This document shows, piece by piece, positions 1-64,000 of a stretch of DNA of 64,000 nucleotides. A program made the translations under genes and the position numbers. The notes under the pieces were generated by a model. It saw only the letters and a program-made list of their open reading frames with translations. It searched no databases and was not told the origin of the DNA. Within the stretch, counting starts at the first letter, position 1, and every line of letters starts with the position of its first letter. The DNA is from Ureibacillus manganicus DSM 26584 (GTDB lineage Bacteria > Bacillota > Bacilli > Bacillales_A > Planococcaceae), in contig NZ_JPVN01000003.1 in the NCBI RefSeq assembly GCF_000772945.1, positions 62,001-126,000 on the forward strand. The letters are read 5' to 3'.

Positions 1-253
1 TACGAGTTCTTGGAACCTTAAGTGTTAACTTTCCAATGCTCATTATTAGTTCACGTTCATAGTATCCATTACGATAATCACGGCGTTCGGCAGAACGCTC
101 ATAGGCAGCTACATTTAAGTATTCATCACGTTCTTTTTCCATGAATTCATTTAATACAAGAACAATTGCCGATTTAATAACAGTATCAATATTTGAATTC
201 ATAATAGAATCTTTTAAAACATCTAAATCTAGGTTAAACTGTAATTGAGTCAT
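1..253 (-). CDS. IS256-family (mutator-type) transposase, partial
   Basis: This is the N-terminal 84 residues of a DDE transposase of the IS256/MULE class; the rest, including the catalytic DDE core, is beyond the left window edge. The visible part contains a hydrophobic AIVLVLNEFMEKERDEYL segment, then AAYERSAERRDYRNGYYERE and a GKLTLKVPRTR motif, which together are the typical start of this family. The ATG at 253 is preceded by AAAGAGGATAT, a good ribosome binding site. It moves the element by cut-and-paste or copy-and-paste through a circle, as is known for the family. Whether the copy is intact cannot be judged. Confidence 0.85.
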   Translation of the reverse strand, partial: MTQLQFNLDLDVLKDSIMNSNIDTVIKSAIVLVLNEFMEKERDEYLNVAAYERSAERRDYRNGYYERELIMSIGKLTLKVPRTR

Positions 254-354
254 TTTATATCCTCTTTTCTAATGTGATCGTGGTTGAAAACATTGTATCA
301 AAGAGGAACAAAAATGACTCTTTTCTTTTTACACAATTATACGGACTTAATCTC
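1..354 (-). mobile_element. IS256-family insertion sequence, 5' end only
   Basis: The element runs off the left edge of the window; only its transposase 5' end and one terminus are visible. Read on the minus strand, the terminus begins near 354 with GAGATTAAGTCCGTATAATT and continues into a TGTGTAAAAAG stretch, which resembles the terminal inverted repeats I recall for IS256-type elements. The other terminus and any target duplication lie outside the window or cannot be paired here. The terminus directly touches the T-run of the serA terminator, so the insertion is just downstream of serA and should not disrupt a gene on this side. Confidence 0.75.
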
Positions 355-388
355 AAAAAAAGACCCCGGAAACTAATCCGAAGTCTTT
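355..388 (-). terminator. intrinsic terminator of serA
   Basis: On the minus strand AAGACTTCGGA, a six-base loop and TCCGGGGTCTT are followed by a run of T. It lies 11 bases past the serA stop codon. The T-run meets the end of the IS256-type element. Confidence 0.8.
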
Positions 389-398
389 CTCAAGTTAA

Positions 399-2018
399 TT
401 AAAGCGTGATTGCTTTTACTTCATCAATATTTTCAAGTTGTGCAACATAATCTAAATCTTCAGGTGTAACTTCATTATCAATAGTTAACATCATTACTGC
501 TGTTCCACCTACTTGGTCACGTCCAACTTGCATTGTTGCAATGTTAATGTCTTTTTCAGCTAATTTTGTTGCAACACGTCCGATAGCACCTGGTTTGTCA
601 GTGTTTTTAATGTATAGTAAATGTCCTTTTGGAATTACGTCAACTACATAGTTTTCAACTTTTACAATACGAGCACCAAGGCCGTTTAGTAATGTTCCTG
701 CAACTGTGTGAACTTCATTTACAGTTTTAACCTCGACAGTAATTAAGTTCGTAAAGCCTTTTGCAGTCGTTGTTTTATGTTCATTGATTTTAATACCAAC
801 TCGTTCAGATAAATAACGAGCATTTACATCGTTTACATGGTCGCCATGATTTTTCTTCAACAAGCCTTTTAGACCGTTTGATGTTAACGGGCGAACATCG
901 TAATTTGCAACTTCACCAGCATAAGAAATATTCACTTCTTTTATCGCTTCTTCTGTTACTTGTGATAAGAAATCACCAAGTTTTTCCGCTAACTCAAAGA
1001 ACGGTTCCACTTGAGCAAGTAATTCTTTCGGAATAGAAGGCATGTTCACTGGATTCGTCACTGTTCCTGTTTTAAAGAATTTAATGATGTCGTTAGAAAC
1101 GTCTACTGCAACAGATTCTTGAGCTTCAACTGTAGAAGCACCTAAGTGAGGTGTTGCAATAACTTGAGGTAAAGTTAATAGTTTGTTGTCAGTTGCAGGT
1201 TCCTCAACGAATACATCAAGTGCAGCACCAGCAACTTTACCACTTACGATTGCATCGTATAAATCGTCTTCGTTAATAATTCCACCACGTGCACAGTTGA
1301 TGATACGTACTCCGTCTTTCATGATGGCAAACTTTTCTTTGTTAAGTAAGTTTTTCGTATCTGGTAAAAGTGGAGTATGTACTGTAATGAAATCTGCTGC
1401 CTCACAAATTTCTTCAACTGTAGCTTTTGTTACTCCAAGTTTTTGAGCACGTTCTTCTGTTAAGAATGGGTCATAGGCCATTATTTCCATACGCTGTCCT
1501 TTTGCGCGGTAAGCAACTTCAACACCGATACGGCCAAATCCAATAACACCTAATGTTTTATTTTTAAGTTCTACACCGACAAATGATTTACGATCCCAAA
1601 CGCCATTTTTTAAAGAATTGTAAGCTTGTGGAATATGGCGAGCAAGAGACGTCATCATTGCAATTGAATGTTCAGCGGCAGAGTTTGTGTTCCCATCTGG
1701 TGCATTGACTACGATAATACCGTATTCAGTTGCAGCAGTTAAATCAATATTATCTACTCCAACCCCTGCACGGCCGATTAATTTTAAGTTTTTAGCAGCT
1801 TGAATAATTTCACGAGTTACTTTTGTTTGGCTACGAACTAATAACACATCTACATCTTCAATTTTTGAAATCAATTGTTCTTGAGTTAAGCCAGTTTCAA
1901 CAATCACATTTAAATCTAGTTCCGTTTCTTGACGAAGTGGGAAGATCCCTTCTTCGCTTAGTGGATCTGCTATAAATACGTTAATTACTTTCGTTGCTGT
2001 TGTAGTTTTTGTTACCAT
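399..2018 (-). CDS. serA: D-3-phosphoglycerate dehydrogenase SerA
   Basis: The 539-residue protein oxidises 3-phosphoglycerate to 3-phosphohydroxypyruvate with NAD, the first step of serine synthesis in the cytoplasm; serC, the next step, is also in the window at 7.4-8.5 kb. The Rossmann NAD motif GVIGFGRIG, the RSQTKVT and [11 protein letters not shown] substrate-domain motifs and the PHLGAST segment with the catalytic His are present. The C-terminal part carries the intervening domain of long SerA proteins and a final ACT domain (starts near [14 protein letters not shown]), normally the site of feedback control. The start at 2018 (MVTKTTT) has AAAGGAG nine bases upstream. A longer frame reaching 2201 would overlap the T-box leader and is not used. 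Transcription is predicted to depend on that leader. Confidence 0.95.
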
Positions 2019-2059
2019 GAGTATTCGCTCCTTTAAAGTGTTTTCCAAGTATTTACAAA

Positions 2060-2315
2060 AAATAAAAAGCCTTCCGTTCCTTACAAAATGTAAGGGACGA
2101 AAGGCTATAAATAACGACCTTACGTGGTACCACCCAAATTTGCTGTGCAACAATGGCACAGCCTTCGCATATACGTAACGTGTACGAACCGGAAAAGGCA
2201 TACTCTAATTCAGCCATTCTATTCGGGAGTGGAACATTAACCGCAGAATTACTGATTCGCACCAACCATCAGCTCTCTAAAAATTCAGACGACTATGTAT
2301 GTCTCCGTCTCTATA
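2060..2315 (-). promoter_or_regulatory. T-box leader of serA, predicted serine specifier
   Basis: On the minus strand the leader shows a T-box element, GGGTGGTACCACG (near 2137-2123), followed by a long terminator hairpin (2105-2069) with a T-run. Stem I features are present upstream: AGAGAG, then a CTGAT/ATCAG hairpin with a GGTTGGTGCGA loop. Aligning the specifier region to the usual pattern, in which the specifier codon precedes ACTCxxGA, puts TCC (Ser) at 2233-2231. An uncharged tRNA-Ser would then stabilise the antiterminator and turn on serA. The antiterminator bulge reads TGGT, which pairs perfectly with a discriminator A and only by wobble with G, so the serine assignment is likely but not certain. 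Confidence 0.85.
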
Positions 2316-2339
2316 TTTTTCGTAATTGATTTGAATACA

Positions 2340-2368
2340 TCATAATACCGAATGTTCACCTTTGTCAA
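2340..2368 (-). promoter_or_regulatory. sigma-A type promoter for the serA T-box transcript
   Basis: On the minus strand TTGACA (2368-2363) is followed after 17 bases by TTATGA, with TATTAT as an alternative at 15 bases. It lies just upstream of the stem I sequence of the T-box leader. Confidence 0.7.
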
Positions 2369-2399
2369 CAGAATTTAACGAAAAAATTAATATTAAATA

Positions 2400-2413
2400 A
2401 GAAAACGGTTTCA
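2400..2413 (+). promoter_or_regulatory. possible catabolite-responsive element (cre)
   Basis: AGAAAACGGTTTCA matches 13 of 14 positions of the TGWAANCGNTNWCA consensus for CcpA binding. It lies between the divergent serA leader and the FAD-dehydrogenase gene, about 225 bases before that start. Carbon repression of the catabolic gene pair would make sense, but this is an inference. A weak inverted repeat (AACAATAT at 2431, ATATTGTT at 2448) lies next to it. Confidence 0.4.
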
Positions 2414-2637
2414 TATTCATGTAAAAAACGAACAATATATATATTTAATATTGTTAATGTTCGTAATACGAGTTATAAAATTAGGTTGTTGTTCCGTTCG
2501 GAATCGGATAAATGTCAAAAAAAACTGAATAATCAAGAAAAATTTGTACATGACCTAAAGTATTTTATTGAGCTCTAAATTTTTCAAAAGAGGGAATAGA
2601 AATCGAAAATCGAAATATACAAGAAGGGGGGATTAGT

Positions 2638-4308
2638 ATGAAATATGACGTCATTATTGTTGGTGGTGGACTTGCAGGATTGACTGCTGCAGCGGAACTA
2701 ATTGAAGCAAAGAAAAAAGTATTACTCCTGGATCAAGAACCTGCGAATTCAATTGGTGGACAAGCATTTTGGTCCTTTGGAGGGTTGTTTCTAGTTGATA
2801 CACCGGAACAAAGGCGGCTCGGCATCAAGGATAGTAAAGAACTCGCTTGGCAAGATTGGATGGGAACTGCCGGATTTGATCGTCTCGAAGATGAAGATTA
2901 TTGGGGCTATCAATGGGCGAAAGCTTATGTTGATTTTGCAGCGGGTGAAAAATATAGCTGGTTAAAATCTAAAGGGATAAAGTTTTTCCCAGTAGTAGGG
3001 TGGGCTGAAAGGGGAGGCTCACTTGCAGCGGGACATGGAAATTCTGTTCCTAGATTTCATATAGTTTGGGGAACAGGTCCTGGAATAGTTGAACCCTTTG
3101 CGAATAAGGTATTGGAAGCTGCTAAAACTGGTCTAATTGATTTTAAACCTAGACATCGAGTGGATGAGCTCATTATTGAAAAGGGTTCTATTGTTGGGGT
3201 GAGTGGAATAGTTTTAGAAGAAAGCGATAGCGAACGTGGTAAAGAATCTAATAGAAATGAAATTGCCGAGTTTGAATATAGAGCAAATGCTATTGTAGTA
3301 GCTAGCGGTGGGATTGGTGCCAATTTAGAGCTAGTCAAAAAAAATTGGCCATCTCGATTAGGGAAAGCACCTGACTTTATGGTTCAAGGTGTTCCATCTT
3401 ATGTTGATGGACGAATGCTAGAAATTTCAGAGAGAAATGGTGCAAGGATTGTTAACCGTGATCGTATGTGGCATTACACAGAAGGTTTAAGGAACTGGGA
3501 TCCGATTTGGAATAACCATGGAATACGTATTCTTCCTGGACCTTCTTCCCTTTGGCTTGATGCGGAAGGAAATCGTTTTGGTGCACCTAATTTTCCAGGA
3601 TTCGATACACTCTCAACTTTGGAAGCGATATTAAAAACAGGATACGATTACTCGTGGTTTATCTTAACTGAGAAAATTCTTGAAAAGGAATTTGCATTAT
3701 CTGGCTCTGAACAAAATTCCGATATTACAAATAAAAGTGTGAAAGATATTTTAAAGCGAATTCTACCTGGGCCACCTGCACCAGTAAAAGCATTTAAGGA
3801 TAATGGCGTTGATTTTGTTGTAGCAGATAGTTTGAAAGAATTAGTTGATGGAATGAATAACCTTGTCGGCAATGAATTGTTAGATTTTATGAAAGTGAAA
3901 GAACAAATTCTTGCACGTGATCGTGAAATAGAAAATAAATTTACAAAAGATGCTCAAATCATGGCGATAAGAAGTGCACGCAATTATGTAGGCGATAAAT
4001 TAATACGAGTCGCACCACCGCATAAACTATTAGAGGCGAAAAATGGACCGTTGATTGCTGTTAGACTAAATATTTTAACACGTAAAACATTAGGTGGACT
4101 TCAAACGAATTTGAATGGACAAGTATTAAACGATGAAGGTCTACCCATCAATGGGTTGTATGCTGCTGGTGAAGTAAGTGGATTTGGTGGGGGTGGTGTG
4201 CATGGCTACCGCTCACTAGAAGGCACTTTCCTTGGGGGCTGTTTATTTTCAGGAAGACAAGTAGGAAAATATTTAAGTAGTTTAAAGGATAATTCGACTA
4301 TGATGTGA
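2638..4308 (+). CDS. FAD-binding dehydrogenase (fumarate reductase/3-ketosteroid dehydrogenase-like flavoprotein)
   Basis: The 556-residue cytoplasmic flavoprotein starts with a dinucleotide-binding motif VIIVGGGLAGLTAA (residues about 5-18) and a GGQAFWSFGG segment. It ends with the conserved GLYAAGEVSGFGGGGVHGY block that closes the FAD site in the fumarate reductase/succinate dehydrogenase flavoprotein superfamily. Proteins of this length and pattern are usually annotated only as FAD-binding dehydrogenase, and the substrate is not predictable from the sequence. The ATG at 2638 follows AAGAAGGGGGGATTAGT, a strong ribosome binding site. A crotonase-fold gene follows after 46 bases, so the pair may act on an acyl-CoA or related compound. 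This is inference from context. Confidence 0.8.
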   Translation: MKYDVIIVGGGLAGLTAAAELIEAKKKVLLLDQEPANSIGGQAFWSFGGLFLVDTPEQRRLGIKDSKELAWQDWMGTAGFDRLEDEDYWGYQWAKAYVDFAAGEKYSWLKSKGIKFFPVVGWAERGGSLAAGHGNSVPRFHIVWGTGPGIVEPFANKVLEAAKTGLIDFKPRHRVDELIIEKGSIVGVSGIVLEESDSERGKESNRNEIAEFEYRANAIVVASGGIGANLELVKKNWPSRLGKAPDFMVQGVPSYVDGRMLEISERNGARIVNRDRMWHYTEGLRNWDPIWNNHGIRILPGPSSLWLDAEGNRFGAPNFPGFDTLSTLEAILKTGYDYSWFILTEKILEKEFALSGSEQNSDITNKSVKDILKRILPGPPAPVKAFKDNGVDFVVADSLKELVDGMNNLVGNELLDFMKVKEQILARDREIENKFTKDAQIMAIRSARNYVGDKLIRVAPPHKLLEAKNGPLIAVRLNILTRKTLGGLQTNLNGQVLNDEGLPINGLYAAGEVSGFGGGGVHGYRSLEGTFLGGCLFSGRQVGKYLSSLKDNSTMM

Positions 4309-4354
4309 AATATAATGAATGGAGATTCATTTATTAACTATGGGGGTGGGGAAT

Positions 4355-5137
4355 ATGACGTATCAAACTATTAATTTAGAGATAGCTGATCGTGTGGCAA
4401 CGCTTACATTAAATCGTCCACAAGCGATGAACTCAATGGACACACTCATGATGAGCGAGTTAGCTGATTGCTTTGAATCATTAACTTCAAACAATGATGT
4501 ACAAGTATTGGTGATTAAGGGGAATGGTAGAGCTTTCTCTGCGGGTGGTGACATTAAAATGATGTTGCAATCAAATGAGGTAACAGATTTTAATGTTCTT
4601 ATGGAGGAAGTTACTAGGCTTATATTAGCTTATTATCAATTGCCAATTATTACGATTGCTCAAGTACATGGCGCTGCGGCGGGATTAGGCTTTAGCCTTG
4701 CCCTTGCTAGTGATATTGTAATTGCGGAGGAAACTAGTAAATTAGCGATGAATTTCATAGGAATAGGGCTTGTACCAGATGGTGGTGGCCATTTCTTTAT
4801 GAAAGAAAGATTAGGCGTACCGAAAGCAAAACAGGTAATTTGGGAAGGCAAATTGATGAACGGGCAAGAAGCATATGCACTTGGTTTAGTAGATCAAGTA
4901 GTACCAGCGGATAATGCTGAACTTGTTGTTAACCAATTTGCTAGGAAATTATTATCCTCACCAATTTCTGCAATGATCGAAACGAAACAACTCTATCATC
5001 AACAAAAAATTGATGAATTAATAGAAGTCTTGAAGCTAGAAGCGGATGCACAACTTCGGATGAGGAAAACTGAAGATCATCTTGAAGGGATTCAAGCTTT
5101 TGTCGAAAAACGAAAGCCTGAGTTTAAGGGGAGATAA
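4355..5137 (+). CDS. enoyl-CoA hydratase/isomerase (crotonase) family protein
   Basis: The 260-residue protein has the crotonase fold pattern: LNRPQAMNSMD near the N-terminus, the oxyanion-hole segment AFSAGGDIKMM (about residues 60-70), HGAAAGLGFSLALASDIVIA and GLVPDGGGHFFM. In classical hydratases the second and third blocks carry two catalytic Glu residues; here those places hold Ser/Phe and Asn/Phe. The PDGGG segment, with Asp, is more like PaaG-type isomerases. It is therefore more likely an isomerase or other crotonase activity than a standard hydratase. The start at 4355 has GGGGGTGGGGA directly upstream; an upstream in-frame ATG at 4319 lacks a site. It probably forms an operon with the preceding flavoprotein. 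Confidence 0.8.
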   Translation: MTYQTINLEIADRVATLTLNRPQAMNSMDTLMMSELADCFESLTSNNDVQVLVIKGNGRAFSAGGDIKMMLQSNEVTDFNVLMEEVTRLILAYYQLPIITIAQVHGAAAGLGFSLALASDIVIAEETSKLAMNFIGIGLVPDGGGHFFMKERLGVPKAKQVIWEGKLMNGQEAYALGLVDQVVPADNAELVVNQFARKLLSSPISAMIETKQLYHQQKIDELIEVLKLEADAQLRMRKTEDHLEGIQAFVEKRKPEFKGR

Positions 5138-5142
5138 AGGGA

Positions 5143-5822
5143 GTAGGGTCTTCATCGTGTTGATGAAGACCTTTTAATATGGGGATTGATCTAGAAAGGG
5201 TCATCATAGGGTTGATGAAGACCTTTTGAAAGGGAAATCAGCCCAGAAAAGGTCTTCATAAGGTCGATGAAGGACATTTGGCAGGTGAATCAGCGCGGAA
5301 AAGGTCATCATAGAGGTGATGAAGACCTTTTGATAAGGGAATAGATCCAGAAAAGGTCATCATAGAGGGGATGAAGACCTTTTGATAAGGGAATTGCCCC
5401 AGAAAAGGTCATCATAAGGGTGATGAAGACTTTTTGATAAGTGAATTGCCCCAGAAAAGGTCATCATAAGGGGGATGAAGACCTTTTGATAAGGGAATTG
5501 CCCCAGAAAAGGTCATCATAAGGGTGATGAAGACTTTTTGATAAGTGAATTGCCAAAGAAAAGGTCATCATAAGGGGGATGAAGACCTTTTGATAAGGGA
5601 ATTGCCCCAGAAAAGGTCATCATAAGGGTGATGAAGACTTTTTGATAAGTGAATTGCCAAAGAAAAGGTCATCATAAGGGGGATGAAGACCTTTTGATAA
5701 GGGAATTGCCCCAGAAAAGGTCATCATAAGGGTGATGAAGACTTTTTGATAAGTGAATTGCCAAAGAAAAGGTCGTCATAGAATAGATGAACGATAATTG
5801 AAAGGTGAATCAATGCGTAATG
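5143..5822 (+). repeat. 52-bp tandem hairpin array, family A (copy 1, 13 units)
   Basis: The intergenic space between two convergent genes is filled by 13 units whose GGTC landmarks fall at 5147, 5199, 5251, 5303, 5355, 5407, 5459, 5511, 5563, 5615, 5667, 5719 and 5771, exactly 52 bases apart each time. Each unit has the hairpin AAAAGGTCwTCAT, a loop such as AAGGGTG, and ATGAAGACCTTTT, then a spacer of about 19 bases with GATAAGGGAATTGCCCC. From 5401 onward two unit types alternate, giving a 104-bp higher-order repeat. The last unit is degenerate. No coding signal is seen. Confidence 0.95.
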
Positions 5823-5824
5823 CC

Positions 5825-5864
5825 AAAAAAAACGACCCAAGCGAGTAAAAGCGCCTGAGTCGTG
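5825..5864 (-). terminator. intrinsic terminator of yhzD
   Basis: On the minus strand ACGACTCAGGCG and CGCTTGGGTCGT form the stem, followed by eight T residues. It lies directly after the yhzD stop codon. Confidence 0.85.
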
Positions 5865-5868
5865 ATTT

Positions 5869-6054
5869 TTATACATGAAATAATAATAACTTACCTGACG
5901 AATTCACTAAACGATGAGTTTTTGCTGCTATCCCTTTTTCTTCAATACGTTTCTGACCTTCTACTTTAGCAACCTCGTCACTTTCAAAAGTCCAGACTTC
6001 ATCAAATAATGTCTCACCAGATTTTTCAAAAGCAGTAAAACGATAATTTCCCAT
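5869..6054 (-). CDS. yhzD: YhzD-like small protein
   Basis: This 61-residue protein begins MGNYRFTAFEKSGETLFDE and ends THRLVNSSGKLLLFHV. It resembles the uncharacterised YhzD family of Bacillales, which I recall next to yhaM, as here. It is acidic, soluble and has no recognisable catalytic motif; the function is unknown. The ATG at 6054 is preceded by AGTGGGGATTGGG. An in-frame TTG at 6078 would add eight residues but has no site. It converges with repeat array A1 and is divergent from yhaM. Confidence 0.75.
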   Translation of the reverse strand: MGNYRFTAFEKSGETLFDEVWTFESDEVAKVEGQKRIEEKGIAAKTHRLVNSSGKLLLFHV

Positions 6055-6365
6055 CCCAATCCCCACTTTCAATAACAAATCTCAATTAAGAAAAATAACA
6101 TTATATTAATAAAAATCTTACATCAAATAGAAAAAAATGTGAATAGCATAAAATATATAATTTATATGAACTCATTAGAGTGTACATCTTTTTAGATATA
6201 CTGGGCATCTACGGCAATCATAAAGGCATCACTACAGTTAAAGTTATATTACTCTAAAAGATTATAACTCATTTATTCCCATCGAAACTAACCGTAACAA
6301 ATGATACAATATTGATTGAATGCAAGATTAATGTAAACATAAACTAATTGAAAGGGAGTGATTTC
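6055..6365. other. divergent intergenic region yhzD/yhaM
   Basis: About 310 bases of AT-rich DNA. It should hold promoters for both genes; a GATACAAT -10-like box occurs near 6303, about 60 bases before yhaM. No repeat, RNA gene or other reading frame is recognised. Confidence 0.4.
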
Positions 6366-7301
6366 TTGGAAGGAATTACAAAGCTCCAGGCTGGGGAACA
6401 AGTAGACCAATATTTATTAATTAAACAAGCGACAAAAGGTGTTACAACTGTAGGAAAACCCTTTATGTCATTAGTTTTGCAAGATAAGAGCGGAGATATT
6501 GAAGCAAAATTATGGGATACAAATGAAGAACATGAGCAAATGTATAAGGCCGAGACAATTGTTCGTGTTGGTGGAGAAATTCATGACTACCGTGGAAAAA
6601 ATCAACTTCGTATAAAGCAAATTCGAGTAGCTAAACAGGAAGAAGGAATAAGTATAAATGAACTAGTTCCTTCATCATCCACACCAAAAGAACAATTATT
6701 TGATGAACTAACTCAGTTTTTCTTTGAAATCAAAAATCCGAATATCTCTAGAATTACACGTCATATTATTAAAATACATCAACCTGAAATTTTAGTTTTC
6801 CCTGCAGCAACTAAAAATCATCATGATTATGCGTCTGGATTGCTAGATCATGTAGTTTCCATGTTACGTTTAGGAAAAGCTATTTGTGATTTATATCCAA
6901 CATTAAACAGAGATTTAATATATGCTGGAATTATTTTACATGATATCGGGAAAGTGAAAGAACTTTCGGGTCCTGTAGCAACTACATATACAGTTGAGGG
7001 GAATTTGTTAGGTCATATTTCAATCATGGTAGACGAAATTGGACAGGCAGCTAAAGAATTAGAAATTGATGGAGAAGAGGTAACACTTTTAAAACATATT
7101 GTGTTATCCCATCATGGAAAAGAAGAATGGGGTAGTCCAAAAAAACCTATGATTCAAGAAGCAGAGATTTTACACTACATTGATAATATTGATGCTAAAA
7201 TGAATATGCTTTCTAGAGCATTAGGTAAAACAAAACCAGGTGAGTTTACTGAAAGACTATTTGCATTAGATAATCGCGCCTTTTATAAGCCAACAATATA
7301 A
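6366..7301 (+). CDS. yhaM: 3'-5' exoribonuclease YhaM
   Basis: The 311-residue protein matches YhaM (314 residues in B. subtilis), a metal-dependent 3'-5' exoribonuclease that trims short RNA and single-stranded DNA ends. The N-terminal part (about 10-90) is an OB-fold of the type seen in RecJ/DnaE, including GDIEAKLWD. The C-terminal part is an HD domain with [13 protein letters not shown] and the metal-binding ILHDIGK (His192-Asp193). I chose the TTG at 6366, because AAAGGGAGTG lies five bases before it; the in-frame TTG at 6348 overlaps that site. The gene is monocistronic and is followed by a terminator. Confidence 0.92.
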
Positions 7302-7304
7302 TAT

Positions 7305-7339
7305 AAAAAGAGATGGAGGTTGTTTCCATCTCTTTTTTG
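7305..7339. terminator. bidirectional terminator between yhaM and serC
   Basis: AAAAGAGATGGA, a GGTTGTT loop and TCCATCTCTTTTTT make a symmetrical hairpin with A/T tails that can stop both convergent transcripts. Confidence 0.9.
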
Positions 7340-7352
7340 TATCTATTTTCTG

Positions 7353-8450
7353 TTATTGATGTTTCTTTTGAAATTCAACCATAAAATCAGCAAGAGCTTT
7401 ACATGCTTCAAATGGTACCGCGTTATATGTTGAAGCACGGCAACCACCCACTGAACGGTGACCGTTTAATCCTACAAAACCAGCTTCTTTAGCTTCAGCT
7501 AAAAATTGCTTTTCTAATTCTTCATCAGCAATACGGAAAGTAATGTTCATAAAAGAACGTGAATCTTCTGTTGCATGACCTTTGTAGAAACCTTTACTAT
7601 TGTCGATTACATCATAAATGAGTCCTGCTTTTTCCACGTTATTTCTTTCAATAGCAGGAACGCCACCTTGATTTTCAATCCATTTTAAAACTTCACCTAA
7701 CATGTAGATTCCAAATGTAGGAGGTGTGTTATATAAAGAATTAGCATCCGCATGTGTTGAGTATTTTAACATTGTTGGAATATTTGTATTTTCCTTTTCA
7801 AGTAAATCTTTACGAATAATCACTACTGTTACTCCAGATGGTCCAAGATTCTTTTGAGCACCTGCATAGATTAAAGCGAATTTGCTAATATCAACAGCTT
7901 TTGAAAAGATATCACTAGACATATCAACGATTAGAGGAACATCACCAGTATCGGGGAAATCTCTCCAAGCCGTACCGTAAATTGTATTATTAGATGTCAA
8001 ATGTACATAAGCATCATCAGAATCAAATTTAATTTCGTTTGAAGTTGGAATGTTACGATATTGATTTTCTTTTGAGCTAGCAGAGATCACTGGTTCGCCA
8101 AATAGTTTTGCTTCTTTTAAAGCCTTTTCAGACCAAACGCCAGTTAATATGTAACTAGCTTTTTTACCTTCTTGTAAAAAATTCATAGGAACCATTGTAA
8201 ATTGAAGGCTGGCTCCACCTTGTAAAAATAGTACCTCGTAGTTCTCAGGAATAGCGTAAAGCTTTTTCAAACGAGCAATCGCTTCGTTATGAACAGCTTC
8301 ATAATCTTTACTCCGGTGACTCATTTCCATAATAGACATGCCTGTTCCGTTAAAATTAACTAATTCTTTTTGAGCCTTTTCAAGAACTTCTAGTGGTAAT
8401 GCAGATGGTCCTGCATTGAAATTATAAGCACGGTTATTTGTTGTACCCAT
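7353..8450 (-). CDS. serC: phosphoserine aminotransferase SerC
   Basis: The 365-residue enzyme converts 3-phosphohydroxypyruvate and glutamate to phosphoserine with pyridoxal phosphate, the second step of serine synthesis; it also serves pyridoxal 5-phosphate synthesis in organisms using the DXP-dependent route. It begins with the family signature YNFNAGPSALP and carries MSHRSKDY, the phosphate-binding GGAS, and AGAQKNLGPSG with the Schiff-base Lys200. The ATG at 8450 has CAAGGAGTG upstream. Unlike serA, no T-box motif is seen in its leader. It is a single gene, convergent with yhaM. Confidence 0.95.
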   Translation of the reverse strand: MGTTNNRAYNFNAGPSALPLEVLEKAQKELVNFNGTGMSIMEMSHRSKDYEAVHNEAIARLKKLYAIPENYEVLFLQGGASLQFTMVPMNFLQEGKKASYILTGVWSEKALKEAKLFGEPVISASSKENQYRNIPTSNEIKFDSDDAYVHLTSNNTIYGTAWRDFPDTGDVPLIVDMSSDIFSKAVDISKFALIYAGAQKNLGPSGVTVVIIRKDLLEKENTNIPTMLKYSTHADANSLYNTPPTFGIYMLGEVLKWIENQGGVPAIERNNVEKAGLIYDVIDNSKGFYKGHATEDSRSFMNITFRIADEELEKQFLAEAKEAGFVGLNGHRSVGGCRASTYNAVPFEACKALADFMVEFQKKHQ

Positions 8451-8756
8451 GTGAACACTCCTTGATTTTAGTAAATTCCTTTATGTTAATAGATAATAAA
8501 CTCTTTTTTGAAAAATGGCAAAAGTCATTTTATTTTTTTAATTACTAAAAAAGTGCCCAGAATCTTTAAACTATCAACCATTTTAGAACATTATTATAAA
8601 TAAACAAGTGGAAATGTGACAAAAATTTCATTATTAACTACAAAATAAAGCTAGTAAAGCTGTAAAAAAGCGATAAATTCCATAAATAAAGGTTTTTTAT
8701 ACAGAAATCGTTTATACTAAAATGTATTATGTTCAAAAGTATGGAGGTATTTTATT
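8451..8756. other. divergent intergenic region serC/yjdM
   Basis: About 305 bases with high AT content. TTTATACT and TATTAT boxes near 8710-8730 could belong to the yjdM promoter. No T-box motif, repeat or small gene is seen, which contrasts with the serA leader. Confidence 0.4.
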
Positions 8757-9092
8757 ATGAATTTACCAAACTGTCCGAAATGTAATTCAGAATATACTTA
8801 TGAGGATGGCTTACTATTGGTATGTCCAGAATGTGCACATGAATGGTCAGCAGATGAAAGCCAAAATGATGTAGATGAGCTAGTTGTAAAAGATGCGAAT
8901 GGAAATCTTTTAGCTGATGGAGATACGGTAACGGTTATAAAAGACCTGAAAGTTAAGGGAAGTTCTCAAGCTCTTAAACAAGGAACGAAGGTAAAAGGTA
9001 TTCGACTTGTAGACGGAGATCATAACATCGACTGTAAAATAGATGGTTTTGGTGCAATGCAACTAAAATCTGAGTTTGTTAAGAAAATATAA
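8757..9092 (+). CDS. yjdM: PhnA/YjdM-family zinc-ribbon protein
   Basis: This 111-residue protein starts with a four-cysteine zinc ribbon, [13 protein letters not shown] and CPECAHEW (residues about 7-29), followed by the small C-terminal domain typical of PhnA/YjdM, with [26 protein letters not shown]. Despite the old name, the family is not a proven phosphonate enzyme; its exact role is unclear. The ATG at 8757 follows ATGGAGGTATTTT. The gene stands alone between divergent serC and convergent prsA and is followed by a bidirectional terminator. Confidence 0.88.
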
Positions 9093-9096
9093 TGAC

Positions 9097-9137
9097 GAAA
9101 AAACGCGTAAACAAGATTTTCACTTGTTTACGCGTTA
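9097..9137. terminator. bidirectional terminator between yjdM and prsA
   Basis: AAAAAACGCGTAAACAAG and CTTGTTTACGCGTT form a 13-bp perfect stem with a seven-base loop and A- or T-rich tails on either side. Confidence 0.9.
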
Positions 9138-9141
9138 TATA

Positions 9142-10029
9142 TTATTTTTCTTCAGTAGTTTCTTCTTTTGCAGTTTCCGCTGGTAGGATATTAACTAAAG
9201 CGCCTTGTAAATCTGCGTCTTTAATATCTACATTAGCAGCACGTACTAATTCAACTAACTTTGCATTTGCTTTTTGACCAACGATAGATTGGCGAAGTTC
9301 AGCTTGTTTTTCTTCATAAGTTCCGTAACCTTCTACTTCACGTTTGTCAGTTACTTCAATAATATGATATCCAAACTCAGTTTTTACTGGTTCGCTAACT
9401 GTATTTAACTCAAGGGCATATGCCGCATCATTAAATTCTTTTACCATTTTACCAACAGAAAACCAACCAAGTTCTCCGCCGTTAGCTGCAGTTCCATCTG
9501 TACCATATTCAGCAGCTAGTGCTGCAAAATCTCCACCGTTTTTAATTTTATCGTATACTTCTTGTGCAGTTGCTTCATCTTCTACTAAGATATGTCGAGC
9601 ATTTAACTCATATTTAGCTTGTTCATATGAAGCTTTTACTTCTTCTTCTGTTACAGTTTTATCCACTTCTTCAGTTAATTTTTTGCTAAGTAAACCAAGT
9701 TTGATCTCTTTTTTATAACTATCTTCAGTGTAACCGTACATACTTAAAATCGATTCATAAGAATCTCCGTAAGTTTCTTTAAATGCATCAAATTCTTTAT
9801 TAATGTCATCTTCAGAAACTTCATAATTGTTTTCTAATACTTTTTTTACAACTACTTGTTCTAAAATTTGTGGTCCAGTTGTAGCTGATTTTAGTTCGTT
9901 GTAAAATTCATCTTTCGTTATATCACCAAAGGATGCAGAAACAACAACTTCATCTGTTGCTTCCTTATCACTGCAAGCTGCTAATAACAAAGAAGAAGCT
10001 AGTCCAATTGCTAATAATGATTTTTTCAT
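9142..10029 (-). CDS. prsA: foldase lipoprotein PrsA (peptidyl-prolyl isomerase)
   Basis: The 295-residue protein is the membrane-anchored foldase that helps exported proteins fold on the outer face of the membrane. It starts MKKSLLAIGLASSLLLAAC: a lipoprotein signal with lipobox LAAC and the lipidated Cys19. The central parvulin domain runs from ARHILVEDEATAQ through GGELGWFSVGKMV to FGYHIIEVTDKRE. The C-terminus is acidic (ETAKEETTEEK). The start at 10029 is preceded by AGAGGAG. The in-frame extension to 10134 would destroy the signal peptide and is not used. In B. subtilis ScoC represses protease and export functions, and scoC is nearby here as well. Confidence 0.95.
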   Translation of the reverse strand: MKKSLLAIGLASSLLLAACSDKEATDEVVVSASFGDITKDEFYNELKSATTGPQILEQVVVKKVLENNYEVSEDDINKEFDAFKETYGDSYESILSMYGYTEDSYKKEIKLGLLSKKLTEEVDKTVTEEEVKASYEQAKYELNARHILVEDEATAQEVYDKIKNGGDFAALAAEYGTDGTAANGGELGWFSVGKMVKEFNDAAYALELNTVSEPVKTEFGYHIIEVTDKREVEGYGTYEEKQAELRQSIVGQKANAKLVELVRAANVDIKDADLQGALVNILPAETAKEETTEEK

Positions 10030-10174
10030 GTGTATTTTTACTCCTCTAAATTCGAATTTTATGCAATAGATACTATAACATAAACGGTTAAAAAACAAAA
10101 TGGTTCCATGTTGAATGCCCAAGATTAGTGACACTCCCCCGCATAATATAGACCTAGAAAGGAGGTGTTCATGA

Positions 10175-10279
10175 ATGGGCAGTTCTTATAGCGGTGGTTA
10201 CGGTAACGGTTCAGGATTTGCGCTATTGGTTGTTTTATTCATTCTATTAATTATTGTTGGTGCAGCGTTTATGTACTAA
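10175..10279 (+). CDS. YjcZ-family small membrane protein
   Basis: This 34-residue protein is too short for usual ORF calling. It has a Gly/Tyr/Ser-rich head (MGSSYSGGYGNGSG) and one hydrophobic segment FALLVVLFILLIIVGAAF, the typical pattern of the YjcZ sporulation-associated family, which occurs in several copies in spore formers. The ATG at 10175 is seven bases after AAAGGAGGTG. A nearer ATG at 10171 is in another frame and stops after six codons. A terminator follows after 30 bases, supporting a real transcription unit. Confidence 0.85.
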   Translation: MGSSYSGGYGNGSGFALLVVLFILLIIVGAAFMY

Positions 10280-10309
10280 TCGAATAAAACAACAGGTATG
10301 CAACCTAAA

Positions 10310-10344
10310 GAAAGAGCTAAAGGCCAAAGTCTTTAGCTCTTTTA
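10310..10344. terminator. bidirectional terminator after the YjcZ-family gene
   Basis: AAAGAGCTAAAG, a GCCAAAGT loop and CTTTAGCTCTTTTA form a symmetric hairpin between two convergent genes. Confidence 0.8.
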
Positions 10345-10364
10345 CGTATAATTAAAGTATAGGA

Positions 10365-10550
10365 TTACATAGCTAATGAAACTTCAACATAAAAAGAAAC
10401 TAGTAGAATTGTTATAAGTACATTAATTGTACGGAATATTTTTGGGTGTTTTTCTTCAGGAATTTCCTTTTGCATAACAAGTGCATATGTCATGCGATTT
10501 ATTTGGAATAAATAAAATAATGAGAATAGCACTAATACTAAAATTAGCAA
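10365..10550 (-). CDS. small membrane protein of unknown function
   Basis: The 61-residue protein has two predicted membrane segments (LILVLVLFSLFYLF and INVLITILLVSFYVEVSLAM) joined by a polar hairpin with EIPEEKHPKIF. I do not recognise the family. The start is probably the TTG at 10550, because GGGGAGGA lies about six bases upstream. It is 60 bases downstream of the DUF3267-type gene on the same strand and could be co-transcribed with it. Confidence 0.6.
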   Translation of the reverse strand: MLILVLVLFSLFYLFQINRMTYALVMQKEIPEEKHPKIFRTINVLITILLVSFYVEVSLAM

Positions 10551-10610
10551 GTCTATTCCTCCCCTCTTTCACTTCATTTTAGCATATCAAAGGTTGATAA
10601 CAGTTACAAG

Positions 10611-11156
10611 TTAGAGATTACTTGGAGGTACTAAAATTTCATAACCTTTTGGAGTCTCTTCGATAACTGCATTTTTAGGAGCCGGTAAAAGGTTTTTAAC
10701 ACATAATATGTCCATTAAACAAATACTGCTATGAAAAGCTAGTAAGATTGTTGAATAATGAGTATATTCTGGGACTGAATAAGCCACAAAAATCAATAGT
10801 GAATTGATGAGTAAAAAAGGTAGTAAAAGGACGAAAATATAATAATTTTTCGGGATCAAATCTTTTAATCGAATATTAATTACTGGAATAAACGTAAAGT
10901 CAAATTTAAGTTTTAATTGTACGTTTTTTCGATATTTAAATAGGCTAATGTAATGGACTAATTTATGAATAGGGTATAGGAACAGAAGTGCAATAAAAAA
11001 CAACCAAACAAAATCATCAGTATACTGAACTGGATCTAAGTATCCAAAGCTAATATATGAGAAGGAAAATACAAGAACGAAGATGATAACCGACCAAAGA
11101 GTTAAACGTGTTGTTCCATACTCATGTTTTATGTTAAAAGTTTTCCAACAATGCAT
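10611..11156 (-). CDS. DUF3267-type membrane protein (putative zincin relative)
   Basis: The 181-residue protein has about four hydrophobic segments and a central YPIHKLVHYISLF motif. Its pattern resembles the DUF3267 family, described as putative membrane zincin peptidases with HExxH; here the motif reads HKLVH, so the catalytic Glu is replaced by Lys. It may be an inactive relative, or the motif may be used differently. I chose the ATG at 11156 because AAAGGATG precedes it by seven bases; the upstream ATG at 11177 has no site. It lies between prsA and scoC, where Bacillus carries yhaI/yhaJ/yhaK genes. Confidence 0.6.
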   Translation of the reverse strand: MHCWKTFNIKHEYGTTRLTLWSVIIFVLVFSFSYISFGYLDPVQYTDDFVWLFFIALLFLYPIHKLVHYISLFKYRKNVQLKLKFDFTFIPVINIRLKDLIPKNYYIFVLLLPFLLINSLLIFVAYSVPEYTHYSTILLAFHSSICLMDILCVKNLLPAPKNAVIEETPKGYEILVPPSNL

Positions 11157-11251
11157 GCAAAGACATCCTTTATTCATAATCGTAAAGATTATTTTAAATC
11201 AAGTGTTAAGCTTATGCTACTTTTAAAAGCGAAAAATATGTAAATAAAAAA

Positions 11252-11280
11252 TAAAAAAGAGTGCTTTTAAACACTCTCTA
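11252..11280 (-). terminator. intrinsic terminator of scoC
   Basis: On the minus strand GAGAGTG, TTTAAAA and CACTCTTTTTT form a short hairpin with a T-run immediately after the scoC stop. Confidence 0.8.
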
Positions 11281-11285
11281 ACTTT

Positions 11286-11840
11286 CTATTTAACAACCAT
11301 TTCTTTTTCGTGAATTACATCGAACACTTCCTGATAGTTTTTGTAGGAACGTTCAAATATTTCCACAAAATCATCACCATAAATGTTACGAATTACTGCC
11401 ATAACATCCAAAAATTCTGGGAATCTACCATACAACTCTTTTAATGGAAGTGAACCTTCTAAAATAGTATGAGGCGAATCTAAATAATGTCTGTTCATTT
11501 CGATAATAAGCTCTGATCCAGATTCTGTTAATTCAATGTAAGTGTTTCGTTTATCATCATCCCGTTTGGAAAACTTTAAATACCCTCGTTCCTCTAGCTT
11601 TTTTGAAAAGTTAAAAGCAGTGGATACATGCATAACTCCGAATCTAGCAACATCAGATATGGAAGCCCCTTTTAAATGATAAGAAATCCATAAGATATGA
11701 TGTTCGTTAATGTTTAAGTCATATGGTTTTATCCACAGTTGCCAATCTTTTTCAACAGCTTTCCATAAAGCTTTGGATAAATGTCCAATTCTTTGACTAT
11801 AAAGCATTGCCTCTTTTATTGAATACATTTCTTCAGACAA
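11286..11840 (-). CDS. scoC: MarR-type transition-state regulator ScoC (Hpr)
   Basis: The protein (184 residues) is a winged-helix DNA-binding repressor of extracellular proteases, sporulation and peptide-transport genes in B. subtilis. The core is highly conserved: [60 protein letters not shown] and [16 protein letters not shown], covering the helix-turn-helix and wing. The TTG at 11840 has AAGAAGGTGA four bases upstream and is preferred over the GTG at 11849, which overlaps that site. The C-terminus is shorter than the roughly 203-residue B. subtilis protein, lacking its acidic tail. It is a single gene with its own terminator. Confidence 0.93.
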
Positions 11841-12030
11841 AAGAATCACCTTCTTCTTTCAAGTCGTTTTAAAATATTATAGCAATAAAAGAATAAAGTT
11901 TAAAGTTAGAAAAGTTAAATAATTGAAAATAGATTAAAAAATATTATAATAATGTAAATAATAATAGAATAATAATATTTTATTTCTATTAAATAGGTCC
12001 TTTTACTCATATAGATAAAAGTTAAAATAT

Positions 12031-12396
12031 TTATTTTTTATTCAAATCGTTTAAATTATTCTCGATTTCGGCTATAGAATTCTGCAAATTATCCAATTCT
12101 TCTTTTAGTTTTGTTGCATCAGGCTCAATTTGCTGGTTGAATTTGGAAATGCTCATTTTTAAATCGGATATTATTTTTGGTATATTATTTTTAGCTTCAT
12201 TCGTTAAATCCACTACAGAATCTTTTACAGAAAATACCTGTTGTTTAACTTCATCTAAATTTGCTTTTGTTGTTTTCGCATTTTTGGCGATAGTAGATCT
12301 GAATTGGTCTCCAGATTGAGGTGTTGTAAATATTGCTGTTGCCAATCCACCTACTAAACCAACTGTTACACCTAAAAAGAATGTTTTTGCTTTCAT
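12031..12396 (-). CDS. yhaH: YtxH/YhaH-family protein
   Basis: This 121-residue protein starts with KAKTFFLGVTVGLVGGLATAIFTTPQSG, one membrane segment followed by the YtxH-type GxxLF/TPxSG turn, and continues as a long coiled-coil-like helical region to the C-terminus. Family members are small membrane-linked proteins, some general-stress induced; the function is unknown. The ATG at 12396 follows AAGGAGATGGAAGAAG. A frame extension to 12468 would precede the ribosome binding site and is rejected. Position and family match yhaH of the ecs-prsA neighbourhood. Confidence 0.8.
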   Translation of the reverse strand: MKAKTFFLGVTVGLVGGLATAIFTTPQSGDQFRSTIAKNAKTTKANLDEVKQQVFSVKDSVVDLTNEAKNNIPKIISDLKMSISKFNQQIEPDATKLKEELDNLQNSIAEIENNLNDLNKK

Positions 12397-12488
12397 CTTC
12401 TTCCATCTCCTTATAATAGTAGTTTTTGTTATTATACTGAAAATTATGAATCCTAATAATTTTATCATATATGATTTTTACGTAAAAA

Positions 12489-12520
12489 TAAAAAAAGCTA
12501 TCCGAAATGGATAGCTTTTT
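12489..12520. terminator. bidirectional terminator after trpP
   Basis: AAAAAGCTATCC, GAAAT and GGATAGCTTTTT form a compact hairpin directly after the trpP stop, with a T-run on the minus strand. Confidence 0.9.
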
Positions 12521-12531
12521 ATAATTTACTA

Positions 12532-13059
12532 TTAAGCAGGTGTCACAGCTGTTTTGAATTTTGAACGTTTTAAAATGTTTGTGATGATTGGGTAGATAAT
12601 AATAAATGCAACAGCATTCATTGCCACAGCCGGTAATACTACAATTGTATATAGTACATTAAAGGCTTCTGGCAGACCACCAAGTAATAAAGCTGATGAA
12701 AGGAATATAGCTCCAGAAAGAAGTGTTCCTAACCCAACAAGTACTACGCCTACACCAATGTTTTTAGCAAAATGTTTTAATGCTAGTACAACTACTAGAA
12801 AAACTAGACCAGTAATAGCTTTGTCGATAATATTTGGTACTAATCCTCCAGGAAATGTAGTAAATATACCTGATAAAACACCAGTTACTAATGATACAGT
12901 GAATGCTTCCTTAAACGTTGGGAATAAAAAGATTGCAATAAACATCATCGTTAGCATGAAGTCTGGCTTCATTCCATTACCATAGCCAGGAATAACAAAG
13001 TACAACACCGTACCTACACCGATTAGTAGTGCCATCAAAACAAGATTTTTCGTATTCAA
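12532..13059 (-). CDS. trpP: tryptophan transporter TrpP
   Basis: The 175-residue integral membrane protein has five to six hydrophobic helices and conserved blocks YFVIPGYGNGMKPDFML, FTTFPGGLVPNIIDK and AVAMNAVAFIIIYP. It belongs to the TrpP family of probable tryptophan importers. Position between yhaH and hit is as in B. subtilis (where it was named yhaG). The start is the TTG at 13059, with GGAGAGATGAGAA upstream. The leader is rich in GAG and TAG triplets, which suggests TRAP control (separate entry). Confidence 0.9.
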   Translation of the reverse strand: MNTKNLVLMALLIGVGTVLYFVIPGYGNGMKPDFMLTMMFIAIFLFPTFKEAFTVSLVTGVLSGIFTTFPGGLVPNIIDKAITGLVFLVVVLALKHFAKNIGVGVVLVGLGTLLSGAIFLSSALLLGGLPEAFNVLYTIVVLPAVAMNAVAFIIIYPIITNILKRSKFKTAVTPA

Positions 13060-13061
13060 TT

Positions 13062-13113
13062 CTCATCTCTCCTCATTCTTTTCTAAGCTCTCTCATTTCC
13101 TAACGTGTTCTCA
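13062..13113 (-). promoter_or_regulatory. GAG/TAG-rich leader of trpP, possible TRAP site
   Basis: Reading the minus strand toward the start codon, about eight GAG or TAG triplets occur within 50 bases. The three nearest the TTG are spaced by two bases (GAG GA GAG AT GAG) and overlap the ribosome binding site. In B. subtilis trpP is translationally repressed by tryptophan-bound TRAP at a site of this kind. Spacing farther upstream is irregular, and I do not know if this organism has mtrB. Confidence 0.45.
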
Positions 13114-13199
13114 TAACCGTTAGCGAAATATTACAATGATTTTATACTGATTAGATATATTTTGCAACCTAATTTAATAGAATAGTAATAGAAATTGAA

Positions 13200-13625
13200 T
13201 TATAGATTTAGTTTTTCTCGAATTTGTTCTCCGAAAGATTTTAAGACTTCTTGAGTGAACTCGCTCTGTTTTGTTTCCCATTTAACTTTTAATCCATCTG
13301 TTTCATCATAACGAGGGATAAAGTGAAGGTGATAATGGAAAACCGTTTGTCCTGCAAAAGAGCCATTATTGTTAATTGTATTCATACCTTGTGGATTAAA
13401 TGCAGATTTAATGGCATTTGCAATCTTAGGTGCAGCTGCGTATAAGTTTCTTGCAACTTCCTCTGGCATTTCAAATAGGTCTTTTACATGTTGTTTTGGA
13501 ACTAATAATGTATGTCCTTTTGTTAAAGGTGCAACATCCATAAAAGCATACACATGATCATCTTCATAAATTTTTGTACTTGGAATGGAACCATCTACGA
13601 TTTTACAAAAAATACAATCTGACAT
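13200..13625 (-). CDS. hit: HIT-family nucleotide-binding protein
   Basis: The 141-residue protein carries the histidine-triad motif HYHLHFIPR near residue 100 and the N-terminal CIFCKIVDGSIPSTKIYEDD block of the HINT branch, whose members hydrolyse adenosine phosphoramidates or related nucleotides. Cys4 and Cys7, with a His, can bind zinc in this branch. The ATG at 13625 has AAAGGATG upstream; an ATG at 13634 would overlap that site. It is divergent from ecsA, as in B. subtilis. Confidence 0.93.
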   Translation of the reverse strand: MSDCIFCKIVDGSIPSTKIYEDDHVYAFMDVAPLTKGHTLLVPKQHVKDLFEMPEEVARNLYAAAPKIANAIKSAFNPQGMNTINNNGSFAGQTVFHYHLHFIPRYDETDGLKVKWETKQSEFTQEVLKSFGEQIREKLNL

Positions 13626-13731
13626 AAAAAACATCCTTTCATGACAAGTTTTGTATTCATTTTAGCATATTAAAACTGATTCCATTCACAATTTTTGCTA
13701 AACTGTAAATAAGAATAGGAGTGACGCGTAA

Positions 13732-14472
13732 ATGGCAGTGTTAGAACTAATCAATGTAACTGGCGGATATACACGAAAACCAGTCATTAAAGATTTGAAT
13801 TTTACAATTAGTCAAGGGGAACTTGTAGGATTAATTGGCCTAAACGGGGCAGGGAAAAGTACTACGATTAAACATATTATCGGTACACTAATCCCTCAAC
13901 AAGGTGAAATTAAAATTAACGATATCACTTTAAAACAGGATATCGATAAGTATCGTTCCTCTTTTTCATACATTCCAGAAACACCTGTTTTATACGATGA
14001 ATTGACGTTAAAAGAGCACCTTGAACTAACTGCCATGGCTTATGGAATTGATGAAAAAACGATGAAAGAAAGAGCAAGTCGATTACTCAGTGAGTTTCGA
14101 ATGGAAAAAAGACTAAATTGGTTCCCTTCCCATTTTTCAAAAGGGATGAGACAGAAGGTAATGATAATGTGTGCCTTTTTAGTCAATCCACATCTTTATA
14201 TTATAGATGAGCCATTTGTTGGGCTTGACCCACTTGGAATTCAATCTTTACTTGATCAAATGGATGAAAAGAAAAAGGAAGGCGCTTCTGTATTAATGTC
14301 GACGCATATTTTATCGACAGCAGAAAAACATTGTGATCGTATTATCTTACTTCACGATGGACGTGTACGTGCACAAGGAACAATGAACGATTTAAGACAA
14401 GCCTTTAATATGCCTAATGCGACCCTTGATGATTTATACATTGCCATGACAAAGGAGCAGGACAATGAATAA
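13732..14472 (+). CDS. ecsA: ABC transporter ATP-binding protein EcsA
   Basis: The 246-residue ATPase has Walker A GLNGAGKST, signature FSKGMRQKV, Walker B LYIIDEPFVGLDP and the H-loop STH. With EcsB it forms a transporter that in B. subtilis affects secretion, competence and sporulation through intramembrane protease RasP. The ATG at 13732 follows AGGAGTGACGCGTAA. The gene overlaps ecsB by eight bases (ATGAATAA), so translation is probably coupled. Confidence 0.93.
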   Translation: MAVLELINVTGGYTRKPVIKDLNFTISQGELVGLIGLNGAGKSTTIKHIIGTLIPQQGEIKINDITLKQDIDKYRSSFSYIPETPVLYDELTLKEHLELTAMAYGIDEKTMKERASRLLSEFRMEKRLNWFPSHFSKGMRQKVMIMCAFLVNPHLYIIDEPFVGLDPLGIQSLLDQMDEKKKEGASVLMSTHILSTAEKHCDRIILLHDGRVRAQGTMNDLRQAFNMPNATLDDLYIAMTKEQDNE

Positions 14473-15667
14473 TTTGTCACAAGTATGGTCGAAACGGTTT
14501 AATCATTATCTAACTGAAGTTCAAAAATATATGCGATTTGTGTTTACGGGGCATTTGGCAATTGTATTAGTCTTTGTCATAGGGGCAGTAGGTTATCAAT
14601 ATAGTGAATGGCTAACAGTAGTAGAATCAAGTTTTCCAGCAGAATGGTTAGTGGCAGGGATTGTTGGTTTTGTACTAAGTTTTAGTCGACCAACTACTTT
14701 GTTAAAAGAACCTGACCAAGTATATCTTTTGCCATTGGAAACAAAAATGGCTTTTTACTTTAAAAAAGTACTTCAATGGACTTTCTTTTCGCAAGCTGGG
14801 TTAGTAGCAGTTATTTATATCATCGGGATTCCGTTATTAAATGAAGTTACTGAACTTTCATCGACAAAGATCTGGTTAGGGTTATTTCTAGTAATCACGC
14901 TAAAACTTTTAAATGTACATGTTGAGTTCAATTTCAGATATGCATTAAGAGGGAAATGGGTTTTATTTGATCGGTTAATCCGGATTATTTTTTCAATTTT
15001 AGCTATTCAAACATTATTAACAGATAACTACTTATTAGCAGTTATTTTTGTTTTATTGTTGTTCTTCTACAATTTTATATGGAAGAAAAGTGAGAATGAG
15101 CAACCGATTCCATATGAGCATTTTGTTAAATTAGAGCAAAATCGAATGATGGCCTTTTATCGATTTGCGAATTACTTTACAGATGTCCCTCATCTAAGAG
15201 GCGGAATTCACAGAAGAGCATGGCTAAATTTTATATACACGCTAGTTCCATATACAAAAAACAATACGCAGGGCTATTTAGTATTCCGAACTTTTATAAG
15301 AACAGATGATCACTTTTATCTGTGGGTAAGACTGACAGCAATATCAGCGATTATTGCCGCCTTTGTGAATATACCAGCTGTAATTTTAATAGTAGCAGCG
15401 GCACTTTCATTTGCAACGACGATTCAATTGAAATATGCTCTATTGTCTTCAAAAGAATTTCGGATGGACTTGCTATTTCCAGTAGATTCAAACTTACGAA
15501 CAAAGGCTGTTCAAAAGTTAATCCGCACAATGGTTTTCTTACAGGCTATTGTGATACTAATATGTTCTATTGGACAACCGTTATTCTATTTGCCGCCAAT
15601 TGTCGTATTACTTATCAGTGAGCTTACTTATTATCTAACGAAAAACCCTGCTAAACATCTATATTAA
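14465..15667 (+). CDS. ecsB: ABC transporter permease EcsB
   Basis: The 400-residue membrane protein has several paired helices (around residues 25-75, 100-150, 170-205, 285-325, 355-395) and conserved FSRPTTLLKEPDQVYLLPLE near residue 70, as in EcsB. It partners EcsA. The B. subtilis operon continues with ecsC, but here a terminator and then an unrelated IclR gene follow, so ecsC is missing from this locus. Confidence 0.92.
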   Translation: MNNLSQVWSKRFNHYLTEVQKYMRFVFTGHLAIVLVFVIGAVGYQYSEWLTVVESSFPAEWLVAGIVGFVLSFSRPTTLLKEPDQVYLLPLETKMAFYFKKVLQWTFFSQAGLVAVIYIIGIPLLNEVTELSSTKIWLGLFLVITLKLLNVHVEFNFRYALRGKWVLFDRLIRIIFSILAIQTLLTDNYLLAVIFVLLLFFYNFIWKKSENEQPIPYEHFVKLEQNRMMAFYRFANYFTDVPHLRGGIHRRAWLNFIYTLVPYTKNNTQGYLVFRTFIRTDDHFYLWVRLTAISAIIAAFVNIPAVILIVAAALSFATTIQLKYALLSSKEFRMDLLFPVDSNLRTKAVQKLIRTMVFLQAIVILICSIGQPLFYLPPIVVLLISELTYYLTKNPAKHLY

Positions 15668-15673
15668 ATACAC

Positions 15674-15712
15674 TAACCCAATCTTAGGGAATCCTTAAGG
15701 TTGGGTTTTTCT
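15674..15712 (+). terminator. intrinsic terminator of ecsAB
   Basis: AACCCAATCTTA, GGGAATCC and TAAGGTTGGGTTTTT form a stem with a T-run six bases after the ecsB stop. Confidence 0.85.
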
Positions 15713-15741
15713 GTTTTATTTGGGATGGATATTGGAAGTGC

Positions 15742-16518
15742 CTAAAAATTTAAATAACCAATTCTTCTAGAAATAGTAGCAGCTTCATCTAGTAATAAAT
15801 TTAAATAATATTTAATTTTCTCATCATTAAATCTACCCGATTGTCCTACAAGATTAATTGCGGCAATAACATTTCCTTTATAATTTTTTATAGGTACAGC
15901 AATAGAAGTAATTTGATCCCGAGATTCTCCCCTTGCAATTCCATATCCTAACGATTTAACTTTTTCAAGTTCCTTTAGTAGAACCTGTGGATCAGTGATT
16001 GTTTTATCAGTTACACGTTCAAGTGGTTTTTGTAATATGCGATTTAAAACATCCGGTTCACTATATGCTAATAACACTTTTCCCGTACCTGTACAATGAA
16101 TATAATTGTGATGCCCAATATGGGACTTTATACCGTGAGAGGGTGAAAACTCAACTTTGTTTAGATATACAATATTCTCGTTTTCTAAAACTGCTAAGTG
16201 TGAGGTTTCGCCAGTTTTTTTAGTAAGTTCAATTAGACTATTATGAGATTCTTCATATATATCTAAATGGTGTAAGTAAATCGAATTTAGCTCAACAACT
16301 GATAGCCCTAATTCATATTTAGAAGAACTTCTAGCCTTTTTAACAAAGCCTTCAGTAGCAAGTGTCTGTAAAATTCGATGAACACTACTTTTGCTAATTC
16401 CTAATTCCCTCGATATTTCTAAAACACCTTTTTGATTATTCTCCATTGTAAAAGAACGTAGAATCCGTAGTGCATTTTTTACTGAGGATAATTCACTATT
16501 TTTCATCTTATCTTCCAT
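15742..16518 (-). CDS. IclR-family transcriptional regulator
   Basis: The 258-residue regulator has an N-terminal winged helix (VLEISRELGISKSSVHRILQTLATEGFV, residues about 32-59) and a C-terminal effector domain with CTGTGKVLLAY, GYGIARGESRDQITSIAVPI and IAAINLVG, the usual IclR ligand pocket. IclR proteins often control aromatic catabolism. It is divergent from the ABC importer and lower meta-pathway genes and is the best candidate for their regulator; the inducer is unknown. The start at 16518 has AGAAAGG eight bases before it. Confidence 0.9.
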   Translation of the reverse strand: MEDKMKNSELSSVKNALRILRSFTMENNQKGVLEISRELGISKSSVHRILQTLATEGFVKKARSSSKYELGLSVVELNSIYLHHLDIYEESHNSLIELTKKTGETSHLAVLENENIVYLNKVEFSPSHGIKSHIGHHNYIHCTGTGKVLLAYSEPDVLNRILQKPLERVTDKTITDPQVLLKELEKVKSLGYGIARGESRDQITSIAVPIKNYKGNVIAAINLVGQSGRFNDEKIKYYLNLLLDEAATISRRIGYLNF

Positions 16519-16607
16519 TAAATCAACCTTTCTATTTTTAATCCCTTAATGAATTAAATTGTAGAACTCTATAAATTTATTATTTAAATAATAGTTTATT
16601 ATAAATC

Positions 16608-16688
16608 ACGCGTTAAAAACAATTCGGAAAAATTTGAATTTTAAATTAAAAATATTCACTTCGTCCCTCTATGTGGGAAAAACGCGTT
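16608..16688. promoter_or_regulatory. intergenic region with two ACGCGTT boxes
   Basis: The 250-base AT-rich gap between the divergent IclR gene and the ABC gene contains ACGCGTT at 16608-16614 and again at 16682-16688, 74 bases apart. CG-rich words stand out in this background and could be regulator contacts. There is no further support. Confidence 0.25.
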
Positions 16689-16768
16689 GTATAACAATAG
16701 CTTTAATGTAAAATAAGCATAATAATTCAATTTATAGAATTTTCAAAATAATAAAAAGGAGGGCAACT

Positions 16769-17572
16769 ATGGTCAATGAAATTTTGAAATCTAGTGATGA
16801 AGTAAGTACAAATCAATCACAAATAACAATAACCAATCTATACAAAACATTTGAACGAGACGGAAAAGAAAAAGAAGTATTACGAGATATCAACTTAAAC
16901 TTTAAAAAAGGAGAGTTTATTTCCTTATTAGGACCAAGTGGTTGTGGAAAATCCACACTCTTAAAGTTAATTGGTGGTTTAATAACTAAATCTACTGGTT
17001 CAATTCAAATTGATAGCCAAGAAGTTAAAGATCCAATTTCAAAAGTGGGTTTTATGTTTCAGAAAGCTGTATTACTACCGTGGAGAACAGTAGAACAAAA
17101 TCTTATATTGCCTATTGAATTGGCTAAAGGAAATATAGCTGAAGCAAAATTGAGAATTAAAGATTTGCTTTCTTTAGTTGGCCTCGAGGGGTATGAACAT
17201 TACTATCCTAATGAACTATCCGGTGGAATGCAACAGCGTATATCATTGGCAAGGACTTTGATGACAAACCCTGATATTTTACTATTAGATGAACCTTTTG
17301 GTGCTCTGGATGAATTTACACGGGAAAATTTAAACTTTTCTTTAATGGATATAGCAGAAAAAAGCGGAAAGACAGTTGTTCTAGTTACACATAGTATTAG
17401 CGAAGCTGTTTTAATGTCAGATCGAATAATAGTTATGGGTATTAATCCCGGTCATATTTTAGAAGATATGAAGATTGATTTCCAAAAACCACGAACGGAT
17501 AAAATCATTGCAACTGAAAAATACGCACAGTATATGTTGCATATACGTGACTTGTTAGGAGTTGGTAGATAA
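16769..17572 (+). CDS. NitT/TauT-type ABC transporter ATP-binding protein
   Basis: The 267-residue ATPase has Walker A GPSGCGKST, the Q-loop FMFQKAVLLPWRTVEQNL typical of SsuB/TauB proteins, signature LSGGMQQRI and Walker B ILLLDEPFGALDE. It would energise import of an organic anion such as a sulfonate, nitrate-like or aromatic compound. The ATG follows AAAGGAGGGCAACT. Stop and start codons of this and the permease gene share one base (TAATG), so they form one operon with the binding protein. Confidence 0.9.
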   Translation: MVNEILKSSDEVSTNQSQITITNLYKTFERDGKEKEVLRDINLNFKKGEFISLLGPSGCGKSTLLKLIGGLITKSTGSIQIDSQEVKDPISKVGFMFQKAVLLPWRTVEQNLILPIELAKGNIAEAKLRIKDLLSLVGLEGYEHYYPNELSGGMQQRISLARTLMTNPDILLLDEPFGALDEFTRENLNFSLMDIAEKSGKTVVLVTHSISEAVLMSDRIIVMGINPGHILEDMKIDFQKPRTDKIIATEKYAQYMLHIRDLLGVGR

Positions 17573-18378
17573 TGAAAGCGATTACTACAAGTGAACAAGA
17601 GATTAAAATTCCAAAACCAAAGATTATAAGAATAGAATACTTGCTCTCCTTATTATTGCTAGTCTTTATTTTAGTTCTATGGGAAGTTTTATCTCGCTTC
17701 AAAATTGTACACGAGCTAATACTACCAGGGCCAATGGTTGTAATAGGCTCCATGTTTGAACTACTCGCTGCACCATTTTTTTACTCGAACTTAGGGGTAA
17801 CTTTGTTCGAAACATTAGCCGGATTTGCTCTTGGATCTATTTTTTCGATTGTTTTAGCTTTAATTGTCGTATCAGTGCCAATTTTATATAAAGTATTAAA
17901 TCCATTTATTATAATCCTTCAGGCAGTTCCTAAAGTTGCTTTAGCTCCAATCTTTGTAACATGGTTTGGATTTGGTCTGACTGCAAAGATTGTAATGGCT
18001 ATTGCTATTTGTTTCTTCCCAACTTTCATCAATACAGTTGTTGGTTTAAAGTCCGTGGACGAAGATAGTAAGTTATTGTTTCAATCCATGGTTGCTAGTA
18101 AAAAAGATTTGTTTCTTAAACTGTCACTGCCGACTGCCCTACCGTACATCTTTGCTGGATTAAAAGCCTCTTTAACATTTGCTTTAATTGGTGCAATCGT
18201 TGGTGAGTTTATGGGTGCTGATAAAGGAATTGGAATGTTAATTAACACATTCAACTTCCAATTAGAAATGGATAAAGTGTATGCGTTGATTATTATTCTA
18301 TCTATAATCGCTCTTTTACTCTATTTGTTCATTGAATGGTTAGATAAGAAAATCGTCTTCTGGACAGATAATAAATAA
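17572..18378 (+). CDS. NitT/TauT-type ABC transporter permease
   Basis: The 268-residue permease has about six membrane helices beginning near residue 20 and the EAA-type loop QSMVASKKDLFLKLSLPTALPYIFAGLKAS broken here into its typical segments (about residues 163-200). It also has the LQAVPKVALAPIFVTWFGFG block typical of SsuC/TauC. It pairs with the upstream ATPase and downstream binding protein. Confidence 0.9.
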   Translation: MKAITTSEQEIKIPKPKIIRIEYLLSLLLLVFILVLWEVLSRFKIVHELILPGPMVVIGSMFELLAAPFFYSNLGVTLFETLAGFALGSIFSIVLALIVVSVPILYKVLNPFIIILQAVPKVALAPIFVTWFGFGLTAKIVMAIAICFFPTFINTVVGLKSVDEDSKLLFQSMVASKKDLFLKLSLPTALPYIFAGLKASLTFALIGAIVGEFMGADKGIGMLINTFNFQLEMDKVYALIIILSIIALLLYLFIEWLDKKIVFWTDNK

Positions 18379-18430
18379 GTTATTTCAAGGTAAGAAAAAA
18401 TTTAAAAAAATTAGAGCGGGGGAAATTAAT

Positions 18431-19462
18431 ATGAAAAAGTTTTTACTTTTGGTTTTTAGTGTTGTGTTTCTATTAGCTGCTTGTGGAAATTCTGGGGAAT
18501 CAACTGGACAAGGTAGTACTAAATCAGGGGATCTAACTAAAATTCAAGTAATACTAGCAGCAGAAGGTACCCCTATGTACTATGCATACGTTGCAAAAGA
18601 AAAAGGATTTTTTGAAGCAGAAGGGTTAGATGTTGAATTAGTATCAGGTAAAGGTGGTAGTTATGTAGTACAACAAGTCGGTGCTGGGACAGTTAATATA
18701 GGAATCACTGCAGTATCTGCATTGGTTACCGCATGGGATAAAGCAATTGATATTCGATCTGTCTACCAAATCAATGTAACAAATTTATTCGATTTAATTG
18801 TAACTGAAGAGTCTGGAATTAAGAGCGTCGAAGAATTGAAAGGGAAAATTGTAGGTGTAACTGACTTAGGTGGTGGTGAGGTGCCGATGGTTAAATCAAT
18901 CTTGGCACATGCGGGTCTTACTGCTGATACAGACGTTACATTACGTGCAATTGGTTCAGAGGCACCATCAATATTAGCAGCATTTGAAAAAGGAACGATT
19001 GATGCATATAGTGGTGGCGCACACGATTTAGTCAGTCTTTATGGTCAAGACAACTTCAAATCCACTTCTTTAATACCAGAAGAGTTTAAAACCCTTCCGT
19101 CTACAGGAATTATTGTGAATGGAAAGTACCTAGATTCTAATCCAGAGGTTGTAACTAAATTTGCAAGAGCTATCGCAAAAGCTACAGATTTCTCTATTAA
19201 CAATTACGATCAAACCTTTGAAATCATGAAAAAGGTATTCCCTGAGCAATATATGGATGAAAAAATTGCAAATATGTTCCTTACAACATTTATCGGATTA
19301 TCTACACCTATCGAACCTGAAAAAGGATATGGCTACATTTACGAGGACGCGTGGCAACTTATGGTTGATCAGTTTAAGGGAGACGTCATTAGTAATGACA
19401 TCAATATAAAAGACTATTTAGACTCATCACTATTACAGGAGATTAATAACTTCAAAAATTAA
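18431..19462 (+). CDS. ABC transporter substrate-binding lipoprotein (NMT1/SsuA-like)
   Basis: The 343-residue protein has a lipoprotein signal MKKFLLLVFSVVFLLAAC with Cys18 as lipidation site, then a Gly/Ser linker and a NitT/TauT-type binding domain (AAEGTPMYYAYVAKEKGFFE, GVTDLGGGEVPMVKSILAHAG). It captures the substrate outside the membrane for the two upstream components. Ligand identity is not readable from the sequence. Linkage to the catechol genes 100 bases downstream suggests an aromatic precursor, which is inference. Confidence 0.9.
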   Translation: MKKFLLLVFSVVFLLAACGNSGESTGQGSTKSGDLTKIQVILAAEGTPMYYAYVAKEKGFFEAEGLDVELVSGKGGSYVVQQVGAGTVNIGITAVSALVTAWDKAIDIRSVYQINVTNLFDLIVTEESGIKSVEELKGKIVGVTDLGGGEVPMVKSILAHAGLTADTDVTLRAIGSEAPSILAAFEKGTIDAYSGGAHDLVSLYGQDNFKSTSLIPEEFKTLPSTGIIVNGKYLDSNPEVVTKFARAIAKATDFSINNYDQTFEIMKKVFPEQYMDEKIANMFLTTFIGLSTPIEPEKGYGYIYEDAWQLMVDQFKGDVISNDINIKDYLDSSLLQEINNFKN

Positions 19463-19569
19463 AAATGTTTAACTTTATGATTTACAGGTTGGAAAGTTAA
19501 GGGGATGAACTGAAAGGTTAACTTTACAACCAATTTAAATAAATAATAAAAAACAAAGGGGATATGAAA

Positions 19570-20532
19570 ATGAGTTTATATGATGTTGCTCAACTTGCAC
19601 ACGTGGAGCTTTATACACCGAAGCTTCAAGAATCAGTGGAGTTCTTTACAAAAATTTTAGGTTTACAAATTACAGAAGCGACAAACGATTCAGTTTATCT
19701 TCGTGCGTACGAGGATTTCTATCACCATTCTTTAAAATTAACAGCAGGTCCTGAAGCTGGTTTGGGACATGTCGCATGGCGTGCAAGCTCAAAAGAGGCG
19801 TTAGAACGTCGTGTGAAAGAGTTAGAAGCAAGCGGGCAAGGGAAAGGGTGGATTGATGGCGACTTAGGTCATGGACGTGCTTATCAATTTACAACACCAG
19901 ATGGGCACCTTCATGAAATCCTCTGGGAAGTGGAATATTACCAAGCACCAGAAGATCAAAAAACTCTGTTGAAAAGCCGCCCACAAAAACGTCCAACACA
20001 AGGTATTCCAGCACGTCGCTTAGATCATGTGAACTTAATGGTTAGTGAAGTAACGCCAAACAAAGAGTTTATGGCAAATCAATTAGGCTTCAAACTTCGC
20101 GAGCGTATTACGATTAATGAAGAAGAAATTGGCGCATGGATGAGTGTTAGTCCACTGGTGCATGAAATAGCTTTAATGAAAGACCAAACAGGTCAAAAAG
20201 GTCGCTTCCATCATATTGCTTTTTGGTATGGCTACCCACAACATTTAATGGATGTTGCAGATTTATTAGTCGAAAACGGCATTAAAATTGAAGCTGGCCC
20301 TGGTAAACATGGTGTCAGCCAAGCTTACTTTATGTATATATTTGAGCCAGGCGGAAACCGTGTAGAGTTATTCGGCGATTCTGGTTACTTAATCTTTGAT
20401 CCAGATTGGAAAACGATTACATGGACTGAAAAAGATTTACAAGAAGCAATTATTTGGTACGGCTCTCCACTTCCAGAAGAGTATTTCTTATATGGAACAC
20501 CTGATCGCAAAGTAGGAGCATTAGTAAAATAG
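19570..20532 (+). CDS. catechol 2,3-dioxygenase (extradiol, VOC family)
   Basis: The 320-residue enzyme opens catechol next to the hydroxyls to give 2-hydroxymuconate semialdehyde, using Fe(II). Two VOC modules are visible: the N-terminal one ([16 protein letters not shown]) and the catalytic C-terminal one with iron ligands His153 (RLDHVNLM), His215 (RFHHIAFWY) and Glu266 (NRVELF). These match the positions of type I enzymes such as XylE. Start choice: ATG 19570 lies seven bases after AAAGGGGA and is preferred to ATG 19564. It heads the lower-pathway genes, and no XylT-like ferredoxin is next to it. Confidence 0.9.
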
Positions 20533-20556
20533 AATATTCTTTTAACTATTTTAAAT

Positions 20557-20584
20557 AAGCCTCCCACATTCTGAGGTGAGGCTT
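20557..20584 (+). terminator. intercistronic hairpin after the dioxygenase gene
   Basis: AAGCCTC and GAGGCTT pair around a 14-base loop between dioxygenase and hydratase genes. The following bases are TCCACCATTTTTC, not a clean T-run, so it may be an attenuator or mRNA end rather than a full stop. Confidence 0.45.
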
Positions 20585-20631
20585 TCCACCATTTTTCAAC
20601 CTATAACAGCACCTAAAAAGGAGGTAGACAT

Positions 20632-21420
20632 ATGAATGAGGGAGCTATTGCGCAAGCGTTACTAGATTCATATAGTACCAAACAGCCCATCTCACCATTA
20701 ACGACACTTTACCCGTTGATTTCGGTAGATGAAGCATATCGTATTCAGCTTGCACAAATTGAAAAGCGAATCGCAGATGGGGATGTAATTGTCGGTAAAA
20801 AAATAGGTTTAACAAGTAAAGTAATGCAGCAAATGTTTAATGTTTCAGAGCCGGATTATGGTCATATTTTAGCATCAATGGTATTAGCAGATGGTGATGA
20901 AATCTCAGTTGACCAAATGATCCAACCTAAAATTGAGTTTGAGATTGCATTTGTATTAAAAGAGGATGTACAAGGTACAAATGTTACTGAAGAACAAATA
21001 ATTGCTGCTACAGATTATATTGTGCCAGCATTCGAAATTATCGATAGTCGAATTGAAGATTGGAAAATTCGATTTGAAGATACAGTTGCGGACAATGGCT
21101 CATCAGCTTATGCAATTTTAGGAGGTAAACCGACAAGCTTAGAGGATGTTGATTTAGAGACATTGGGCATGAACGTGTTGAAAAACGGTCACTTTATCGA
21201 TCATGCTACAGGTGCGGCAGTAATGGGAAATCCAGTCCGTGCAGTAGTTTGGCTCGCAAATGCCCTTGGAAAATACAATATCGGACTTAAAAAAGGAGAG
21301 TTTGTATTATCTGGTGCATTGACAGCTGCTATAACAGTAAACCCGGGTGATACCTTTACTGCTGATTTTGCTCATCTAGGGACGATTCAAGTCACATTTA
21401 AGGAGGACTGCCAAGAATGA
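20632..21420 (+). CDS. dmpE: 2-oxopent-4-enoate (2-hydroxypenta-2,4-dienoate) hydratase
   Basis: The 262-residue protein adds water to 2-hydroxypenta-2,4-dienoate to form 4-hydroxy-2-oxovalerate. Family blocks are [25 protein letters not shown], the metal-binding [23 protein letters not shown] and [13 protein letters not shown]. It is a paralogue of the decarboxylase at 23338 (same superfamily); assignment of hydratase versus decarboxylase follows gene order and best overall resemblance. AAAAGGAGG precedes the ATG. It overlaps the next gene by four bases (ATGA). Confidence 0.87.
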
Positions 21421-22292
21421 AAAAATTAAAAGTAGCGATTATCGGTTCGGGTAATATTGGTACCGACCTAATGTATAAGATTGAACGCTGTGAGCACTTA
21501 GAAATGAGCTTAATGGTCGGAATAGATCCTGATTCGGAGGGATTAAAACGAGCAAAATCACGAGGCTATTTAGCAATTGATAATGGTATTGAAGGTTTGT
21601 TAGAACACCACGAAAAGTTTGATATCGCATTCGATGCAACAACAGCGAAAGCGCACAAAGAGCATACAGAAAAAGTAGAAGCATTAGGAAAACGAATGAT
21701 TGACTTAACACCTGCAGCTATTGGCCCGTTTGTCATACCAGCAGCAAATTTATCGGAACATTTAGATAAAGGGAATGTCAACATGGTAACTTGTGGTGGT
21801 CAGGCAACAATTCCAATCGTTCACGCCATTAATAGTGTTGTGCCACTTGAGTACGCAGAAATTGTAGCGACAGTTGCAAGTAAGTCAGCTGGTCCAGGAA
21901 CACGAGCGAATATAGATGAATTTACTCGTACTACTGCGCGTGCGATTGAGAAAATTGGTGGTGCAAAAAAAGGTAAAGCAATCATCATTTTAAATCCTGC
22001 GGAACCTCCTATCATGATGCGCGATACGATAAATGTTTTAACGACGGAAGAAGGTAATAAAGAAGAAATTATTGAAGCAATTCAAAATGTTATTAAAAAG
22101 GTACAGGAGTATGTACCAGGCTACCATTTAAAAAGCGAACCAATTTTTGATGGTAAGCGTGTAAGTGTGACTGTCGAAGTTGAGGGTGCTGGTGATTTCT
22201 TCCCACCTTACTCAGGCAACTTAGACATAATGACGGCTGCAGCTGCAAAGGTAGCAGAGGAAATAGCAAAATCGTCAATTGTAACTGCATAA
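21417..22292 (+). CDS. dmpF: acetaldehyde dehydrogenase (acetylating)
   Basis: The 291-residue enzyme turns acetaldehyde, NAD and CoA into acetyl-CoA. It has the Rossmann start [18 protein letters not shown], the catalytic Cys126 in [17 protein letters not shown] and [20 protein letters not shown]. In the known DmpFG complex it receives acetaldehyde directly from the aldolase by a channel, and the aldolase gene follows after nine bases here. Confidence 0.93.
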
Positions 22293-22307
22293 GGGAGGAG
22301 AATGGGT

Positions 22308-23324
22308 ATGAAAAATAAGATAACAATGTTAGATGTTACTTTACGAGATGGTAGTCACTCAATGCGACATGCATTTACAGAACAACAAGTACGTGATGTA
22401 GCACGTGGTTTAGGAAAAGCGGGTGTTCCGTATTTTGAAGTATCACATGGAGACGGATTAGGTGGATCTTCATTACAATACGGCTTTTCTAAAGTAGATG
22501 AACTTAAATTAATTGCTGCTGCTCGTGAAGAAGCAGGAGACTCAAAAATCTCTGTTCTAATTTTACCGGGGATTGGAATACATGAAGATTTAGTAAATGC
22601 TGCAAATGCGGGTGCAAGTATGGCCCGTGTTGCAACACATATAACAGAAGCAGATGTAGCAAAACAACATATTGAGTTAAGTAGAAATTTAGGATTAGAG
22701 ACTGTTGGATTTTTAATGATGGCACATATGGCACCAACCTCTGTATTAGTGGAGCAAGCAAAAAAATTCGAAAGCTATGGCGCTGAAATTGTCTATGTGA
22801 CAGATTCTGCCGGGGCATTACTGCCACACGAAGTATCAGAAAAAGTGAGGGCATTACGTGAAAATGTAGGCTGTAAAGTGGGCTTCCATGCACATAACAA
22901 CCTATCACTATCAATGGCAAACACAATTGCTGCTGTTGAGGCAGGTGCTCAGTTTGTGGATGGTAGCTTGCGTTGCTTGGGTGCTGGTAGTGGCAATACA
23001 CAAACTGAAGTAATGGCCGCTGTATTTGATCGTTTAGGTTACAAAACAGGTGTGGATCTATTTAACATTATAGATGTAGCAAACGATGTGGTTGCTAAGT
23101 TTATGCCTCGACCACAGGAAATTACAGGATCAAGTCTTTTCATGGGTTATGCAGGTGTATATTCGAGTTTCTTACTATTTACACAAGAAGCCGCAGAACG
23201 ATATGGCGTAGACGAACGTGAAATATTAATTCGTCTTGGAAAAATGAAAGCGGTAGGTGGCCAAGAAGATTTAATCGTTGAGGTAGCCCAACAAATTGCG
23301 AACGAACAGGCAGTAGCAAAATAA
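22308..23324 (+). CDS. dmpG: 4-hydroxy-2-oxovalerate aldolase
   Basis: The 338-residue enzyme cleaves 4-hydroxy-2-oxovalerate to pyruvate and acetaldehyde. The TIM-barrel start has the HMGL-like signature MLDVTLRDGSHSMRHAF with the catalytic Arg-Asp and His, and the metal-binding FHAHNNLSLSMANT with two His near residue 195. A DmpG-type communication domain follows. ATG 22308 is placed eight bases after GGGAGGAG, so it is preferred to ATG 22302. It should form a channelling complex with the preceding dehydrogenase. Confidence 0.93.
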   Translation: MKNKITMLDVTLRDGSHSMRHAFTEQQVRDVARGLGKAGVPYFEVSHGDGLGGSSLQYGFSKVDELKLIAAAREEAGDSKISVLILPGIGIHEDLVNAANAGASMARVATHITEADVAKQHIELSRNLGLETVGFLMMAHMAPTSVLVEQAKKFESYGAEIVYVTDSAGALLPHEVSEKVRALRENVGCKVGFHAHNNLSLSMANTIAAVEAGAQFVDGSLRCLGAGSGNTQTEVMAAVFDRLGYKTGVDLFNIIDVANDVVAKFMPRPQEITGSSLFMGYAGVYSSFLLFTQEAAERYGVDEREILIRLGKMKAVGGQEDLIVEVAQQIANEQAVAK

Positions 23325-23337
23325 GGGAGGAACAGCG

Positions 23338-24129
23338 ATGTTAAAGGTAGACGTGCAAGAAGAAATTTCAAACATACTGTTTCATGCAGAGAAAAATCGT
23401 ACAGATATCAAAAAGTTCGTTGACCAATATCCAGAGCTTACGATTGATGTAGCCTATACAATACAGGAACGATTAATCGAAAAAAAATGTTTTGAAGAAA
23501 AGACAGAAATCTCAGGATGGAAACTTGGTTTAACAAGTAAAGCAAAACAAAGAATGATGGGGGTTCATGAACCTTCTTACGGTGTTTTGCTTCAAAATAT
23601 GGAGTTACATCCAGGCGAACCAATCTCTATTGCTCCTTTTATCCATGCAAAAATTGAACCTGAAATTGCATTCGTGATGAAGAAAGACTTAGGAGGTCCT
23701 GTTGTAACAGTAGCAGATGTACTGGATGCAACAGATTATGTAATTGCGGCAATGGAGATTATTGATAGTCGTTATGAAAACTTTAATTTTACATTGCCAG
23801 ATGTTATTGCGGATAATTCTTCTTCCTCAAGATATATTTTAGGGACGAAAAAGCATTCGGTAAAAGATATAGATTTAGAGCGAATGGGCTGTGTATTCAA
23901 AAAGAACGGCCAAGTTTGTGCTACGACAACGGCTGCCTCAATTATGGGAAATCCAGCACGTGCAATAACTTGGATGGCCAATAAATTAATCTCGCGAGGT
24001 AAAAAAGTTCAAGCAGGTGAAATTATTCTGAGTGGTGCTCTAACTGGGGCTGAAACACTTCAGAAAGATGATACATTTTTAGTACGTTTCGATGGATTAG
24101 ACGGTTTTGAAGTTACTTTTACAGAATAG
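23338..24129 (+). CDS. dmpH: 2-oxo-3-hexenedioate (4-oxalocrotonate) decarboxylase
   Basis: The 263-residue protein belongs to the hydratase/decarboxylase superfamily with blocks SGWKLGLTSKAKQRMMGVHEPSYG, KIEPEIAFVM, AAMEIIDSRYENF and ADNSSSSRYILG. In meta pathways it removes CO2 from 4-oxalocrotonate to give the dienoate used by the hydratase, with which it forms a complex. It is placed directly before the tautomerase gene, as expected for the oxalocrotonate branch. AAGGGAGGAACAGCG precedes the ATG. Confidence 0.87.
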   Translation: MLKVDVQEEISNILFHAEKNRTDIKKFVDQYPELTIDVAYTIQERLIEKKCFEEKTEISGWKLGLTSKAKQRMMGVHEPSYGVLLQNMELHPGEPISIAPFIHAKIEPEIAFVMKKDLGGPVVTVADVLDATDYVIAAMEIIDSRYENFNFTLPDVIADNSSSSRYILGTKKHSVKDIDLERMGCVFKKNGQVCATTTAASIMGNPARAITWMANKLISRGKKVQAGEIILSGALTGAETLQKDDTFLVRFDGLDGFEVTFTE

Positions 24130-24141
24130 GAGGTTTCAAGC

Positions 24142-24348
24142 ATGCCATTTTTACACGTAACAATTGTTGAGGGGCGTACTGAAGAAATGAAGGAAGATTT
24201 AATTTTAGAATTAACCAACACAGTGAATAGAGTGCTTGATGCTCCTCTTGAAAATATTCGTGTATGTATAAATGAAGTTCCTGCCTCTCATTGGGGAATC
24301 GCGGGTAAGTCTATAAAAAAACGTCGAGAAGAAGACGTAAAGAGGTGA
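24142..24348 (+). CDS. dmpI: 4-oxalocrotonate tautomerase
   Basis: This 68-residue protein isomerises 2-hydroxymuconate to 4-oxalocrotonate. After Met removal the catalytic Pro1 is exposed (MPFLHVTIVEGR); Arg11 of the mature protein and the second Arg (ENIRVCINEV) agree with the known active site. The C-terminal WGIAGKSIKKRRE block is also typical. AGGAGGTTTCAAGC precedes the start. Confidence 0.93.
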   Translation: MPFLHVTIVEGRTEEMKEDLILELTNTVNRVLDAPLENIRVCINEVPASHWGIAGKSIKKRREEDVKR

Positions 24349-24352
24349 CGGC

Positions 24353-25825
24353 ATGACAGAGACAATTACAAAAGTAAGAGAAGTAAAACTATTTATTAAT
24401 GGAAAATATGTGGAATCCTCAGCAAATCAATTATTTGAAGTAAAGAACCCTGCAACACAAGAAGTAATCGCACATGTTCATGAAGCAACTGCTGACGATG
24501 TCGATCAAGCTGCTCGTGCTGCACGTGAAGCCTTTGAAAATGGTCCATGGCGTACAATGCCACTATCAGAGCGTTGCAATAAAATTCGCCGCATGGCAGA
24601 AATTATTATTGAACGTAAAGAAGAACTTGCACGCTTAGAAGCGCTGGATGTTGGAAAGCCATACACAGTAGCTCTTGAGCGCGAAATTCCACGCGCGGCT
24701 CATAACCTAAGTTTCTTTGCTGATTTTATGGAGCAGCAAGGTGGCGAAGTATATCCAATGGAAGATTACATCAACTATACCCGCTATGAACCAGTTGGGG
24801 TTGCAGGTCTAATTACTCCTTGGAACTTACCTCTTATGTTAACAACATGGAAACTGGGCCCATGTTTAGCGGCGGGAAATACTGCAATTATTAAGCCCGC
24901 AGAAGTAACACCATTAACAGTCTCATTACTTGGTGAAATTGCAAAAGAAGCGGGTATTCCAGATGGAGTAGTAAATGTTGTTCACGGATTCGGCGGTGGC
25001 TCTACAGGCGAATATATGACAACGCATCCTGAAATTGATTTGATTTCATTTACAGGTGAAACATCTACAGGAAAAGCAATTATGAAAAATGGTGCAGATA
25101 CACTTAAAAAGGTTTCCTTTGAGCTAGGTGGTAAAGCAGCGAATATTATCTTTGAAGATGCTGACTTAAATAAGGCAATACCTGTATCCATACAAGCAGC
25201 TTTCATGAATTCTGGTCAAGTATGCTTAGCAGGGTCTCGAATTTTAGTGCAACGCACAATTTTAGATAAGTTTTTAGAACAATTCAAAGCTGCAGCCGCT
25301 GCACTTGTGGTAGGTGACCCTCAAAATCCAACGACAAATATGGGTCCAGTAGTAAGTAAAGAACATTATGAAAAGGTAACTAGTTATTTAGATATTGCTA
25401 GAGAAGAAAATTCTACATTAATTTACGGTGGGAAACGACCTGAATTACCGGATTATTTAAATACTGGTTACTATTTAGAACCAACAATTTATTTACAAGA
25501 AAACCCGAATGCTCGTATCTGTCAGGAAGAAATCTTTGGACCTATAGTAACAATTATTCCTTTTGATACTGAGGAAGAAGCACTTTCTATTGCAAATGCA
25601 ACTGATTACGGATTGAATGGGATTGTTTGGACTGAAAATCTAACACGTGCTCATCGAATTTCACATAAAGTACGTGCAGGTACGATTTGGGTCAACTGTT
25701 GGTTTGTTCGAGATCTTCGTGCACCGTTTGGAGGCTTTAAGAAGAGTGGTGTAGGACGTGAAGGTGGCCACCATAGCCTAGAATTCTTTACTGAAGCAAA
25801 GAATATCTGTATTAATCTAAACTAA
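24353..25825 (+). CDS. dmpC: 2-hydroxymuconic semialdehyde dehydrogenase
   Basis: The 490-residue NAD-dependent aldehyde dehydrogenase oxidises the ring-cleavage product to 2-hydroxymuconate, the entry of the oxalocrotonate branch. It has ALDH motifs LITPWNLPLML, FTGETSTGKAIM, the general base Glu257 (SFELGGKAANI) and the catalytic Cys291 (NSGQVCLAGSR). The gene begins four bases after the tautomerase stop, with AGAGGTG in that overlap. The function rests on its place among the meta genes and overall ALDH8-like pattern. Confidence 0.9.
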   Translation: MTETITKVREVKLFINGKYVESSANQLFEVKNPATQEVIAHVHEATADDVDQAARAAREAFENGPWRTMPLSERCNKIRRMAEIIIERKEELARLEALDVGKPYTVALEREIPRAAHNLSFFADFMEQQGGEVYPMEDYINYTRYEPVGVAGLITPWNLPLMLTTWKLGPCLAAGNTAIIKPAEVTPLTVSLLGEIAKEAGIPDGVVNVVHGFGGGSTGEYMTTHPEIDLISFTGETSTGKAIMKNGADTLKKVSFELGGKAANIIFEDADLNKAIPVSIQAAFMNSGQVCLAGSRILVQRTILDKFLEQFKAAAAALVVGDPQNPTTNMGPVVSKEHYEKVTSYLDIAREENSTLIYGGKRPELPDYLNTGYYLEPTIYLQENPNARICQEEIFGPIVTIIPFDTEEEALSIANATDYGLNGIVWTENLTRAHRISHKVRAGTIWVNCWFVRDLRAPFGGFKKSGVGREGGHHSLEFFTEAKNICINLN

Positions 25826-25874
25826 AAGATTACTAGGGATAATTGTTAACTTGATATGTTTTGAATCCCCCTAT

Positions 25875-25931
25875 AAACAAAACGGGCTAGAGAGAACTTG
25901 TAAGAGTTTATACTTTAGCTCGTTTATTTTT
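25875..25931 (+). terminator. possible terminator after the semialdehyde dehydrogenase gene
   Basis: AAACGGGCTA and TTAGCTCGTTT pair with one G-T pair around a long loop and are followed by ATTTTTG. It may partly separate the hydrolase gene from the operon. Confidence 0.5.
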
Positions 25932-25947
25932 GAAAGGAGAATAAGTC

Positions 25948-26772
25948 ATGACGACAACTATTATGTCAAAGTTCATTAATATAAATGGTATTAAAACGCA
26001 CTATCATGAAGAAGGTTCTGGTACCAAGAAAATTGTTTTAATACATGGATCTGGACCAGGTGTATCGGCATTTGCAAATTGGCGCTTAATCATTCCTCGT
26101 TTAAGTTTGACGAACCATGTATTCGCACCAGACATTATTGGCTTTGGTGAAACAGATAAACTGTCTGGTCATAAGTATACAGTCGATTTATGGGTAGATC
26201 ATTTAATAGGTTTTATTGAAGCAATTTCAGATGAACCTGTATATTTAGTTGGTAACTCAATGGGAGGAGCATTAGCACTCCATGTTGCTTATAGAAAACC
26301 TGAAATTGTTGAAAAACTAATTTTAATGGGTAGTGTTGGTGTTAAATATCCAATTACGGAAGGTTTAGAACAAGTTTGGGGTTATGAACCGAGTATAGAA
26401 TCCATGCGAAATTTAATTAAATTATTCTCATATGATGAAAAAGCTGCAAACAATGAAGAACTTGTTCGTTTACGTTATGAAGCAAGTATTAAGGAAGATA
26501 TAAAAGAGGCATTTAAAGCAATGTTTCCAGAACCACGTCAAGAAAAGTTAGATGAACTAGCTCTATCAGACGAGCAAATTAGAAGAATCGAAGTTCCTAC
26601 ACTACTTTTCCACGGATTAAACGACAAAGTAATTCCCATTGAAAAAACAAGCTATCGTTTGATTGAGTTATTACCTCATGCAGAACTCCACGTATTCAAT
26701 GAATGTGGACATTGGACTCAAATTGAAAAGACAGAACCATTTGTAAATAACATTTTAACTTTTATAAATTAA
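25948..26772 (+). CDS. dmpD: 2-hydroxymuconic semialdehyde hydrolase (alpha/beta hydrolase)
   Basis: The 274-residue enzyme hydrolyses the meta-cleavage product to the dienoate and formate (or another acid), bypassing the oxalocrotonate branch. It shows the oxyanion motif HGSGPGVSAFANW, the nucleophile elbow GNSMGGALAL with Ser104, Asp in FHGLNDKVIP and His in NECGHWTQIEK. These match MhpC/DmpD/XylF C-C hydrolases. It has its own strong site (AAAGGAGAATAAGTC) and follows a possible terminator, so it may have separate control. Confidence 0.9.
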   Translation: MTTTIMSKFININGIKTHYHEEGSGTKKIVLIHGSGPGVSAFANWRLIIPRLSLTNHVFAPDIIGFGETDKLSGHKYTVDLWVDHLIGFIEAISDEPVYLVGNSMGGALALHVAYRKPEIVEKLILMGSVGVKYPITEGLEQVWGYEPSIESMRNLIKLFSYDEKAANNEELVRLRYEASIKEDIKEAFKAMFPEPRQEKLDELALSDEQIRRIEVPTLLFHGLNDKVIPIEKTSYRLIELLPHAELHVFNECGHWTQIEKTEPFVNNILTFIN

Positions 26773-26810
26773 ATTCTAAAGGGCCGGGACAGAACTAGCT
26801 TCAAAAAGAA

Positions 26811-26846
26811 AAAACAGTGGAAAGCTGAGCCGTTTCCACTGTTTTC
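26811..26846. terminator. bidirectional terminator after the meta-pathway genes
   Basis: AAAACAGTGGAAA and TTTCCACTGTTTT form a 13-bp perfect stem with a nine-base loop between convergent genes. Confidence 0.88.
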
Positions 26847-26881
26847 ACATTTAAGAGGAAGTAGGTGCCCAAGACTGTTTT

Positions 26882-27379
26882 TTATAATGTTGAAACTAAA
26901 ATAAAACGAACATCGGTAAGAGTGTTATTCCACCAATAGTGATTTTTACTAGATTCAAACATCATAGAATCATTTTCTTGTAGTTCATATACTGTTCCTT
27001 CAATGGATACAGTTAGGATTCCAGTCAAAACATATATAAATTCATACCCAAGATGAGAAAATTCATTCCCTTGATTTTCTTTCGGTTTCAAAGTGACTAA
27101 AATTGGGTGGAAAGAAGCTCCTTTAATATTCTTCGACAAATCCTCATAAAAAAAGGGAAATTTACTTTGTGATGAAGCCTGCAAAGAATTTGGAAAAAAA
27201 ATACTCGGATTTACATTTAGGGCATCGCTAATTTTTCTTAAAGATTCTAAAGTTACATTGCATTTATTTCGTTCTACTTGAGATAGGAAGCTAATAGAAA
27301 CGTTAGTCTTATCTGAGAGAGTTTTTAATGTCATATTATGTTCTTTTCGTAGCTTTCGAAGTTGTTCACCAATTGTCAT
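26882..27379 (-). CDS. XRE-family regulator with C-terminal cupin
   Basis: The 165-residue protein has an N-terminal helix-turn-helix (IGEQLRKLRKEHNMTLKTLS through NVSISFLSQVERN, residues 3-60) and a C-terminal small cupin (GYEFIYVLTGILTVSIEG with NDSMMFESSKNHYW). The cupin probably senses a small ligand. It is divergent from the MHS transporter gene, and the shared intergenic region holds two copies of a palindrome that are likely its operators. This architecture often regulates amino-acid or organic-acid uptake and catabolism. Confidence 0.88.
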   Translation of the reverse strand: MTIGEQLRKLRKEHNMTLKTLSDKTNVSISFLSQVERNKCNVTLESLRKISDALNVNPSIFFPNSLQASSQSKFPFFYEDLSKNIKGASFHPILVTLKPKENQGNEFSHLGYEFIYVLTGILTVSIEGTVYELQENDSMMFESSKNHYWWNNTLTDVRFILVSTL

Positions 27380-27449
27380 CTCATTTACACCTCAACATTT
27401 ACTAAAAAAATTATACTCTAGCATACTTTAGTACAAAAGTGGAAATTGT

Positions 27450-27568
27450 TGTTGACCGAAAATTCCAAACAATGTAATAATTGATATAATAATTTAAGTG
27501 TCACTTCAATTTATTGCAATTGAGCTTATCCTTTATACGTTTATACCTGTATTTAAGTGTCACTTAAA
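27450..27568 (+). promoter_or_regulatory. promoter/operator region with two TTTAAGTGTCACTTAAA palindromes
   Basis: A perfect palindrome TTTAAGTG-T-CACTTAAA is at 27552-27568, 24 bases before the transporter start; a second copy with one change (TTTAAGTGTCACTTCAA) is at 27493-27509. Their centres are 59 bases apart. Upstream, TTGACC (about 27453) is followed after 17 bases by TAATAA as a possible promoter. The position suits repression of the transporter gene by the divergent XRE-cupin protein. Confidence 0.65.
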
Positions 27569-27592
27569 TTTAGTTAACAAGGGGGATTGTGT

Positions 27593-28930
27593 ATGAGCAA
27601 AAATCAAATGAGAAGAGTTTGGATTGCTAGTTTAGTAGGAAGTTCGATTGAATGGTTTGACTATTTTCTTTACGGAACTGTAGCAGCGTTAGTATTTAAC
27701 CAAGCATTCTTTGCTGCTGAGGATCCAACAGTGGGGTTAATGTTAGCTTATGCATCGTTTGCGTTAGCATTCTTTATTCGTCCATTAGGCGGGGTTATTT
27801 TCGGTTATGTTGGGGACCGAATCGGACGTAAGAAAACATTGGTTTTGACACTAACAATTATGGGAGTTGCAACTGTATTAATGGGGTTACTTCCAACTTA
27901 TCAAGCGATCGGTGTAGCTGCACCAATTATTTTAATTGCATTACGGTTAGTACAAGGTCTAGGTATTGGTGGAGAATGGGGAGGTTCGGTTTTACTCGCT
28001 GTTGAATATGCACCAAAAGAAAAACGCGGATTTTATGGTGCCTTCCCTCAAATGGGTGTCACAATAGGAATGTTCCTTGGGTCAGGTGCACTAACATTTA
28101 TAACTTCGGTTGTTTCCCCGCAAGCTTTTATTGATTGGGGATGGAGAATACCATTTATTGCAAGTGCATTTTTAGTTATATTTGGTCTTTGGATTCGTAA
28201 AGGAATTGATGAAACACCATCATTTAAAAGAGTACAAGAATCAGGTGAAACTGCAAGATTACCTTTTGTAGACATATTTAAAACACAATGGAAGGAAGTT
28301 TTAATTGCAGTAGGCGGTAAAGTTGTTGAAACAGCACCATTTTATATTTTTGCGACATTTATCGTTTCTTACGGAACAAAAAACTTAGGATTCACTAGTA
28401 CGCAGGTCCTTGTTGTCGTAATGATTGCTACAATTGTCACGACAATCCTTATGCCATTTATGGGTGGATTATCAGATAAAATTGGACGTAAAAAAGTATA
28501 TATGTTTGGAACAGTTGCTATGTTACTTTATGCCTTCCCGTACTTTTGGCTGTTGGAGCAAAGAACGTTTGCTACTCTTCTAATTGCAACGGTTCTAGGT
28601 CTGGGGATTATTTGGGCACCTATTACTGCAGTTTTAGGAACAATGTTCTCTGAAATTTTTGATGCAAAAGTGCGCTATACAGGTGTGTCATTAGGTTATC
28701 AGATCGGGGCTGCGGTAGCTGGTGGTACAGCACCATTAATCGCAACAGCATTACTTGTTCAATTTAACAATTCATACGTTCCAGTAGCGATCTATATTAT
28801 GTTAACTTCAGTGATTTCTTTAATAGCAGTTTTGGCAGTAAAAGAAAGGAGCAATCAAGAACTAGACGAATTTTCAGATGTGGCGATTGAGAATCAAGTT
28901 GAACAGCGTGAAAAAACATCTGTAAATTAA
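27593..28930 (+). CDS. MHS-family (metabolite:H+ symporter) MFS transporter
   Basis: The 445-residue integral membrane protein has twelve predicted helices and MHS features: SLVGSSIEWFDYFLYGTVAA at the N-terminus, the MFS loop GYVGDRIGRKKTL, RLVQGLGIGGEWGGSVLL and a second GGLSDKIGRKKVY loop. Relatives carry shikimate, 2-oxoglutarate, proline/betaine or aromatic acids, so the substrate is probably a small acid or zwitterion. Start ATG 27593 has AAGGGGGA seven bases before it; the TTG at 27587 lacks spacing. It is followed after 32 bases by the cyclodeaminase-family gene. Confidence 0.9.
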   Translation: MSKNQMRRVWIASLVGSSIEWFDYFLYGTVAALVFNQAFFAAEDPTVGLMLAYASFALAFFIRPLGGVIFGYVGDRIGRKKTLVLTLTIMGVATVLMGLLPTYQAIGVAAPIILIALRLVQGLGIGGEWGGSVLLAVEYAPKEKRGFYGAFPQMGVTIGMFLGSGALTFITSVVSPQAFIDWGWRIPFIASAFLVIFGLWIRKGIDETPSFKRVQESGETARLPFVDIFKTQWKEVLIAVGGKVVETAPFYIFATFIVSYGTKNLGFTSTQVLVVVMIATIVTTILMPFMGGLSDKIGRKKVYMFGTVAMLLYAFPYFWLLEQRTFATLLIATVLGLGIIWAPITAVLGTMFSEIFDAKVRYTGVSLGYQIGAAVAGGTAPLIATALLVQFNNSYVPVAIYIMLTSVISLIAVLAVKERSNQELDEFSDVAIENQVEQREKTSVN

Positions 28931-28962
28931 TTATAAGAAAATATGCAACAGGAGTGTGGCAA

Positions 28963-29946
28963 TTGATCGTATTAAATCAAGAACAGATTATGAGTTTTTA
29001 TAAAATAGAAGATGCTATCAAAGATGTTAAAGAAACATTAATCGCAAAAACTGTTGGAAAAGTTCAATCACCACACCGCACAGTTTTAGAATTTCCGGAA
29101 AATAGTGCGACTTCTCTATATATGCCAAGTAGTGATTTAGAAAATAATGTTGCCGCAGTTAAAGTAGTGACAATTTTTCCTGAAAACCCTGCAAAAGGAT
29201 TGCCAACTACTCAAGGAATTATAGTTTTAACGAGTACTGAAAACGGAGAACATTTATCTGTTATGAATGCATCTTATTTAACTAGACTTCGGACAGGGGC
29301 AATGACGGCATTGGCTACTGATTCCCTTGCTAAAAAGGATTCATTTATACTAACTGTTGTTGGAACAGGTGGCATGGCCTTTGAGCAGACAATAGGCATC
29401 TTAGCGGTGCGTCCTATTGAAAAAATTATACTATTTAATAGAACTGAAGAAAGAGCGCTAAGTTTTTCTAAAAAGTTAAAAGACTATGGCGTAAATGCAG
29501 CAATTGAAATTGCAAACGATGTGAATGATGCTGTGAGCAAAGCTGATATTGTTTGTTGTGCGACAAAATCTAATACACCTGTATTTAATGGTGAATATTT
29601 AAAGGCTGGTACACATGTAGTTGGGGTCGGATCGTATTTACCACATATGCACGAAATTGACGAAACTACTATTAAACGGGCTTCAAAAATTGTTGTTGAT
29701 GACCTACAAGGGGCTAAAGATGAAGCAGGTGAACTTATGGATGCGGCACAAAAAGGAATATGGTCTTTTGACGATGTTTATAGTGAATTAGAAATGTTAG
29801 TGAGTGGCAGTATTCACGGACGAGAAAATGATGAGGAGATTACGTTCTTTAAGTCGGTTGGAGCATCCTATTATGATTTAGCTGTAGCAAAGGGTGTTTA
29901 TCAAAAAGCGATTAGTGATAACTATGGGTTAAATATAGAGGTTTAA
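28963..29946 (+). CDS. ornithine cyclodeaminase/mu-crystallin family protein
   Basis: The 327-residue NAD(P)-dependent protein shows the family pattern: LYMPSSDLENNVAAVKVVTIFPENP, ASYLTRLRTGAMTALATDSLAKKDS, the Rossmann motif VVGTGGMAFEQT and VVDDLQGAKDEAGEL. Members include ornithine cyclodeaminase, alanine dehydrogenase and ketimine reductases, and the substrate cannot be set from the sequence. The TTG at 28963 follows CAGGAG by eight bases; the upstream GTG overlaps that site. With the MHS transporter it probably takes up and deaminates or reduces one amino acid or imine. Confidence 0.82.
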   Translation: MIVLNQEQIMSFYKIEDAIKDVKETLIAKTVGKVQSPHRTVLEFPENSATSLYMPSSDLENNVAAVKVVTIFPENPAKGLPTTQGIIVLTSTENGEHLSVMNASYLTRLRTGAMTALATDSLAKKDSFILTVVGTGGMAFEQTIGILAVRPIEKIILFNRTEERALSFSKKLKDYGVNAAIEIANDVNDAVSKADIVCCATKSNTPVFNGEYLKAGTHVVGVGSYLPHMHEIDETTIKRASKIVVDDLQGAKDEAGELMDAAQKGIWSFDDVYSELEMLVSGSIHGRENDEEITFFKSVGASYYDLAVAKGVYQKAISDNYGLNIEV

Positions 29947-29964
29947 TAGTAGTTGTATTCTATA

Positions 29965-30352
29965 GGGTGTATTGGTGTGGTCTATGTACCAAATCGATTC
30001 GGATTTCGTTGTGAAAGGTAACATAGGAACGTCCTATGTGCCCGAACGTGGTGGAATTAGTACTGAAAGGTAACATAGAAGCGTTCTATGTGCCCGAACG
30101 TGGTGGAATTAGTACTTGAAGGTAACATAGAAGCGCTCTATGTGCCCGAACGTGGTGGAAATAGTGCTGAAAGGTAACATAGGAGTGCTCTATGTGCCCT
30201 TAAGTGCTGGAATTAGTTCCAAAAGGTAACATAGAAGTGCTCTATGTGCCCGAACGTGGAGGAATTAGTACTGAAAGGTAGCATAGGAGTGCTCTATGTG
30301 CCCTTAAGTGGTGGAATTAGTTCCAAAAGGTAACATAGAAGCGCTCATCATT
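29965..30352 (+). repeat. 52-bp tandem hairpin array, family B (8 units)
   Basis: Units begin at 29965 (degenerate), 30017, 30069, 30121, 30173, 30225, 30277 and 30329, each exactly 52 bases apart. The hairpin is GGTAACATAGRAGYGYTCTATGTGCCC-like with arms ACATAGA/TCTATGT, followed by a spacer near GAACGTGGTGGAATTAGTACTGAAA. Changes in one arm are matched in the other (ACATAGGA/TCCTATGT in unit 30017, ACATAGAA/TTCTATGT in unit 30069). The array lies between two convergent genes. No reading frame is supported. Confidence 0.93.
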
Positions 30353-30367
30353 GCTAACAAATTAGAG

Positions 30368-30402
30368 GATCATCTTGAAAGTCGATTCTTTCAAGATGAT
30401 CC
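30368..30402. terminator. strong hairpin after array B
   Basis: GGATCATCTTGAAAG and CTTTCAAGATGATCC form a perfect 15-bp stem with a five-base loop, directly after the hmoB stop on the minus strand. T-runs are weak on both sides, so it may be a 3' stabiliser or terminator. Confidence 0.7.
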
Positions 30403-30406
30403 CCTT

Positions 30407-30919
30407 CTATTTCTTCTCGGGAACTTTCCCTGAATAAGTTGAAACATAGCTAGCTGCATTGAAAATATTTTGCTTTTGTACACCAGGTTCGAGTTGTGGT
30501 TTAGAATGTGCTTTAGTAAAGGCATTGGATTGTTTCCAATCGTCAAACGCTCGTTTGTTTTCCCATTGAGTCAACACAATATACGTTTCAGATTTAATCG
30601 GTCGTAACAAACGAAAAGCTACAAAGCCTGGCATTTTTTCAATGTCTTTCGAACGGCTTAAAAATCGCTGTTCAAATACAGGACGTCCTTCGTCAGAAAC
30701 TGGGATGTTATTAAAAACGAAAAAACCTCTTTGCTCAATTTCATGTACTGAATCAATGACTTCAAATTTACGAGGGGAAGCAAAAACGGTCTTTCGTTCG
30801 GTTTCGTGTAAAAGTACTGTATTATCAGAACCATATAAAATAAACATGTTTTCTTTTTCATATTTTTTTAATATTTTCTCCATATAATCAGGCGTCCCTG
30901 AAGTTAAGTAAATGTACAT
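30407..30919 (-). CDS. hmoB: heme-degrading monooxygenase HmoB-like (ABM domain)
   Basis: The 170-residue protein has a C-terminal antibiotic-biosynthesis-monooxygenase domain (FVAFRLLRPIKSETYIVLTQWENKRAFDDW, in pieces, residues about 100-135) with the Asn-Trp region and SNAFTKAH of IsdG-like enzymes. The N-terminal extension matches B. subtilis HmoB (YhgC, 166 residues), which opens heme to release iron. It is divergent from hemE, as in B. subtilis. The ATG at 30919 is seven bases after GGGGGAA; the longer frame to 30985 is rejected. Confidence 0.85.
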   Translation of the reverse strand: MYIYLTSGTPDYMEKILKKYEKENMFILYGSDNTVLLHETERKTVFASPRKFEVIDSVHEIEQRGFFVFNNIPVSDEGRPVFEQRFLSRSKDIEKMPGFVAFRLLRPIKSETYIVLTQWENKRAFDDWKQSNAFTKAHSKPQLEPGVQKQNIFNAASYVSTYSGKVPEKK

Positions 30920-31179
30920 AGAATAATTCCCCCTCATATCCATACTGTTAGTTTCATTTAATGCAAATGTGTGGTTTATTGTCAAAGAAAGTGATTGGAA
31001 AAGTCATAAGAGAAGAACAAATTTATGACAAATGTCAGATTAAACTATACAATATTATAGGAAAAGTTTATATTGGAAAACGGATAGCATTAGTAAAGTT
31101 TATTTATTTAGAATTAATACTAGGTCAAAAGTAACGAAAATGAAACTATCGAAAAATTTGAGGGGCAGGTTCTAATTGA

Positions 31180-32232
31180 ATGAGAAATATTAATGATACA
31201 TTACTGCGTGCTGCAAGAGGGGAAAGAACAGAGTATACGCCAGTATGGTACATGAGACAAGCAGGTCGATCACAACCGGAATATAGAGAAATCAAAGAAA
31301 AGTATTCTTTAGAAGAAATTACTCAACAACCTGAATTGTGTGCATATGTTACACGCTTACCTGTAGAAAATTATGATGTTGATGGAGCAATCCTATACAA
31401 GGACATTGTTACTCCACTCCCAGGCATAGGTGTAGATGTAAAGATTAAAGCAGGTGTAGGGCCTGTTATTTCAAATCCAATTCGTACTGTAAAAGATATT
31501 GAAAACTTAGGTGAATTTAATGCGAAAGCGCATACACCATTTGTATTAGAAACAATTAAATTGTTAACAGAAGAACAATTAAATGTTCCACTAATAGGTT
31601 TTGCGGGAGCACCATTCACATTAGCAAGCTACATGATTGAAGGGGGTCCTTCAAAAAATTATGCTAAAACAAAATCGTTAATGGTTTCTGAACCCGTTGC
31701 TTGGTTTGCATTAATGGACAAACTGGCTGATATGATTATTTCTGATATTTCTGCTCAAGTTGAAGCTGGTGCAAAAGCAGTTCAAATCTTTGATTCATGG
31801 GTAGGTGCGTTAAACGTTGATGATTATCGCATCTTTATCAAACCTGTAATGACAAGAATCTTCGCGGAACTTCAAAAAGAAAATGTACCATTAATTTTAT
31901 TTGGAGTTGGTGCAAGTCATTTAGTTAAAGAATGGAATGACCTTGATGTTGATGTAGTAGGATTAGATTGGCGCTTACCAATCCGTCAAGCTAGAGAAAG
32001 AGGCGTTACAAAAGCAGTTCAAGGTAACCTTGATCCAACACTTCTTTTGGCAAATTGGTCTGTAATTGAACAACGTGCAAAAGATATTATCGACCAAGGG
32101 TTAGAAGTGCCAGGTCATATCTTTAACTTAGGTCATGGCGTATTCCCAGAAGTAGATCCTGCTGTATTAAAACGTTTAACTACATTTATTCATGACTATA
32201 GTAGAGAAAGAATTGCACAATTAGGGCAATAA
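31180..32232 (+). CDS. hemE: uroporphyrinogen III decarboxylase HemE
   Basis: The 350-residue enzyme removes four carboxyl groups from uroporphyrinogen III to make coproporphyrinogen III. It carries the signature [16 protein letters not shown] near the N-terminus (Arg residues that bind the substrate), the catalytic Asp region [10 protein letters not shown]-like at [10 protein letters not shown], and [20 protein letters not shown]. It begins a three-gene heme operon with hemH 18 bases downstream. GGGGCAGG lies 11 bases before the ATG, a slightly long spacing. Confidence 0.96.
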
Positions 32233-32250
32233 CAAATTAGAGGTGAAATC

Positions 32251-33183
32251 ATGAAACCGATTCGTGGATTATTAGTAATGGCATATGGAACTCCATACAA
32301 AGAAGAAGATATTGAAAGATACTATACACATATTCGTCATGGCCGTAAACCATCTGAAGAACATTTAGAAGATCTAAAAAGTCGTTATAAAGCAATTGGA
32401 GGCATTTCACCTCTTGCAAAAATGACTCAAAAACAAGCAGAAACTCTGCGTGATCGTCTAAATGAACTACAGGACGAAGTAGAATATAAATTATTCATCG
32501 GTTTAAAACATATTGAACCATTCATTGAAGATGCGGTTGAAGCAATGGTAAACGAAGGAATTGAAGAAGCAGTGTCCATCGTTCTTGCACCACACTTTTC
32601 AACTTTCTCAATCAAAACGTACAACGGTCGTGCACAAGAAACGATTGATAAATTAGGCAGTTCATTAAAGTTAACATCCGTTGAAGCTTGGTACGATGAG
32701 CCGAAATTTATCGAGTATTGGAAAGATGCAGTCAATGCAGTATTTAATGAGATGAGCGATGAAGAACTTGAAAAAGCATGTTTAATCGTTTCAAATCACT
32801 CATTACCAGAAAAGATTAAACTAGCTGGTGATCCATACGAAGATCAGTTAATCGAAACGGCTCGTCTAATTCAAGAAGCAACAGGCGTTAAAAATGTTGA
32901 GGTAGGTTGGCAATCAGCTGGTCAAACGCCAGAGCCATGGTTAGGACCAGATGTTCAAGACCTTACTCGTGAACTTTATGAGAATAAGGGCTATCGTTCA
33001 TTTGTCTATATTCCAGTAGGCTTTGTAACAGAACATTTAGAAGTTTTATATGATAATGATTATGAATGTAAAGTGGTATGTGATGAGTTAGGTGCAAATT
33101 ATCACCGTCCTCCAATGCCAAATACACATCCATTGTTCATCGATGCAATGGTAGATGCAATCAATAAAAAGTTAGCTAACTAA
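32251..33183 (+). CDS. hemH: coproporphyrin III ferrochelatase HemH (CpfC)
   Basis: The 310-residue soluble enzyme inserts iron into coproporphyrin III in the Gram-positive heme route. Motifs are [19 protein letters not shown], the catalytic region [15 protein letters not shown] with the conserved His, [11 protein letters not shown] and [20 protein letters not shown] with a Glu-rich metal path further on ([16 protein letters not shown]). RBS AGAGGTGAAATC precedes the ATG. It is flanked by hemE and hemY. Confidence 0.96.
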
Positions 33184-33197
33184 TTTTAGGAAGCGTG

Positions 33198-34601
33198 ATG
33201 AGGGTGACTTTAGGTAGAAAAAAAGTTGCCGTTATAGGTGGTGGAATCACTGGCTTAACGGCAGCGTTTTATATGCAAAGAATGGCAGATGAGCACAATC
33301 TTCCTCTAGATATTATTTTAATAGAATCATCTTTGCGTTTAGGTGGAAAAATTCATACTTTAAGAAAAGATGGTTTTATCATTGAAAGAGGACCTGAATC
33401 ATTTTTAGATCACTCAAATAGTGTACGAGAATTAGCTCGAGAGTTGGATATAGAAGATCAAATGGTATGTAACAATGAAGGTAAGACTTACGTAGCAGTT
33501 GGTAATAATTTATATCCAATTCCGACCAATTTTGTATTTGGTGGTCCGCTTGAAGTCTCCTCTTTCATCACATCTGGGATCATTTCACTTTCTGGGAAAA
33601 TTCGAGCGGCAGGGGACCTGGTATTACCAAAAACTGATCAGGAAGATGAACCAATTGGGGATTTCTTCCGTCGTAGATTTGGAAAAGAAGTGGTAGAGAA
33701 TCTTGTGGAACCATTGCTTGCGGGAACATTTGCAGGTGATATTGATCATTTGAGTTTAAAAGCAATGTTTCCTCAATTTTCTCAATTGGAAAAAGATTAT
33801 CGCAGTCTTATTTTAGGTATGAGAAAATCTAAACAATCTATTGAAAATAAAATGATTGGCTCATATCAAACGTTCCAAAATGGCCTTGAAACTTTAATTG
33901 AAACTCTTGAAAAGAAGCTTGAAACAAAGAGAATCTTCAAAGGGGTTAAAGTTGAAAAGATTGAAAAAGAGGAAGAACAATTAAAGCTCACATTGAACAA
34001 TATGTCTCCTATCAAATGTGATGCTGTCATCTTAACCACGCCATTTAATGCTACAAAAGAGATACTAAACAATAATTCTTTAATCAATGAAATGCCGCAA
34101 ATGAGTTATTCAACAATTGCAACGGTGACGATGGCATTTAAAAAAGATCAAAGTAATATAGATAAAAAAGATGCAATGAGCTTTTTTGTCTCAAGAAATA
34201 GCGATTATGCAATAACAACATGTACATGGTGTAATCATAAATGGAATAATGTAGCCCCTGAAGGTTATGACTTATTCCGTGCATATATAGGTCGTGTAGG
34301 CGATGAAGCGATTGTAGAACTATCTGATACTGCGATTGAACACACAGTATTACATGATTTGAAAAAATCGATAGGTATTACAGGTTCACCAGAATTTACG
34401 GTTGTTTCCCGTTGGAAGGAATCTATGCCACAATATACGGTAGGGCATGAAATGCGCATGGAAAATCTAAGAATCGATTTACAAGAACAATTCCCAAATA
34501 TTCGTTTGGTAGGTAGTTCTTATGAAGGAATTAGTGTTCCAGACTGTGTAACTCAAGGGAAAAACGCTGCGAAAGAAATGCTAGATAGTATTTTTTTATA
34601 A
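33198..34601 (+). CDS. hemY: coproporphyrinogen III oxidase HemY (CgoX)
   Basis: The 467-residue FAD enzyme oxidises coproporphyrinogen III to coproporphyrin III with oxygen, between HemE and HemH in the coproporphyrin-dependent pathway. It begins with KKVAVIGGGITGLTAAFYMQ, followed by LIESSLRLGGKIHTLRKDGF and ERGPESFLDHSN, and ends with VGSSYEGISVPDCVTQGKNAA, which completes the flavin site. The ATG at 33198 has AGGAAGC upstream. A terminator follows, so the operon ends here; the final decarboxylase gene (chdC) is not in this window. Confidence 0.95.
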   Translation: MRVTLGRKKVAVIGGGITGLTAAFYMQRMADEHNLPLDIILIESSLRLGGKIHTLRKDGFIIERGPESFLDHSNSVRELARELDIEDQMVCNNEGKTYVAVGNNLYPIPTNFVFGGPLEVSSFITSGIISLSGKIRAAGDLVLPKTDQEDEPIGDFFRRRFGKEVVENLVEPLLAGTFAGDIDHLSLKAMFPQFSQLEKDYRSLILGMRKSKQSIENKMIGSYQTFQNGLETLIETLEKKLETKRIFKGVKVEKIEKEEEQLKLTLNNMSPIKCDAVILTTPFNATKEILNNNSLINEMPQMSYSTIATVTMAFKKDQSNIDKKDAMSFFVSRNSDYAITTCTWCNHKWNNVAPEGYDLFRAYIGRVGDEAIVELSDTAIEHTVLHDLKKSIGITGSPEFTVVSRWKESMPQYTVGHEMRMENLRIDLQEQFPNIRLVGSSYEGISVPDCVTQGKNAAKEMLDSIFL

Positions 34602-34625
34602 ACAGTACAAGTAATAAAAACTATT

Positions 34626-34671
34626 AAAATGTAGACAAAGTTTTAAGCTTCAACTTTGTCTACATTTTTTC
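34626..34671 (+). terminator. intrinsic terminator of hemEHY
   Basis: AAAATGTAGACAAAGTT and AACTTTGTCTACATTTT form a 17-bp perfect stem with a nine-base loop and a T-run. Confidence 0.93.
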
Positions 34672-34759
34672 TTTGCTACTTTGTATTAATGTTGTCGATT
34701 TTATTTCATTTAAACTTCACAAATATAAAGTAAAATTTTAGTAAGAGGTGAAGGTATAC

Positions 34760-35713
34760 GTGCAAAGAAAATTACTATTCTTACTAATATTATGTACAAC
34801 CATATTAGTTGGTTGCCGTGATGATCAATTTCCCTCAATTGATCAACATCAATCATTTCTTGCTTCAATGAATATATTGGAGCCGTCCATGACTTTTTAC
34901 GGTGAATCAGGTGAACTGATTGCCGAGTGGAAGTTTGATAAAGGCTATTCCGGTGCATTAATAGTCAATAATCATGTGTTGTTTTATGGCCATCAATTAA
35001 CAGAGGCAGATATTTATGAATTATCCTCTGGCAAACTTGTTTCAACCATTAAGACTGGCGTAGGTTCAACGAATGCATATTACGATTTAACATATAAAAG
35101 GGTATTCATTACAAATAGTGTTAGAAACTCAGTCACTAGTTTCGACACCCAAGGAAACAAACTAGATGAATGCTCTTTAGGTGAGTATCCTATGTCAATG
35201 ACGTCCAATAATGGGTTACTCTATGTTATTAATTATAAAGATTCCAAACTCTCAATTGTAAACATAGATACGATGGACCTTCACGATGAATGGACAATTA
35301 ACGAATCATCAAATGGAATCTTAATCGTTCCCGAAAAAAATACAGTATGGATAGGTGGACATGGTAAAGGAAATAAAGCCAACCGAACTGTTGATATATT
35401 GGATTTAAAAAGTGGAGAGTTACAACATCAATTGGACGTATCGATCATGCCAGTTGGATTTTCAAGAAGTGAGGATGAAATTTATATCATCAATCATGGT
35501 TCAAATGAATTACACGCAACTAATTTAGATGGACAAGCGTTGTGGAATATAGAAATAGGCGCAAATCCATTTACTGTTGCAAACTTTAATGGAAATGTTG
35601 TTGTTGCAGGTTTTGATGATCATAAAATTTATATCCTAAATGATCAAAAACTTATTAAAACAATCGATACAGGTAGCGGGCCTTTTCAATTATTAGTAAG
35701 GGAGGTTTCCTAA
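34760..35713 (+). CDS. beta-propeller-like lipoprotein upstream of a two-component system
   Basis: The 317-residue protein has a lipoprotein signal LLFLLILCTTILVGC with Cys19 as lipidation site, then about six repeating blades of the YVTN/NHL kind (for example YDLTYKRVFITNSVRNSVTSF, NGLLYVINYKDSKLSIVNI, NTVWIGGHGKGNK, DEIYIINHGSNEL). It should sit on the outer membrane face and bind a ligand or partner. It starts at GTG 34760, eight bases after AGAGGTGA. Its stop overlaps the response-regulator start by one base, so it probably feeds into that signalling system. I do not recognise a named family. Confidence 0.72.
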   Translation: MQRKLLFLLILCTTILVGCRDDQFPSIDQHQSFLASMNILEPSMTFYGESGELIAEWKFDKGYSGALIVNNHVLFYGHQLTEADIYELSSGKLVSTIKTGVGSTNAYYDLTYKRVFITNSVRNSVTSFDTQGNKLDECSLGEYPMSMTSNNGLLYVINYKDSKLSIVNIDTMDLHDEWTINESSNGILIVPEKNTVWIGGHGKGNKANRTVDILDLKSGELQHQLDVSIMPVGFSRSEDEIYIINHGSNELHATNLDGQALWNIEIGANPFTVANFNGNVVVAGFDDHKIYILNDQKLIKTIDTGSGPFQLLVREVS

Positions 35714-36411
35714 TGACGAATGTATTAATTGTTGACGATGAAAAAGATATGAGAAACCTAATCGAAGTCATGCTTTCAAAATTCGATATGAATACCGTTT
35801 CGGTCGAAAATGGCATTGACGCTTACTATGAGATTTCTAAAGGTGGAATCGATTTAGTTTTACTTGATGTCATGATGTCAGGCGAAGATGGTTTTACAGT
35901 ATGCCAAAATATTCGCGAAATCTCACCTGTACCAATTATCTTTTTAACTGCCAGAGACGCAAATGAGGATAAAGTAAAAGGATTAACGATTGGTGGTGAC
36001 GATTATATTGTAAAACCATTTACGGTAAGTGAACTCGTGGCAAGAATTAACGCTGTCCTAAGAAGAACAGTATTAACTAATGAAATTTCTTCAAAGCAAG
36101 TGACCTACCTAGAACGGGGGTTAATAAAAGTAGATGAAATCTCTCGTAAAGTATTTGTGAATGGTGAGATTGTGCCGTTAACATTAAAAGAATTTGAGTT
36201 ACTCTATTTATTTATGAAAAATCCAGATCTTGTTTATACAAGAGAACAGTTACTTGAAAAAATATGGGATTCAAACTACTCAGGCGGGACAAGGACTGTC
36301 GATACACATATAAAAACATTAAGGTTAAAATTAGCAAAACAATCTAAGGAAGCTTGCGACTATATCCAAACGGTTTGGGGAGTTGGTTATCGCTTTGAGA
36401 AATGCAAATGA
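35713..36411 (+). CDS. OmpR/PhoB-family response regulator
   Basis: The 232-residue protein has a receiver domain (VLIVDDEKDMRNLI, phospho-acceptor Asp in VLLDVMMSGEDG near residue 53, Lys in DDYIVKPFT) and a C-terminal winged helix (LTLKEFELLYLFMKNPDLVYTR through GTRTVDTHIKTLRLKL to YIQTVWGVGYRFE). It acts with the kinase encoded by the next gene, which overlaps it by four bases. Targets probably include the flanking lipoprotein genes. Confidence 0.92.
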   Translation: MTNVLIVDDEKDMRNLIEVMLSKFDMNTVSVENGIDAYYEISKGGIDLVLLDVMMSGEDGFTVCQNIREISPVPIIFLTARDANEDKVKGLTIGGDDYIVKPFTVSELVARINAVLRRTVLTNEISSKQVTYLERGLIKVDEISRKVFVNGEIVPLTLKEFELLYLFMKNPDLVYTREQLLEKIWDSNYSGGTRTVDTHIKTLRLKLAKQSKEACDYIQTVWGVGYRFEKCK

Positions 36412-37799
36412 AGAAGTTATCTAGCAAAATTTGGTCACTCATCATTTTATTTTTAGTAATTACAGTTGTTTTCATGTCTCTTTTCACTAATTTTTTATAT
36501 GACCAGTTATATGTTAAAGACTCAGAAGAATCCATGATTGAAGTAGGTGAACGGCTACAGTCCAATTACCAAGGTGGAAAAGTAACAGATGAGTTTGTAG
36601 AAAAAGTGGAAGATTTCAATATGTATTCAACCTTTAATGTATTTGCGGTTCGAAATCCAAAAGAACTCAGTGCATGTGTACCATTTGAAATCGATTACGA
36701 TACGTTAATCGGACCAGAAGAAAGACGTCAATTATTAAAAGGTGAGCCTATTACGAAAATAGGATATGAAGAACGATTTGAACGTGAAGTAATATCGGTG
36801 ATTGTACCACTGACAGACCAAAATCGATTAGAAGGTATTATTTACCTCTACTATCCCCTAGCAAGAATTACAGAATTAGCAAACAACGAAGTGATTATTT
36901 TAATAAGTAGTGTAGTAGTGTTTTCAATGTTGTTAGCATTTTTCGTACATAAGGGTTTAGGCCACATCATGCGGCCATTAAATGAATTACAACATGCTGT
37001 CGAAAAAATGTCAGATGGTGATTATAAAACACGGGTAAATGTTTCTTCCAAAGATGAAATCGGTAAATTATCTGAAGCATTCAATGAAATGGCAGCTGCC
37101 ATACAATCTGAAGATGAAGACAAAAAGACCTTTTTAGCTACGGTTTCACATGAATTAAGAACGCCTATTAGCTATGTGAAAGGATATAGTGAAGCGATAC
37201 AAAATAACTTCATCGAGGGAAAAGAAAAAGATGACGCGATTCAGTTAATCCATAGAGAAGCGAATCGAATGGAAAGATTAACAAATGAACTACTACAATT
37301 GGCACATTCTAATAGAGACCAAGAGAAAATAGACGTATACCCAATGGTAATATCAGAGACAATTCGTGAGTCTGTTGATTTATTGAAGAATCAATCTAAA
37401 CATAAGGAAGTTGAGATAAATTTAGAACTGGATGATTCGTTAATCGTCCAAGCTAATGAAGAAAAGTTAAAACAAATTTTCATCAACGTAATCGAAAATT
37501 CCATACGATATTCCAATAAAAAATCCTTGATTTACATACTACTAAAAGCAAGTGGTGGTAATGCTGTAATAGAAATTAATGATCAAGGAATTGGTATACC
37601 GAAAGATGATCTACCTTATATAACAGAACCTTTCTATCGAGTAAATAAAGCAAGAAGCCGAGCCGACGGAGGAAGTGGTCTTGGTTTATCAATCGTAAAA
37701 GACCTTGTTAAACAGCATAATGGAAAATTATTAATAGATAGCGAACTAGGAAAAGGAACATATGTAACAATTACTATACCTTTAATGGAGGAATTATAA
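36408..37799 (+). CDS. sensor histidine kinase with extracytoplasmic sensor domain
   Basis: The 463-residue membrane kinase has a first membrane helix (about 9-29), an outside domain of about 130 residues with a single Cys (LSACVPFE), a second helix (EVIILISSVVVFSMLLAFFV), a HAMP segment, the His box FLATVSHELRTPISYVKGY, and ATP-binding N, G1 and G2 boxes (IFINVIENSIRYS, INDQGIGIP, GSGLGLSIVKDL). ATG 36408 and 36402 are both possible; I used 36408 as the better spaced. The cluster suggests envelope, metal or redox sensing, but the signal is unknown. Confidence 0.9.
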   Translation: MKKLSSKIWSLIILFLVITVVFMSLFTNFLYDQLYVKDSEESMIEVGERLQSNYQGGKVTDEFVEKVEDFNMYSTFNVFAVRNPKELSACVPFEIDYDTLIGPEERRQLLKGEPITKIGYEERFEREVISVIVPLTDQNRLEGIIYLYYPLARITELANNEVIILISSVVVFSMLLAFFVHKGLGHIMRPLNELQHAVEKMSDGDYKTRVNVSSKDEIGKLSEAFNEMAAAIQSEDEDKKTFLATVSHELRTPISYVKGYSEAIQNNFIEGKEKDDAIQLIHREANRMERLTNELLQLAHSNRDQEKIDVYPMVISETIRESVDLLKNQSKHKEVEINLELDDSLIVQANEEKLKQIFINVIENSIRYSNKKSLIYILLKASGGNAVIEINDQGIGIPKDDLPYITEPFYRVNKARSRADGGSGLGLSIVKDLVKQHNGKLLIDSELGKGTYVTITIPLMEEL

Positions 37800-38312
37800 A
37801 TGAAAAAATTTTTAATCAGTTTTGCAGCACTACCTTTACTATTAGTTGGATGTTCTTCAAGTGAGCCAGAACCGATTTCAGATGTGATTGATGTAGCTGC
37901 ATTAGAAGTAAAAGTAGATATACTAACGCCCCAGGAAGTTGCTGTAAATGAGCCGGTAGAACTGGCTGCACATGTTCATCAAAATGATCAAAATTTAGAT
38001 GACGCATCGGTGAAATTTGAGGTTTGGGAATCAGGTTATCGTAATGGAGGAGAAATGATTGAAGGAAAATTAGATGCTGATGGAGTTTATAAAGCAGAAA
38101 CGACTTTTGATCACGATGGTGTTTATTTTATGTACGCGCATACAACTGCCTCTAATGGATTGCACGTAATGCCGAAACAACAGATTGTTGCAGGACACCC
38201 AGATATGAGTAATGTGAAACCAGATGATAGTAGTGACTCTATGGATATGGGAGACCACGGAGACCACGATTCAACTGATACAGATTCAGAAGATGAGCAT
38301 AGTGGGCATTAA
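37800..38312 (+). CDS. YtkA-like lipoprotein with His/Met/Asp-rich tail
   Basis: The 170-residue protein has a lipoprotein signal MKKFLISFAALPLLLVGC (Cys18), a YtkA/FixH-like beta domain (residues about 35-125, with VNEPVELAAHVHQNDQNLDD and YFMYAHTTASNGLHVMPKQ) and a tail rich in Asp, His and Met (SMDMGDHGDHD and DEHSGH). YtkA-like domains are linked with copper handling, and the tail could bind Cu or another divalent metal. It starts directly after the kinase stop. The metal role is inference. Confidence 0.75.
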   Translation: MKKFLISFAALPLLLVGCSSSEPEPISDVIDVAALEVKVDILTPQEVAVNEPVELAAHVHQNDQNLDDASVKFEVWESGYRNGGEMIEGKLDADGVYKAETTFDHDGVYFMYAHTTASNGLHVMPKQQIVAGHPDMSNVKPDDSSDSMDMGDHGDHDSTDTDSEDEHSGH

Positions 38313-38369
38313 TTTCGGCTGAAGGAATAGTTTATCAATATAAAATTAATCGTTGCAATAATAAAAATA

Positions 38370-38405
38370 AAACCTCAAAGCTTGAGCGGGCTTTGAGGTT
38401 TTTTA
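38370..38405 (+). terminator. intrinsic terminator of the lipoprotein/two-component operon
   Basis: AACCTCAAAG, a ten-base loop and CTTTGAGGTTTTTT form a standard terminator 60 bases after the YtkA-like gene. Confidence 0.9.
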
Positions 38406-38503
38406 ACTTCTGATTAAATGAAGTATTAATTGTAAGTAAGAGATTTAATTATAGATTCATAGTCCATTAATTAGTGTAAGGGTTAAAGATTGTAATCTAT
38501 ATC

Positions 38504-38629
38504 TTAAAGGGAGTCACATTTTTCACAAGTGTTATTGTAGCATTCACACTGTTCGTCAATTTTGTCTCCGCATGAAACACATACTTTGTCAGGTAAGTTT
38601 TTGAAAAACTCAACAACGTTTTCTAACAT
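38504..38629 (-). CDS. yhfH: YhfH-family small cysteine-rich protein
   Basis: This 41-residue protein is below usual length cut-offs. It reads MLENVVEFFKNLPDKVCVSC and then carries further Cys pairs (Cys17, Cys20, Cys29, Cys31, Cys37, Cys40), a small zinc-ribbon-like arrangement as in YhfH of B. subtilis. Function is unknown. The ATG at 38629 has GGAAGGGGGTAC upstream, and a promoter with a long inverted repeat precedes it. The location near hem genes and yhfL agrees with Bacillus. Confidence 0.8.
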   Translation of the reverse strand: MLENVVEFFKNLPDKVCVSCGDKIDEQCECYNNTCEKCDSL

Positions 38630-38651
38630 CTGAAATGTACCCCCTTCCGCC

Positions 38652-38717
38652 TATCTGTTATAATATAACTTCTTGTTGTACTTATTGTATTATAACAGAT
38701 AAAAAACGTCAATAATT
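38652..38717 (-). promoter_or_regulatory. yhfH promoter with a 14-bp inverted repeat
   Basis: On the minus strand TTGACG (about 38714-38709) is followed after 17 bases by TACAAT. The sequence TATCTGTTATAATA (38652-38665) is repeated exactly in inverse orientation at 38688-38701, 22 bases apart. One arm overlaps the promoter spacer; the other lies in the leader before the ribosome binding site. It may be a regulator site or a leader hairpin. Confidence 0.65.
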
Positions 38718-38858
38718 TTTTTGAGAAAATTTAAAAAATTCTTTTCACGTCATTCGCCGTCACTAAAGCGATTACGTTTGGAAACAATCTAAAGAAGGTT
38801 TACAATAAAAAAGGGTACATATTCGAATTAAATTTAAGATAAAGGGGTTCAACAACGT

Positions 38859-39563
38859 ATGGAAAACCACCGTATTTTCATTGTTGAAGATGATATAAAA
38901 ATTGCAACACTGCTTGCTGATAAATTAATGAAATACCAATATCAAGTGAAAATAGTTGAAAACTTTGAGGAAATTATTGAAGAATGTTTGGCGTTTGAAC
39001 CACACATTGTCTTGCTGGATATTAATTTACCTTCTTATGATGGATATTATTGGTGCCGACAATTGCGCCAGCATACAACTTGTCCAATCATCTTCATTTC
39101 TGCAAGATCAGGGGAAATGGATCAAATCTTCGCCCTTGAAAATGGCGGAGATGATTTTATTACAAAACCGTTTAACTATGAAATTGTACTAGCAAAAATA
39201 AAAAGCCACCTAAGAAGAACTTATGGTGAATATTCAGCCCGCTTAGAAGAAAGAACGATTAAACTTGGGCAACTAACGCTATATTTAGAGCGAATGGAAC
39301 TTAACAAAAAAGAAGTAGATGTTCCTCTACAGAAAAAAGAGTGTATCATTTTAGAATTATTAATGAGCCAATCTCCAAAGGTCGTTACTCGAGAACATCT
39401 ATTAGAGGAACTGTGGGACGATCAAGCTTTTGTAGATGAAAACACATTAAATGTGAATATGACACGAGTACGAAAGAAACTAACTGAATACGGTGTTACA
39501 TCTGTTATAGAAACAGTGCGCGGTGCAGGGTATCGTTTTGTACTTAGTGCGGAGGAAATGTAA
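38859..39563 (+). CDS. bceR: BceR-type response regulator
   Basis: The 234-residue OmpR-family regulator has a receiver domain (IFIVEDDIKIATLLADKL, Asp in IVLLDINLPSYDGYYWC, Lys in DDFITKPFN) and a winged helix (PLQKKECIILELLMSQSP through ENTLNVNMTRVRKKL). This pattern, with the following BceS-type kinase and BceAB-like transporter, is that of peptide-antibiotic sensing modules. Its stop overlaps the kinase start by one base (TAATG). Confidence 0.88.
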   Translation: MENHRIFIVEDDIKIATLLADKLMKYQYQVKIVENFEEIIEECLAFEPHIVLLDINLPSYDGYYWCRQLRQHTTCPIIFISARSGEMDQIFALENGGDDFITKPFNYEIVLAKIKSHLRRTYGEYSARLEERTIKLGQLTLYLERMELNKKEVDVPLQKKECIILELLMSQSPKVVTREHLLEELWDDQAFVDENTLNVNMTRVRKKLTEYGVTSVIETVRGAGYRFVLSAEEM

Positions 39564-40540
39564 TGGGGTTACAGTTATTTATAAGAGAACATATTGCATT
39601 TTTTGTCTTTCAACTATGCGTTATTATTTTTGTTCTATCACTTTATTGGTTAGATGGCTTTAGAAATATGAATACAGCATTTTATTCTATTGTAATTAGT
39701 CTTATCTTGCTGTTTTCATTTCTTTTAGTTCGTTATTTTGCTAGAAGAAACTATTTGAACAAAATTACTCAACTGCCAAATACGATGGAAGATGCGTTAC
39801 AAAAAAATGCGAAAACACCTGAGTATTTTCAAACAGAACAGTATTTACATGAACTGTATCATGTCTATCAAAAAGAAGTACAAGCATTATATGAAAAACA
39901 AAGTCGTGGGGAAAAGTTTTTAAACCAGTGGATACATCAGATGAAAACACCAATTTCAGTTCTTGAATTACTTCTCCAAAATGAAGGAAAGCTCGATAAA
40001 AAAAATGTTCAAGAAGAAGTAGATCGTTTAAAAAGAGGATTAGAGATGGTTCTTGTTAACGCAAGAATTGAACGATTTGAAGAAGACATGCAAGTGGAGC
40101 GGGTGAATTTAAAGGCAATTGTTACGGAAACAATCAATGAACATAAACGTTTATTTATTACAAATCATGTATTTCCAGTAATTCAAATAGAAGAAGATTT
40201 AACAGTTGCTAGTGATTCTAAATGGTTGAAGTTTGCACTCGGTCAATTCATAACAAACGCTGTGAAATATACATTTGAAGATAATAAGAAGATTAAGATA
40301 TCATCAGAACTCAATAATGGAACAGTTATGTTACATATTCAAGATGAAGGGATTGGCATTCCCAAATCCGACTTAACCCGTATTACAAAAGCGTTTTTTA
40401 CAGGTGAAAATGGACGTAAAACAGGAGAGTCAACTGGAATGGGTCTTTACTTAGCAAATGAAATATGCCAAAAACTTGGTCACCTTTTAACGATTGAATC
40501 TGAAGTGAATGTGGGAACAAACGTAACAATTACTTTTTAA
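39563..40540 (+). CDS. bceS: BceS-type intramembrane-sensing histidine kinase
   Basis: The 325-residue kinase has two membrane helices (about residues 12-30 and 38-58) with only a very short loop between them, so it lacks an own outside sensor. The His box is FLNQWIHQMKTPISVLELLL, and ATP-binding boxes are FITNAVKYT, IQDEGIGIP and GESTGMGLYLANEI. In this class the kinase senses flux through the linked ABC transporter. The transporter genes follow after 69 bases. Confidence 0.9.
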   Translation: MGLQLFIREHIAFFVFQLCVIIFVLSLYWLDGFRNMNTAFYSIVISLILLFSFLLVRYFARRNYLNKITQLPNTMEDALQKNAKTPEYFQTEQYLHELYHVYQKEVQALYEKQSRGEKFLNQWIHQMKTPISVLELLLQNEGKLDKKNVQEEVDRLKRGLEMVLVNARIERFEEDMQVERVNLKAIVTETINEHKRLFITNHVFPVIQIEEDLTVASDSKWLKFALGQFITNAVKYTFEDNKKIKISSELNNGTVMLHIQDEGIGIPKSDLTRITKAFFTGENGRKTGESTGMGLYLANEICQKLGHLLTIESEVNVGTNVTITF

Positions 40541-40609
40541 ATTCATTTTACTAGATGCGCATAGCATCAAGTAGTGAAACGTCATCTTTAGAAAATGAGG
40601 GAAATTGAT

Positions 40610-41386
40610 ATGCCAATTTTACGAATCCAAGATGTTACAAAAGTATATGAGGGAAAAGTAACACATCGAGCAATAAATCAACTTAGCTTTGAAGTAATGC
40701 AGGGAGAATTCCTAGCTGTTATGGGGCCATCTGGGAGTGGAAAAACGACATTATTAAATTTAATTTCTACGATAGATAAGCCGACATCTGGAGAAATCAT
40801 TGTCAATGATATAATGCCTTCTAAACTGAATAAAAAAGAACTTGCTTTATTTAGAAGAAGAGAATTAGGTTTTGTGTTTCAAGATTTTAATTTGTTACCT
40901 ATGTTAACTGTTGAAGAAAACATTGTCCTTCCATTAACGTTAGATGATAAACCTGTGTCACTTATGGAAGAACGTGTTGCTAAATTAGCAGAAAAAATTG
41001 ATTTGACCTCTTTTCTTCATAAGAAACCAAATGAAATATCAGGCGGACAAGCACAACGTACTGCAATTGCAAGAGCCTTAATCCACGAGCCAACCGTAAT
41101 TTTAGCTGATGAGCCAACTGGAAACCTTGATTCGAACAATTCTCGTGAAGTACTTGAGTTATTAAGCTCTATCAATAAGGAAAGAAAATCCACAATTGTT
41201 ATGGTAACCCATGATCCAATTGCAGCAAGTTACTGCGATCGAGTTTTGTTTATTAAGGATGGAGAATTTTTTAATGAAATATATCGAGATGATCGTAGAC
41301 AAACATTCTTCCAACGAATTTTAAATGTTTTAAGCTTATTAGGAGGGGGAAATGTAGGTGACCTTTCATCAATTCGCTTACCATAA
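40610..41386 (+). CDS. bceA: BceA-type ABC transporter ATP-binding protein
   Basis: The 258-residue ATPase has Walker A GPSGSGKTT, Q-loop FVFQDFNLLPMLTVEENI, signature ISGGQAQRTAIARAL and Walker B VILADEPTGNLD. It belongs to the MacB/BceA type that moves or extracts peptide antibiotics from their lipid target. ATG 40610 has GAGGGAA eight bases upstream; the ATG at 40595 lacks a site. It overlaps the permease gene by 29 bases. Confidence 0.9.
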   Translation: MPILRIQDVTKVYEGKVTHRAINQLSFEVMQGEFLAVMGPSGSGKTTLLNLISTIDKPTSGEIIVNDIMPSKLNKKELALFRRRELGFVFQDFNLLPMLTVEENIVLPLTLDDKPVSLMEERVAKLAEKIDLTSFLHKKPNEISGGQAQRTAIARALIHEPTVILADEPTGNLDSNNSREVLELLSSINKERKSTIVMVTHDPIAASYCDRVLFIKDGEFFNEIYRDDRRQTFFQRILNVLSLLGGGNVGDLSSIRLP

Positions 41387-43289
41387 TGTCGTACGGAATG
41401 CGCGAATCTATGCCGCATTTTTCTTAGCCAGCTTATTTTCTGTTTTTGTTTTTTTCATCTATTCTATGTTAATGTTTCATCCAGATATTGAGGATGGCTT
41501 TTTAGGAAATGTATCGATTATTGGCATGATCATAGCTGAAATTATTTTAGTTTTATTTTCATGGTTTTTTATTTTTTATTCGATGAAGGCATTTCTAGAA
41601 GCACGTTCGAAAGAGTTTGCGATTTTGCTTCAGTTAGGGATGGAAAGGAAACAGTTAAGTAAATTAATTTTCCTAGAAACTTTACTAATTGGAACTGTTT
41701 CGATAGTCATGGGGATATTATTTGGATATGCTTTCTCTAAATTTTTCTTTATGATCGTAAGAGAAATTCTTATGTTAGAAGAATTACCTCTTTACATTTC
41801 GTGGGAACCTTTTGTATTAACATTTACTGTTTACCTAAGTGCATTTATATTAATTTCGATTTTTAGCGTTTACTTTACGCCAGAAAAGAATTTAATAGAC
41901 CTTTTTAAAGGGTATTCAGAATTTAATGGGCATCACAAGTATTCAATGACTAGAGCTATTATTGGAATTGTTTTTATTATTTCCGGCTATATATTAGCCC
42001 TACTTACCTCGCGAATGACTCTCTATAGCTTTGGTGTAATTATTATCATACTAATAACCATTGGTACATTTCTGTTTTTCTCCGATACAACCCAATTTAT
42101 ATTGGAAAAAATCAGAAATAAGAAACAACTCTATTGGCAAAAGTATCGCATGTTATCTGTAGCAGAGCAGTCAATGATTATGAAAAGTAATTCCAAAATG
42201 TTTTTTGTTGTGACGATGGTGACTGCACTTGCCTTTCTTTGTGTAGGGTTACTAGCAGCGCTCTCATCTTACACATCGCAATATGATAAGATGAACCCGC
42301 TTGGTCTTGTATATAAGGGGCATGTAGATAATCCGTATGAATACAGTCATATTACTACACTGATGAGGGAATTAGAAAAAAAGGGACTGTCATATCATAT
42401 GGCAAGTCTTGAAGTGAAGAAGCAAACTTCCTCTTTTACTCAATATGAAGTGGAAGTGTTTAGTGAGTCTGATATAAATAGTTTGCTGTTTTCTTATGGC
42501 TATCCCTTTGTAAGACTCGATTCAGGGGAAGCGATGTTTATACCATATTCAAAAGAGTCTATAAACCAACTCTCAAACTTAACCGTTGAAACCGTGTTAA
42601 TAGAAAATGACGTAAAAATTACAATCGATGCAGTCTATCCGGAGTTGATTTTCCCTAGTTCAATTATCAGTTTAAACTCCATTATTATTAGTGATGAGGA
42701 TTTTAGTCGGTTAACGGCTCCTTATTTAGCAGCACCTCATGTACAACCAGGTTATCATTTGTTTGCTTTTGATATACCTCAATGGATTGAGACTAAGGAT
42801 ATTGGACTTTCAATTTATAATCGAGTTTCTTTAGAGTATTTAAAAGATCATTATACTTTGCCATACTATTTCGAAAATGCTGGGCTAAACTACTCGTTTA
42901 TCTTGTCTACTTATGCACTTTTTACACTCGTCGGACTATTAGTAGCGGCTGTCTTTTTATTAGCTGCGGGTAGTTTCATTTATTTTAAACTGTATACGAG
43001 TCTTGAATTAGAAAAGAAGAAATTTGATGTTCTAAAAAGAATGGGGTTAACAGATTTAGAATTAAAAAGACTAGTCAATGCGTATTTAGTTCCTCAATTT
43101 TTTATACCTTTAGGAGTTGCACTACTCCATAGTTTCTTTGCATTTTTAGCTTTGCAAAACTTATTAAGACACATTGCAAATATCTCAATCGTAAAGGAAT
43201 TGGTATTTGCATTTGTATTTTTAGTTATTATTGAAGTGATATACTTCTATCTAATCAGATGGCGTTATATTACACATGTAAATGATTAG
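41358..43289 (+). CDS. bceB: BceB-type ABC transporter permease
   Basis: The 643-residue protein has about ten membrane helices and, between the seventh and eighth (residues about 305-515), a large outside domain, the hallmark of BceB proteins that give peptide specificity. N-terminal HQFAYHNVVRNARIYAAFF and the FtsX-like core are typical. GTG 41358 follows AGGAGGGGGA by seven bases and lies inside the bceA end. It likely detoxifies bacitracin-like or lantibiotic peptides; the substrate is not readable. Confidence 0.9.
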   Translation: MTFHQFAYHNVVRNARIYAAFFLASLFSVFVFFIYSMLMFHPDIEDGFLGNVSIIGMIIAEIILVLFSWFFIFYSMKAFLEARSKEFAILLQLGMERKQLSKLIFLETLLIGTVSIVMGILFGYAFSKFFFMIVREILMLEELPLYISWEPFVLTFTVYLSAFILISIFSVYFTPEKNLIDLFKGYSEFNGHHKYSMTRAIIGIVFIISGYILALLTSRMTLYSFGVIIIILITIGTFLFFSDTTQFILEKIRNKKQLYWQKYRMLSVAEQSMIMKSNSKMFFVVTMVTALAFLCVGLLAALSSYTSQYDKMNPLGLVYKGHVDNPYEYSHITTLMRELEKKGLSYHMASLEVKKQTSSFTQYEVEVFSESDINSLLFSYGYPFVRLDSGEAMFIPYSKESINQLSNLTVETVLIENDVKITIDAVYPELIFPSSIISLNSIIISDEDFSRLTAPYLAAPHVQPGYHLFAFDIPQWIETKDIGLSIYNRVSLEYLKDHYTLPYYFENAGLNYSFILSTYALFTLVGLLVAAVFLLAAGSFIYFKLYTSLELEKKKFDVLKRMGLTDLELKRLVNAYLVPQFFIPLGVALLHSFFAFLALQNLLRHIANISIVKELVFAFVFLVIIEVIYFYLIRWRYITHVND

Positions 43290-43313
43290 TTATTTGAAGG
43301 GGAGTTTGAAGTT

Positions 43314-44855
43314 TTGAATTTAGTAGAACATGTACGAGAGATAGCAAAAAATTCACCAGAAAAAACGGCCTATCATTATTTAGGACAAGATACAAGCTAT
43401 GCTGAGTTTGATGAAAAGGTCGAGAAATTAGCCTTCTCACTAAAAGAAATAGGGATTGAAAAGGGAAATCATGTTGCGTTTTTATTAGGAAATTCACCGG
43501 AGTTTCTTATTTCCTTATATGCTTGTATGCGTTTAGGTGCAACTGCTGTTCCAGTGAACCCGATATTTCAATTAGACGAGATTTCTTATATTTTTGAGAA
43601 TGGTGATGTCGATGCAGTGATTGCAATTGATACTCTCTTACCGTTATTAGATCAAGGAAAGAACCGGTTTTCGAGGGTCGAAAAGTATATTATTTGTGAA
43701 ACGGCTAGTTGTAATGAAGAAATGTACACTTCAATATCGAATGAGCTGAAGAATAAAATTGTATATTTCTCTGAACTTTTGCAAACTGCTGACGGGCAAA
43801 TTGCGCCACGCACAATTAATGAGGAAGATACTGCAATTATTTTGTATACATCTGGGACAACAGGGCAGCCAAAAGGGGCGCAAATTTCTCATCGTAATCT
43901 TTATGCAAATGCGCGCGATGTGGCACATTTCATGGAATATACGTCTAGGGATCGAGTGATTGCAACATTACCACTATTCCATGTGTTTGCACTGACTGTA
44001 GTTGCGAATGCCCCTTTGTTTATAGGTGCAACAGTATTAATCGCACCACGCTTTAGCCCAGGAGAAATATTACAATTAGCTAAAACAGAAAAAGCGACCA
44101 TTTTTGCAGGTGTACCAACGATGTATAACTTTTTATATCAATATGAGTCAGGTAATGCTGAGGATTTTGCGACATTACGTTTAGCGATATCAGGTGGAGC
44201 GCCACTACCTGCCCAAGTGCTTCATAATTTTGAAGGGAAATTTAATGTGAAGATTTCGGAAGGCTACGGTTTATCAGAAGCTTCACCAGTTACTTGTTTT
44301 AATCCTCAGGATCGTGTGAGAAAAGTGGGTTCTATCGGAACTTCCATTACAAATGTTGATAATAAAATCGTCGATGAAGATGGTAACGAACTGTCACCAC
44401 ATGAAGTTGGTGAACTAATCGTTCGTGGGCCAAATGTGATGAAAGGCTATTATAAAAATCCTGAAGGAACTAGTGCTGCGATTCGCGATGGGTGGTTATA
44501 TACAGGGGATTTAGCGAAACGAGATGAAGAAAACTATTTCTATATCGTGGATCGTAAAAAGGATATGATCATTGTTGGTGGCTACAAAGTATATCCTCGT
44601 GAAGTAGAGGAAGTTTTGTATCAGCACCAATCAGTGAAAGAGGCAGTTGTGGTTGGAATACCCGATGAAAACTTCGGTGAAGCTGTTTGTGCGTTCGTTG
44701 TGTTAAACGATCAAAAAGCGAATGAAGAAGAACTTAAGGTTTATTGCGCACAGTATCTAGCAAAATATAAAGTACCAACTGAGATTAGAATAGTGGGTGA
44801 ACTACCAAAGAATTCGACGGGGAAAATATTACGCAGGAACTTGCGAATAAATTAA
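43314..44855 (+). CDS. yhfL: long-chain acyl-CoA synthetase YhfL
   Basis: The 513-residue AMP-forming ligase activates fatty acids with ATP and CoA. It has the P-loop-like AIILYTSGTTGQPKGAQISH, GYGLSEASPVTCFN, the YTGDLAKRDEENYFYIVDRKKDMII hinge region in pieces, and the C-terminal catalytic Lys in LPKNSTGKILRR. Length and context (near yhfH and hem genes) match YhfL. The TTG at 43314 has AAGGGGAG nine bases upstream. A terminator follows. Confidence 0.9.
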   Translation: MNLVEHVREIAKNSPEKTAYHYLGQDTSYAEFDEKVEKLAFSLKEIGIEKGNHVAFLLGNSPEFLISLYACMRLGATAVPVNPIFQLDEISYIFENGDVDAVIAIDTLLPLLDQGKNRFSRVEKYIICETASCNEEMYTSISNELKNKIVYFSELLQTADGQIAPRTINEEDTAIILYTSGTTGQPKGAQISHRNLYANARDVAHFMEYTSRDRVIATLPLFHVFALTVVANAPLFIGATVLIAPRFSPGEILQLAKTEKATIFAGVPTMYNFLYQYESGNAEDFATLRLAISGGAPLPAQVLHNFEGKFNVKISEGYGLSEASPVTCFNPQDRVRKVGSIGTSITNVDNKIVDEDGNELSPHEVGELIVRGPNVMKGYYKNPEGTSAAIRDGWLYTGDLAKRDEENYFYIVDRKKDMIIVGGYKVYPREVEEVLYQHQSVKEAVVVGIPDENFGEAVCAFVVLNDQKANEEELKVYCAQYLAKYKVPTEIRIVGELPKNSTGKILRRNLRIN

Positions 44856-44864
44856 TGGTGAGAA

Positions 44865-44898
44865 ATGGTTTTTGGTCTGCCCAAAAACCGTTTTTTTA
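44865..44898 (+). terminator. intrinsic terminator of yhfL
   Basis: ATGGTTTTTGG, TCTGC and CCAAAAACCGTTTTTTT form a stem with a T-run just after the yhfL stop. Confidence 0.88.
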
Positions 44899-44970
44899 TT
44901 TATATAAAGGGAGTTAGGTAGAAATATTGTGAGTTTAATCATTCAGATTAACTTAACGATTTATAAAAGA

Positions 44971-45187
44971 CATTTCGGGTAGATTTCGAGGATGGAATGT
45001 CAGTGAGCAGTCTTATGAATGACATTTCGATTGGATTATTAACTACAAATGTCGTTCATCCTCCCTATGAACGCCATTTCGATCTGAATACTAATTAGAA
45101 ATGTCGTTCATCCTCCCTATGAACGCCATTTCGATCTGAATACTAATTAGAAATGTTGTTCTTCTCTCTTATGAAAGAAATTTTGGG
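44971..45187 (-). repeat. 52-bp tandem hairpin array, family C (about 4 units)
   Basis: CATTTCG landmarks are at 44971, 45023, 45075 and 45127, with a decayed one at 45179; ATGT landmarks are at 44997, 45049, 45101 and 45153. All are 52 bases apart. The hairpin AAATGTCGTTCAT, CCTCCCT, ATGAACGCCATTT joins unit ends. Read on the minus strand its core TTCAT-AGGGAGG-ATGAA matches family A (TTCAT-AAGGGTG-ATGAA), so C looks like an inverted relative of A with different outer arms. The flanking 45190-45318 holds no gene that I can see. Confidence 0.85.
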
Positions 45188-45330
45188 CAAGTTTTGAGTT
45201 TCCTATGAATGAATAGAACCACCAATAGTTTATTCACCGGTTCTGTTTCTATTTTTTTCTAACTTTTAGTAAAAAACCTTTACATAGAATGGTAAAATAA
45301 TAGTATTAACTTTCAAAGGTGGTATGGTGG

Positions 45331-47313
45331 ATGAAAAGATTGTTAGGTGCAGAGGACTTATATAAAATCCAGTCAGTTTCAAACCCTCAAATCTCTCCAA
45401 ATGGGGATGAGGCAGTATTTATCAGAACAGAAATTGACGAAAAGGATAATAAATATTATGCTCAATTATTTCATGTTCAGCTAACAACTGGTGTCATCTC
45501 CCAATGGACATTCGGAAAAGAAAGAATTTCTTCTCCTAAATGGTCGCAAGATGGGCAACAAGTGGCCTTTCTTTCAAATCGTGATGAAAAAAATCAGTTG
45601 TATGTAATGAATAAAAATGGCGGGGAAGCCAAAAAGGTTACGACGTTGGATTCAGGGGTAAATTCATTTTTATGGGATCCATCCGGCCAAAAAGTTTGGA
45701 TTTCTAGTAAAATTAAAAGCGGTAAGACTATAACTGATAAAACTGAAAAAGAAGAAAACCCATTACCAAAACCATATGTAGTAGATGGAATGAAATATAA
45801 AATGGATGGATTAGATGGGGCTGGTTTAGTTCCACAAGACTCATATTCTCAAATCGCGGTACTGGATTTAAAGGATGAATCCATTGAACAATTTACAACA
45901 GGGGATTATCAGCATTCCTTGCAGGCAATTTCTCCGGATGGTAAAAAGTTAGTTATCGGGGTAAATCGTGCTGACAATTTAGATTTTGTCTTCAAATCAC
46001 CATTGCTTTTAATAGATATAGAAACAAAAGAAGAAATTACGATTGTCGATGAGAATGGATATTATGGTGGAGCAGCATTTTCTTATGATGGTAGATACAT
46101 AGCGTTTGCTGGAAGCGACCATGCTTATAAAAATGCGACTCATTCTACTATTTATATTTATGATGTTGAAGGAAAAACAACTCTTTCATTAACGGAAAAT
46201 ATTGATAGTCCTGTTGGTGATTATGCAGTTGCTGATATTCAACAGGGTGTTTCTGCTCCATCGGTTGTTTGGACAGAGGCAAATGAATTATACTTCCAAA
46301 TGTCAACAATGGGAGATGTTCGTCTATATTATGCAACATTAGATGGAGCAATTTATCCGGCTTCACCTGAAGGGGAACATATTTATGAATATGCCGTTAC
46401 TAAAGATGGGAAGTTTGCAATTATAGCGGTTTCTAATCCAACGTTCCCTGGAGAATTATACTATTATGAAATTGCTGCTGGTGAAAGAAAGCAACTTACT
46501 CATTTTAATGACCAATTTATCCAAGATGTAGAGCTTGTTCAACCTGAAGAAATATCTTATCATGTTTCAGATGGATCCACTGTTTATGGTTGGCTGATGA
46601 AACCAGCTGGATTTGAAGAAGGAAAAAAATATCCTTTAATCGTAGAAATCCATGGTGGTCCTCATACAATGTATGCGAATACGTTTTTCCATGAATTACA
46701 ATTACTTGCTGCAAAAGGGTACGGGGTGCTTTATGTGAATCCACGTGGTAGCCATGGCTATAGTCAAGCATTTGTAGATGCAGTGCGCGGAGATTATGGT
46801 GGCGGTGATTACACTGATATCATGTCTGGACTAGATTATGCGATTAGTCAAAATGATTGGATTGATACGGATAAGCTAGGTGTTACAGGTGGTAGTTACG
46901 GTGGATTTATGACGAACTGGATTGTTGGTCATACAAATCGTTTCAAAGCTGCTGTTACACAACGCAGCATCTCAAACTGGATTAGCTTCTTTGGCGTTTC
47001 TGATATTGGTTATTACTTTAGTGATTGGCAAATTGGTAGTGATATGCTAGATCCTGAAAAGCTTTGGGAACATTCACCATTAAAATATGCAAAGAATATC
47101 GAAACACCTTTATTGATTTTACACAGTGAAAAAGACTTCCGTTGTCCAATAGAACAAGCAGAACAGTTGTATATCACTTTAAAATCGATGAAAAAAGAAG
47201 TTGGATTTGTTCGTTTCCCTGATAATAACCATAATTTATCACGTACTGGTACACCAAATTTACGTATTGAACGTTTAAACCAAATCGTTCAATGGTTTGA
47301 AAAATATATTTAA
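45331..47313 (+). CDS. S9-family serine peptidase (acylaminoacyl-peptidase-like)
   Basis: The 660-residue cytoplasmic protein has an N-terminal beta-propeller (WD40-like PD40 blades such as SPKWSQDGQQVAFLSN and SPDGKKLVIGVNR, residues about 30-400) and a C-terminal prolyl-oligopeptidase domain. The catalytic triad is visible: Ser in GGSYGGFMTNW, Asp in LHSEKDFRCPIEQA and His in PDNNHNLSRTG. It resembles YuxL-like peptidases that cleave short or acylated peptides. ATG 45331 follows AAAGGTGGTATGGTGG. It is a single gene between arrays C and A2. Confidence 0.9.
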   Translation: MKRLLGAEDLYKIQSVSNPQISPNGDEAVFIRTEIDEKDNKYYAQLFHVQLTTGVISQWTFGKERISSPKWSQDGQQVAFLSNRDEKNQLYVMNKNGGEAKKVTTLDSGVNSFLWDPSGQKVWISSKIKSGKTITDKTEKEENPLPKPYVVDGMKYKMDGLDGAGLVPQDSYSQIAVLDLKDESIEQFTTGDYQHSLQAISPDGKKLVIGVNRADNLDFVFKSPLLLIDIETKEEITIVDENGYYGGAAFSYDGRYIAFAGSDHAYKNATHSTIYIYDVEGKTTLSLTENIDSPVGDYAVADIQQGVSAPSVVWTEANELYFQMSTMGDVRLYYATLDGAIYPASPEGEHIYEYAVTKDGKFAIIAVSNPTFPGELYYYEIAAGERKQLTHFNDQFIQDVELVQPEEISYHVSDGSTVYGWLMKPAGFEEGKKYPLIVEIHGGPHTMYANTFFHELQLLAAKGYGVLYVNPRGSHGYSQAFVDAVRGDYGGGDYTDIMSGLDYAISQNDWIDTDKLGVTGGSYGGFMTNWIVGHTNRFKAAVTQRSISNWISFFGVSDIGYYFSDWQIGSDMLDPEKLWEHSPLKYAKNIETPLLILHSEKDFRCPIEQAEQLYITLKSMKKEVGFVRFPDNNHNLSRTGTPNLRIERLNQIVQWFEKYI

Positions 47314-47369
47314 TGTTATTTTAATAGATTCTTTGTACATTAGAAATTATATCGAAAGAGAGCTTATTT

Positions 47370-48008
47370 ATGTCGTTTATTCAAGGATTGATAGACTTTA
47401 TTCTGCATATTGATGAACACCTTGTTGAGATTATTCAACAATTTGGCGGATGGGCTTATGGAATTATTTTTTCCATTGTCTTTGTAGAAACTGGAGTCGT
47501 CATCATGCCGTTTCTTCCTGGAGATTCGCTACTTTTTGCAAGTGGAGCACTTGCTGCATTAGGTGCCTTTAGTTTACCGGTTTTACTTGTAGGCTTTATC
47601 GTAGCAGCAATTCTCGGGGACACAGTTAATTACCATATTGGTAAAAAAGTAGGTACAGCAATAAAACCAAATACGTTGATTGGTCGTTTTATCAATGAAG
47701 AAAAAATGATGGCTGCCCAAAAGTTTTTCAATAAACATGGTGGTAAAACAATTGTTATTGCCAGGTTCATGCCATTTATAAGAACGTTTATACCTTTCGT
47801 TGCTGGTGCAAGTAGGATGAACTATAAATACTTTATTGTTTATAACGTTGTTGGTGGAGTATTATGGGTGTTGATTTGTACTTTAGCAGGGTACTTCTTT
47901 GGAAATATCCCAATTATTAAAGAGAATTTCTCAATAGTTGTTTTATTAATTATTTTCATTTCAGTTTTACCAGTCATTTTCAGTGCATTTCGCACTCGAA
48001 AAAAATAG
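47370..48008 (+). CDS. DedA-family membrane protein
   Basis: The 212-residue protein has about five membrane segments and DedA motifs: [60 protein letters not shown] and [10 protein letters not shown]. Some DedA proteins recycle undecaprenyl phosphate or flip phospholipids. AAAGAGAGCTTATTT precedes the ATG. The stop overlaps by one base a possible GTG of the next small frame. Confidence 0.9.
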
Positions 48009-48019
48009 TGAATTTAAAA

Positions 48020-48172
48020 ATGAACACAAGATGTTTGAATGCAACAGAAGTTCCTGCATGCAATGAAGTGCAATGTGGATGGGCTGCAAACCAAAGCTTA
48101 GAAGGTGCACAAGAGTTAGCAAAAGAATTGCTAGCAAAGTGCGATGAATGGTCGATTGTATTTCAAGATTAA
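48020..48172 (+). CDS. possible small Cys-containing protein (50 residues)
   Basis: This short frame encodes [20 protein letters not shown] and continues [20 protein letters not shown] to [10 protein letters not shown]. It has four Cys (5, 14, 19, 41) and a balanced composition that looks protein-like. It is directly downstream of dedA (in-frame GTG at 48008 overlaps the dedA stop) and directly upstream of a strong terminator. There is no clear ribosome binding site at the ATG, so translation may be coupled to dedA. I do not recognise it. Confidence 0.5.
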
Positions 48173-48185
48173 AATGAAGGAACTG

Positions 48186-48217
48186 GCACTTCGCTACTTT
48201 GCGAAGTGCTTTTTTTT
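48186..48217 (+). terminator. intrinsic terminator after dedA and the small frame
   Basis: GCACTTCGC, TACTTT and GCGAAGTGC followed by eight T residues form a strong terminator. Confidence 0.92.
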
Positions 48218-48270
48218 ATGGCCATTGGCAAACTATATTTGAGGTAATTTTTCATTAAACTGCGCGATAA

Positions 48271-49180
48271 GGTTTTCATAAGTGCGATCAAGACAATTTG
48301 CTCCAGGAAATCTGCTCGAAAAGGTCTTGATAAGGGTGATGAAGACCTTTTGTGCTAGGAAGTTCATTCAAAAAGGTCCTCATAAGTGCGATGAAGACCT
48401 TTTGTGCCAAGAAATCGGCACGAAAAGGTCATCATAAAGATGATGAAGACCTTTTGTGTTAGGAAATCTGCTCGAAATGGTCATCATGAGGGTGATGAAG
48501 ACCTTTTGTGTTAGGAAATTTGCTCGAAAAGGTCTTGAAAAGGGTGATGAAGACCGTTTGCGCTAGGAAATCTGCTCGAAAAGGTCTTCATATGAGTGAT
48601 GAAGACCTTTTGCGCTAGAAATTCCATTCGAAAAGGTCTTGATAAGAGTGATGAAGACCGTTTGCTCCAAGAAATCGATTCAAAAAGGTCATCATAAGAG
48701 CAATGTGACCTTTTGCTCCAAGAAATCGATTCAAAAAGGTCATCATAAGTGCGATGAAGACCTTTTGCGCTAAGAAATTCCATTCGAAAAGGTCTTGATA
48801 AGAGTGATGAAGACCGTTTGCTCCAAGAAATCGATTCAAAAAGGTCATCATAAGGGTGATGAAGACCTTTTTCGCTAGGAAATCCATTCGAAAAGGTCTT
48901 CATAAGGGTAATGAAGACCTTTTGCGCCAAGAAATCGATTCGAAAAGGTCATCATAAGGGTGATGAAGACCTTTTGCGCCAAGAAATCGATTCAAAAAGG
49001 TCATCATAAGGGTGATGAAGACCTTTTGCACCAGGAAATCGATTCAAAAAGGTCATCATAAGAGCAATGAGACCTTTTGCGCCAAGAAATCGATTCAAAA
49101 AGGTCATCATAAGTGCGATGAAGACCTTTTGCGCCAAGAAATCCATTCGAAAAGGTTTTCATAAGCGCAATGTAATTTCA
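48271..49180 (+). repeat. 52-bp tandem hairpin array, family A (copy 2, 18 units)
   Basis: GGT landmarks are at 48271, 48323, 48375, 48427, 48479, 48531, 48583, 48635, 48687, 48738, 48791, 48843, 48895, 48947, 48999, 49051, 49102 and 49154: 52 bases apart except for single-base shifts. The hairpin arms (AAAGGTCwTCAT and ATGAAGACCTTTT) equal those of the array at 5.1-5.8 kb, but the spacer differs (GCGCCAAGAAATCGATTCA type). The orientation is the same. Minus-strand reading frames through it exist only because of the repeat. The following 49180-49500 holds nothing that I recognise. Confidence 0.95.
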
Positions 49181-49512
49181 AGGTCAACAACAAGTACATA
49201 ATTCAACGCATTTAAAACATGAGCACAATGTATACGATGTTATCCTTCAGTTCAAAAATAATAGTAGTACTCAATAATTACACACCCTTTTTCCCAAAAT
49301 ATGTTTCGATGTGTAGTGAATTGAATCTGCATAAAAATATTATTTCCACAAAAACATCTTCTCATGAATAAATTCAGTGTAAATAGAAAAAATAAGTTAA
49401 CAGAACACCCTACTATGCCACTGTTAAGAAAAGATTGCTCCTTTAGATTAAAGTGATTGTTAAAAGTTTTTGACTACTTTTTGACAGAATCTTTAAAGAT
49501 ATGTGAACTGAG

Positions 49513-49556
49513 GGAAAACGTTTACAAAAAGGATCTTAATTCTCTTATAATGGTTT
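49513..49556 (+). promoter_or_regulatory. promoter of the cytochrome c551 gene with a cre-like site
   Basis: GGAAAACGTTTACA (49513-49526) matches 13 of 14 positions of the cre consensus TGWAANCGNTNWCA. It overlaps a TTTACA/TTACAA -35 box; TATAAT follows at about 49546. CcpA binding here would repress the gene in rich carbon supply. Confidence 0.6.
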
Positions 49557-49589
49557 AGTAGTAAAATTATTCTATCGGAGGGAAAATGT

Positions 49590-50033
49590 ATGAAAAAGGC
49601 ATTACTTGCTTTAATTTTTGGTTCAGTTCTAGTCTTAGCTGCATGTGGTAGTGGCGGAGAAAAAACAACTGATGAAACAACAGATGACAATGTTGCTAAT
49701 AACCAAGGTGCAACAGATAATACTGGTAACAATAACGGTGGTACAGCTGGTGACACAACAAACAATAACAATGACACAACAACAGATACTGAAACTGCAG
49801 ATGAAGGTGCAGTAGCTCATGGTGAACAAGTTGTTCAAAAAGCTTGTATTTCATGTCACGGTGCTAATTTAGAGGGAATGGGTAACTTCCCTGCATTAAA
49901 TAATGTTGGCTCAAGACTTTCTCAAGAAGAAATTCTAAATGTTATAAATAACGGTAAGGGCGGAATGCCTGGAGGAATTGTTAAAGGTGAAGATGCAGAC
50001 GCTGCTGCTGCATATTTAGCAACACTTAAATAA
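49590..50033 (+). CDS. cccB: membrane-anchored cytochrome c551 (lipoprotein)
   Basis: The 147-residue protein has a lipoprotein signal MKKALLALIFGSVLVLAAC (Cys19), a long low-complexity Asn/Thr/Asp/Gly linker (residues about 25-72) and a small class I cytochrome c domain with heme site CISCH (Cys86, Cys89, His90) and likely axial Met126 in GGMPGG. It carries electrons outside the membrane to a terminal oxidase. It resembles B. subtilis CccB. GGAGGGAAAATGT precedes the ATG. Confidence 0.92.
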   Translation: MKKALLALIFGSVLVLAACGSGGEKTTDETTDDNVANNQGATDNTGNNNGGTAGDTTNNNNDTTTDTETADEGAVAHGEQVVQKACISCHGANLEGMGNFPALNNVGSRLSQEEILNVINNGKGGMPGGIVKGEDADAAAAYLATLK

Positions 50034-50044
50034 TTCATAGCTGT

Positions 50045-50086
50045 GGACTAATTAGAGAGGTAACTTTCTAATTAGTCCCTTTTTAA
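50045..50086 (+). terminator. intrinsic terminator of the cytochrome gene
   Basis: GGACTAATTAGA and TCTAATTAGTCC form a 12-bp stem with a ten-base loop, followed by CTTTTTAATTTTT. Confidence 0.88.
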
Positions 50087-50188
50087 TTTTTGAGAAGTTT
50101 GAAAATGTCAAAACACAATTGATTTCATTTCTCTCATAACATGCTAAAATAAGTACAGTATTCTAAATAATGTAGAGGGTGTTAAAAA

Positions 50189-51127
50189 ATGATATCAGTT
50201 ACAACTAGAGATGTTATAGAAAAATTTAACTTAACATTAGTAAGTGGTAATGAAGGAATAGGTCGTTATATTACAACAAGTGATCTTTCACGCCCTGGAT
50301 TAGAAATGGCTGGTTATTTTACCCATTATCCAGCAAATCGTGTGCAACTAATCGGGAAAACGGAACTTTCTTTTTTTGATATGCTCCCTACAAATTTGAA
50401 AAAAGAACGTATGCTACGACTGTGCTCAACTGAAACACCTGCGATTATTATTTCTCGTGGTTTAGAAGTACCTGAAGAACTCATTCAAGCTTCTAATGAA
50501 AATAACGTTCCTGTTCTTTTAACGACAATGAAAACAACGAGATTCTCTAGTAGATTAACTAACTTCTTAGAAAGTAGGCTTGCTCCTTACGTTGCTATGC
50601 ATGGAGTACTTGTGGATGTCTACGGAATTGGTGTGCTAATAATCGGAAAAAGTGGTGTCGGAAAAAGTGAAACTGCTCTTGAACTTATTAAAAAAGGTCA
50701 TCGTTTAGTTGCAGATGATTGTGTTGAAATACGTCAAGAAGCTGAGGATTTACTCATTGGTAGTCCACCACCATTATTAGAACATCTGTTAGAAATTCGT
50801 GGAATTGGCATTATCGATATTATGACATTATTTGGTGCAAGTGCAGTTAGACCGCAAAAACGTATTACACTCATCGTAGAGCTTGAAAACTGGGATGGAG
50901 AAAAAGTTTACGATCGCCTTGGATTAGATGAAGAAAAAATGAAAATTATCGATACAGAAATTACAAAATTAACGATTCCTGTTCAACCTGGTCGAAACGT
51001 TTCAGTAATCATTGAAGTTGCTGCGATGAATTATCGTTTGAAAAAACTAGGTGTAAATGCAGCACAAGAATTTTCACGTCGATTAGAAGAAGTGATTTCA
51101 GTTCAAGACGAGTTAGAAGATTATTAA
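50189..51127 (+). CDS. hprK: HPr kinase/phosphorylase HprK
   Basis: The 312-residue enzyme phosphorylates and dephosphorylates HPr on Ser46 and so controls carbon catabolite repression through CcpA. The C-terminal half has the Walker [10 protein letters not shown] (about 153-161), DDCVEIR and the signature [28 protein letters not shown] precedes the ATG. It starts the hprK-lgt-ppaX-yvoF group known from Bacillus. The cre-like sites in this window fit the presence of this regulator. Confidence 0.96.
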
Positions 51128-51167
51128 CTGTTTGAGAAACTTGCTCTTTACAGAGAGGAGATAGAGG

Positions 51168-51995
51168 ATGGATTTTTTATTATTAGACATTAATCCGATT
51201 GCGTTCCATATTGGATCTATACCTGTACGGTGGTATGGGATTTTAATAGCACTAGGTATTGTCTTAGCTTACATAGTTGGTCAACATGAAGGGACAAAAC
51301 GAGGATTACCAAAGGATTTCTTTGCTGATTTACTGATTTGGGCAATTCCTATTTCAATTGCCTCAGCACGAATTTACTATGTAGCAATGGAATGGGAATA
51401 TTATGGTGCAAATCCCGGCAAGATTATTCAAATTTGGAATGGTGGAATTGCAATCCATGGGGCACTAATAGGTGCAATTATTACCGCCTATGTATTTTGC
51501 CGATATAAAGGCATTAGCTTCCTAAAAGTAGCAGATATTGCAATCCCAAGTGTATTAATTGGTCAAATCATCGGCCGCTGGGGTAACTTTATGAACCAGG
51601 AAGCTTATGGTGGACCAGTATCAGAAGAATTTTTACGCAGTTTAATGATTCCTGATTTTATTATTAATCAAATGTATATCAATGACCCAGTATATGGGTT
51701 AGCATACTTCCACCCAACGTTCTTATATGAATCAATGTGGAATGTGGTAGGACTTATTCTTTTATTAGTCCTTAGAAAAGTAAATCTTCATCGTGGTGAA
51801 ATATTCTTTACTTATTTAATTTGGTACGGAATTGGCCGATTCTTTATTGAAGGAATGAGAACAGATAGTTTGTATCTAGTAGGTGAACTGCGATCTGCTC
51901 AAGTTGTTTCTATTTTAGGAATCATTATCGGAGTTGTTTTCATTATCTATCGACGAGTAAAAGTACGACCTATAGTACGATATAAAGATAAATAG
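51168..51995 (+). CDS. lgt: prolipoprotein diacylglyceryl transferase Lgt
   Basis: The 275-residue membrane enzyme transfers diacylglycerol to the lipobox Cys of preprolipoproteins, so it should modify PrsA, the binding protein, the two lipoproteins and the cytochrome of this window. It has seven membrane segments, [27 protein letters not shown] and the signature [29 protein letters not shown] precedes the ATG. Confidence 0.96.
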
Positions 51996-52052
51996 TAGAC
52001 TAATTTCTTAGAATTGCTTCAATAGTGTTCGAGAAATGAAGGAGTAATAACT

Positions 52053-52691
52053 ATGGTAAAAGCATTATTATTCGATTTTGATGGGACTTTATTAAATACG
52101 AATGACTTGATCATTCAAACTTTTATGCATGTGTTGGAAGAAAGGTTTCCCGGGCAATATAAACCTGAAGATTGTTTGCGCTTTATGGGTCCGTCGTTAG
52201 TTGAAACCTTTAAAGAACTAACACCGGATGAAGTAGATGAAATGGTAGGTAAGTATCGAAAGTGGAATCTTGAACACCATGATGAACTTGTAACAGAGTT
52301 TGATGGAGTAATTGAAACCTTAGAAGAACTCCAGGCTTTAGGAATTCGTTTAGCGATTGTTTCGACGAAAAGACGTGACACGATAAAACGTGGATTAGAT
52401 TTAATGGGTGCAAGCCACTTTTTTGAGTTTTTAGTTGGAATCGAAGATGTGAAAAATGTGAAACCAGATCCAGAGCCTGTTTTACTTGCTATTGAAAAAC
52501 TTGGTGTGGAAAAAGAAGATGTAATAATGATTGGCGATAATCATCATGATATTTTAGCAGGTAAAAATGCAGATGTAAAAACAGCGGGAGTCGCTTGGTC
52601 GATAAAGGGTGAAGATTATTTAAAACAATTTCATCCAGATTACATTCTTCAGCACATGTCAGATTTACTACCAATCGTTAAGGAGTCCTAG
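52053..52691 (+). CDS. ppaX: pyrophosphatase PpaX
   Basis: The 212-residue HAD-family enzyme hydrolyses the pyrophosphate released when HprK dephosphorylates seryl-phosphorylated HPr. The HAD motifs are FDFDGTLLNTND (nucleophile Asp8 or nearby), VSTKRRDTIKRG, and KPDPEPVLLAIEKLG with MIGDNHHDILAGKNA. AATGAAGGAGTAATAACT precedes the ATG. Its place downstream of hprK and lgt supports this specific name. Confidence 0.93.
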   Translation: MVKALLFDFDGTLLNTNDLIIQTFMHVLEERFPGQYKPEDCLRFMGPSLVETFKELTPDEVDEMVGKYRKWNLEHHDELVTEFDGVIETLEELQALGIRLAIVSTKRRDTIKRGLDLMGASHFFEFLVGIEDVKNVKPDPEPVLLAIEKLGVEKEDVIMIGDNHHDILAGKNADVKTAGVAWSIKGEDYLKQFHPDYILQHMSDLLPIVKES

Positions 52692-52694
52692 GCT

Positions 52695-53228
52695 ATGAGA
52701 AGGACAGAGCGATATAAGGTGGAAGGATCAAACTCATTATGGCAGATATATAAAACCGTGTCCTTTTGGAAAGTTGTAAGATGCTTTGCGTTTGGTCAAA
52801 TTGGTCGTGTCACTCCTTTTATGAGCTGGAAAAACTGGATTTATCGTACGTTTTTAAGAATGAAAATCGGTCGACAAACTTCATTGGCATTAATGGTCAT
52901 GCCCGACACAATGTTCCCTGAGCGTATATCAGTCGGTGATAACACGATCATTGGGTTTAATACAACGATTTTAGCCCATGAATATTTAATTGATGAATAT
53001 CGTTTAGGAGATGTGAAGATAGGAAGTAACGTCATGATTGGAGCGAATTCTACAATCTTACCAGGCGTTGAAATTGGTGACGGTGCAATAGTTTCTGCAG
53101 CTACACTAGTACATAAAGATGTACCTGCTGGATCGATGTGCGGAGGAAATCCAATGCGTATTATTTACACGGCTGAAGAAATGGCCGAACGAAAAAAGAA
53201 TGATGTGCCTAAGTGGCATAATGCTTAA
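52695..53228 (+). CDS. yvoF: hexapeptide-repeat acyltransferase YvoF
   Basis: The 177-residue protein has left-handed beta-helix repeats, for example ISVGDNTIIGFNTTI, VKIGSNVMIGANSTI and VEIGDGAIVSAATLV, and ends with GGNPMRIIYTAEEM, as in maltose/galactoside-type acetyltransferases. The acceptor is unknown. It starts three bases after ppaX. A terminator follows, then a large repeat region before hisZ. Confidence 0.9.
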   Translation: MRRTERYKVEGSNSLWQIYKTVSFWKVVRCFAFGQIGRVTPFMSWKNWIYRTFLRMKIGRQTSLALMVMPDTMFPERISVGDNTIIGFNTTILAHEYLIDEYRLGDVKIGSNVMIGANSTILPGVEIGDGAIVSAATLVHKDVPAGSMCGGNPMRIIYTAEEMAERKKNDVPKWHNA

Positions 53229-53248
53229 TGCATTTCGCAAACTTGATG

Positions 53249-53279
53249 AAACTCACTATTTTGGTAGTGGGTTTTTTTC
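53249..53279 (+). terminator. intrinsic terminator of the hprK-yvoF group
   Basis: AACTCACTA, TTTTGG and TAGTGGGTTTTTTT form the terminator 20 bases after yvoF. Confidence 0.88.
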
Positions 53280-53345
53280 TTAATTTAGAGGAAGGTTTAG
53301 TGTGGGAAGGCTAGAGGACAAAGAAAAGGATTGTGGAGAAAAATA

Positions 53346-53640
53346 GAAAGTAACTAGGGGCTTCTATGAGACAAAAGCAGCTGAGAAAGTTGGAGAAATG
53401 TCTCGTAGAAGTACTCTACGAGACAAAAGCAGAAGAATCCAAGCCGGAAATGTCTCATAGAAGCGTTCTACGAGACAAAAGCAGCTGAGAAAGTTGGAGA
53501 AATGTCTCGTAGAAGTACTCTACGAGACAAATGCAGAAGAATCCAAGCCGGAAATGTCTAATAGAAGCGTCCTACAAGACAAAAGCGGCTGAGAAAGCTG
53601 GAGAAATGTCTCATAGAAGTGCTCCACTAGACAAAACTGG
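53346..53640 (+). repeat. 52-bp tandem hairpin array, family D (6 units)
   Basis: Units begin at 53346 (degenerate), 53398, 53450, 53502, 53554 and 53606, exactly 52 bases apart. The best unit has 11-bp perfect arms, TGTCTCGTAGA and TCTACGAGACA, around AGTAC. Two spacer types alternate (GCAGCTGAGAAAGTTGGAGA and GCAGAAGAATCCAAGCCGGA), giving a 104-bp period as in array A1. The core TAGAAGYRYTCTA is shared with family B. Confidence 0.93.
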
Positions 53641-53658
53641 GTAAGTGAGAAGGGAAAA

Positions 53659-53842
53659 GGTAACAGAGAAGCCCCATCAGTGACCGAATGAATGAAGAAA
53701 CTCATCAAAAGGTAACAGAGAAGCCTCATCAGTGACCAAATGGAGAGAAGATTCTTCTAAAAGGTAACAGAGAAGCCCCATCAGGACGAAATGAAGCGGG
53801 GAATTTATTAAAAGGTAACACAGAACCCAAATCAACCAAGAA
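53659..53842 (+). repeat. 52-bp tandem hairpin array, family E (4 units)
   Basis: GGTAACAG landmarks are at 53659, 53711, 53763 and 53814 (52, 52, 51). The unit reads GGTAACAGAGAAGCCCCATC followed by AGTGACC. The first unit lies five times 52 bases after the TGTCTCG arm of the unit at 53399, so the D and E arrays share one register although their stems differ. The head GGTAACA and the AGAAG at offset 8 are also those of family B. The hairpin is weaker here. Confidence 0.85.
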
Positions 53843-53951
53843 CTTCTCGCAAAATTCATTGACTATCAACCAATAATTAGATAAAATACTTTCATATACT
53901 AGTTCTCTAATTCTCTAACAGACTAAAGTGAAATTGACAGGAAGTGTAAAA

Positions 53952-55118
53952 ATGACGACGATTAAAAAGTTTGAAAAGCCAATCGGGATGCGTGATACTT
54001 TCCCTGTGACATACGAAAAAAACGAAACATTACGTAACATTGGTAGAAAGTTTCTAAGAGCGCGTGGCTATGAGTTTGTAAATACACCAACATTAGAATA
54101 TTACGATACAGTAGGTAAAGCATCTGCTATTTACGATGCTTCCCTATTTAAATTAGTAGATAGCCAAGGAAATACACTTGTTTTAAGACCGGATATGACA
54201 ACACCAATTACACGTGTTGCAACTTCAAAACTTTTAAAGGAAAAGATTCCTTTACGTTTAGCCTACTTTGCAAATGTATTTAGAGCCCAACAATTAGAAG
54301 GTGGGCGTCCAGCTGAATTTGACCAAATGGGAATCGAAATTATTGGCGATAAATCCGTATACGCAGATGCGGAAGTCATTATTACAGCAATTCAGCTTGT
54401 TCAAAACTATAGTATAGAGTCCTTTAAAGTGACGATTGGTCATGCAGGCATTTTAAATTGCATTTTGAACGACTATACAGAAAATGAGAATCAAGCGAAT
54501 AAATTAAGATCCCTATTAATTGAACGCAATTACGTTGGGTTTGAAGAAGCAGTTATTTCATTTGATTTACCTAAAACAAAATCAGATGCATTACTTCAAT
54601 TTATCAATGAAGCAACAAATATTGAAACGATTGAACAAATTGAAAAATACGTTTCCAAAAATGATGCACTTCTTTACATGCGTCAATTAGCGGAAATTAT
54701 CCAACAAGCAGACCTTACGAAATATGTATCCTTTGATTTTACACTTTCAAGTCATATGAATTACTACACAGGTATGCTGTTCGAACTGTTTGCTGATGGT
54801 AGTGGTTTCCCTTTAGGAAATGGTGGGCGTTATGATGGGTTACTTCATCATTTTGGAAGTGATGTTGGAGCAACAGGTTTTGGTATTCGCGTCGATCGAT
54901 TATTAGAAATCTTACCAACTCAAGAACCCCGAGAAAAAACTGTTGCCTTAATTTTTGAAGATGCATTATTTACTAAAGCGCTTGAACTTGCAAACTCATT
55001 AAGAAATGAAGGTAAGCTCGTTACATTACAATCAAAAAATGGTCTCATCAATGAAGAAGCATTTTCTTTAGTTTTTGATGAAGTGCTTTATGTAAGCCAG
55101 GAGGATCAACTGCAATGA
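53952..55118 (+). CDS. hisZ: ATP phosphoribosyltransferase regulatory subunit HisZ
   Basis: The 388-residue protein is a histidyl-tRNA-synthetase-like subunit that is required by the short form of HisG. It has class II synthetase motifs ([60 protein letters not shown]) but lacks the anticodon-binding domain and ends with a short divergent domain. ATG 53952 has AGGAAGTG upstream, so the frame to 53928 is not used. It is the first gene of the his operon and overlaps hisG by four bases. Confidence 0.93.
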
Positions 55119-55738
55119 CAGAATTAACAATTGCCATGCCAAAAGGGCGAATTTTTGAAGAAGCTTATCAAATGTTGATTGATGCGGGATTTAACTTACC
55201 TGAAGAAGTAGAAATGTCTCGAAAATTAATGATTGAAATACCTGAAGAAAAAATTCGATTTATTTTAGCTAAACCGATGGATGTCCCTGTATATGTAGAA
55301 CATGGTGTAGTCGATATTGGTATCGCAGGAAAAGACGTACTACTTGAACAAAAAAGACATGTACATGAACTATTAGATTTAAAAATTAGCCAATGCTATA
55401 TTGCATCTGCCGGCTTACCAAATACAAAGATGAATGAAATTGCACCACGCATTGCAACAAAATATCCAAACGTTGCAATGAATTACTATAAAGAAATTGG
55501 CGAACAAGTTGAAATCATTGAACTAAATGGTTCCATTGAACTTGCACCAATGATTGGCCTTGCCGATCGCATTGTTGATATTGTATCAACAGGTAGAACA
55601 TTAAAAGAGAACGGTCTTGTAGAATATGAACGGATTACAGATGTATCTTCTCGTTTAATCGCGAACCCGGTAAGTTACCGAATGAAAAGTGCTCGCATTC
55701 AAGATATCGTGACACGTTTGAAGAAAATTGTTAATTAG
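55115..55738 (+). CDS. hisG: ATP phosphoribosyltransferase HisG, short form
   Basis: The 207-residue catalytic subunit couples ATP with PRPP, the first step of histidine synthesis. The short form lacks the C-terminal regulatory domain and needs HisZ. Motifs include [23 protein letters not shown] and the PRPP-binding [36 protein letters not shown] precedes the ATG. It is encoded directly after hisZ. Confidence 0.95.
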
Positions 55739-55752
55739 GGAGAACGGCTACC

Positions 55753-57030
55753 ATGAAAATCACAAAATTAACTAATTCTATTACACTAAAAAGACAACTA
55801 GAAAGCGGCAATGAAGCACAACTTAAAACGGTACGCCAAGTGCTACAAGACGTTCGTGAAAATGGCGATCAGGCCGTACGAAAATACAGTGAAATGTGGG
55901 ATGGCTTTGTCCTTGAAGATTTCCGTGTTTCCCAATTTGAAATTGAAGAAGCATTGAATAATTTCGATCCCCAATTGAAAAAGGATTTAGAAGAAGCAGC
56001 AGAAAATATTCGTTATTATCACAAAGCTCAAAAAAGAGAGGATTACAAATTACCGTTAGCGGATGGCTCTTGGTTAGCGCAACGTATCATTCCTCTTGAT
56101 GCAGTTGGATTGTATGTACCAGGTGGCTCTGCTGCATATCCTTCTTCTGTCTTAATGAATGTCATTCCAGCACAAGTTGCTGGTGTCCGAAGAATTGTTA
56201 TAACTTCACCAGCAGGAAAAGACGGGAAATTGCCACCAGCTGTGTTAGTAGCTGCCTCCATTTTAGGCGTAACTGAGATTTACAAAGTGGGGGGTGCTCA
56301 AGCAATTGCAGCACTTGCCTATGGAACTGAATCTATCGCACCTGTTGATAAAATTACTGGACCAGGTAATATTTATGTTGCTTTAGCAAAACGAGAAGTG
56401 TTCGGCGAAGTTGCAATTGATATGATTGCAGGACCTAGTGAAATCTGTGTTCTTGCTGATGATACAGCTTACGCTGATGAAGTAGCGGCAGATTTATTAT
56501 CCCAGGCTGAACATGATCCATTAGCATGTTCGGTACTTATTACAACAAGTGAAAGCTTGGCAGAAGAAGTTGCTGAGCAAGTTGAAAATCAATTAAACAC
56601 ATTACCTCGTGAAGCGATTGCTCGTCAGTCCATCGTGAATTTTGGGCAAATATATATTGCTGAAAATATGAAGCAGGCAGTAGAGGCAGTCAATTCACTA
56701 GCGCCTGAACATTTAGAAATTATGACTGAAAAAGCACAGGATGTTGCAAATGAAATACGACATGCAGGAGCTATTTTCCTAGGCAGATATAGTTCAGAAC
56801 CTGTTGGAGATTATTTTGCAGGAACTAATCACGTCTTACCAACAAACAGTACAGCAAAATTTGCTAGTGGGCTTAATGTGGATGATTTTATTAAAAAATC
56901 GAGCGTTGTCTATTATAGTGAAAAAACATGGAAAGAAAATGCACCGAAAATAGCGAGACTTGCAAGAATGGAAGGTCTTGAAGGACATGCACGAGCTGTC
57001 GAATCTCGTGGATGGGAAAAAGGGGAGTAA
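55753..57030 (+). CDS. hisD: histidinol dehydrogenase HisD
   Basis: The 425-residue zinc enzyme oxidises histidinol to histidine in two NAD-linked steps, the last of the pathway. It shows GLYVPGGSAAYPSSVLMN, KVGGAQAIAALAYGTESI, the family signature IDMIAGPSEICVLAD followed by LLSQAEHDP, and HVLPTNSTAKFASGL. AGGGAGAACGGCTACC precedes the ATG. It is the third gene of the operon. Confidence 0.96.
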   Translation: MKITKLTNSITLKRQLESGNEAQLKTVRQVLQDVRENGDQAVRKYSEMWDGFVLEDFRVSQFEIEEALNNFDPQLKKDLEEAAENIRYYHKAQKREDYKLPLADGSWLAQRIIPLDAVGLYVPGGSAAYPSSVLMNVIPAQVAGVRRIVITSPAGKDGKLPPAVLVAASILGVTEIYKVGGAQAIAALAYGTESIAPVDKITGPGNIYVALAKREVFGEVAIDMIAGPSEICVLADDTAYADEVAADLLSQAEHDPLACSVLITTSESLAEEVAEQVENQLNTLPREAIARQSIVNFGQIYIAENMKQAVEAVNSLAPEHLEIMTEKAQDVANEIRHAGAIFLGRYSSEPVGDYFAGTNHVLPTNSTAKFASGLNVDDFIKKSSVVYYSEKTWKENAPKIARLARMEGLEGHARAVESRGWEKGE

Positions 57031-57033
57031 ACA

Positions 57034-57639
57034 ATGTCTGAAACAAAACGAAGATATGCAAAAATTGATCGAAATACAAATGAAACAAAAATAAGCATAG
57101 AATTAGATTTAGATGGTGAAGGAAAAGCGGAAATTAACACAGGAGTCCCTTTTATGGACCATATGCTGGACCTTTTCGTAAAACACGGATTATTTGATGG
57201 CAAAATCATTGCAAATGGTGATACTTACATCGACGACCACCATACAACAGAGGACATTGGGATTGTATTAGGGCAAGTGATTCGTGAAGCATTAGGCGAT
57301 AAAAAAGGAATAAAACGCTACGGAAATGCCTTTGTACCAATGGATGATGCATTGGCTCAAGTTGTTGTTGATTGCTCAAATCGTCCGCATCTTGAATACC
57401 GTGTTACACCTGAACTAACTCAAAAAGTTGGGACATTCGATACTGAATTACTTCACGAATTCCTATGGAAATTTGCATTGGAAGCACGCATGAATGTACA
57501 TGTAATTGTTCCTTATGGTCACAACACACACCATATCATTGAAGCAATTTTCAAGGCGTTAGCACGTGCGATTGACGATGCGGTTCAAATTGACCCACGA
57601 GTAAAAGGAGTACCTTCAACGAAAGGATTACTAACATGA
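57034..57639 (+). CDS. hisB: imidazoleglycerol-phosphate dehydratase HisB
   Basis: The 201-residue enzyme dehydrates imidazole glycerol phosphate to imidazole acetol phosphate. It is monofunctional, without the phosphatase domain of enterobacterial HisB. It has metal-binding FMDHMLDLFVKHG, DDHHTTEDIGI, HLLHEF-like ELLHEFLWKFA and YGHNTHHIIEAIFKA. The hisC and histidinol-phosphatase functions are not in this operon and must be elsewhere, as in Bacillus. Confidence 0.95.
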   Translation: MSETKRRYAKIDRNTNETKISIELDLDGEGKAEINTGVPFMDHMLDLFVKHGLFDGKIIANGDTYIDDHHTTEDIGIVLGQVIREALGDKKGIKRYGNAFVPMDDALAQVVVDCSNRPHLEYRVTPELTQKVGTFDTELLHEFLWKFALEARMNVHVIVPYGHNTHHIIEAIFKALARAIDDAVQIDPRVKGVPSTKGLLT

Positions 57640-58256
57640 AGATAGGCGTAATAGATTATGGGATGGGCAATTTATTTAGCGTGGAACAAGCGCTAAAAAG
57701 ATTAAATTGTGAACCAGTTGTTTCATCCAACATAGAATTATTAAATGAATGCGATGCTTTAATATTACCTGGTGTTGGTGCATTTCCAGATGCAATGAAA
57801 CGTTTAGCCCAAACAGGTTTAGATAAATTTATCAAACAACAAACGAAACCTTTAATAGGAATTTGTTTAGGTATGCAATTGTTATTCGAAAAAAGTGATG
57901 AAGTGGAACTTACAACAGGCCTTGGAATCTTTAAAGGACATATTAAACGTTTTGAGGGAGTACCAAGAATTCCTCATATGGGGTGGAATGACTTGCAATT
58001 CGCCTCTACTCCAGATTGGTTAAACGAAGAAATAATGCCTGAAGATCGCCATGTTTACTTTGTACATTCATATTACGCGACTGAAATTGCTCAAAATGAA
58101 CTAGTAGCTTTTGCAGATTATGAAGGTGTAAAGGTACCGGGAATCGTGAAATCTAATAATTTCACAGGGATGCAGTTTCACCCTGAAAAATCGGGAGCGT
58201 TCGGTATGTATTTACTAGAACAATGGTTAAAAGGATTGGAGGGAACTGCATGTTAA
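57636..58256 (+). CDS. hisH: imidazole glycerol phosphate synthase glutaminase subunit HisH
   Basis: The 206-residue glutaminase delivers ammonia to HisF. It is a class I amidotransferase with [25 protein letters not shown], the nucleophile elbow [11 protein letters not shown] with Cys near residue 80, and the His-Glu pair in MQFHPEKSG. It overlaps hisB by four and hisF by seven bases. In the usual order hisA follows hisH, but here hisF follows directly. Confidence 0.95.
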
Positions 58257-59008
58257 CAAAGCGTATTATTCCTTGCTTAGACGTAAAAGAAGGAAGAGTT
58301 GTAAAAGGCATTCAATTTGTTGAGCTAAGAGATGCGGGTGATCCAGTTGAACTAGCAAAGTTTTACGATGAACAAGGGGCTGACGAATTAGTATTCTTAG
58401 ATATTTCTGCATCCCATGAAGGCCGTGAAACAATGATCGACGTTGTTAGGAAAACTGCTGCCACATTAGCCATTCCGTTTACTGTAGGTGGAGGAATTCG
58501 TACATTAGACGATATGAAACGAATTTTGCGAGCTGGGGCAGACAAAGTTTCAGTGAATACATCTGCACTAGAACGCCCAGAACTTATTAAAGAAGGTTCT
58601 GATTTCTTTGGAGCTCAATGTATCGTAGTTGCAATTGATGCGAAATACAGTGAAGAAGATGGGACTTGGATGGTTTATACGCATGGTGGCCGCAACAAAA
58701 CAGAGTGGAGCGCGGTTGAGTGGGCAAAAGAAGCTGTACGCTTAGGTGCAGGTGAAATTTTACTTACAAGCATGAACCAAGATGGCGAGAAAAATGGATT
58801 TGATTTAGAATTAACAAGAGCTGTTCGAGACGCTGTTACAGTTCCTGTCATTGCAAGTGGTGGTGCAGGGAATGCACAGCATTTCTTAGAGGTATTACAA
58901 GATGTTGATGCAGACGCAGCGCTTGCCGCATCTATTTTCCATTACAAAGAAACGAGCGTAGCAGAAGTGAAATCCTACTTACGTGAAAAAGGAGTTCGTG
59001 TTAGATAA
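58250..59008 (+). CDS. hisF: imidazole glycerol phosphate synthase cyclase subunit HisF
   Basis: The 252-residue TIM barrel makes imidazole glycerol phosphate and AICAR from PRFAR and ammonia. It starts [20 protein letters not shown], which is specific for HisF, and has [38 protein letters not shown] and [12 protein letters not shown]. The ATG 58250 has TTGGAGGGAACTGC. I checked for HisA-like features because hisA is missing in the operon; the sequence is a standard HisF. Confidence 0.95.
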
Positions 59009-59652
59009 TGATCGCTATAGAGAATATAAAATTCGATGAAAAAGGATTAATACCTGCTGTTGTGCAAGATGCGCAATCGAAAGAAGTATTAACCGTTGCA
59101 TATATGAATGAAGAATCATTAAAGAAAACAATTGAAACAGGTGAAACTTGGTTTTACTCACGTTCAAGACAAGAGTTATGGCATAAAGGAGAAACGAGTG
59201 GGAATACACAAAAAGTTATCTCAATCAAAACTGACTGTGACCAAGATGCTCTTGTAGTAGAAGTTTTACCAACTGGCCCTGCTTGTCATAATGGAACGAC
59301 TTCATGTTTCACTGAAAAGTTAGTTGAAAATGAACAAGTTGGTACTGTAGGAATCATCCCTTACCTTGCGGAAGTTATTCGCCAGCGTGAAAGTGAAATG
59401 CCAGAAGGTGCCTATACTACATACTTATTTACAGAAGGAATCGATAAAATTTGTAAAAAGGTCGGCGAAGAAGCAACAGAAGTGGTCATCGGCGCGAAAA
59501 ACCGTGATACTAAGGAAGTAACATGGGAAGCAGCAGATTTAATTTACCATTTACTAGTATTATTACAAGAACAAAAAATTAATGTATATGATGTCCTTGA
59601 AGTACTAGTTGAACGCCACCAACAAAAAAGAGCAAGTACAAAGCACAAATAA
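59008..59652 (+). CDS. hisI: bifunctional phosphoribosyl-AMP cyclohydrolase/phosphoribosyl-ATP pyrophosphatase HisI
   Basis: The 214-residue protein fuses a cyclohydrolase domain ([25 protein letters not shown], with Zn/Mg ligands in [11 protein letters not shown] and [12 protein letters not shown]) and a MazG-like HisE pyrophosphatase domain ([15 protein letters not shown], residues about 120-210). They carry out steps three and two. The start overlaps the hisF stop by one base. It is the last gene of the operon. Confidence 0.95.
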
Positions 59653-59707
59653 AGATATGAAATAAATGACGTATTTAATAATTGTGTTATAATAGGAAAG
59701 TGATTAA

Positions 59708-59738
59708 AAGGAACGTTTTCGAAACGTTCCTTCTTTCG
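59708..59738 (+). terminator. palindrome and terminator after hisI
   Basis: AAGGAACGTTT, TCG and AAACGTTCCTTCTTTC form an 11-bp stem between hisI and yvcD. Confidence 0.7.
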
Positions 59739-59772
59739 TGTTCGCGGAATATTAACTTTCGGAGGATTAATT

Positions 59773-61299
59773 TTGGAAAACCAACGTAGAAAAGAGCAAA
59801 AAAATAATATTGTATCCTTTGTTCCGAATGGTGATTATTATTTTAAAAAAGCGTTACGCGCAATCGATCATGACCAAATGGATAAAGCTTATAAATATAT
59901 GAAACGTGCAGCAGAATTGAGTCCAAATGAGGCACATATACTGATGCAATTTGGCATTATGGAAATGGACGCTGGGAACTTTGATAGTGCTTATGAATGT
60001 ATCCATACAGCTTATAGTTTAGAACCAAGTGAAGCTGAATATGTATTTTTCTTAAGCGAAGTTTCAGGATGCCTGGGACTTGTCCATGATGCAAAAAAAT
60101 ATGCGGAAATGTATTTAGATATGGATCCTGAAGGCCTTTATTGTTTTGAGGCAAAAGAGATCTTAGATTATATAGAATTTGAAGATGACATCGAACCTTT
60201 TGATGAGGAAGATGGCGAAAAAATGGTTGCACAAGAAAAAGCGCGCCGATTTATGGAAAATGGTCGTTTTCCTGATGCGATTGAAGTGCTCGAGGAACTA
60301 ATTGAAACGTATCCTGACTTGTGGCCAGCGTACAACAATTTAGCTTTAGCTTATTTTTATACAGGAGAAATCGAAGATGCTAAGGCTTTGTTATACCATG
60401 TTCTACGCGAAAATCATGGGAATCTCCATGCGATTTGTAACTTAGCTGTCATTGCTTACTATGAAAAGAGCGAAAAAGAATTAGCTGAACTCATTGAAAT
60501 TTTAAAGAAGGTCAATCCTTTTGACTTTGAAAATCGTTATAAGTTAGGTGCAACTTTGTCTTTAATCGGTGAGCATGAGTTAGCGTTTAAATGGTTACGC
60601 AGTATGAGTAAGCGTGGTTACGTTGGTGATAGTGGATTTTACTTTTGGCTAGCCCAATCTGCTTATTTTTGTGGCCATGTTGAGATTGCTGAAAATGCTT
60701 GGAAAGCCTTGGTTGAAATGGATCCTTCTAAAAAGGGCTTGGAACCTTGGCAGCATATTAAAGAAGATGTCAATAGTAATGCATTAGAACAAAATAGAGA
60801 TGTAATTATTGAAAAAATTACGAGTAAATATAGTGCGCACCGTATGTTTGGATTTTTCTTATTAAGTAAATCTGCTTATAAACAAGAAATTGTCGCCCAC
60901 CCAACATGGGTTGATCTATCAAAATATAATGGACTAGAAAAGCTATCTCTAGCCTACGCCCTAAATCATCAATTCAACAAAAACAATAAGATTGAGAAGC
61001 ACTTTGAAAGAGCGATGGAAGTAGCAGAAAAGCTATATGAGATAAGCGGTAGTGTAACGGTTGAAGTACAATATCTATTTCAAATGTGGTTTGTTTTATG
61101 CGAAAGAGCACTACAAGACTCGTACGAGTTTAAGAATGTAAAAGCTTTAGCGGCAGCTGTGGACTATATGTTTAACTCGACGATTAATAGTAACAGAATA
61201 ACGAAAAAAGAATATGCAGAGAAATATAGTATTTCAGTCGGAACATTAACAAAATATGTTGAAGACCTCATTAAATATTTGCCATTTGAATCGAAGTAA
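59773..61299 (+). CDS. yvcD: tetratricopeptide-repeat protein YvcD
   Basis: The 508-residue soluble protein has several TPR motifs, for example AYKYMKRAAELSPNEAHILMQFG (split), DSAYECIHTAYSLEPSEAEY, AIEVLEELIETYPDLWPAYN and NLALAYFYTGEIEDAKALLY. It matches the TPR protein encoded before trxB in Bacillus; its partner is not known. TTG 59773 follows GGAGGATTAATT. The C-terminus is alpha-helical and ends with a helix-turn-helix-like KEYAEKYSISVGTLTKYVED. Confidence 0.85.
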   Translation: MENQRRKEQKNNIVSFVPNGDYYFKKALRAIDHDQMDKAYKYMKRAAELSPNEAHILMQFGIMEMDAGNFDSAYECIHTAYSLEPSEAEYVFFLSEVSGCLGLVHDAKKYAEMYLDMDPEGLYCFEAKEILDYIEFEDDIEPFDEEDGEKMVAQEKARRFMENGRFPDAIEVLEELIETYPDLWPAYNNLALAYFYTGEIEDAKALLYHVLRENHGNLHAICNLAVIAYYEKSEKELAELIEILKKVNPFDFENRYKLGATLSLIGEHELAFKWLRSMSKRGYVGDSGFYFWLAQSAYFCGHVEIAENAWKALVEMDPSKKGLEPWQHIKEDVNSNALEQNRDVIIEKITSKYSAHRMFGFFLLSKSAYKQEIVAHPTWVDLSKYNGLEKLSLAYALNHQFNKNNKIEKHFERAMEVAEKLYEISGSVTVEVQYLFQMWFVLCERALQDSYEFKNVKALAAAVDYMFNSTINSNRITKKEYAEKYSISVGTLTKYVEDLIKYLPFESK

Positions 61300-61345
61300 G
61301 CATTTTATTTGAAGAAGATGACGTGATGCACTACGATGAAACTAA

Positions 61346-62326
<981 letters not shown>

Positions 62327-62371
62327 ATCTTAATAATGTCTTAATTTATATGTAACTTATTTGAAACAAGG

Positions 62372-62412
62372 AAGGGGTATAATGGATTTATAAACGTTAT
62401 CCCCCTTTTTGT
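62372..62412 (+). terminator. terminator 1 after trxB
   Basis: AAGGGGTATAA and TTATCCCCCTTTTT form a stem with a long loop and a T-run, 45 bases after the trxB stop. Confidence 0.65.
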
Positions 62413-62419
62413 GTTTTTG

Positions 62420-62455
62420 GTTGTTTCCATTGTATTTGGAAACAACATTTTTTTT
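62420..62455 (+). terminator. terminator 2 after trxB
   Basis: GTTGTTTCCA, TTGTATT and TGGAAACAAC form a perfect 10-bp stem followed by ATTTTTTTT. This is the strongest of three in a row. Confidence 0.9.
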
Positions 62456-62496
62456 GAGGATTATGAAGTTGTTAATACATACAAAAGTAAAAAGGG

Positions 62497-62536
62497 CAAC
62501 TCGACTAAATTTCGGTCGGGTTGTATCTTTTTTTAT
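62497..62536 (+). terminator. terminator 3 after trxB
   Basis: CAACTCGAC, a nine-base loop and GTCGGGTTG with one G-T pair are followed by TATCTTTTTTTA. A short transcript could start between terminators 2 and 3. Confidence 0.75.
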
Positions 62537-62649
62537 GTAAATATTGTAAATGAATGTTTTATTTACTTGGACAAACATATTATTTTGTAACCATACGAAA
62601 TTAACCGTTATAATAGAGATAAGAAGTTGAACAGATTTGAGGTGTTAAC

Positions 62650-63120
62650 ATGCAAAGGATTGCAAATTTATTAGCAGTACAAGACGGGAAAGTTTTACTA
62701 TTACAAAAACCTAGAAGAGGTTGGTATGTGGCTCCTGGTGGAAAAATGGAGAGTGGCGAGTCAATCATTGAAGCTGCTATTCGCGAATTCACGGAAGAAA
62801 CGGGTGCTACACCAAAAGACGTCCATTTAAAGGGTGTCTTTACAATTATTATTAAAGAAAATGGAACCGTTGTTGACGAGTGGATGTTATTTACATTTGT
62901 TGCTAAAGGAATTACTGGTACACCAGTAGAAGAAAATAGAGAAGGTAAGCTTTCTTGGCACCCAATAGAGAGTCTTCACCATTTACCAATGGCTGAAGGT
63001 GATCGTCAGTTTCTATTATTTGCATGTACAAATGACGGAGTTCAATATGGAACATTTGAATACACAAAGGATTTTGAATTGTTAAATGCAACTTTACAAT
63101 CATCGAGGGAACAACAATAA
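62650..63120 (+). CDS. yvcI: NUDIX hydrolase YvcI
   Basis: The 156-residue protein has a complete NUDIX box, from [14 protein letters not shown] to [10 protein letters not shown] (residues about 35-58), which binds Mg and hydrolyses nucleoside diphosphate derivatives; an 8-oxo-dGTP or related substrate is possible. Bacillus YvcI has been linked with RNA 5'-end chemistry but that is not visible here. GAGGTGTTAAC precedes the ATG. It is 14 bases upstream of rapZ. Confidence 0.92.
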
Positions 63121-63134
63121 GGGGAGTGTTTTCC

Positions 63135-64000
63135 ATGGGGAATAATAACTTTTTTAGCCATGAGATTGTTATAATTACTGGAATGAGTGGAGCTGGTAAA
63201 ACAGTAGCTGTTCAAAGTTTTGAGGACTTAGGCTACTATTGTATTGATAATTTACCACCTGCACTACTAACTACGTTTTTAGCATTGATGAAAGAATCTG
63301 AAAGAAATATTACTCGTGTTGCAGCAGTAATGGATATGCGTGGTGGAGAGTTTTTTGATACGCTAATTGACGCTCTTGATAAGCTAGAAAAAGTCGAGGA
63401 TCTTAAAACTCGAGTATTATTTTTAGATGCCGACGATGAGACACTTGTACGCAGATATAAAGAAACGAGAAGATCCCATCCACTAGAGCCTCAAGGTTCA
63501 CCACTAGAAGGTATTAAAAAAGAAAGAGCACTACTTTCTGAGTTAAAAGGACGAGCTACGAACGTGTTTAATACTTCGTCGATGAAGCCGCGAGAACTAC
63601 GAGAAAAAATAGCGTTTGAATTTGCTAATGGAAGTAGTCCAACATTTTCAATCAATGTAATGTCTTTTGGTTTTAAAAACGGCATTCCTATTGATGCAGA
63701 CTTAGTTTTTGATGTCCGTTTTCTAAAAAATCCATATTATGTAGAAGAACTACGTCATAAAACTGGATTACAAGAAGAAGTATCTTCTTATGTTTTGGAA
63801 AATGAAGATACACAACAATTAATTACAAAATTAACGGATCTATTTAACTTTATGGTTCCCCAATATAAAAATGAAGGTAAGACACAATTAGTCATTGCAA
63901 TAGGTTGTACTGGAGGACAGCATCGATCTGTTACCTTAGCTGAATATTATGGCAAATATTTTAGCGAAAGCTATCAAACTGTCGTCACACATCGAGATGT
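63135..64000 (+). CDS. rapZ: RapZ-family nucleotide-binding protein YvcJ, 3' end beyond window
   Basis: The 288 visible residues cover nearly all of this roughly 290-295-residue family; the stop is beyond the window edge. It has Walker [21 protein letters not shown] (residues about 14-33), [54 protein letters not shown]-like (here FLKNPYY) and the C-terminal [15 protein letters not shown]. It binds GTP/ATP and UDP-sugars, and in B. subtilis affects competence. GGGGAGTGTTTTCC precedes the ATG. Downstream genes in Bacillus are yvcK/mgfK and whiA. Confidence 0.95.

Follow-up and report, generated by a model that had tools for sequence, protein, structure and literature searches.

We have found six tandem arrays with a common period of 52 bp in five intergenic regions of Ureibacillus manganicus DSM 26584, within a 64,000-nucleotide stretch of DNA that was analysed as a whole and is referred to here as the window. 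The best explanation is that all of these arrays are members of a single superfamily of 52-bp non-coding satellites. Subirana and Messeguer (PMC8161180) described Bacillus satellites of unknown function whose size is constant (52 nt) and whose sequence varies, and dozens of exactly 52-bp satellites with changing sequence have been a puzzle in some Bacilli since 2020. A common frame turns the puzzle into testable questions, namely what in the unit is read, whether 52 bp is a binding ruler or merely an inherited length, and why the purine-rich strand follows replication.

Results

Arrays in the window

Spacings were measured as distances between the dyad centres of successive units (Table 1). 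They confirm the 52-base spacing that a preliminary description had reported for A1, B, C, A2, D and E, with few single-base shifts. Every spacing is 52 in A1 (12/12), in B (7/7, the final unit being truncated), in C (3/3) and in D (4/4, where alternating units give a 104-bp pattern). In A2, 14 of the 17 spacings are 52, a spacing of 51 is immediately followed by one of 53 that cancels the shift, and one further 51 is uncancelled; in E the spacings are 52, 52 and 51. When the whole window was autocorrelated (shifts 12-200, match of at least 75% over 60 bp), only shifts of 51-53 and their multiples passed, and TRF output was consistent with this save for some short, low-scoring AT-rich rows with periods of 11-21. 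The 52-bp periodicity in the window exceeds chance.

Table 1. Arrays in the window and their annotated neighbours (positions are those of the window)
Feature	Position	Strand	Units	Dyad centres	Family or stem	Context
Enoyl-CoA hydratase/isomerase (PF00378)	4319..5137	+				5' of A1
Array A1	5133..5809	+	13	5159-5783	A family; stem GGTCATCAT/ATGAAGACC	
Ornithine cyclodeaminase/mu-crystallin family (PF02423)	28954..29946	+				5' of B
Array B	29952..30368	+	8	29978-30342	B/E family; GGTAACATAG/CTATGTGCCC	flanked by convergent genes
ABM-domain monooxygenase (PF03992)	30407..30985	-				convergent on B
Array C	44985..45193	-	4	45011-45167		
Array A2	48257..49192	+	18	48283-49166	A family	
Hexapeptide-repeat acetyltransferase-like protein (PF00132)	52695..53228	+				5' of D/E
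Array D	53346..53646	+	half unit + 5 full units	53412-53620	stem TGTCTCGTAG/CTACGAGACA	
Array E	53647..53853	+	4	53672-53827	B/E family	
HisZ-like protein (PF13393, PF21996)	53928..55118	+				3' of D/E

The A, B/E, C and D families all occur within the window, and there are many further loci in the genome. The arrays are non-coding in that they sit between called genes and have a period not divisible by 3. On the minus strand, two open frames (139 and 90 aa) span A2 and were judged spurious. A1 starts directly 3' of the stop codon of the preceding gene, and the sense strand of C, as defined by its loop, is opposite to the genes on either side. The HisZ-like gene looks as if it opens an apparent his operon, judged by gene reading order alone.

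A common frame of the unit

When centred on their dyads, the units fit one frame, GAAA-N-G...A-[loop]-T...C with a purine-rich linker next, and all arrays of the window fall into it. The quasi-palindromic core of ~35 bp has a 7-nt loop, often AAGSG, and an A- or T-rich flank, while in the linker of ~17-19 bp the sequence is free and the length is not. Of the 76 consensus units analysed, 73 have G at -12 and C at +12 and 70 have A-5/T+5, 18 of the 94 array consensus rows having been left out (15 were not exactly 52 nt, including D of the window, and three had a weak dyad). The arms (d = 4-13) were Watson-Crick in 648 of 760 cells of the consensus units, vs a mean of 413 and a maximum of 448 over 500 shuffles of the columns; sliding by 1-3 columns left 145-247. 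The pairing values and the conservation of the arms both err somewhat on the high side, since the dyad centre was chosen for maximal pairing and units were picked by core similarity. Within arrays, divergence was 4.9% in the arms, 8.4% in the flank, 13.9% in the loop and 18.0% in the linker.

The arms covary between arrays and show no excess of G-T over A-C (GT 134 vs AC 145 within arrays; GT 12 vs AC 20 between consensus units), so that the arm pairing points to DNA rather than RNA. Arms are unlike between arrays of a single genome, an odd finding if one protein reads the sequence, and one that suggests a role for the symmetry as such.

The differing stems had been taken to mean that the equal period does not come simply from copies of one element. 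The view of the arrays as unrelated in sequence proved wrong, and that argument is not supported, given the single dyad frame, B and E sequences that cross-match at identical loci, and D and E, which form one register (last dyad of D at 53620, first dyad of E at 53672, 52 apart). Inheritance of the unit therefore accounts for the equal period at least in part.

The 52-bp spacing beyond the window

Among 72 arrays, with units selected by core similarity, 548 of 577 core-to-core spacings were exactly 52, and linker length hardly varied despite 18% within-array divergence. When a variable-gap pattern was free to take any spacing from 37 to 67, 143 of the 144 distinct matches among those listed were spaced at exactly 52: 112/112 of the matches listed in 261 genomes and 31/32 of the further matches listed in 398 genomes, the remaining one being 53. 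The reversed-pattern control gave one match in the 261 genomes and none in the 398. For other families of the class the pattern yields 52 as well, and unlike sub-arrays meet at a distance of exactly 52 in 9 of 14 junctions; 51-bp arrays also occur. In a small 400-kb sample, fixed before inspection, seven tandem regions scored at least 80 (periods 39, 40, 51, 52, 82, 102 and 103), with arrays of the 51/52 class at three loci, which supports a genome-wide enrichment of the 52-bp period. Higher-order periods of 104, 156 and 312 bp are present and indicate recent block duplications. A hint of helical phase in rare spacings of 40, 41, 43, 83 and 83 was discarded as too few for use.

The proposal that the period reflects selection for phasing fared unevenly. 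Constant length amid varying sequence makes selection on unit length likely, while five-turn phasing is possible; the shared period could be explained by homology alone, without present selection on phase.

Gene context and strand orientation

Convergent gene pairs were enriched at two-flanked array regions compared with randomly drawn intergenic regions no shorter than 200 bp (17/39 vs 14/111; p = 1.3e-4), and divergent pairs were depleted (2/39 vs 21/111; p = 0.04). Judged by GC skew, 57 of 63 classifiable array regions have the purine-rich strand as their leading strand, and this orientation held in 27 of the 29 regions where the genes give no prediction of it; intergenic DNA in general likewise has a weak leading-strand excess of purines (0.048 vs 0.198 in arrays). 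Gene sense as the driver of orientation was rejected, as the leading strand explains the data better than the sense bias of tandem regions (16 vs 4). Four tandem regions are oriented against both gene sense and replication.

In 42.8 kb of arrays, the SRS word GAGAAGGG was counted 20 times on the sense strand vs 0 on the antisense strand, and the Chi word AGCGG 80 vs 21 times. A SpoIIIE SRS or Chi role was set aside because the loops of other families lack these words and a purine-rich strand yields such skews. SRS repeats are described in the available text of PMC5869595.

Distribution and orthologous sites

Occurrence is patchy: the strict pattern matches at least 9 of 25 members of the genus. 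The species counts are lower bounds, since the pattern overlooks arrays such as those of G024, which scores 0 yet has 52-bp arrays by TRF. Each of the 27 exact matches to the motif in the species collection bore the name of a Bacillaceae or Planococcaceae genus. Arrays are present or absent at orthologous sites among near relatives; the B site is empty in G001, where a 32-bp gap separates the matches. The end of G001 is identical to a U. acetophenoni record, in keeping with Ureibacillus as the genus of the window. At two intergenic sites, sister species have either 52-bp or ~20.6-bp arrays. With A1 as sole query there was no match in plasmids or phages, and carriage by these was rejected. At the gathering score, Rfam gave no match in the window, and no tRNA was found.

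Discussion

We tentatively favour a reading, to which we give somewhat less than an even chance, in which the arrays are DNA dyads held in five-turn phase by DNA-level selection, probably for a putative protein. Arrays would grow and shrink through slippage or unequal exchange among adjacent units, which would homogenise each array. Selection on the DNA, as duplex, cruciform or single-stranded hairpin and not as RNA, would maintain arm complementarity and also hold the dyads five helical turns apart. The simplest reason for such a phase would be a putative dyad-reading protein or protein filament that sits on the array from one face. In the space that separates successive transcription units such arrays would be tolerated or useful, and they point along with the replication fork. 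An extension of this reading, which we consider unlikely, is that 52- and 20.6-bp satellites are interchangeable, replication-oriented platforms in five- or two-turn phase, placed between transcription units to meet one demand and read by a putative DNA-binding system that would sense helical phase and dyads and not a fixed sequence; if true, this would give Bacilli a new type of chromosomal element.

A selfish satellite would account for many of the same observations. Copying at the fork, through hairpin slippage on the lagging template or an unknown enzyme, would multiply units whose length is ancestral and which have no host function, and templated repair of imperfect palindromes would keep the arms complementary. 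The single homologous frame, a purine orientation that tracks replication and not transcription, the block duplications, the patchy occurrence, the presence or absence at orthologous sites and the near-perfect Watson-Crick arms without wobble all fit such a satellite. However, linker sequence drifts while its length hardly does, and neutral slippage predicts more length variants; the compensated pair of spacings in A2 and the retention of frame and spacing across several families of the class also count against it. We regard this explanation as rather doubtful.

Subirana and Messeguer suggested an RNA role, in which transcribed tandem hairpins would act as small RNAs, sponges or 3'-UTR stabilisers. 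Transcription of 52-nt satellites of B. coagulans is reported from RNA-seq in the available part of PMC8625621, and A1 and B seem, by eye, to be bounded by a stop codon on one side and a terminator-like hairpin on the other. D/E, in contrast, lies by eye between a terminator-like hairpin and the promoter-like sequence of the next gene, and the lack of wobble preference, the orientation set by replication where the two are separable and the absence of Rfam matches in the window make this role very unlikely.

If the arrays served at gene ends as insulators or as extended terminators of transcription, this would explain the excess of convergent and dearth of divergent neighbours, and A-family units carry AAAA-stem-TTTT. 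A T-run directly follows the stem only in A- and C-type units, though; units of B, D, E and other genera have mostly A or G there, so that an intrinsic terminator is not a common feature. Separate terminator-like hairpins also adjoin the arrays by eye, and we consider this function improbable.

E. coli BIMEs are located at convergent ends and are bound by gyrase. REPs and BIMEs are described as protein-binding in the available text of PMC2817692. Being palindromic, tandem, extragenic and found at convergent ends, the arrays resemble BIMEs and might by analogy buffer supercoiling, as a landing strip for DNA gyrase or another topology protein behind transcription units. We give this little credence, for the units run head to tail without alternating orientation (each window array has one core in one orientation), the unpaired GTAG or CGTC tag is absent, a conserved TGTC or GGTC sitting instead in the paired arm, and gyrase would be involved here by analogy only. 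Mobilisation by RAYT/IS200 was rejected because the Y1 transposase domain PF01797, that of the tyrosine transposases associated with REPs of the GTAG class, has no match in the window's genome and is missing from 5 of 15 pattern-positive genomes (it is present in 10/15 of these and in 9/16 pattern-negative genomes).

For practical purposes, the strict variable-gap pattern is a simple finder of the class across families, and the satellites account for many contig breaks in genome projects.

Comparison with known systems

CRISPR arrays are similar in their regular spacing and in having a partly palindromic constant part and a variable part; unlike CRISPR spacers, the linkers here are homologous, repeated and ~82% identical within arrays, and none is a unique spacer. 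Like the arrays, REPs and BIMEs are many-copy palindromes of 20-40 bp outside genes, but the present units form head-to-tail arrays of exact period. PMC3733652 defines REPs by an unpaired GTAG or CGTC tag at one palindrome end and notes that the CGTC tag has a variant, TGTC. The 20-21-nt repeats described in Bacillus by the same authors as the 52-nt satellites are likewise non-coding, with a period near whole helical turns; they differ in their period of ~20.6, and their sites coincide with 52-bp arrays of sister species at two loci.

The closest likeness is to the Bacillus 52-nt tandem repeats of PMC8161180. Shared features are the 51-53-nt period, the non-coding position, at least four units (13, 8, 4, 18, 5 and 4 in the six arrays of the window, all with periods of 51-53 nt), occurrence in Firmicutes, several sequence families per genome, patchiness among species, and short conserved words that recur in reverse within one repeat. 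Although the preliminary description knew no named family with this layout, a class of this period had thus been published, and the units match it as a class and not in exact sequence. Of the published consensus repeats of the 52-nt class, 13/27 have no significant dyad; where one is significant, G-12/C+12 is found in 9 of 14 (positions read from output). According to PMC8161180, sequence is not conserved between species, whereas here several genera and, by the pattern, several families have one dyad-centred frame. Orientation by replication, junction register and reuse of intergenic sites are seen here and are absent from that account. The arrays belong to this already published class, to which the window contributes Planococcaceae (Ureibacillus) members.

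Arrays in the window

The 52-bp period proposed in the preliminary description is real, having been confirmed on dyad centres and by autocorrelation of the entire window, in which only periods of 51-53 bp and their multiples passed. It occurs in six tandem arrays spread over five intergenic regions, and the few single-base shifts claimed for A2 were borne out (table). Higher-order periods of 104, 156 and 312 bp occur at window positions 53346-53646 and 5290-5780 and at L119:6118-7610 (genome G022 of the same genus), so at least two units were duplicated jointly.

Units and dyad-centre spacings of the tandem arrays
Array	Units	Spacings of 52 bp	Other spacings
A1	13	12/12	
B	8	7/7	
C	4	3/3	
A2	18	14/17	register-restoring 51+53 pair; one 51
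D	5	4/4	
E	4	2/3	

A common dyad-centred unit

The 52-bp units are one homologous dyad-centred unit. TRF array consensus rows numbered 94 and covered the window, 60 stretches of the same genome and 27 loci belonging to other genera; 79 were exactly 52 nt, and the 76 with a dyad score of at least 4 (54 own genome, 22 other) formed the frame set. Centred on the dyad, they share ggaaat....gaaaNGNNNNNNA-[7-nt loop]-TNNNNNNC-N-aaa/ttt, with G-12/C+12 in 73/76, A-5/T+5 in 70/76, A-16 in 69/76 and A-3 in 65/76; a few rows, e.g. L018, L029 and L031:4906, fit poorly. The arrays had been described as unlike in sequence, which did not hold: A1, A2, B, C and E belong to the set, and D, excluded for its 51-nt TRF consensus, fits by eye, with spacings of 52 and a framed core. 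Arm pairing reached 648/760 Watson-Crick cells vs a mean of 413 and a maximum of 448 in shuffles keeping column composition, a value inflated because the dyad centre was picked for maximal pairing.

Unit length is kept while linkers drift. Across 72 arrays (645 units), core spacing was 52 in 548/577 cases, 51 in 15 and 53 in 2, and divergence from the array consensus was lowest in arms (4.9%), followed by flanks (8.4%) and loops (13.9%), and highest in linkers (18.0%), the units having been located by core similarity, which biases arm values downwards. Junctions of unlike neighbouring sub-arrays were spaced exactly 52 in 9/14 (51-bp L059 set aside), and the D to E junction is 52, so stems are swapped in place and the frame stays. 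Of the remaining five spacings, three were 41, 50 and 105; the dyad was uncertain at the fourth (71), and the fifth (168) follows an array of a different kind.

Arm covariation is DNA-like. A selected transcript hairpin is expected to show more sense-strand G-T than A-C, and the arms covary despite the absence of such an excess, both within arrays (134 vs 145, p 0.55) and between consensus units (12 vs 20, p 0.22; 11 vs 21 prior to re-orientation). Covariation without wobble excess fits selection on a duplex, cruciform or DNA hairpin, or templated palindrome correction. Weak RNA roles are compatible with this test. Transcription of B. coagulans 52-nt satellites is reported (PMC8625621).

Placement and turnover

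Arrays prefer convergent gene ends: 39 two-flanked array regions comprised 17 convergent, 20 tandem and 2 divergent, vs 14, 76 and 21 in a random set of intergenic regions 200 bp or longer, the array loci alone having mostly been picked via family search. Arrays are also oriented with replication. With array strand defined by purine excess and leading or lagging by GC skew, the purine-rich strand was leading in 57 of 72 regions (window's genome, G000, and G022), and lagging in 6; 6 regions lay at near-zero skew and 3 were weak. Where gene direction gives no prediction the split was 27 leading vs 2 lagging, and in G022 14/14 regions matched their replichore, including one at near-zero skew. Purine skew is 0.048 in the intergenic background vs 0.198 in arrays, so strand composition plays a part in orientation, hardly a sufficient one.

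Genome matches numbered 45 for A1, 34 for B and 75 for D/E queries, B and E matching the same loci. Many G000 contigs start (e.g. L002, L011, L016, L032) or end (e.g. L027, L031) within 52-bp arrays; the assembly is therefore interrupted by arrays and may lack longer ones.

The same intergenic sites are used repeatedly, site counts within the genus being non-independent through common descent. The interval between the acetyltransferase gene and hisZ, which flank D/E, was compared in the 24 genomes of the genus with both genes: 3/24 carry 52-bp arrays (G000, G001, G022), 6/24 arrays of ~20.6 bp or multiples (G003, G004, G008, G013, G017, G018), and 15/24 no array by TRF. Among 21 genomes matching the B site, the array is of 52 bp in G000, G005 and G024 and of 21 bp in G018; in G001 the gene matches lie only 32 bp apart. 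A2 is absent from G001, where the corresponding interval is 419 bp.

Several other tandem repeats were observed. The window's genome has satellites of ~20-21-bp units (periods 20-21, 41, 82, 103) at L023:16605-16890, L057:2667-2927, L045:13010-13238, L029:474-570 and L059:138-190, and a repeat of periods 124 and 227 bp made of TTTTTTCTAATAAC-like words at L029:5237-5864. In G017 that same yvoF-like/hisZ interval (L110:366-1427) is taken up by repeats of periods 61, 103, 206 and 370 made of ATATCCGCCAA-like words, L119:18305-18799 (G022) holds 3.3 tandem copies of 148 bp, and in Metabacillus lacus long-period tandem repeats of 222 and 126 bp (L083:6885-7493, L073:7765-8000) adjoin or lie close to 52-bp arrays or motif matches.

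Distribution and comparison with known satellites

The exact 25-mer pattern GTCNTTCATAAGGGTGATGAANGAC matched 27 stretches in an 84,980-species collection, all 27 named as Bacillaceae/Planococcaceae (Neobacillus, Peribacillus, Metabacillus, Ureibacillus, Alkalihalobacillus, Bacillus) and 21/27 in 51-52-bp TRF arrays. A stem-independent pattern, two copies of GAAANGTC-N19-GAC with spacings of 37-67 permitted, gave 356 matches in the order, spread over 9/261 genomes that all belong to the window's genus; in the class it was found in 7/398, the window's own genome and six more drawn from four further families. For the reversed-pattern control the figures were 1 and 0. Among the matches listed, spacing was 52 in 112/112 for the order and, for class genomes besides the window's own, 52 in 31/32 and 53 in one; loops vary at class level, AAGSG not being constant.

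The strongest rival reading is a satellite driven purely by amplification. PF01797, the Y1 transposase domain, was tested across genomes as a partner gene and rejected. We favor a reading in which arrays would change by local slippage or exchange and selection would act on the dyad and the five-turn phase, probably via a protein.

The preliminary description knew of no named family; a published 52-nt class exists (PMC8161180), with short conserved words in each species whose reverse often lies within the same repeat, and Subirana and Messeguer suggest a nucleoid protein or small RNA (PMC8161180). A dyad reached shuffle p < 0.05 in 14/27 published consensus repeats, with G-12/C+12 in 9/14 of these (positions read by eye from the output), and was not significant in 13/27, so the frame is not fitted by every published 52-nt family. 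At the level of listings, an open-literature search yielded no recognised description of a common frame of 52-bp satellites. The window arrays are a real feature and new members of this published, unexplained class, and the array structure found here goes beyond the published account (PMC8161180).
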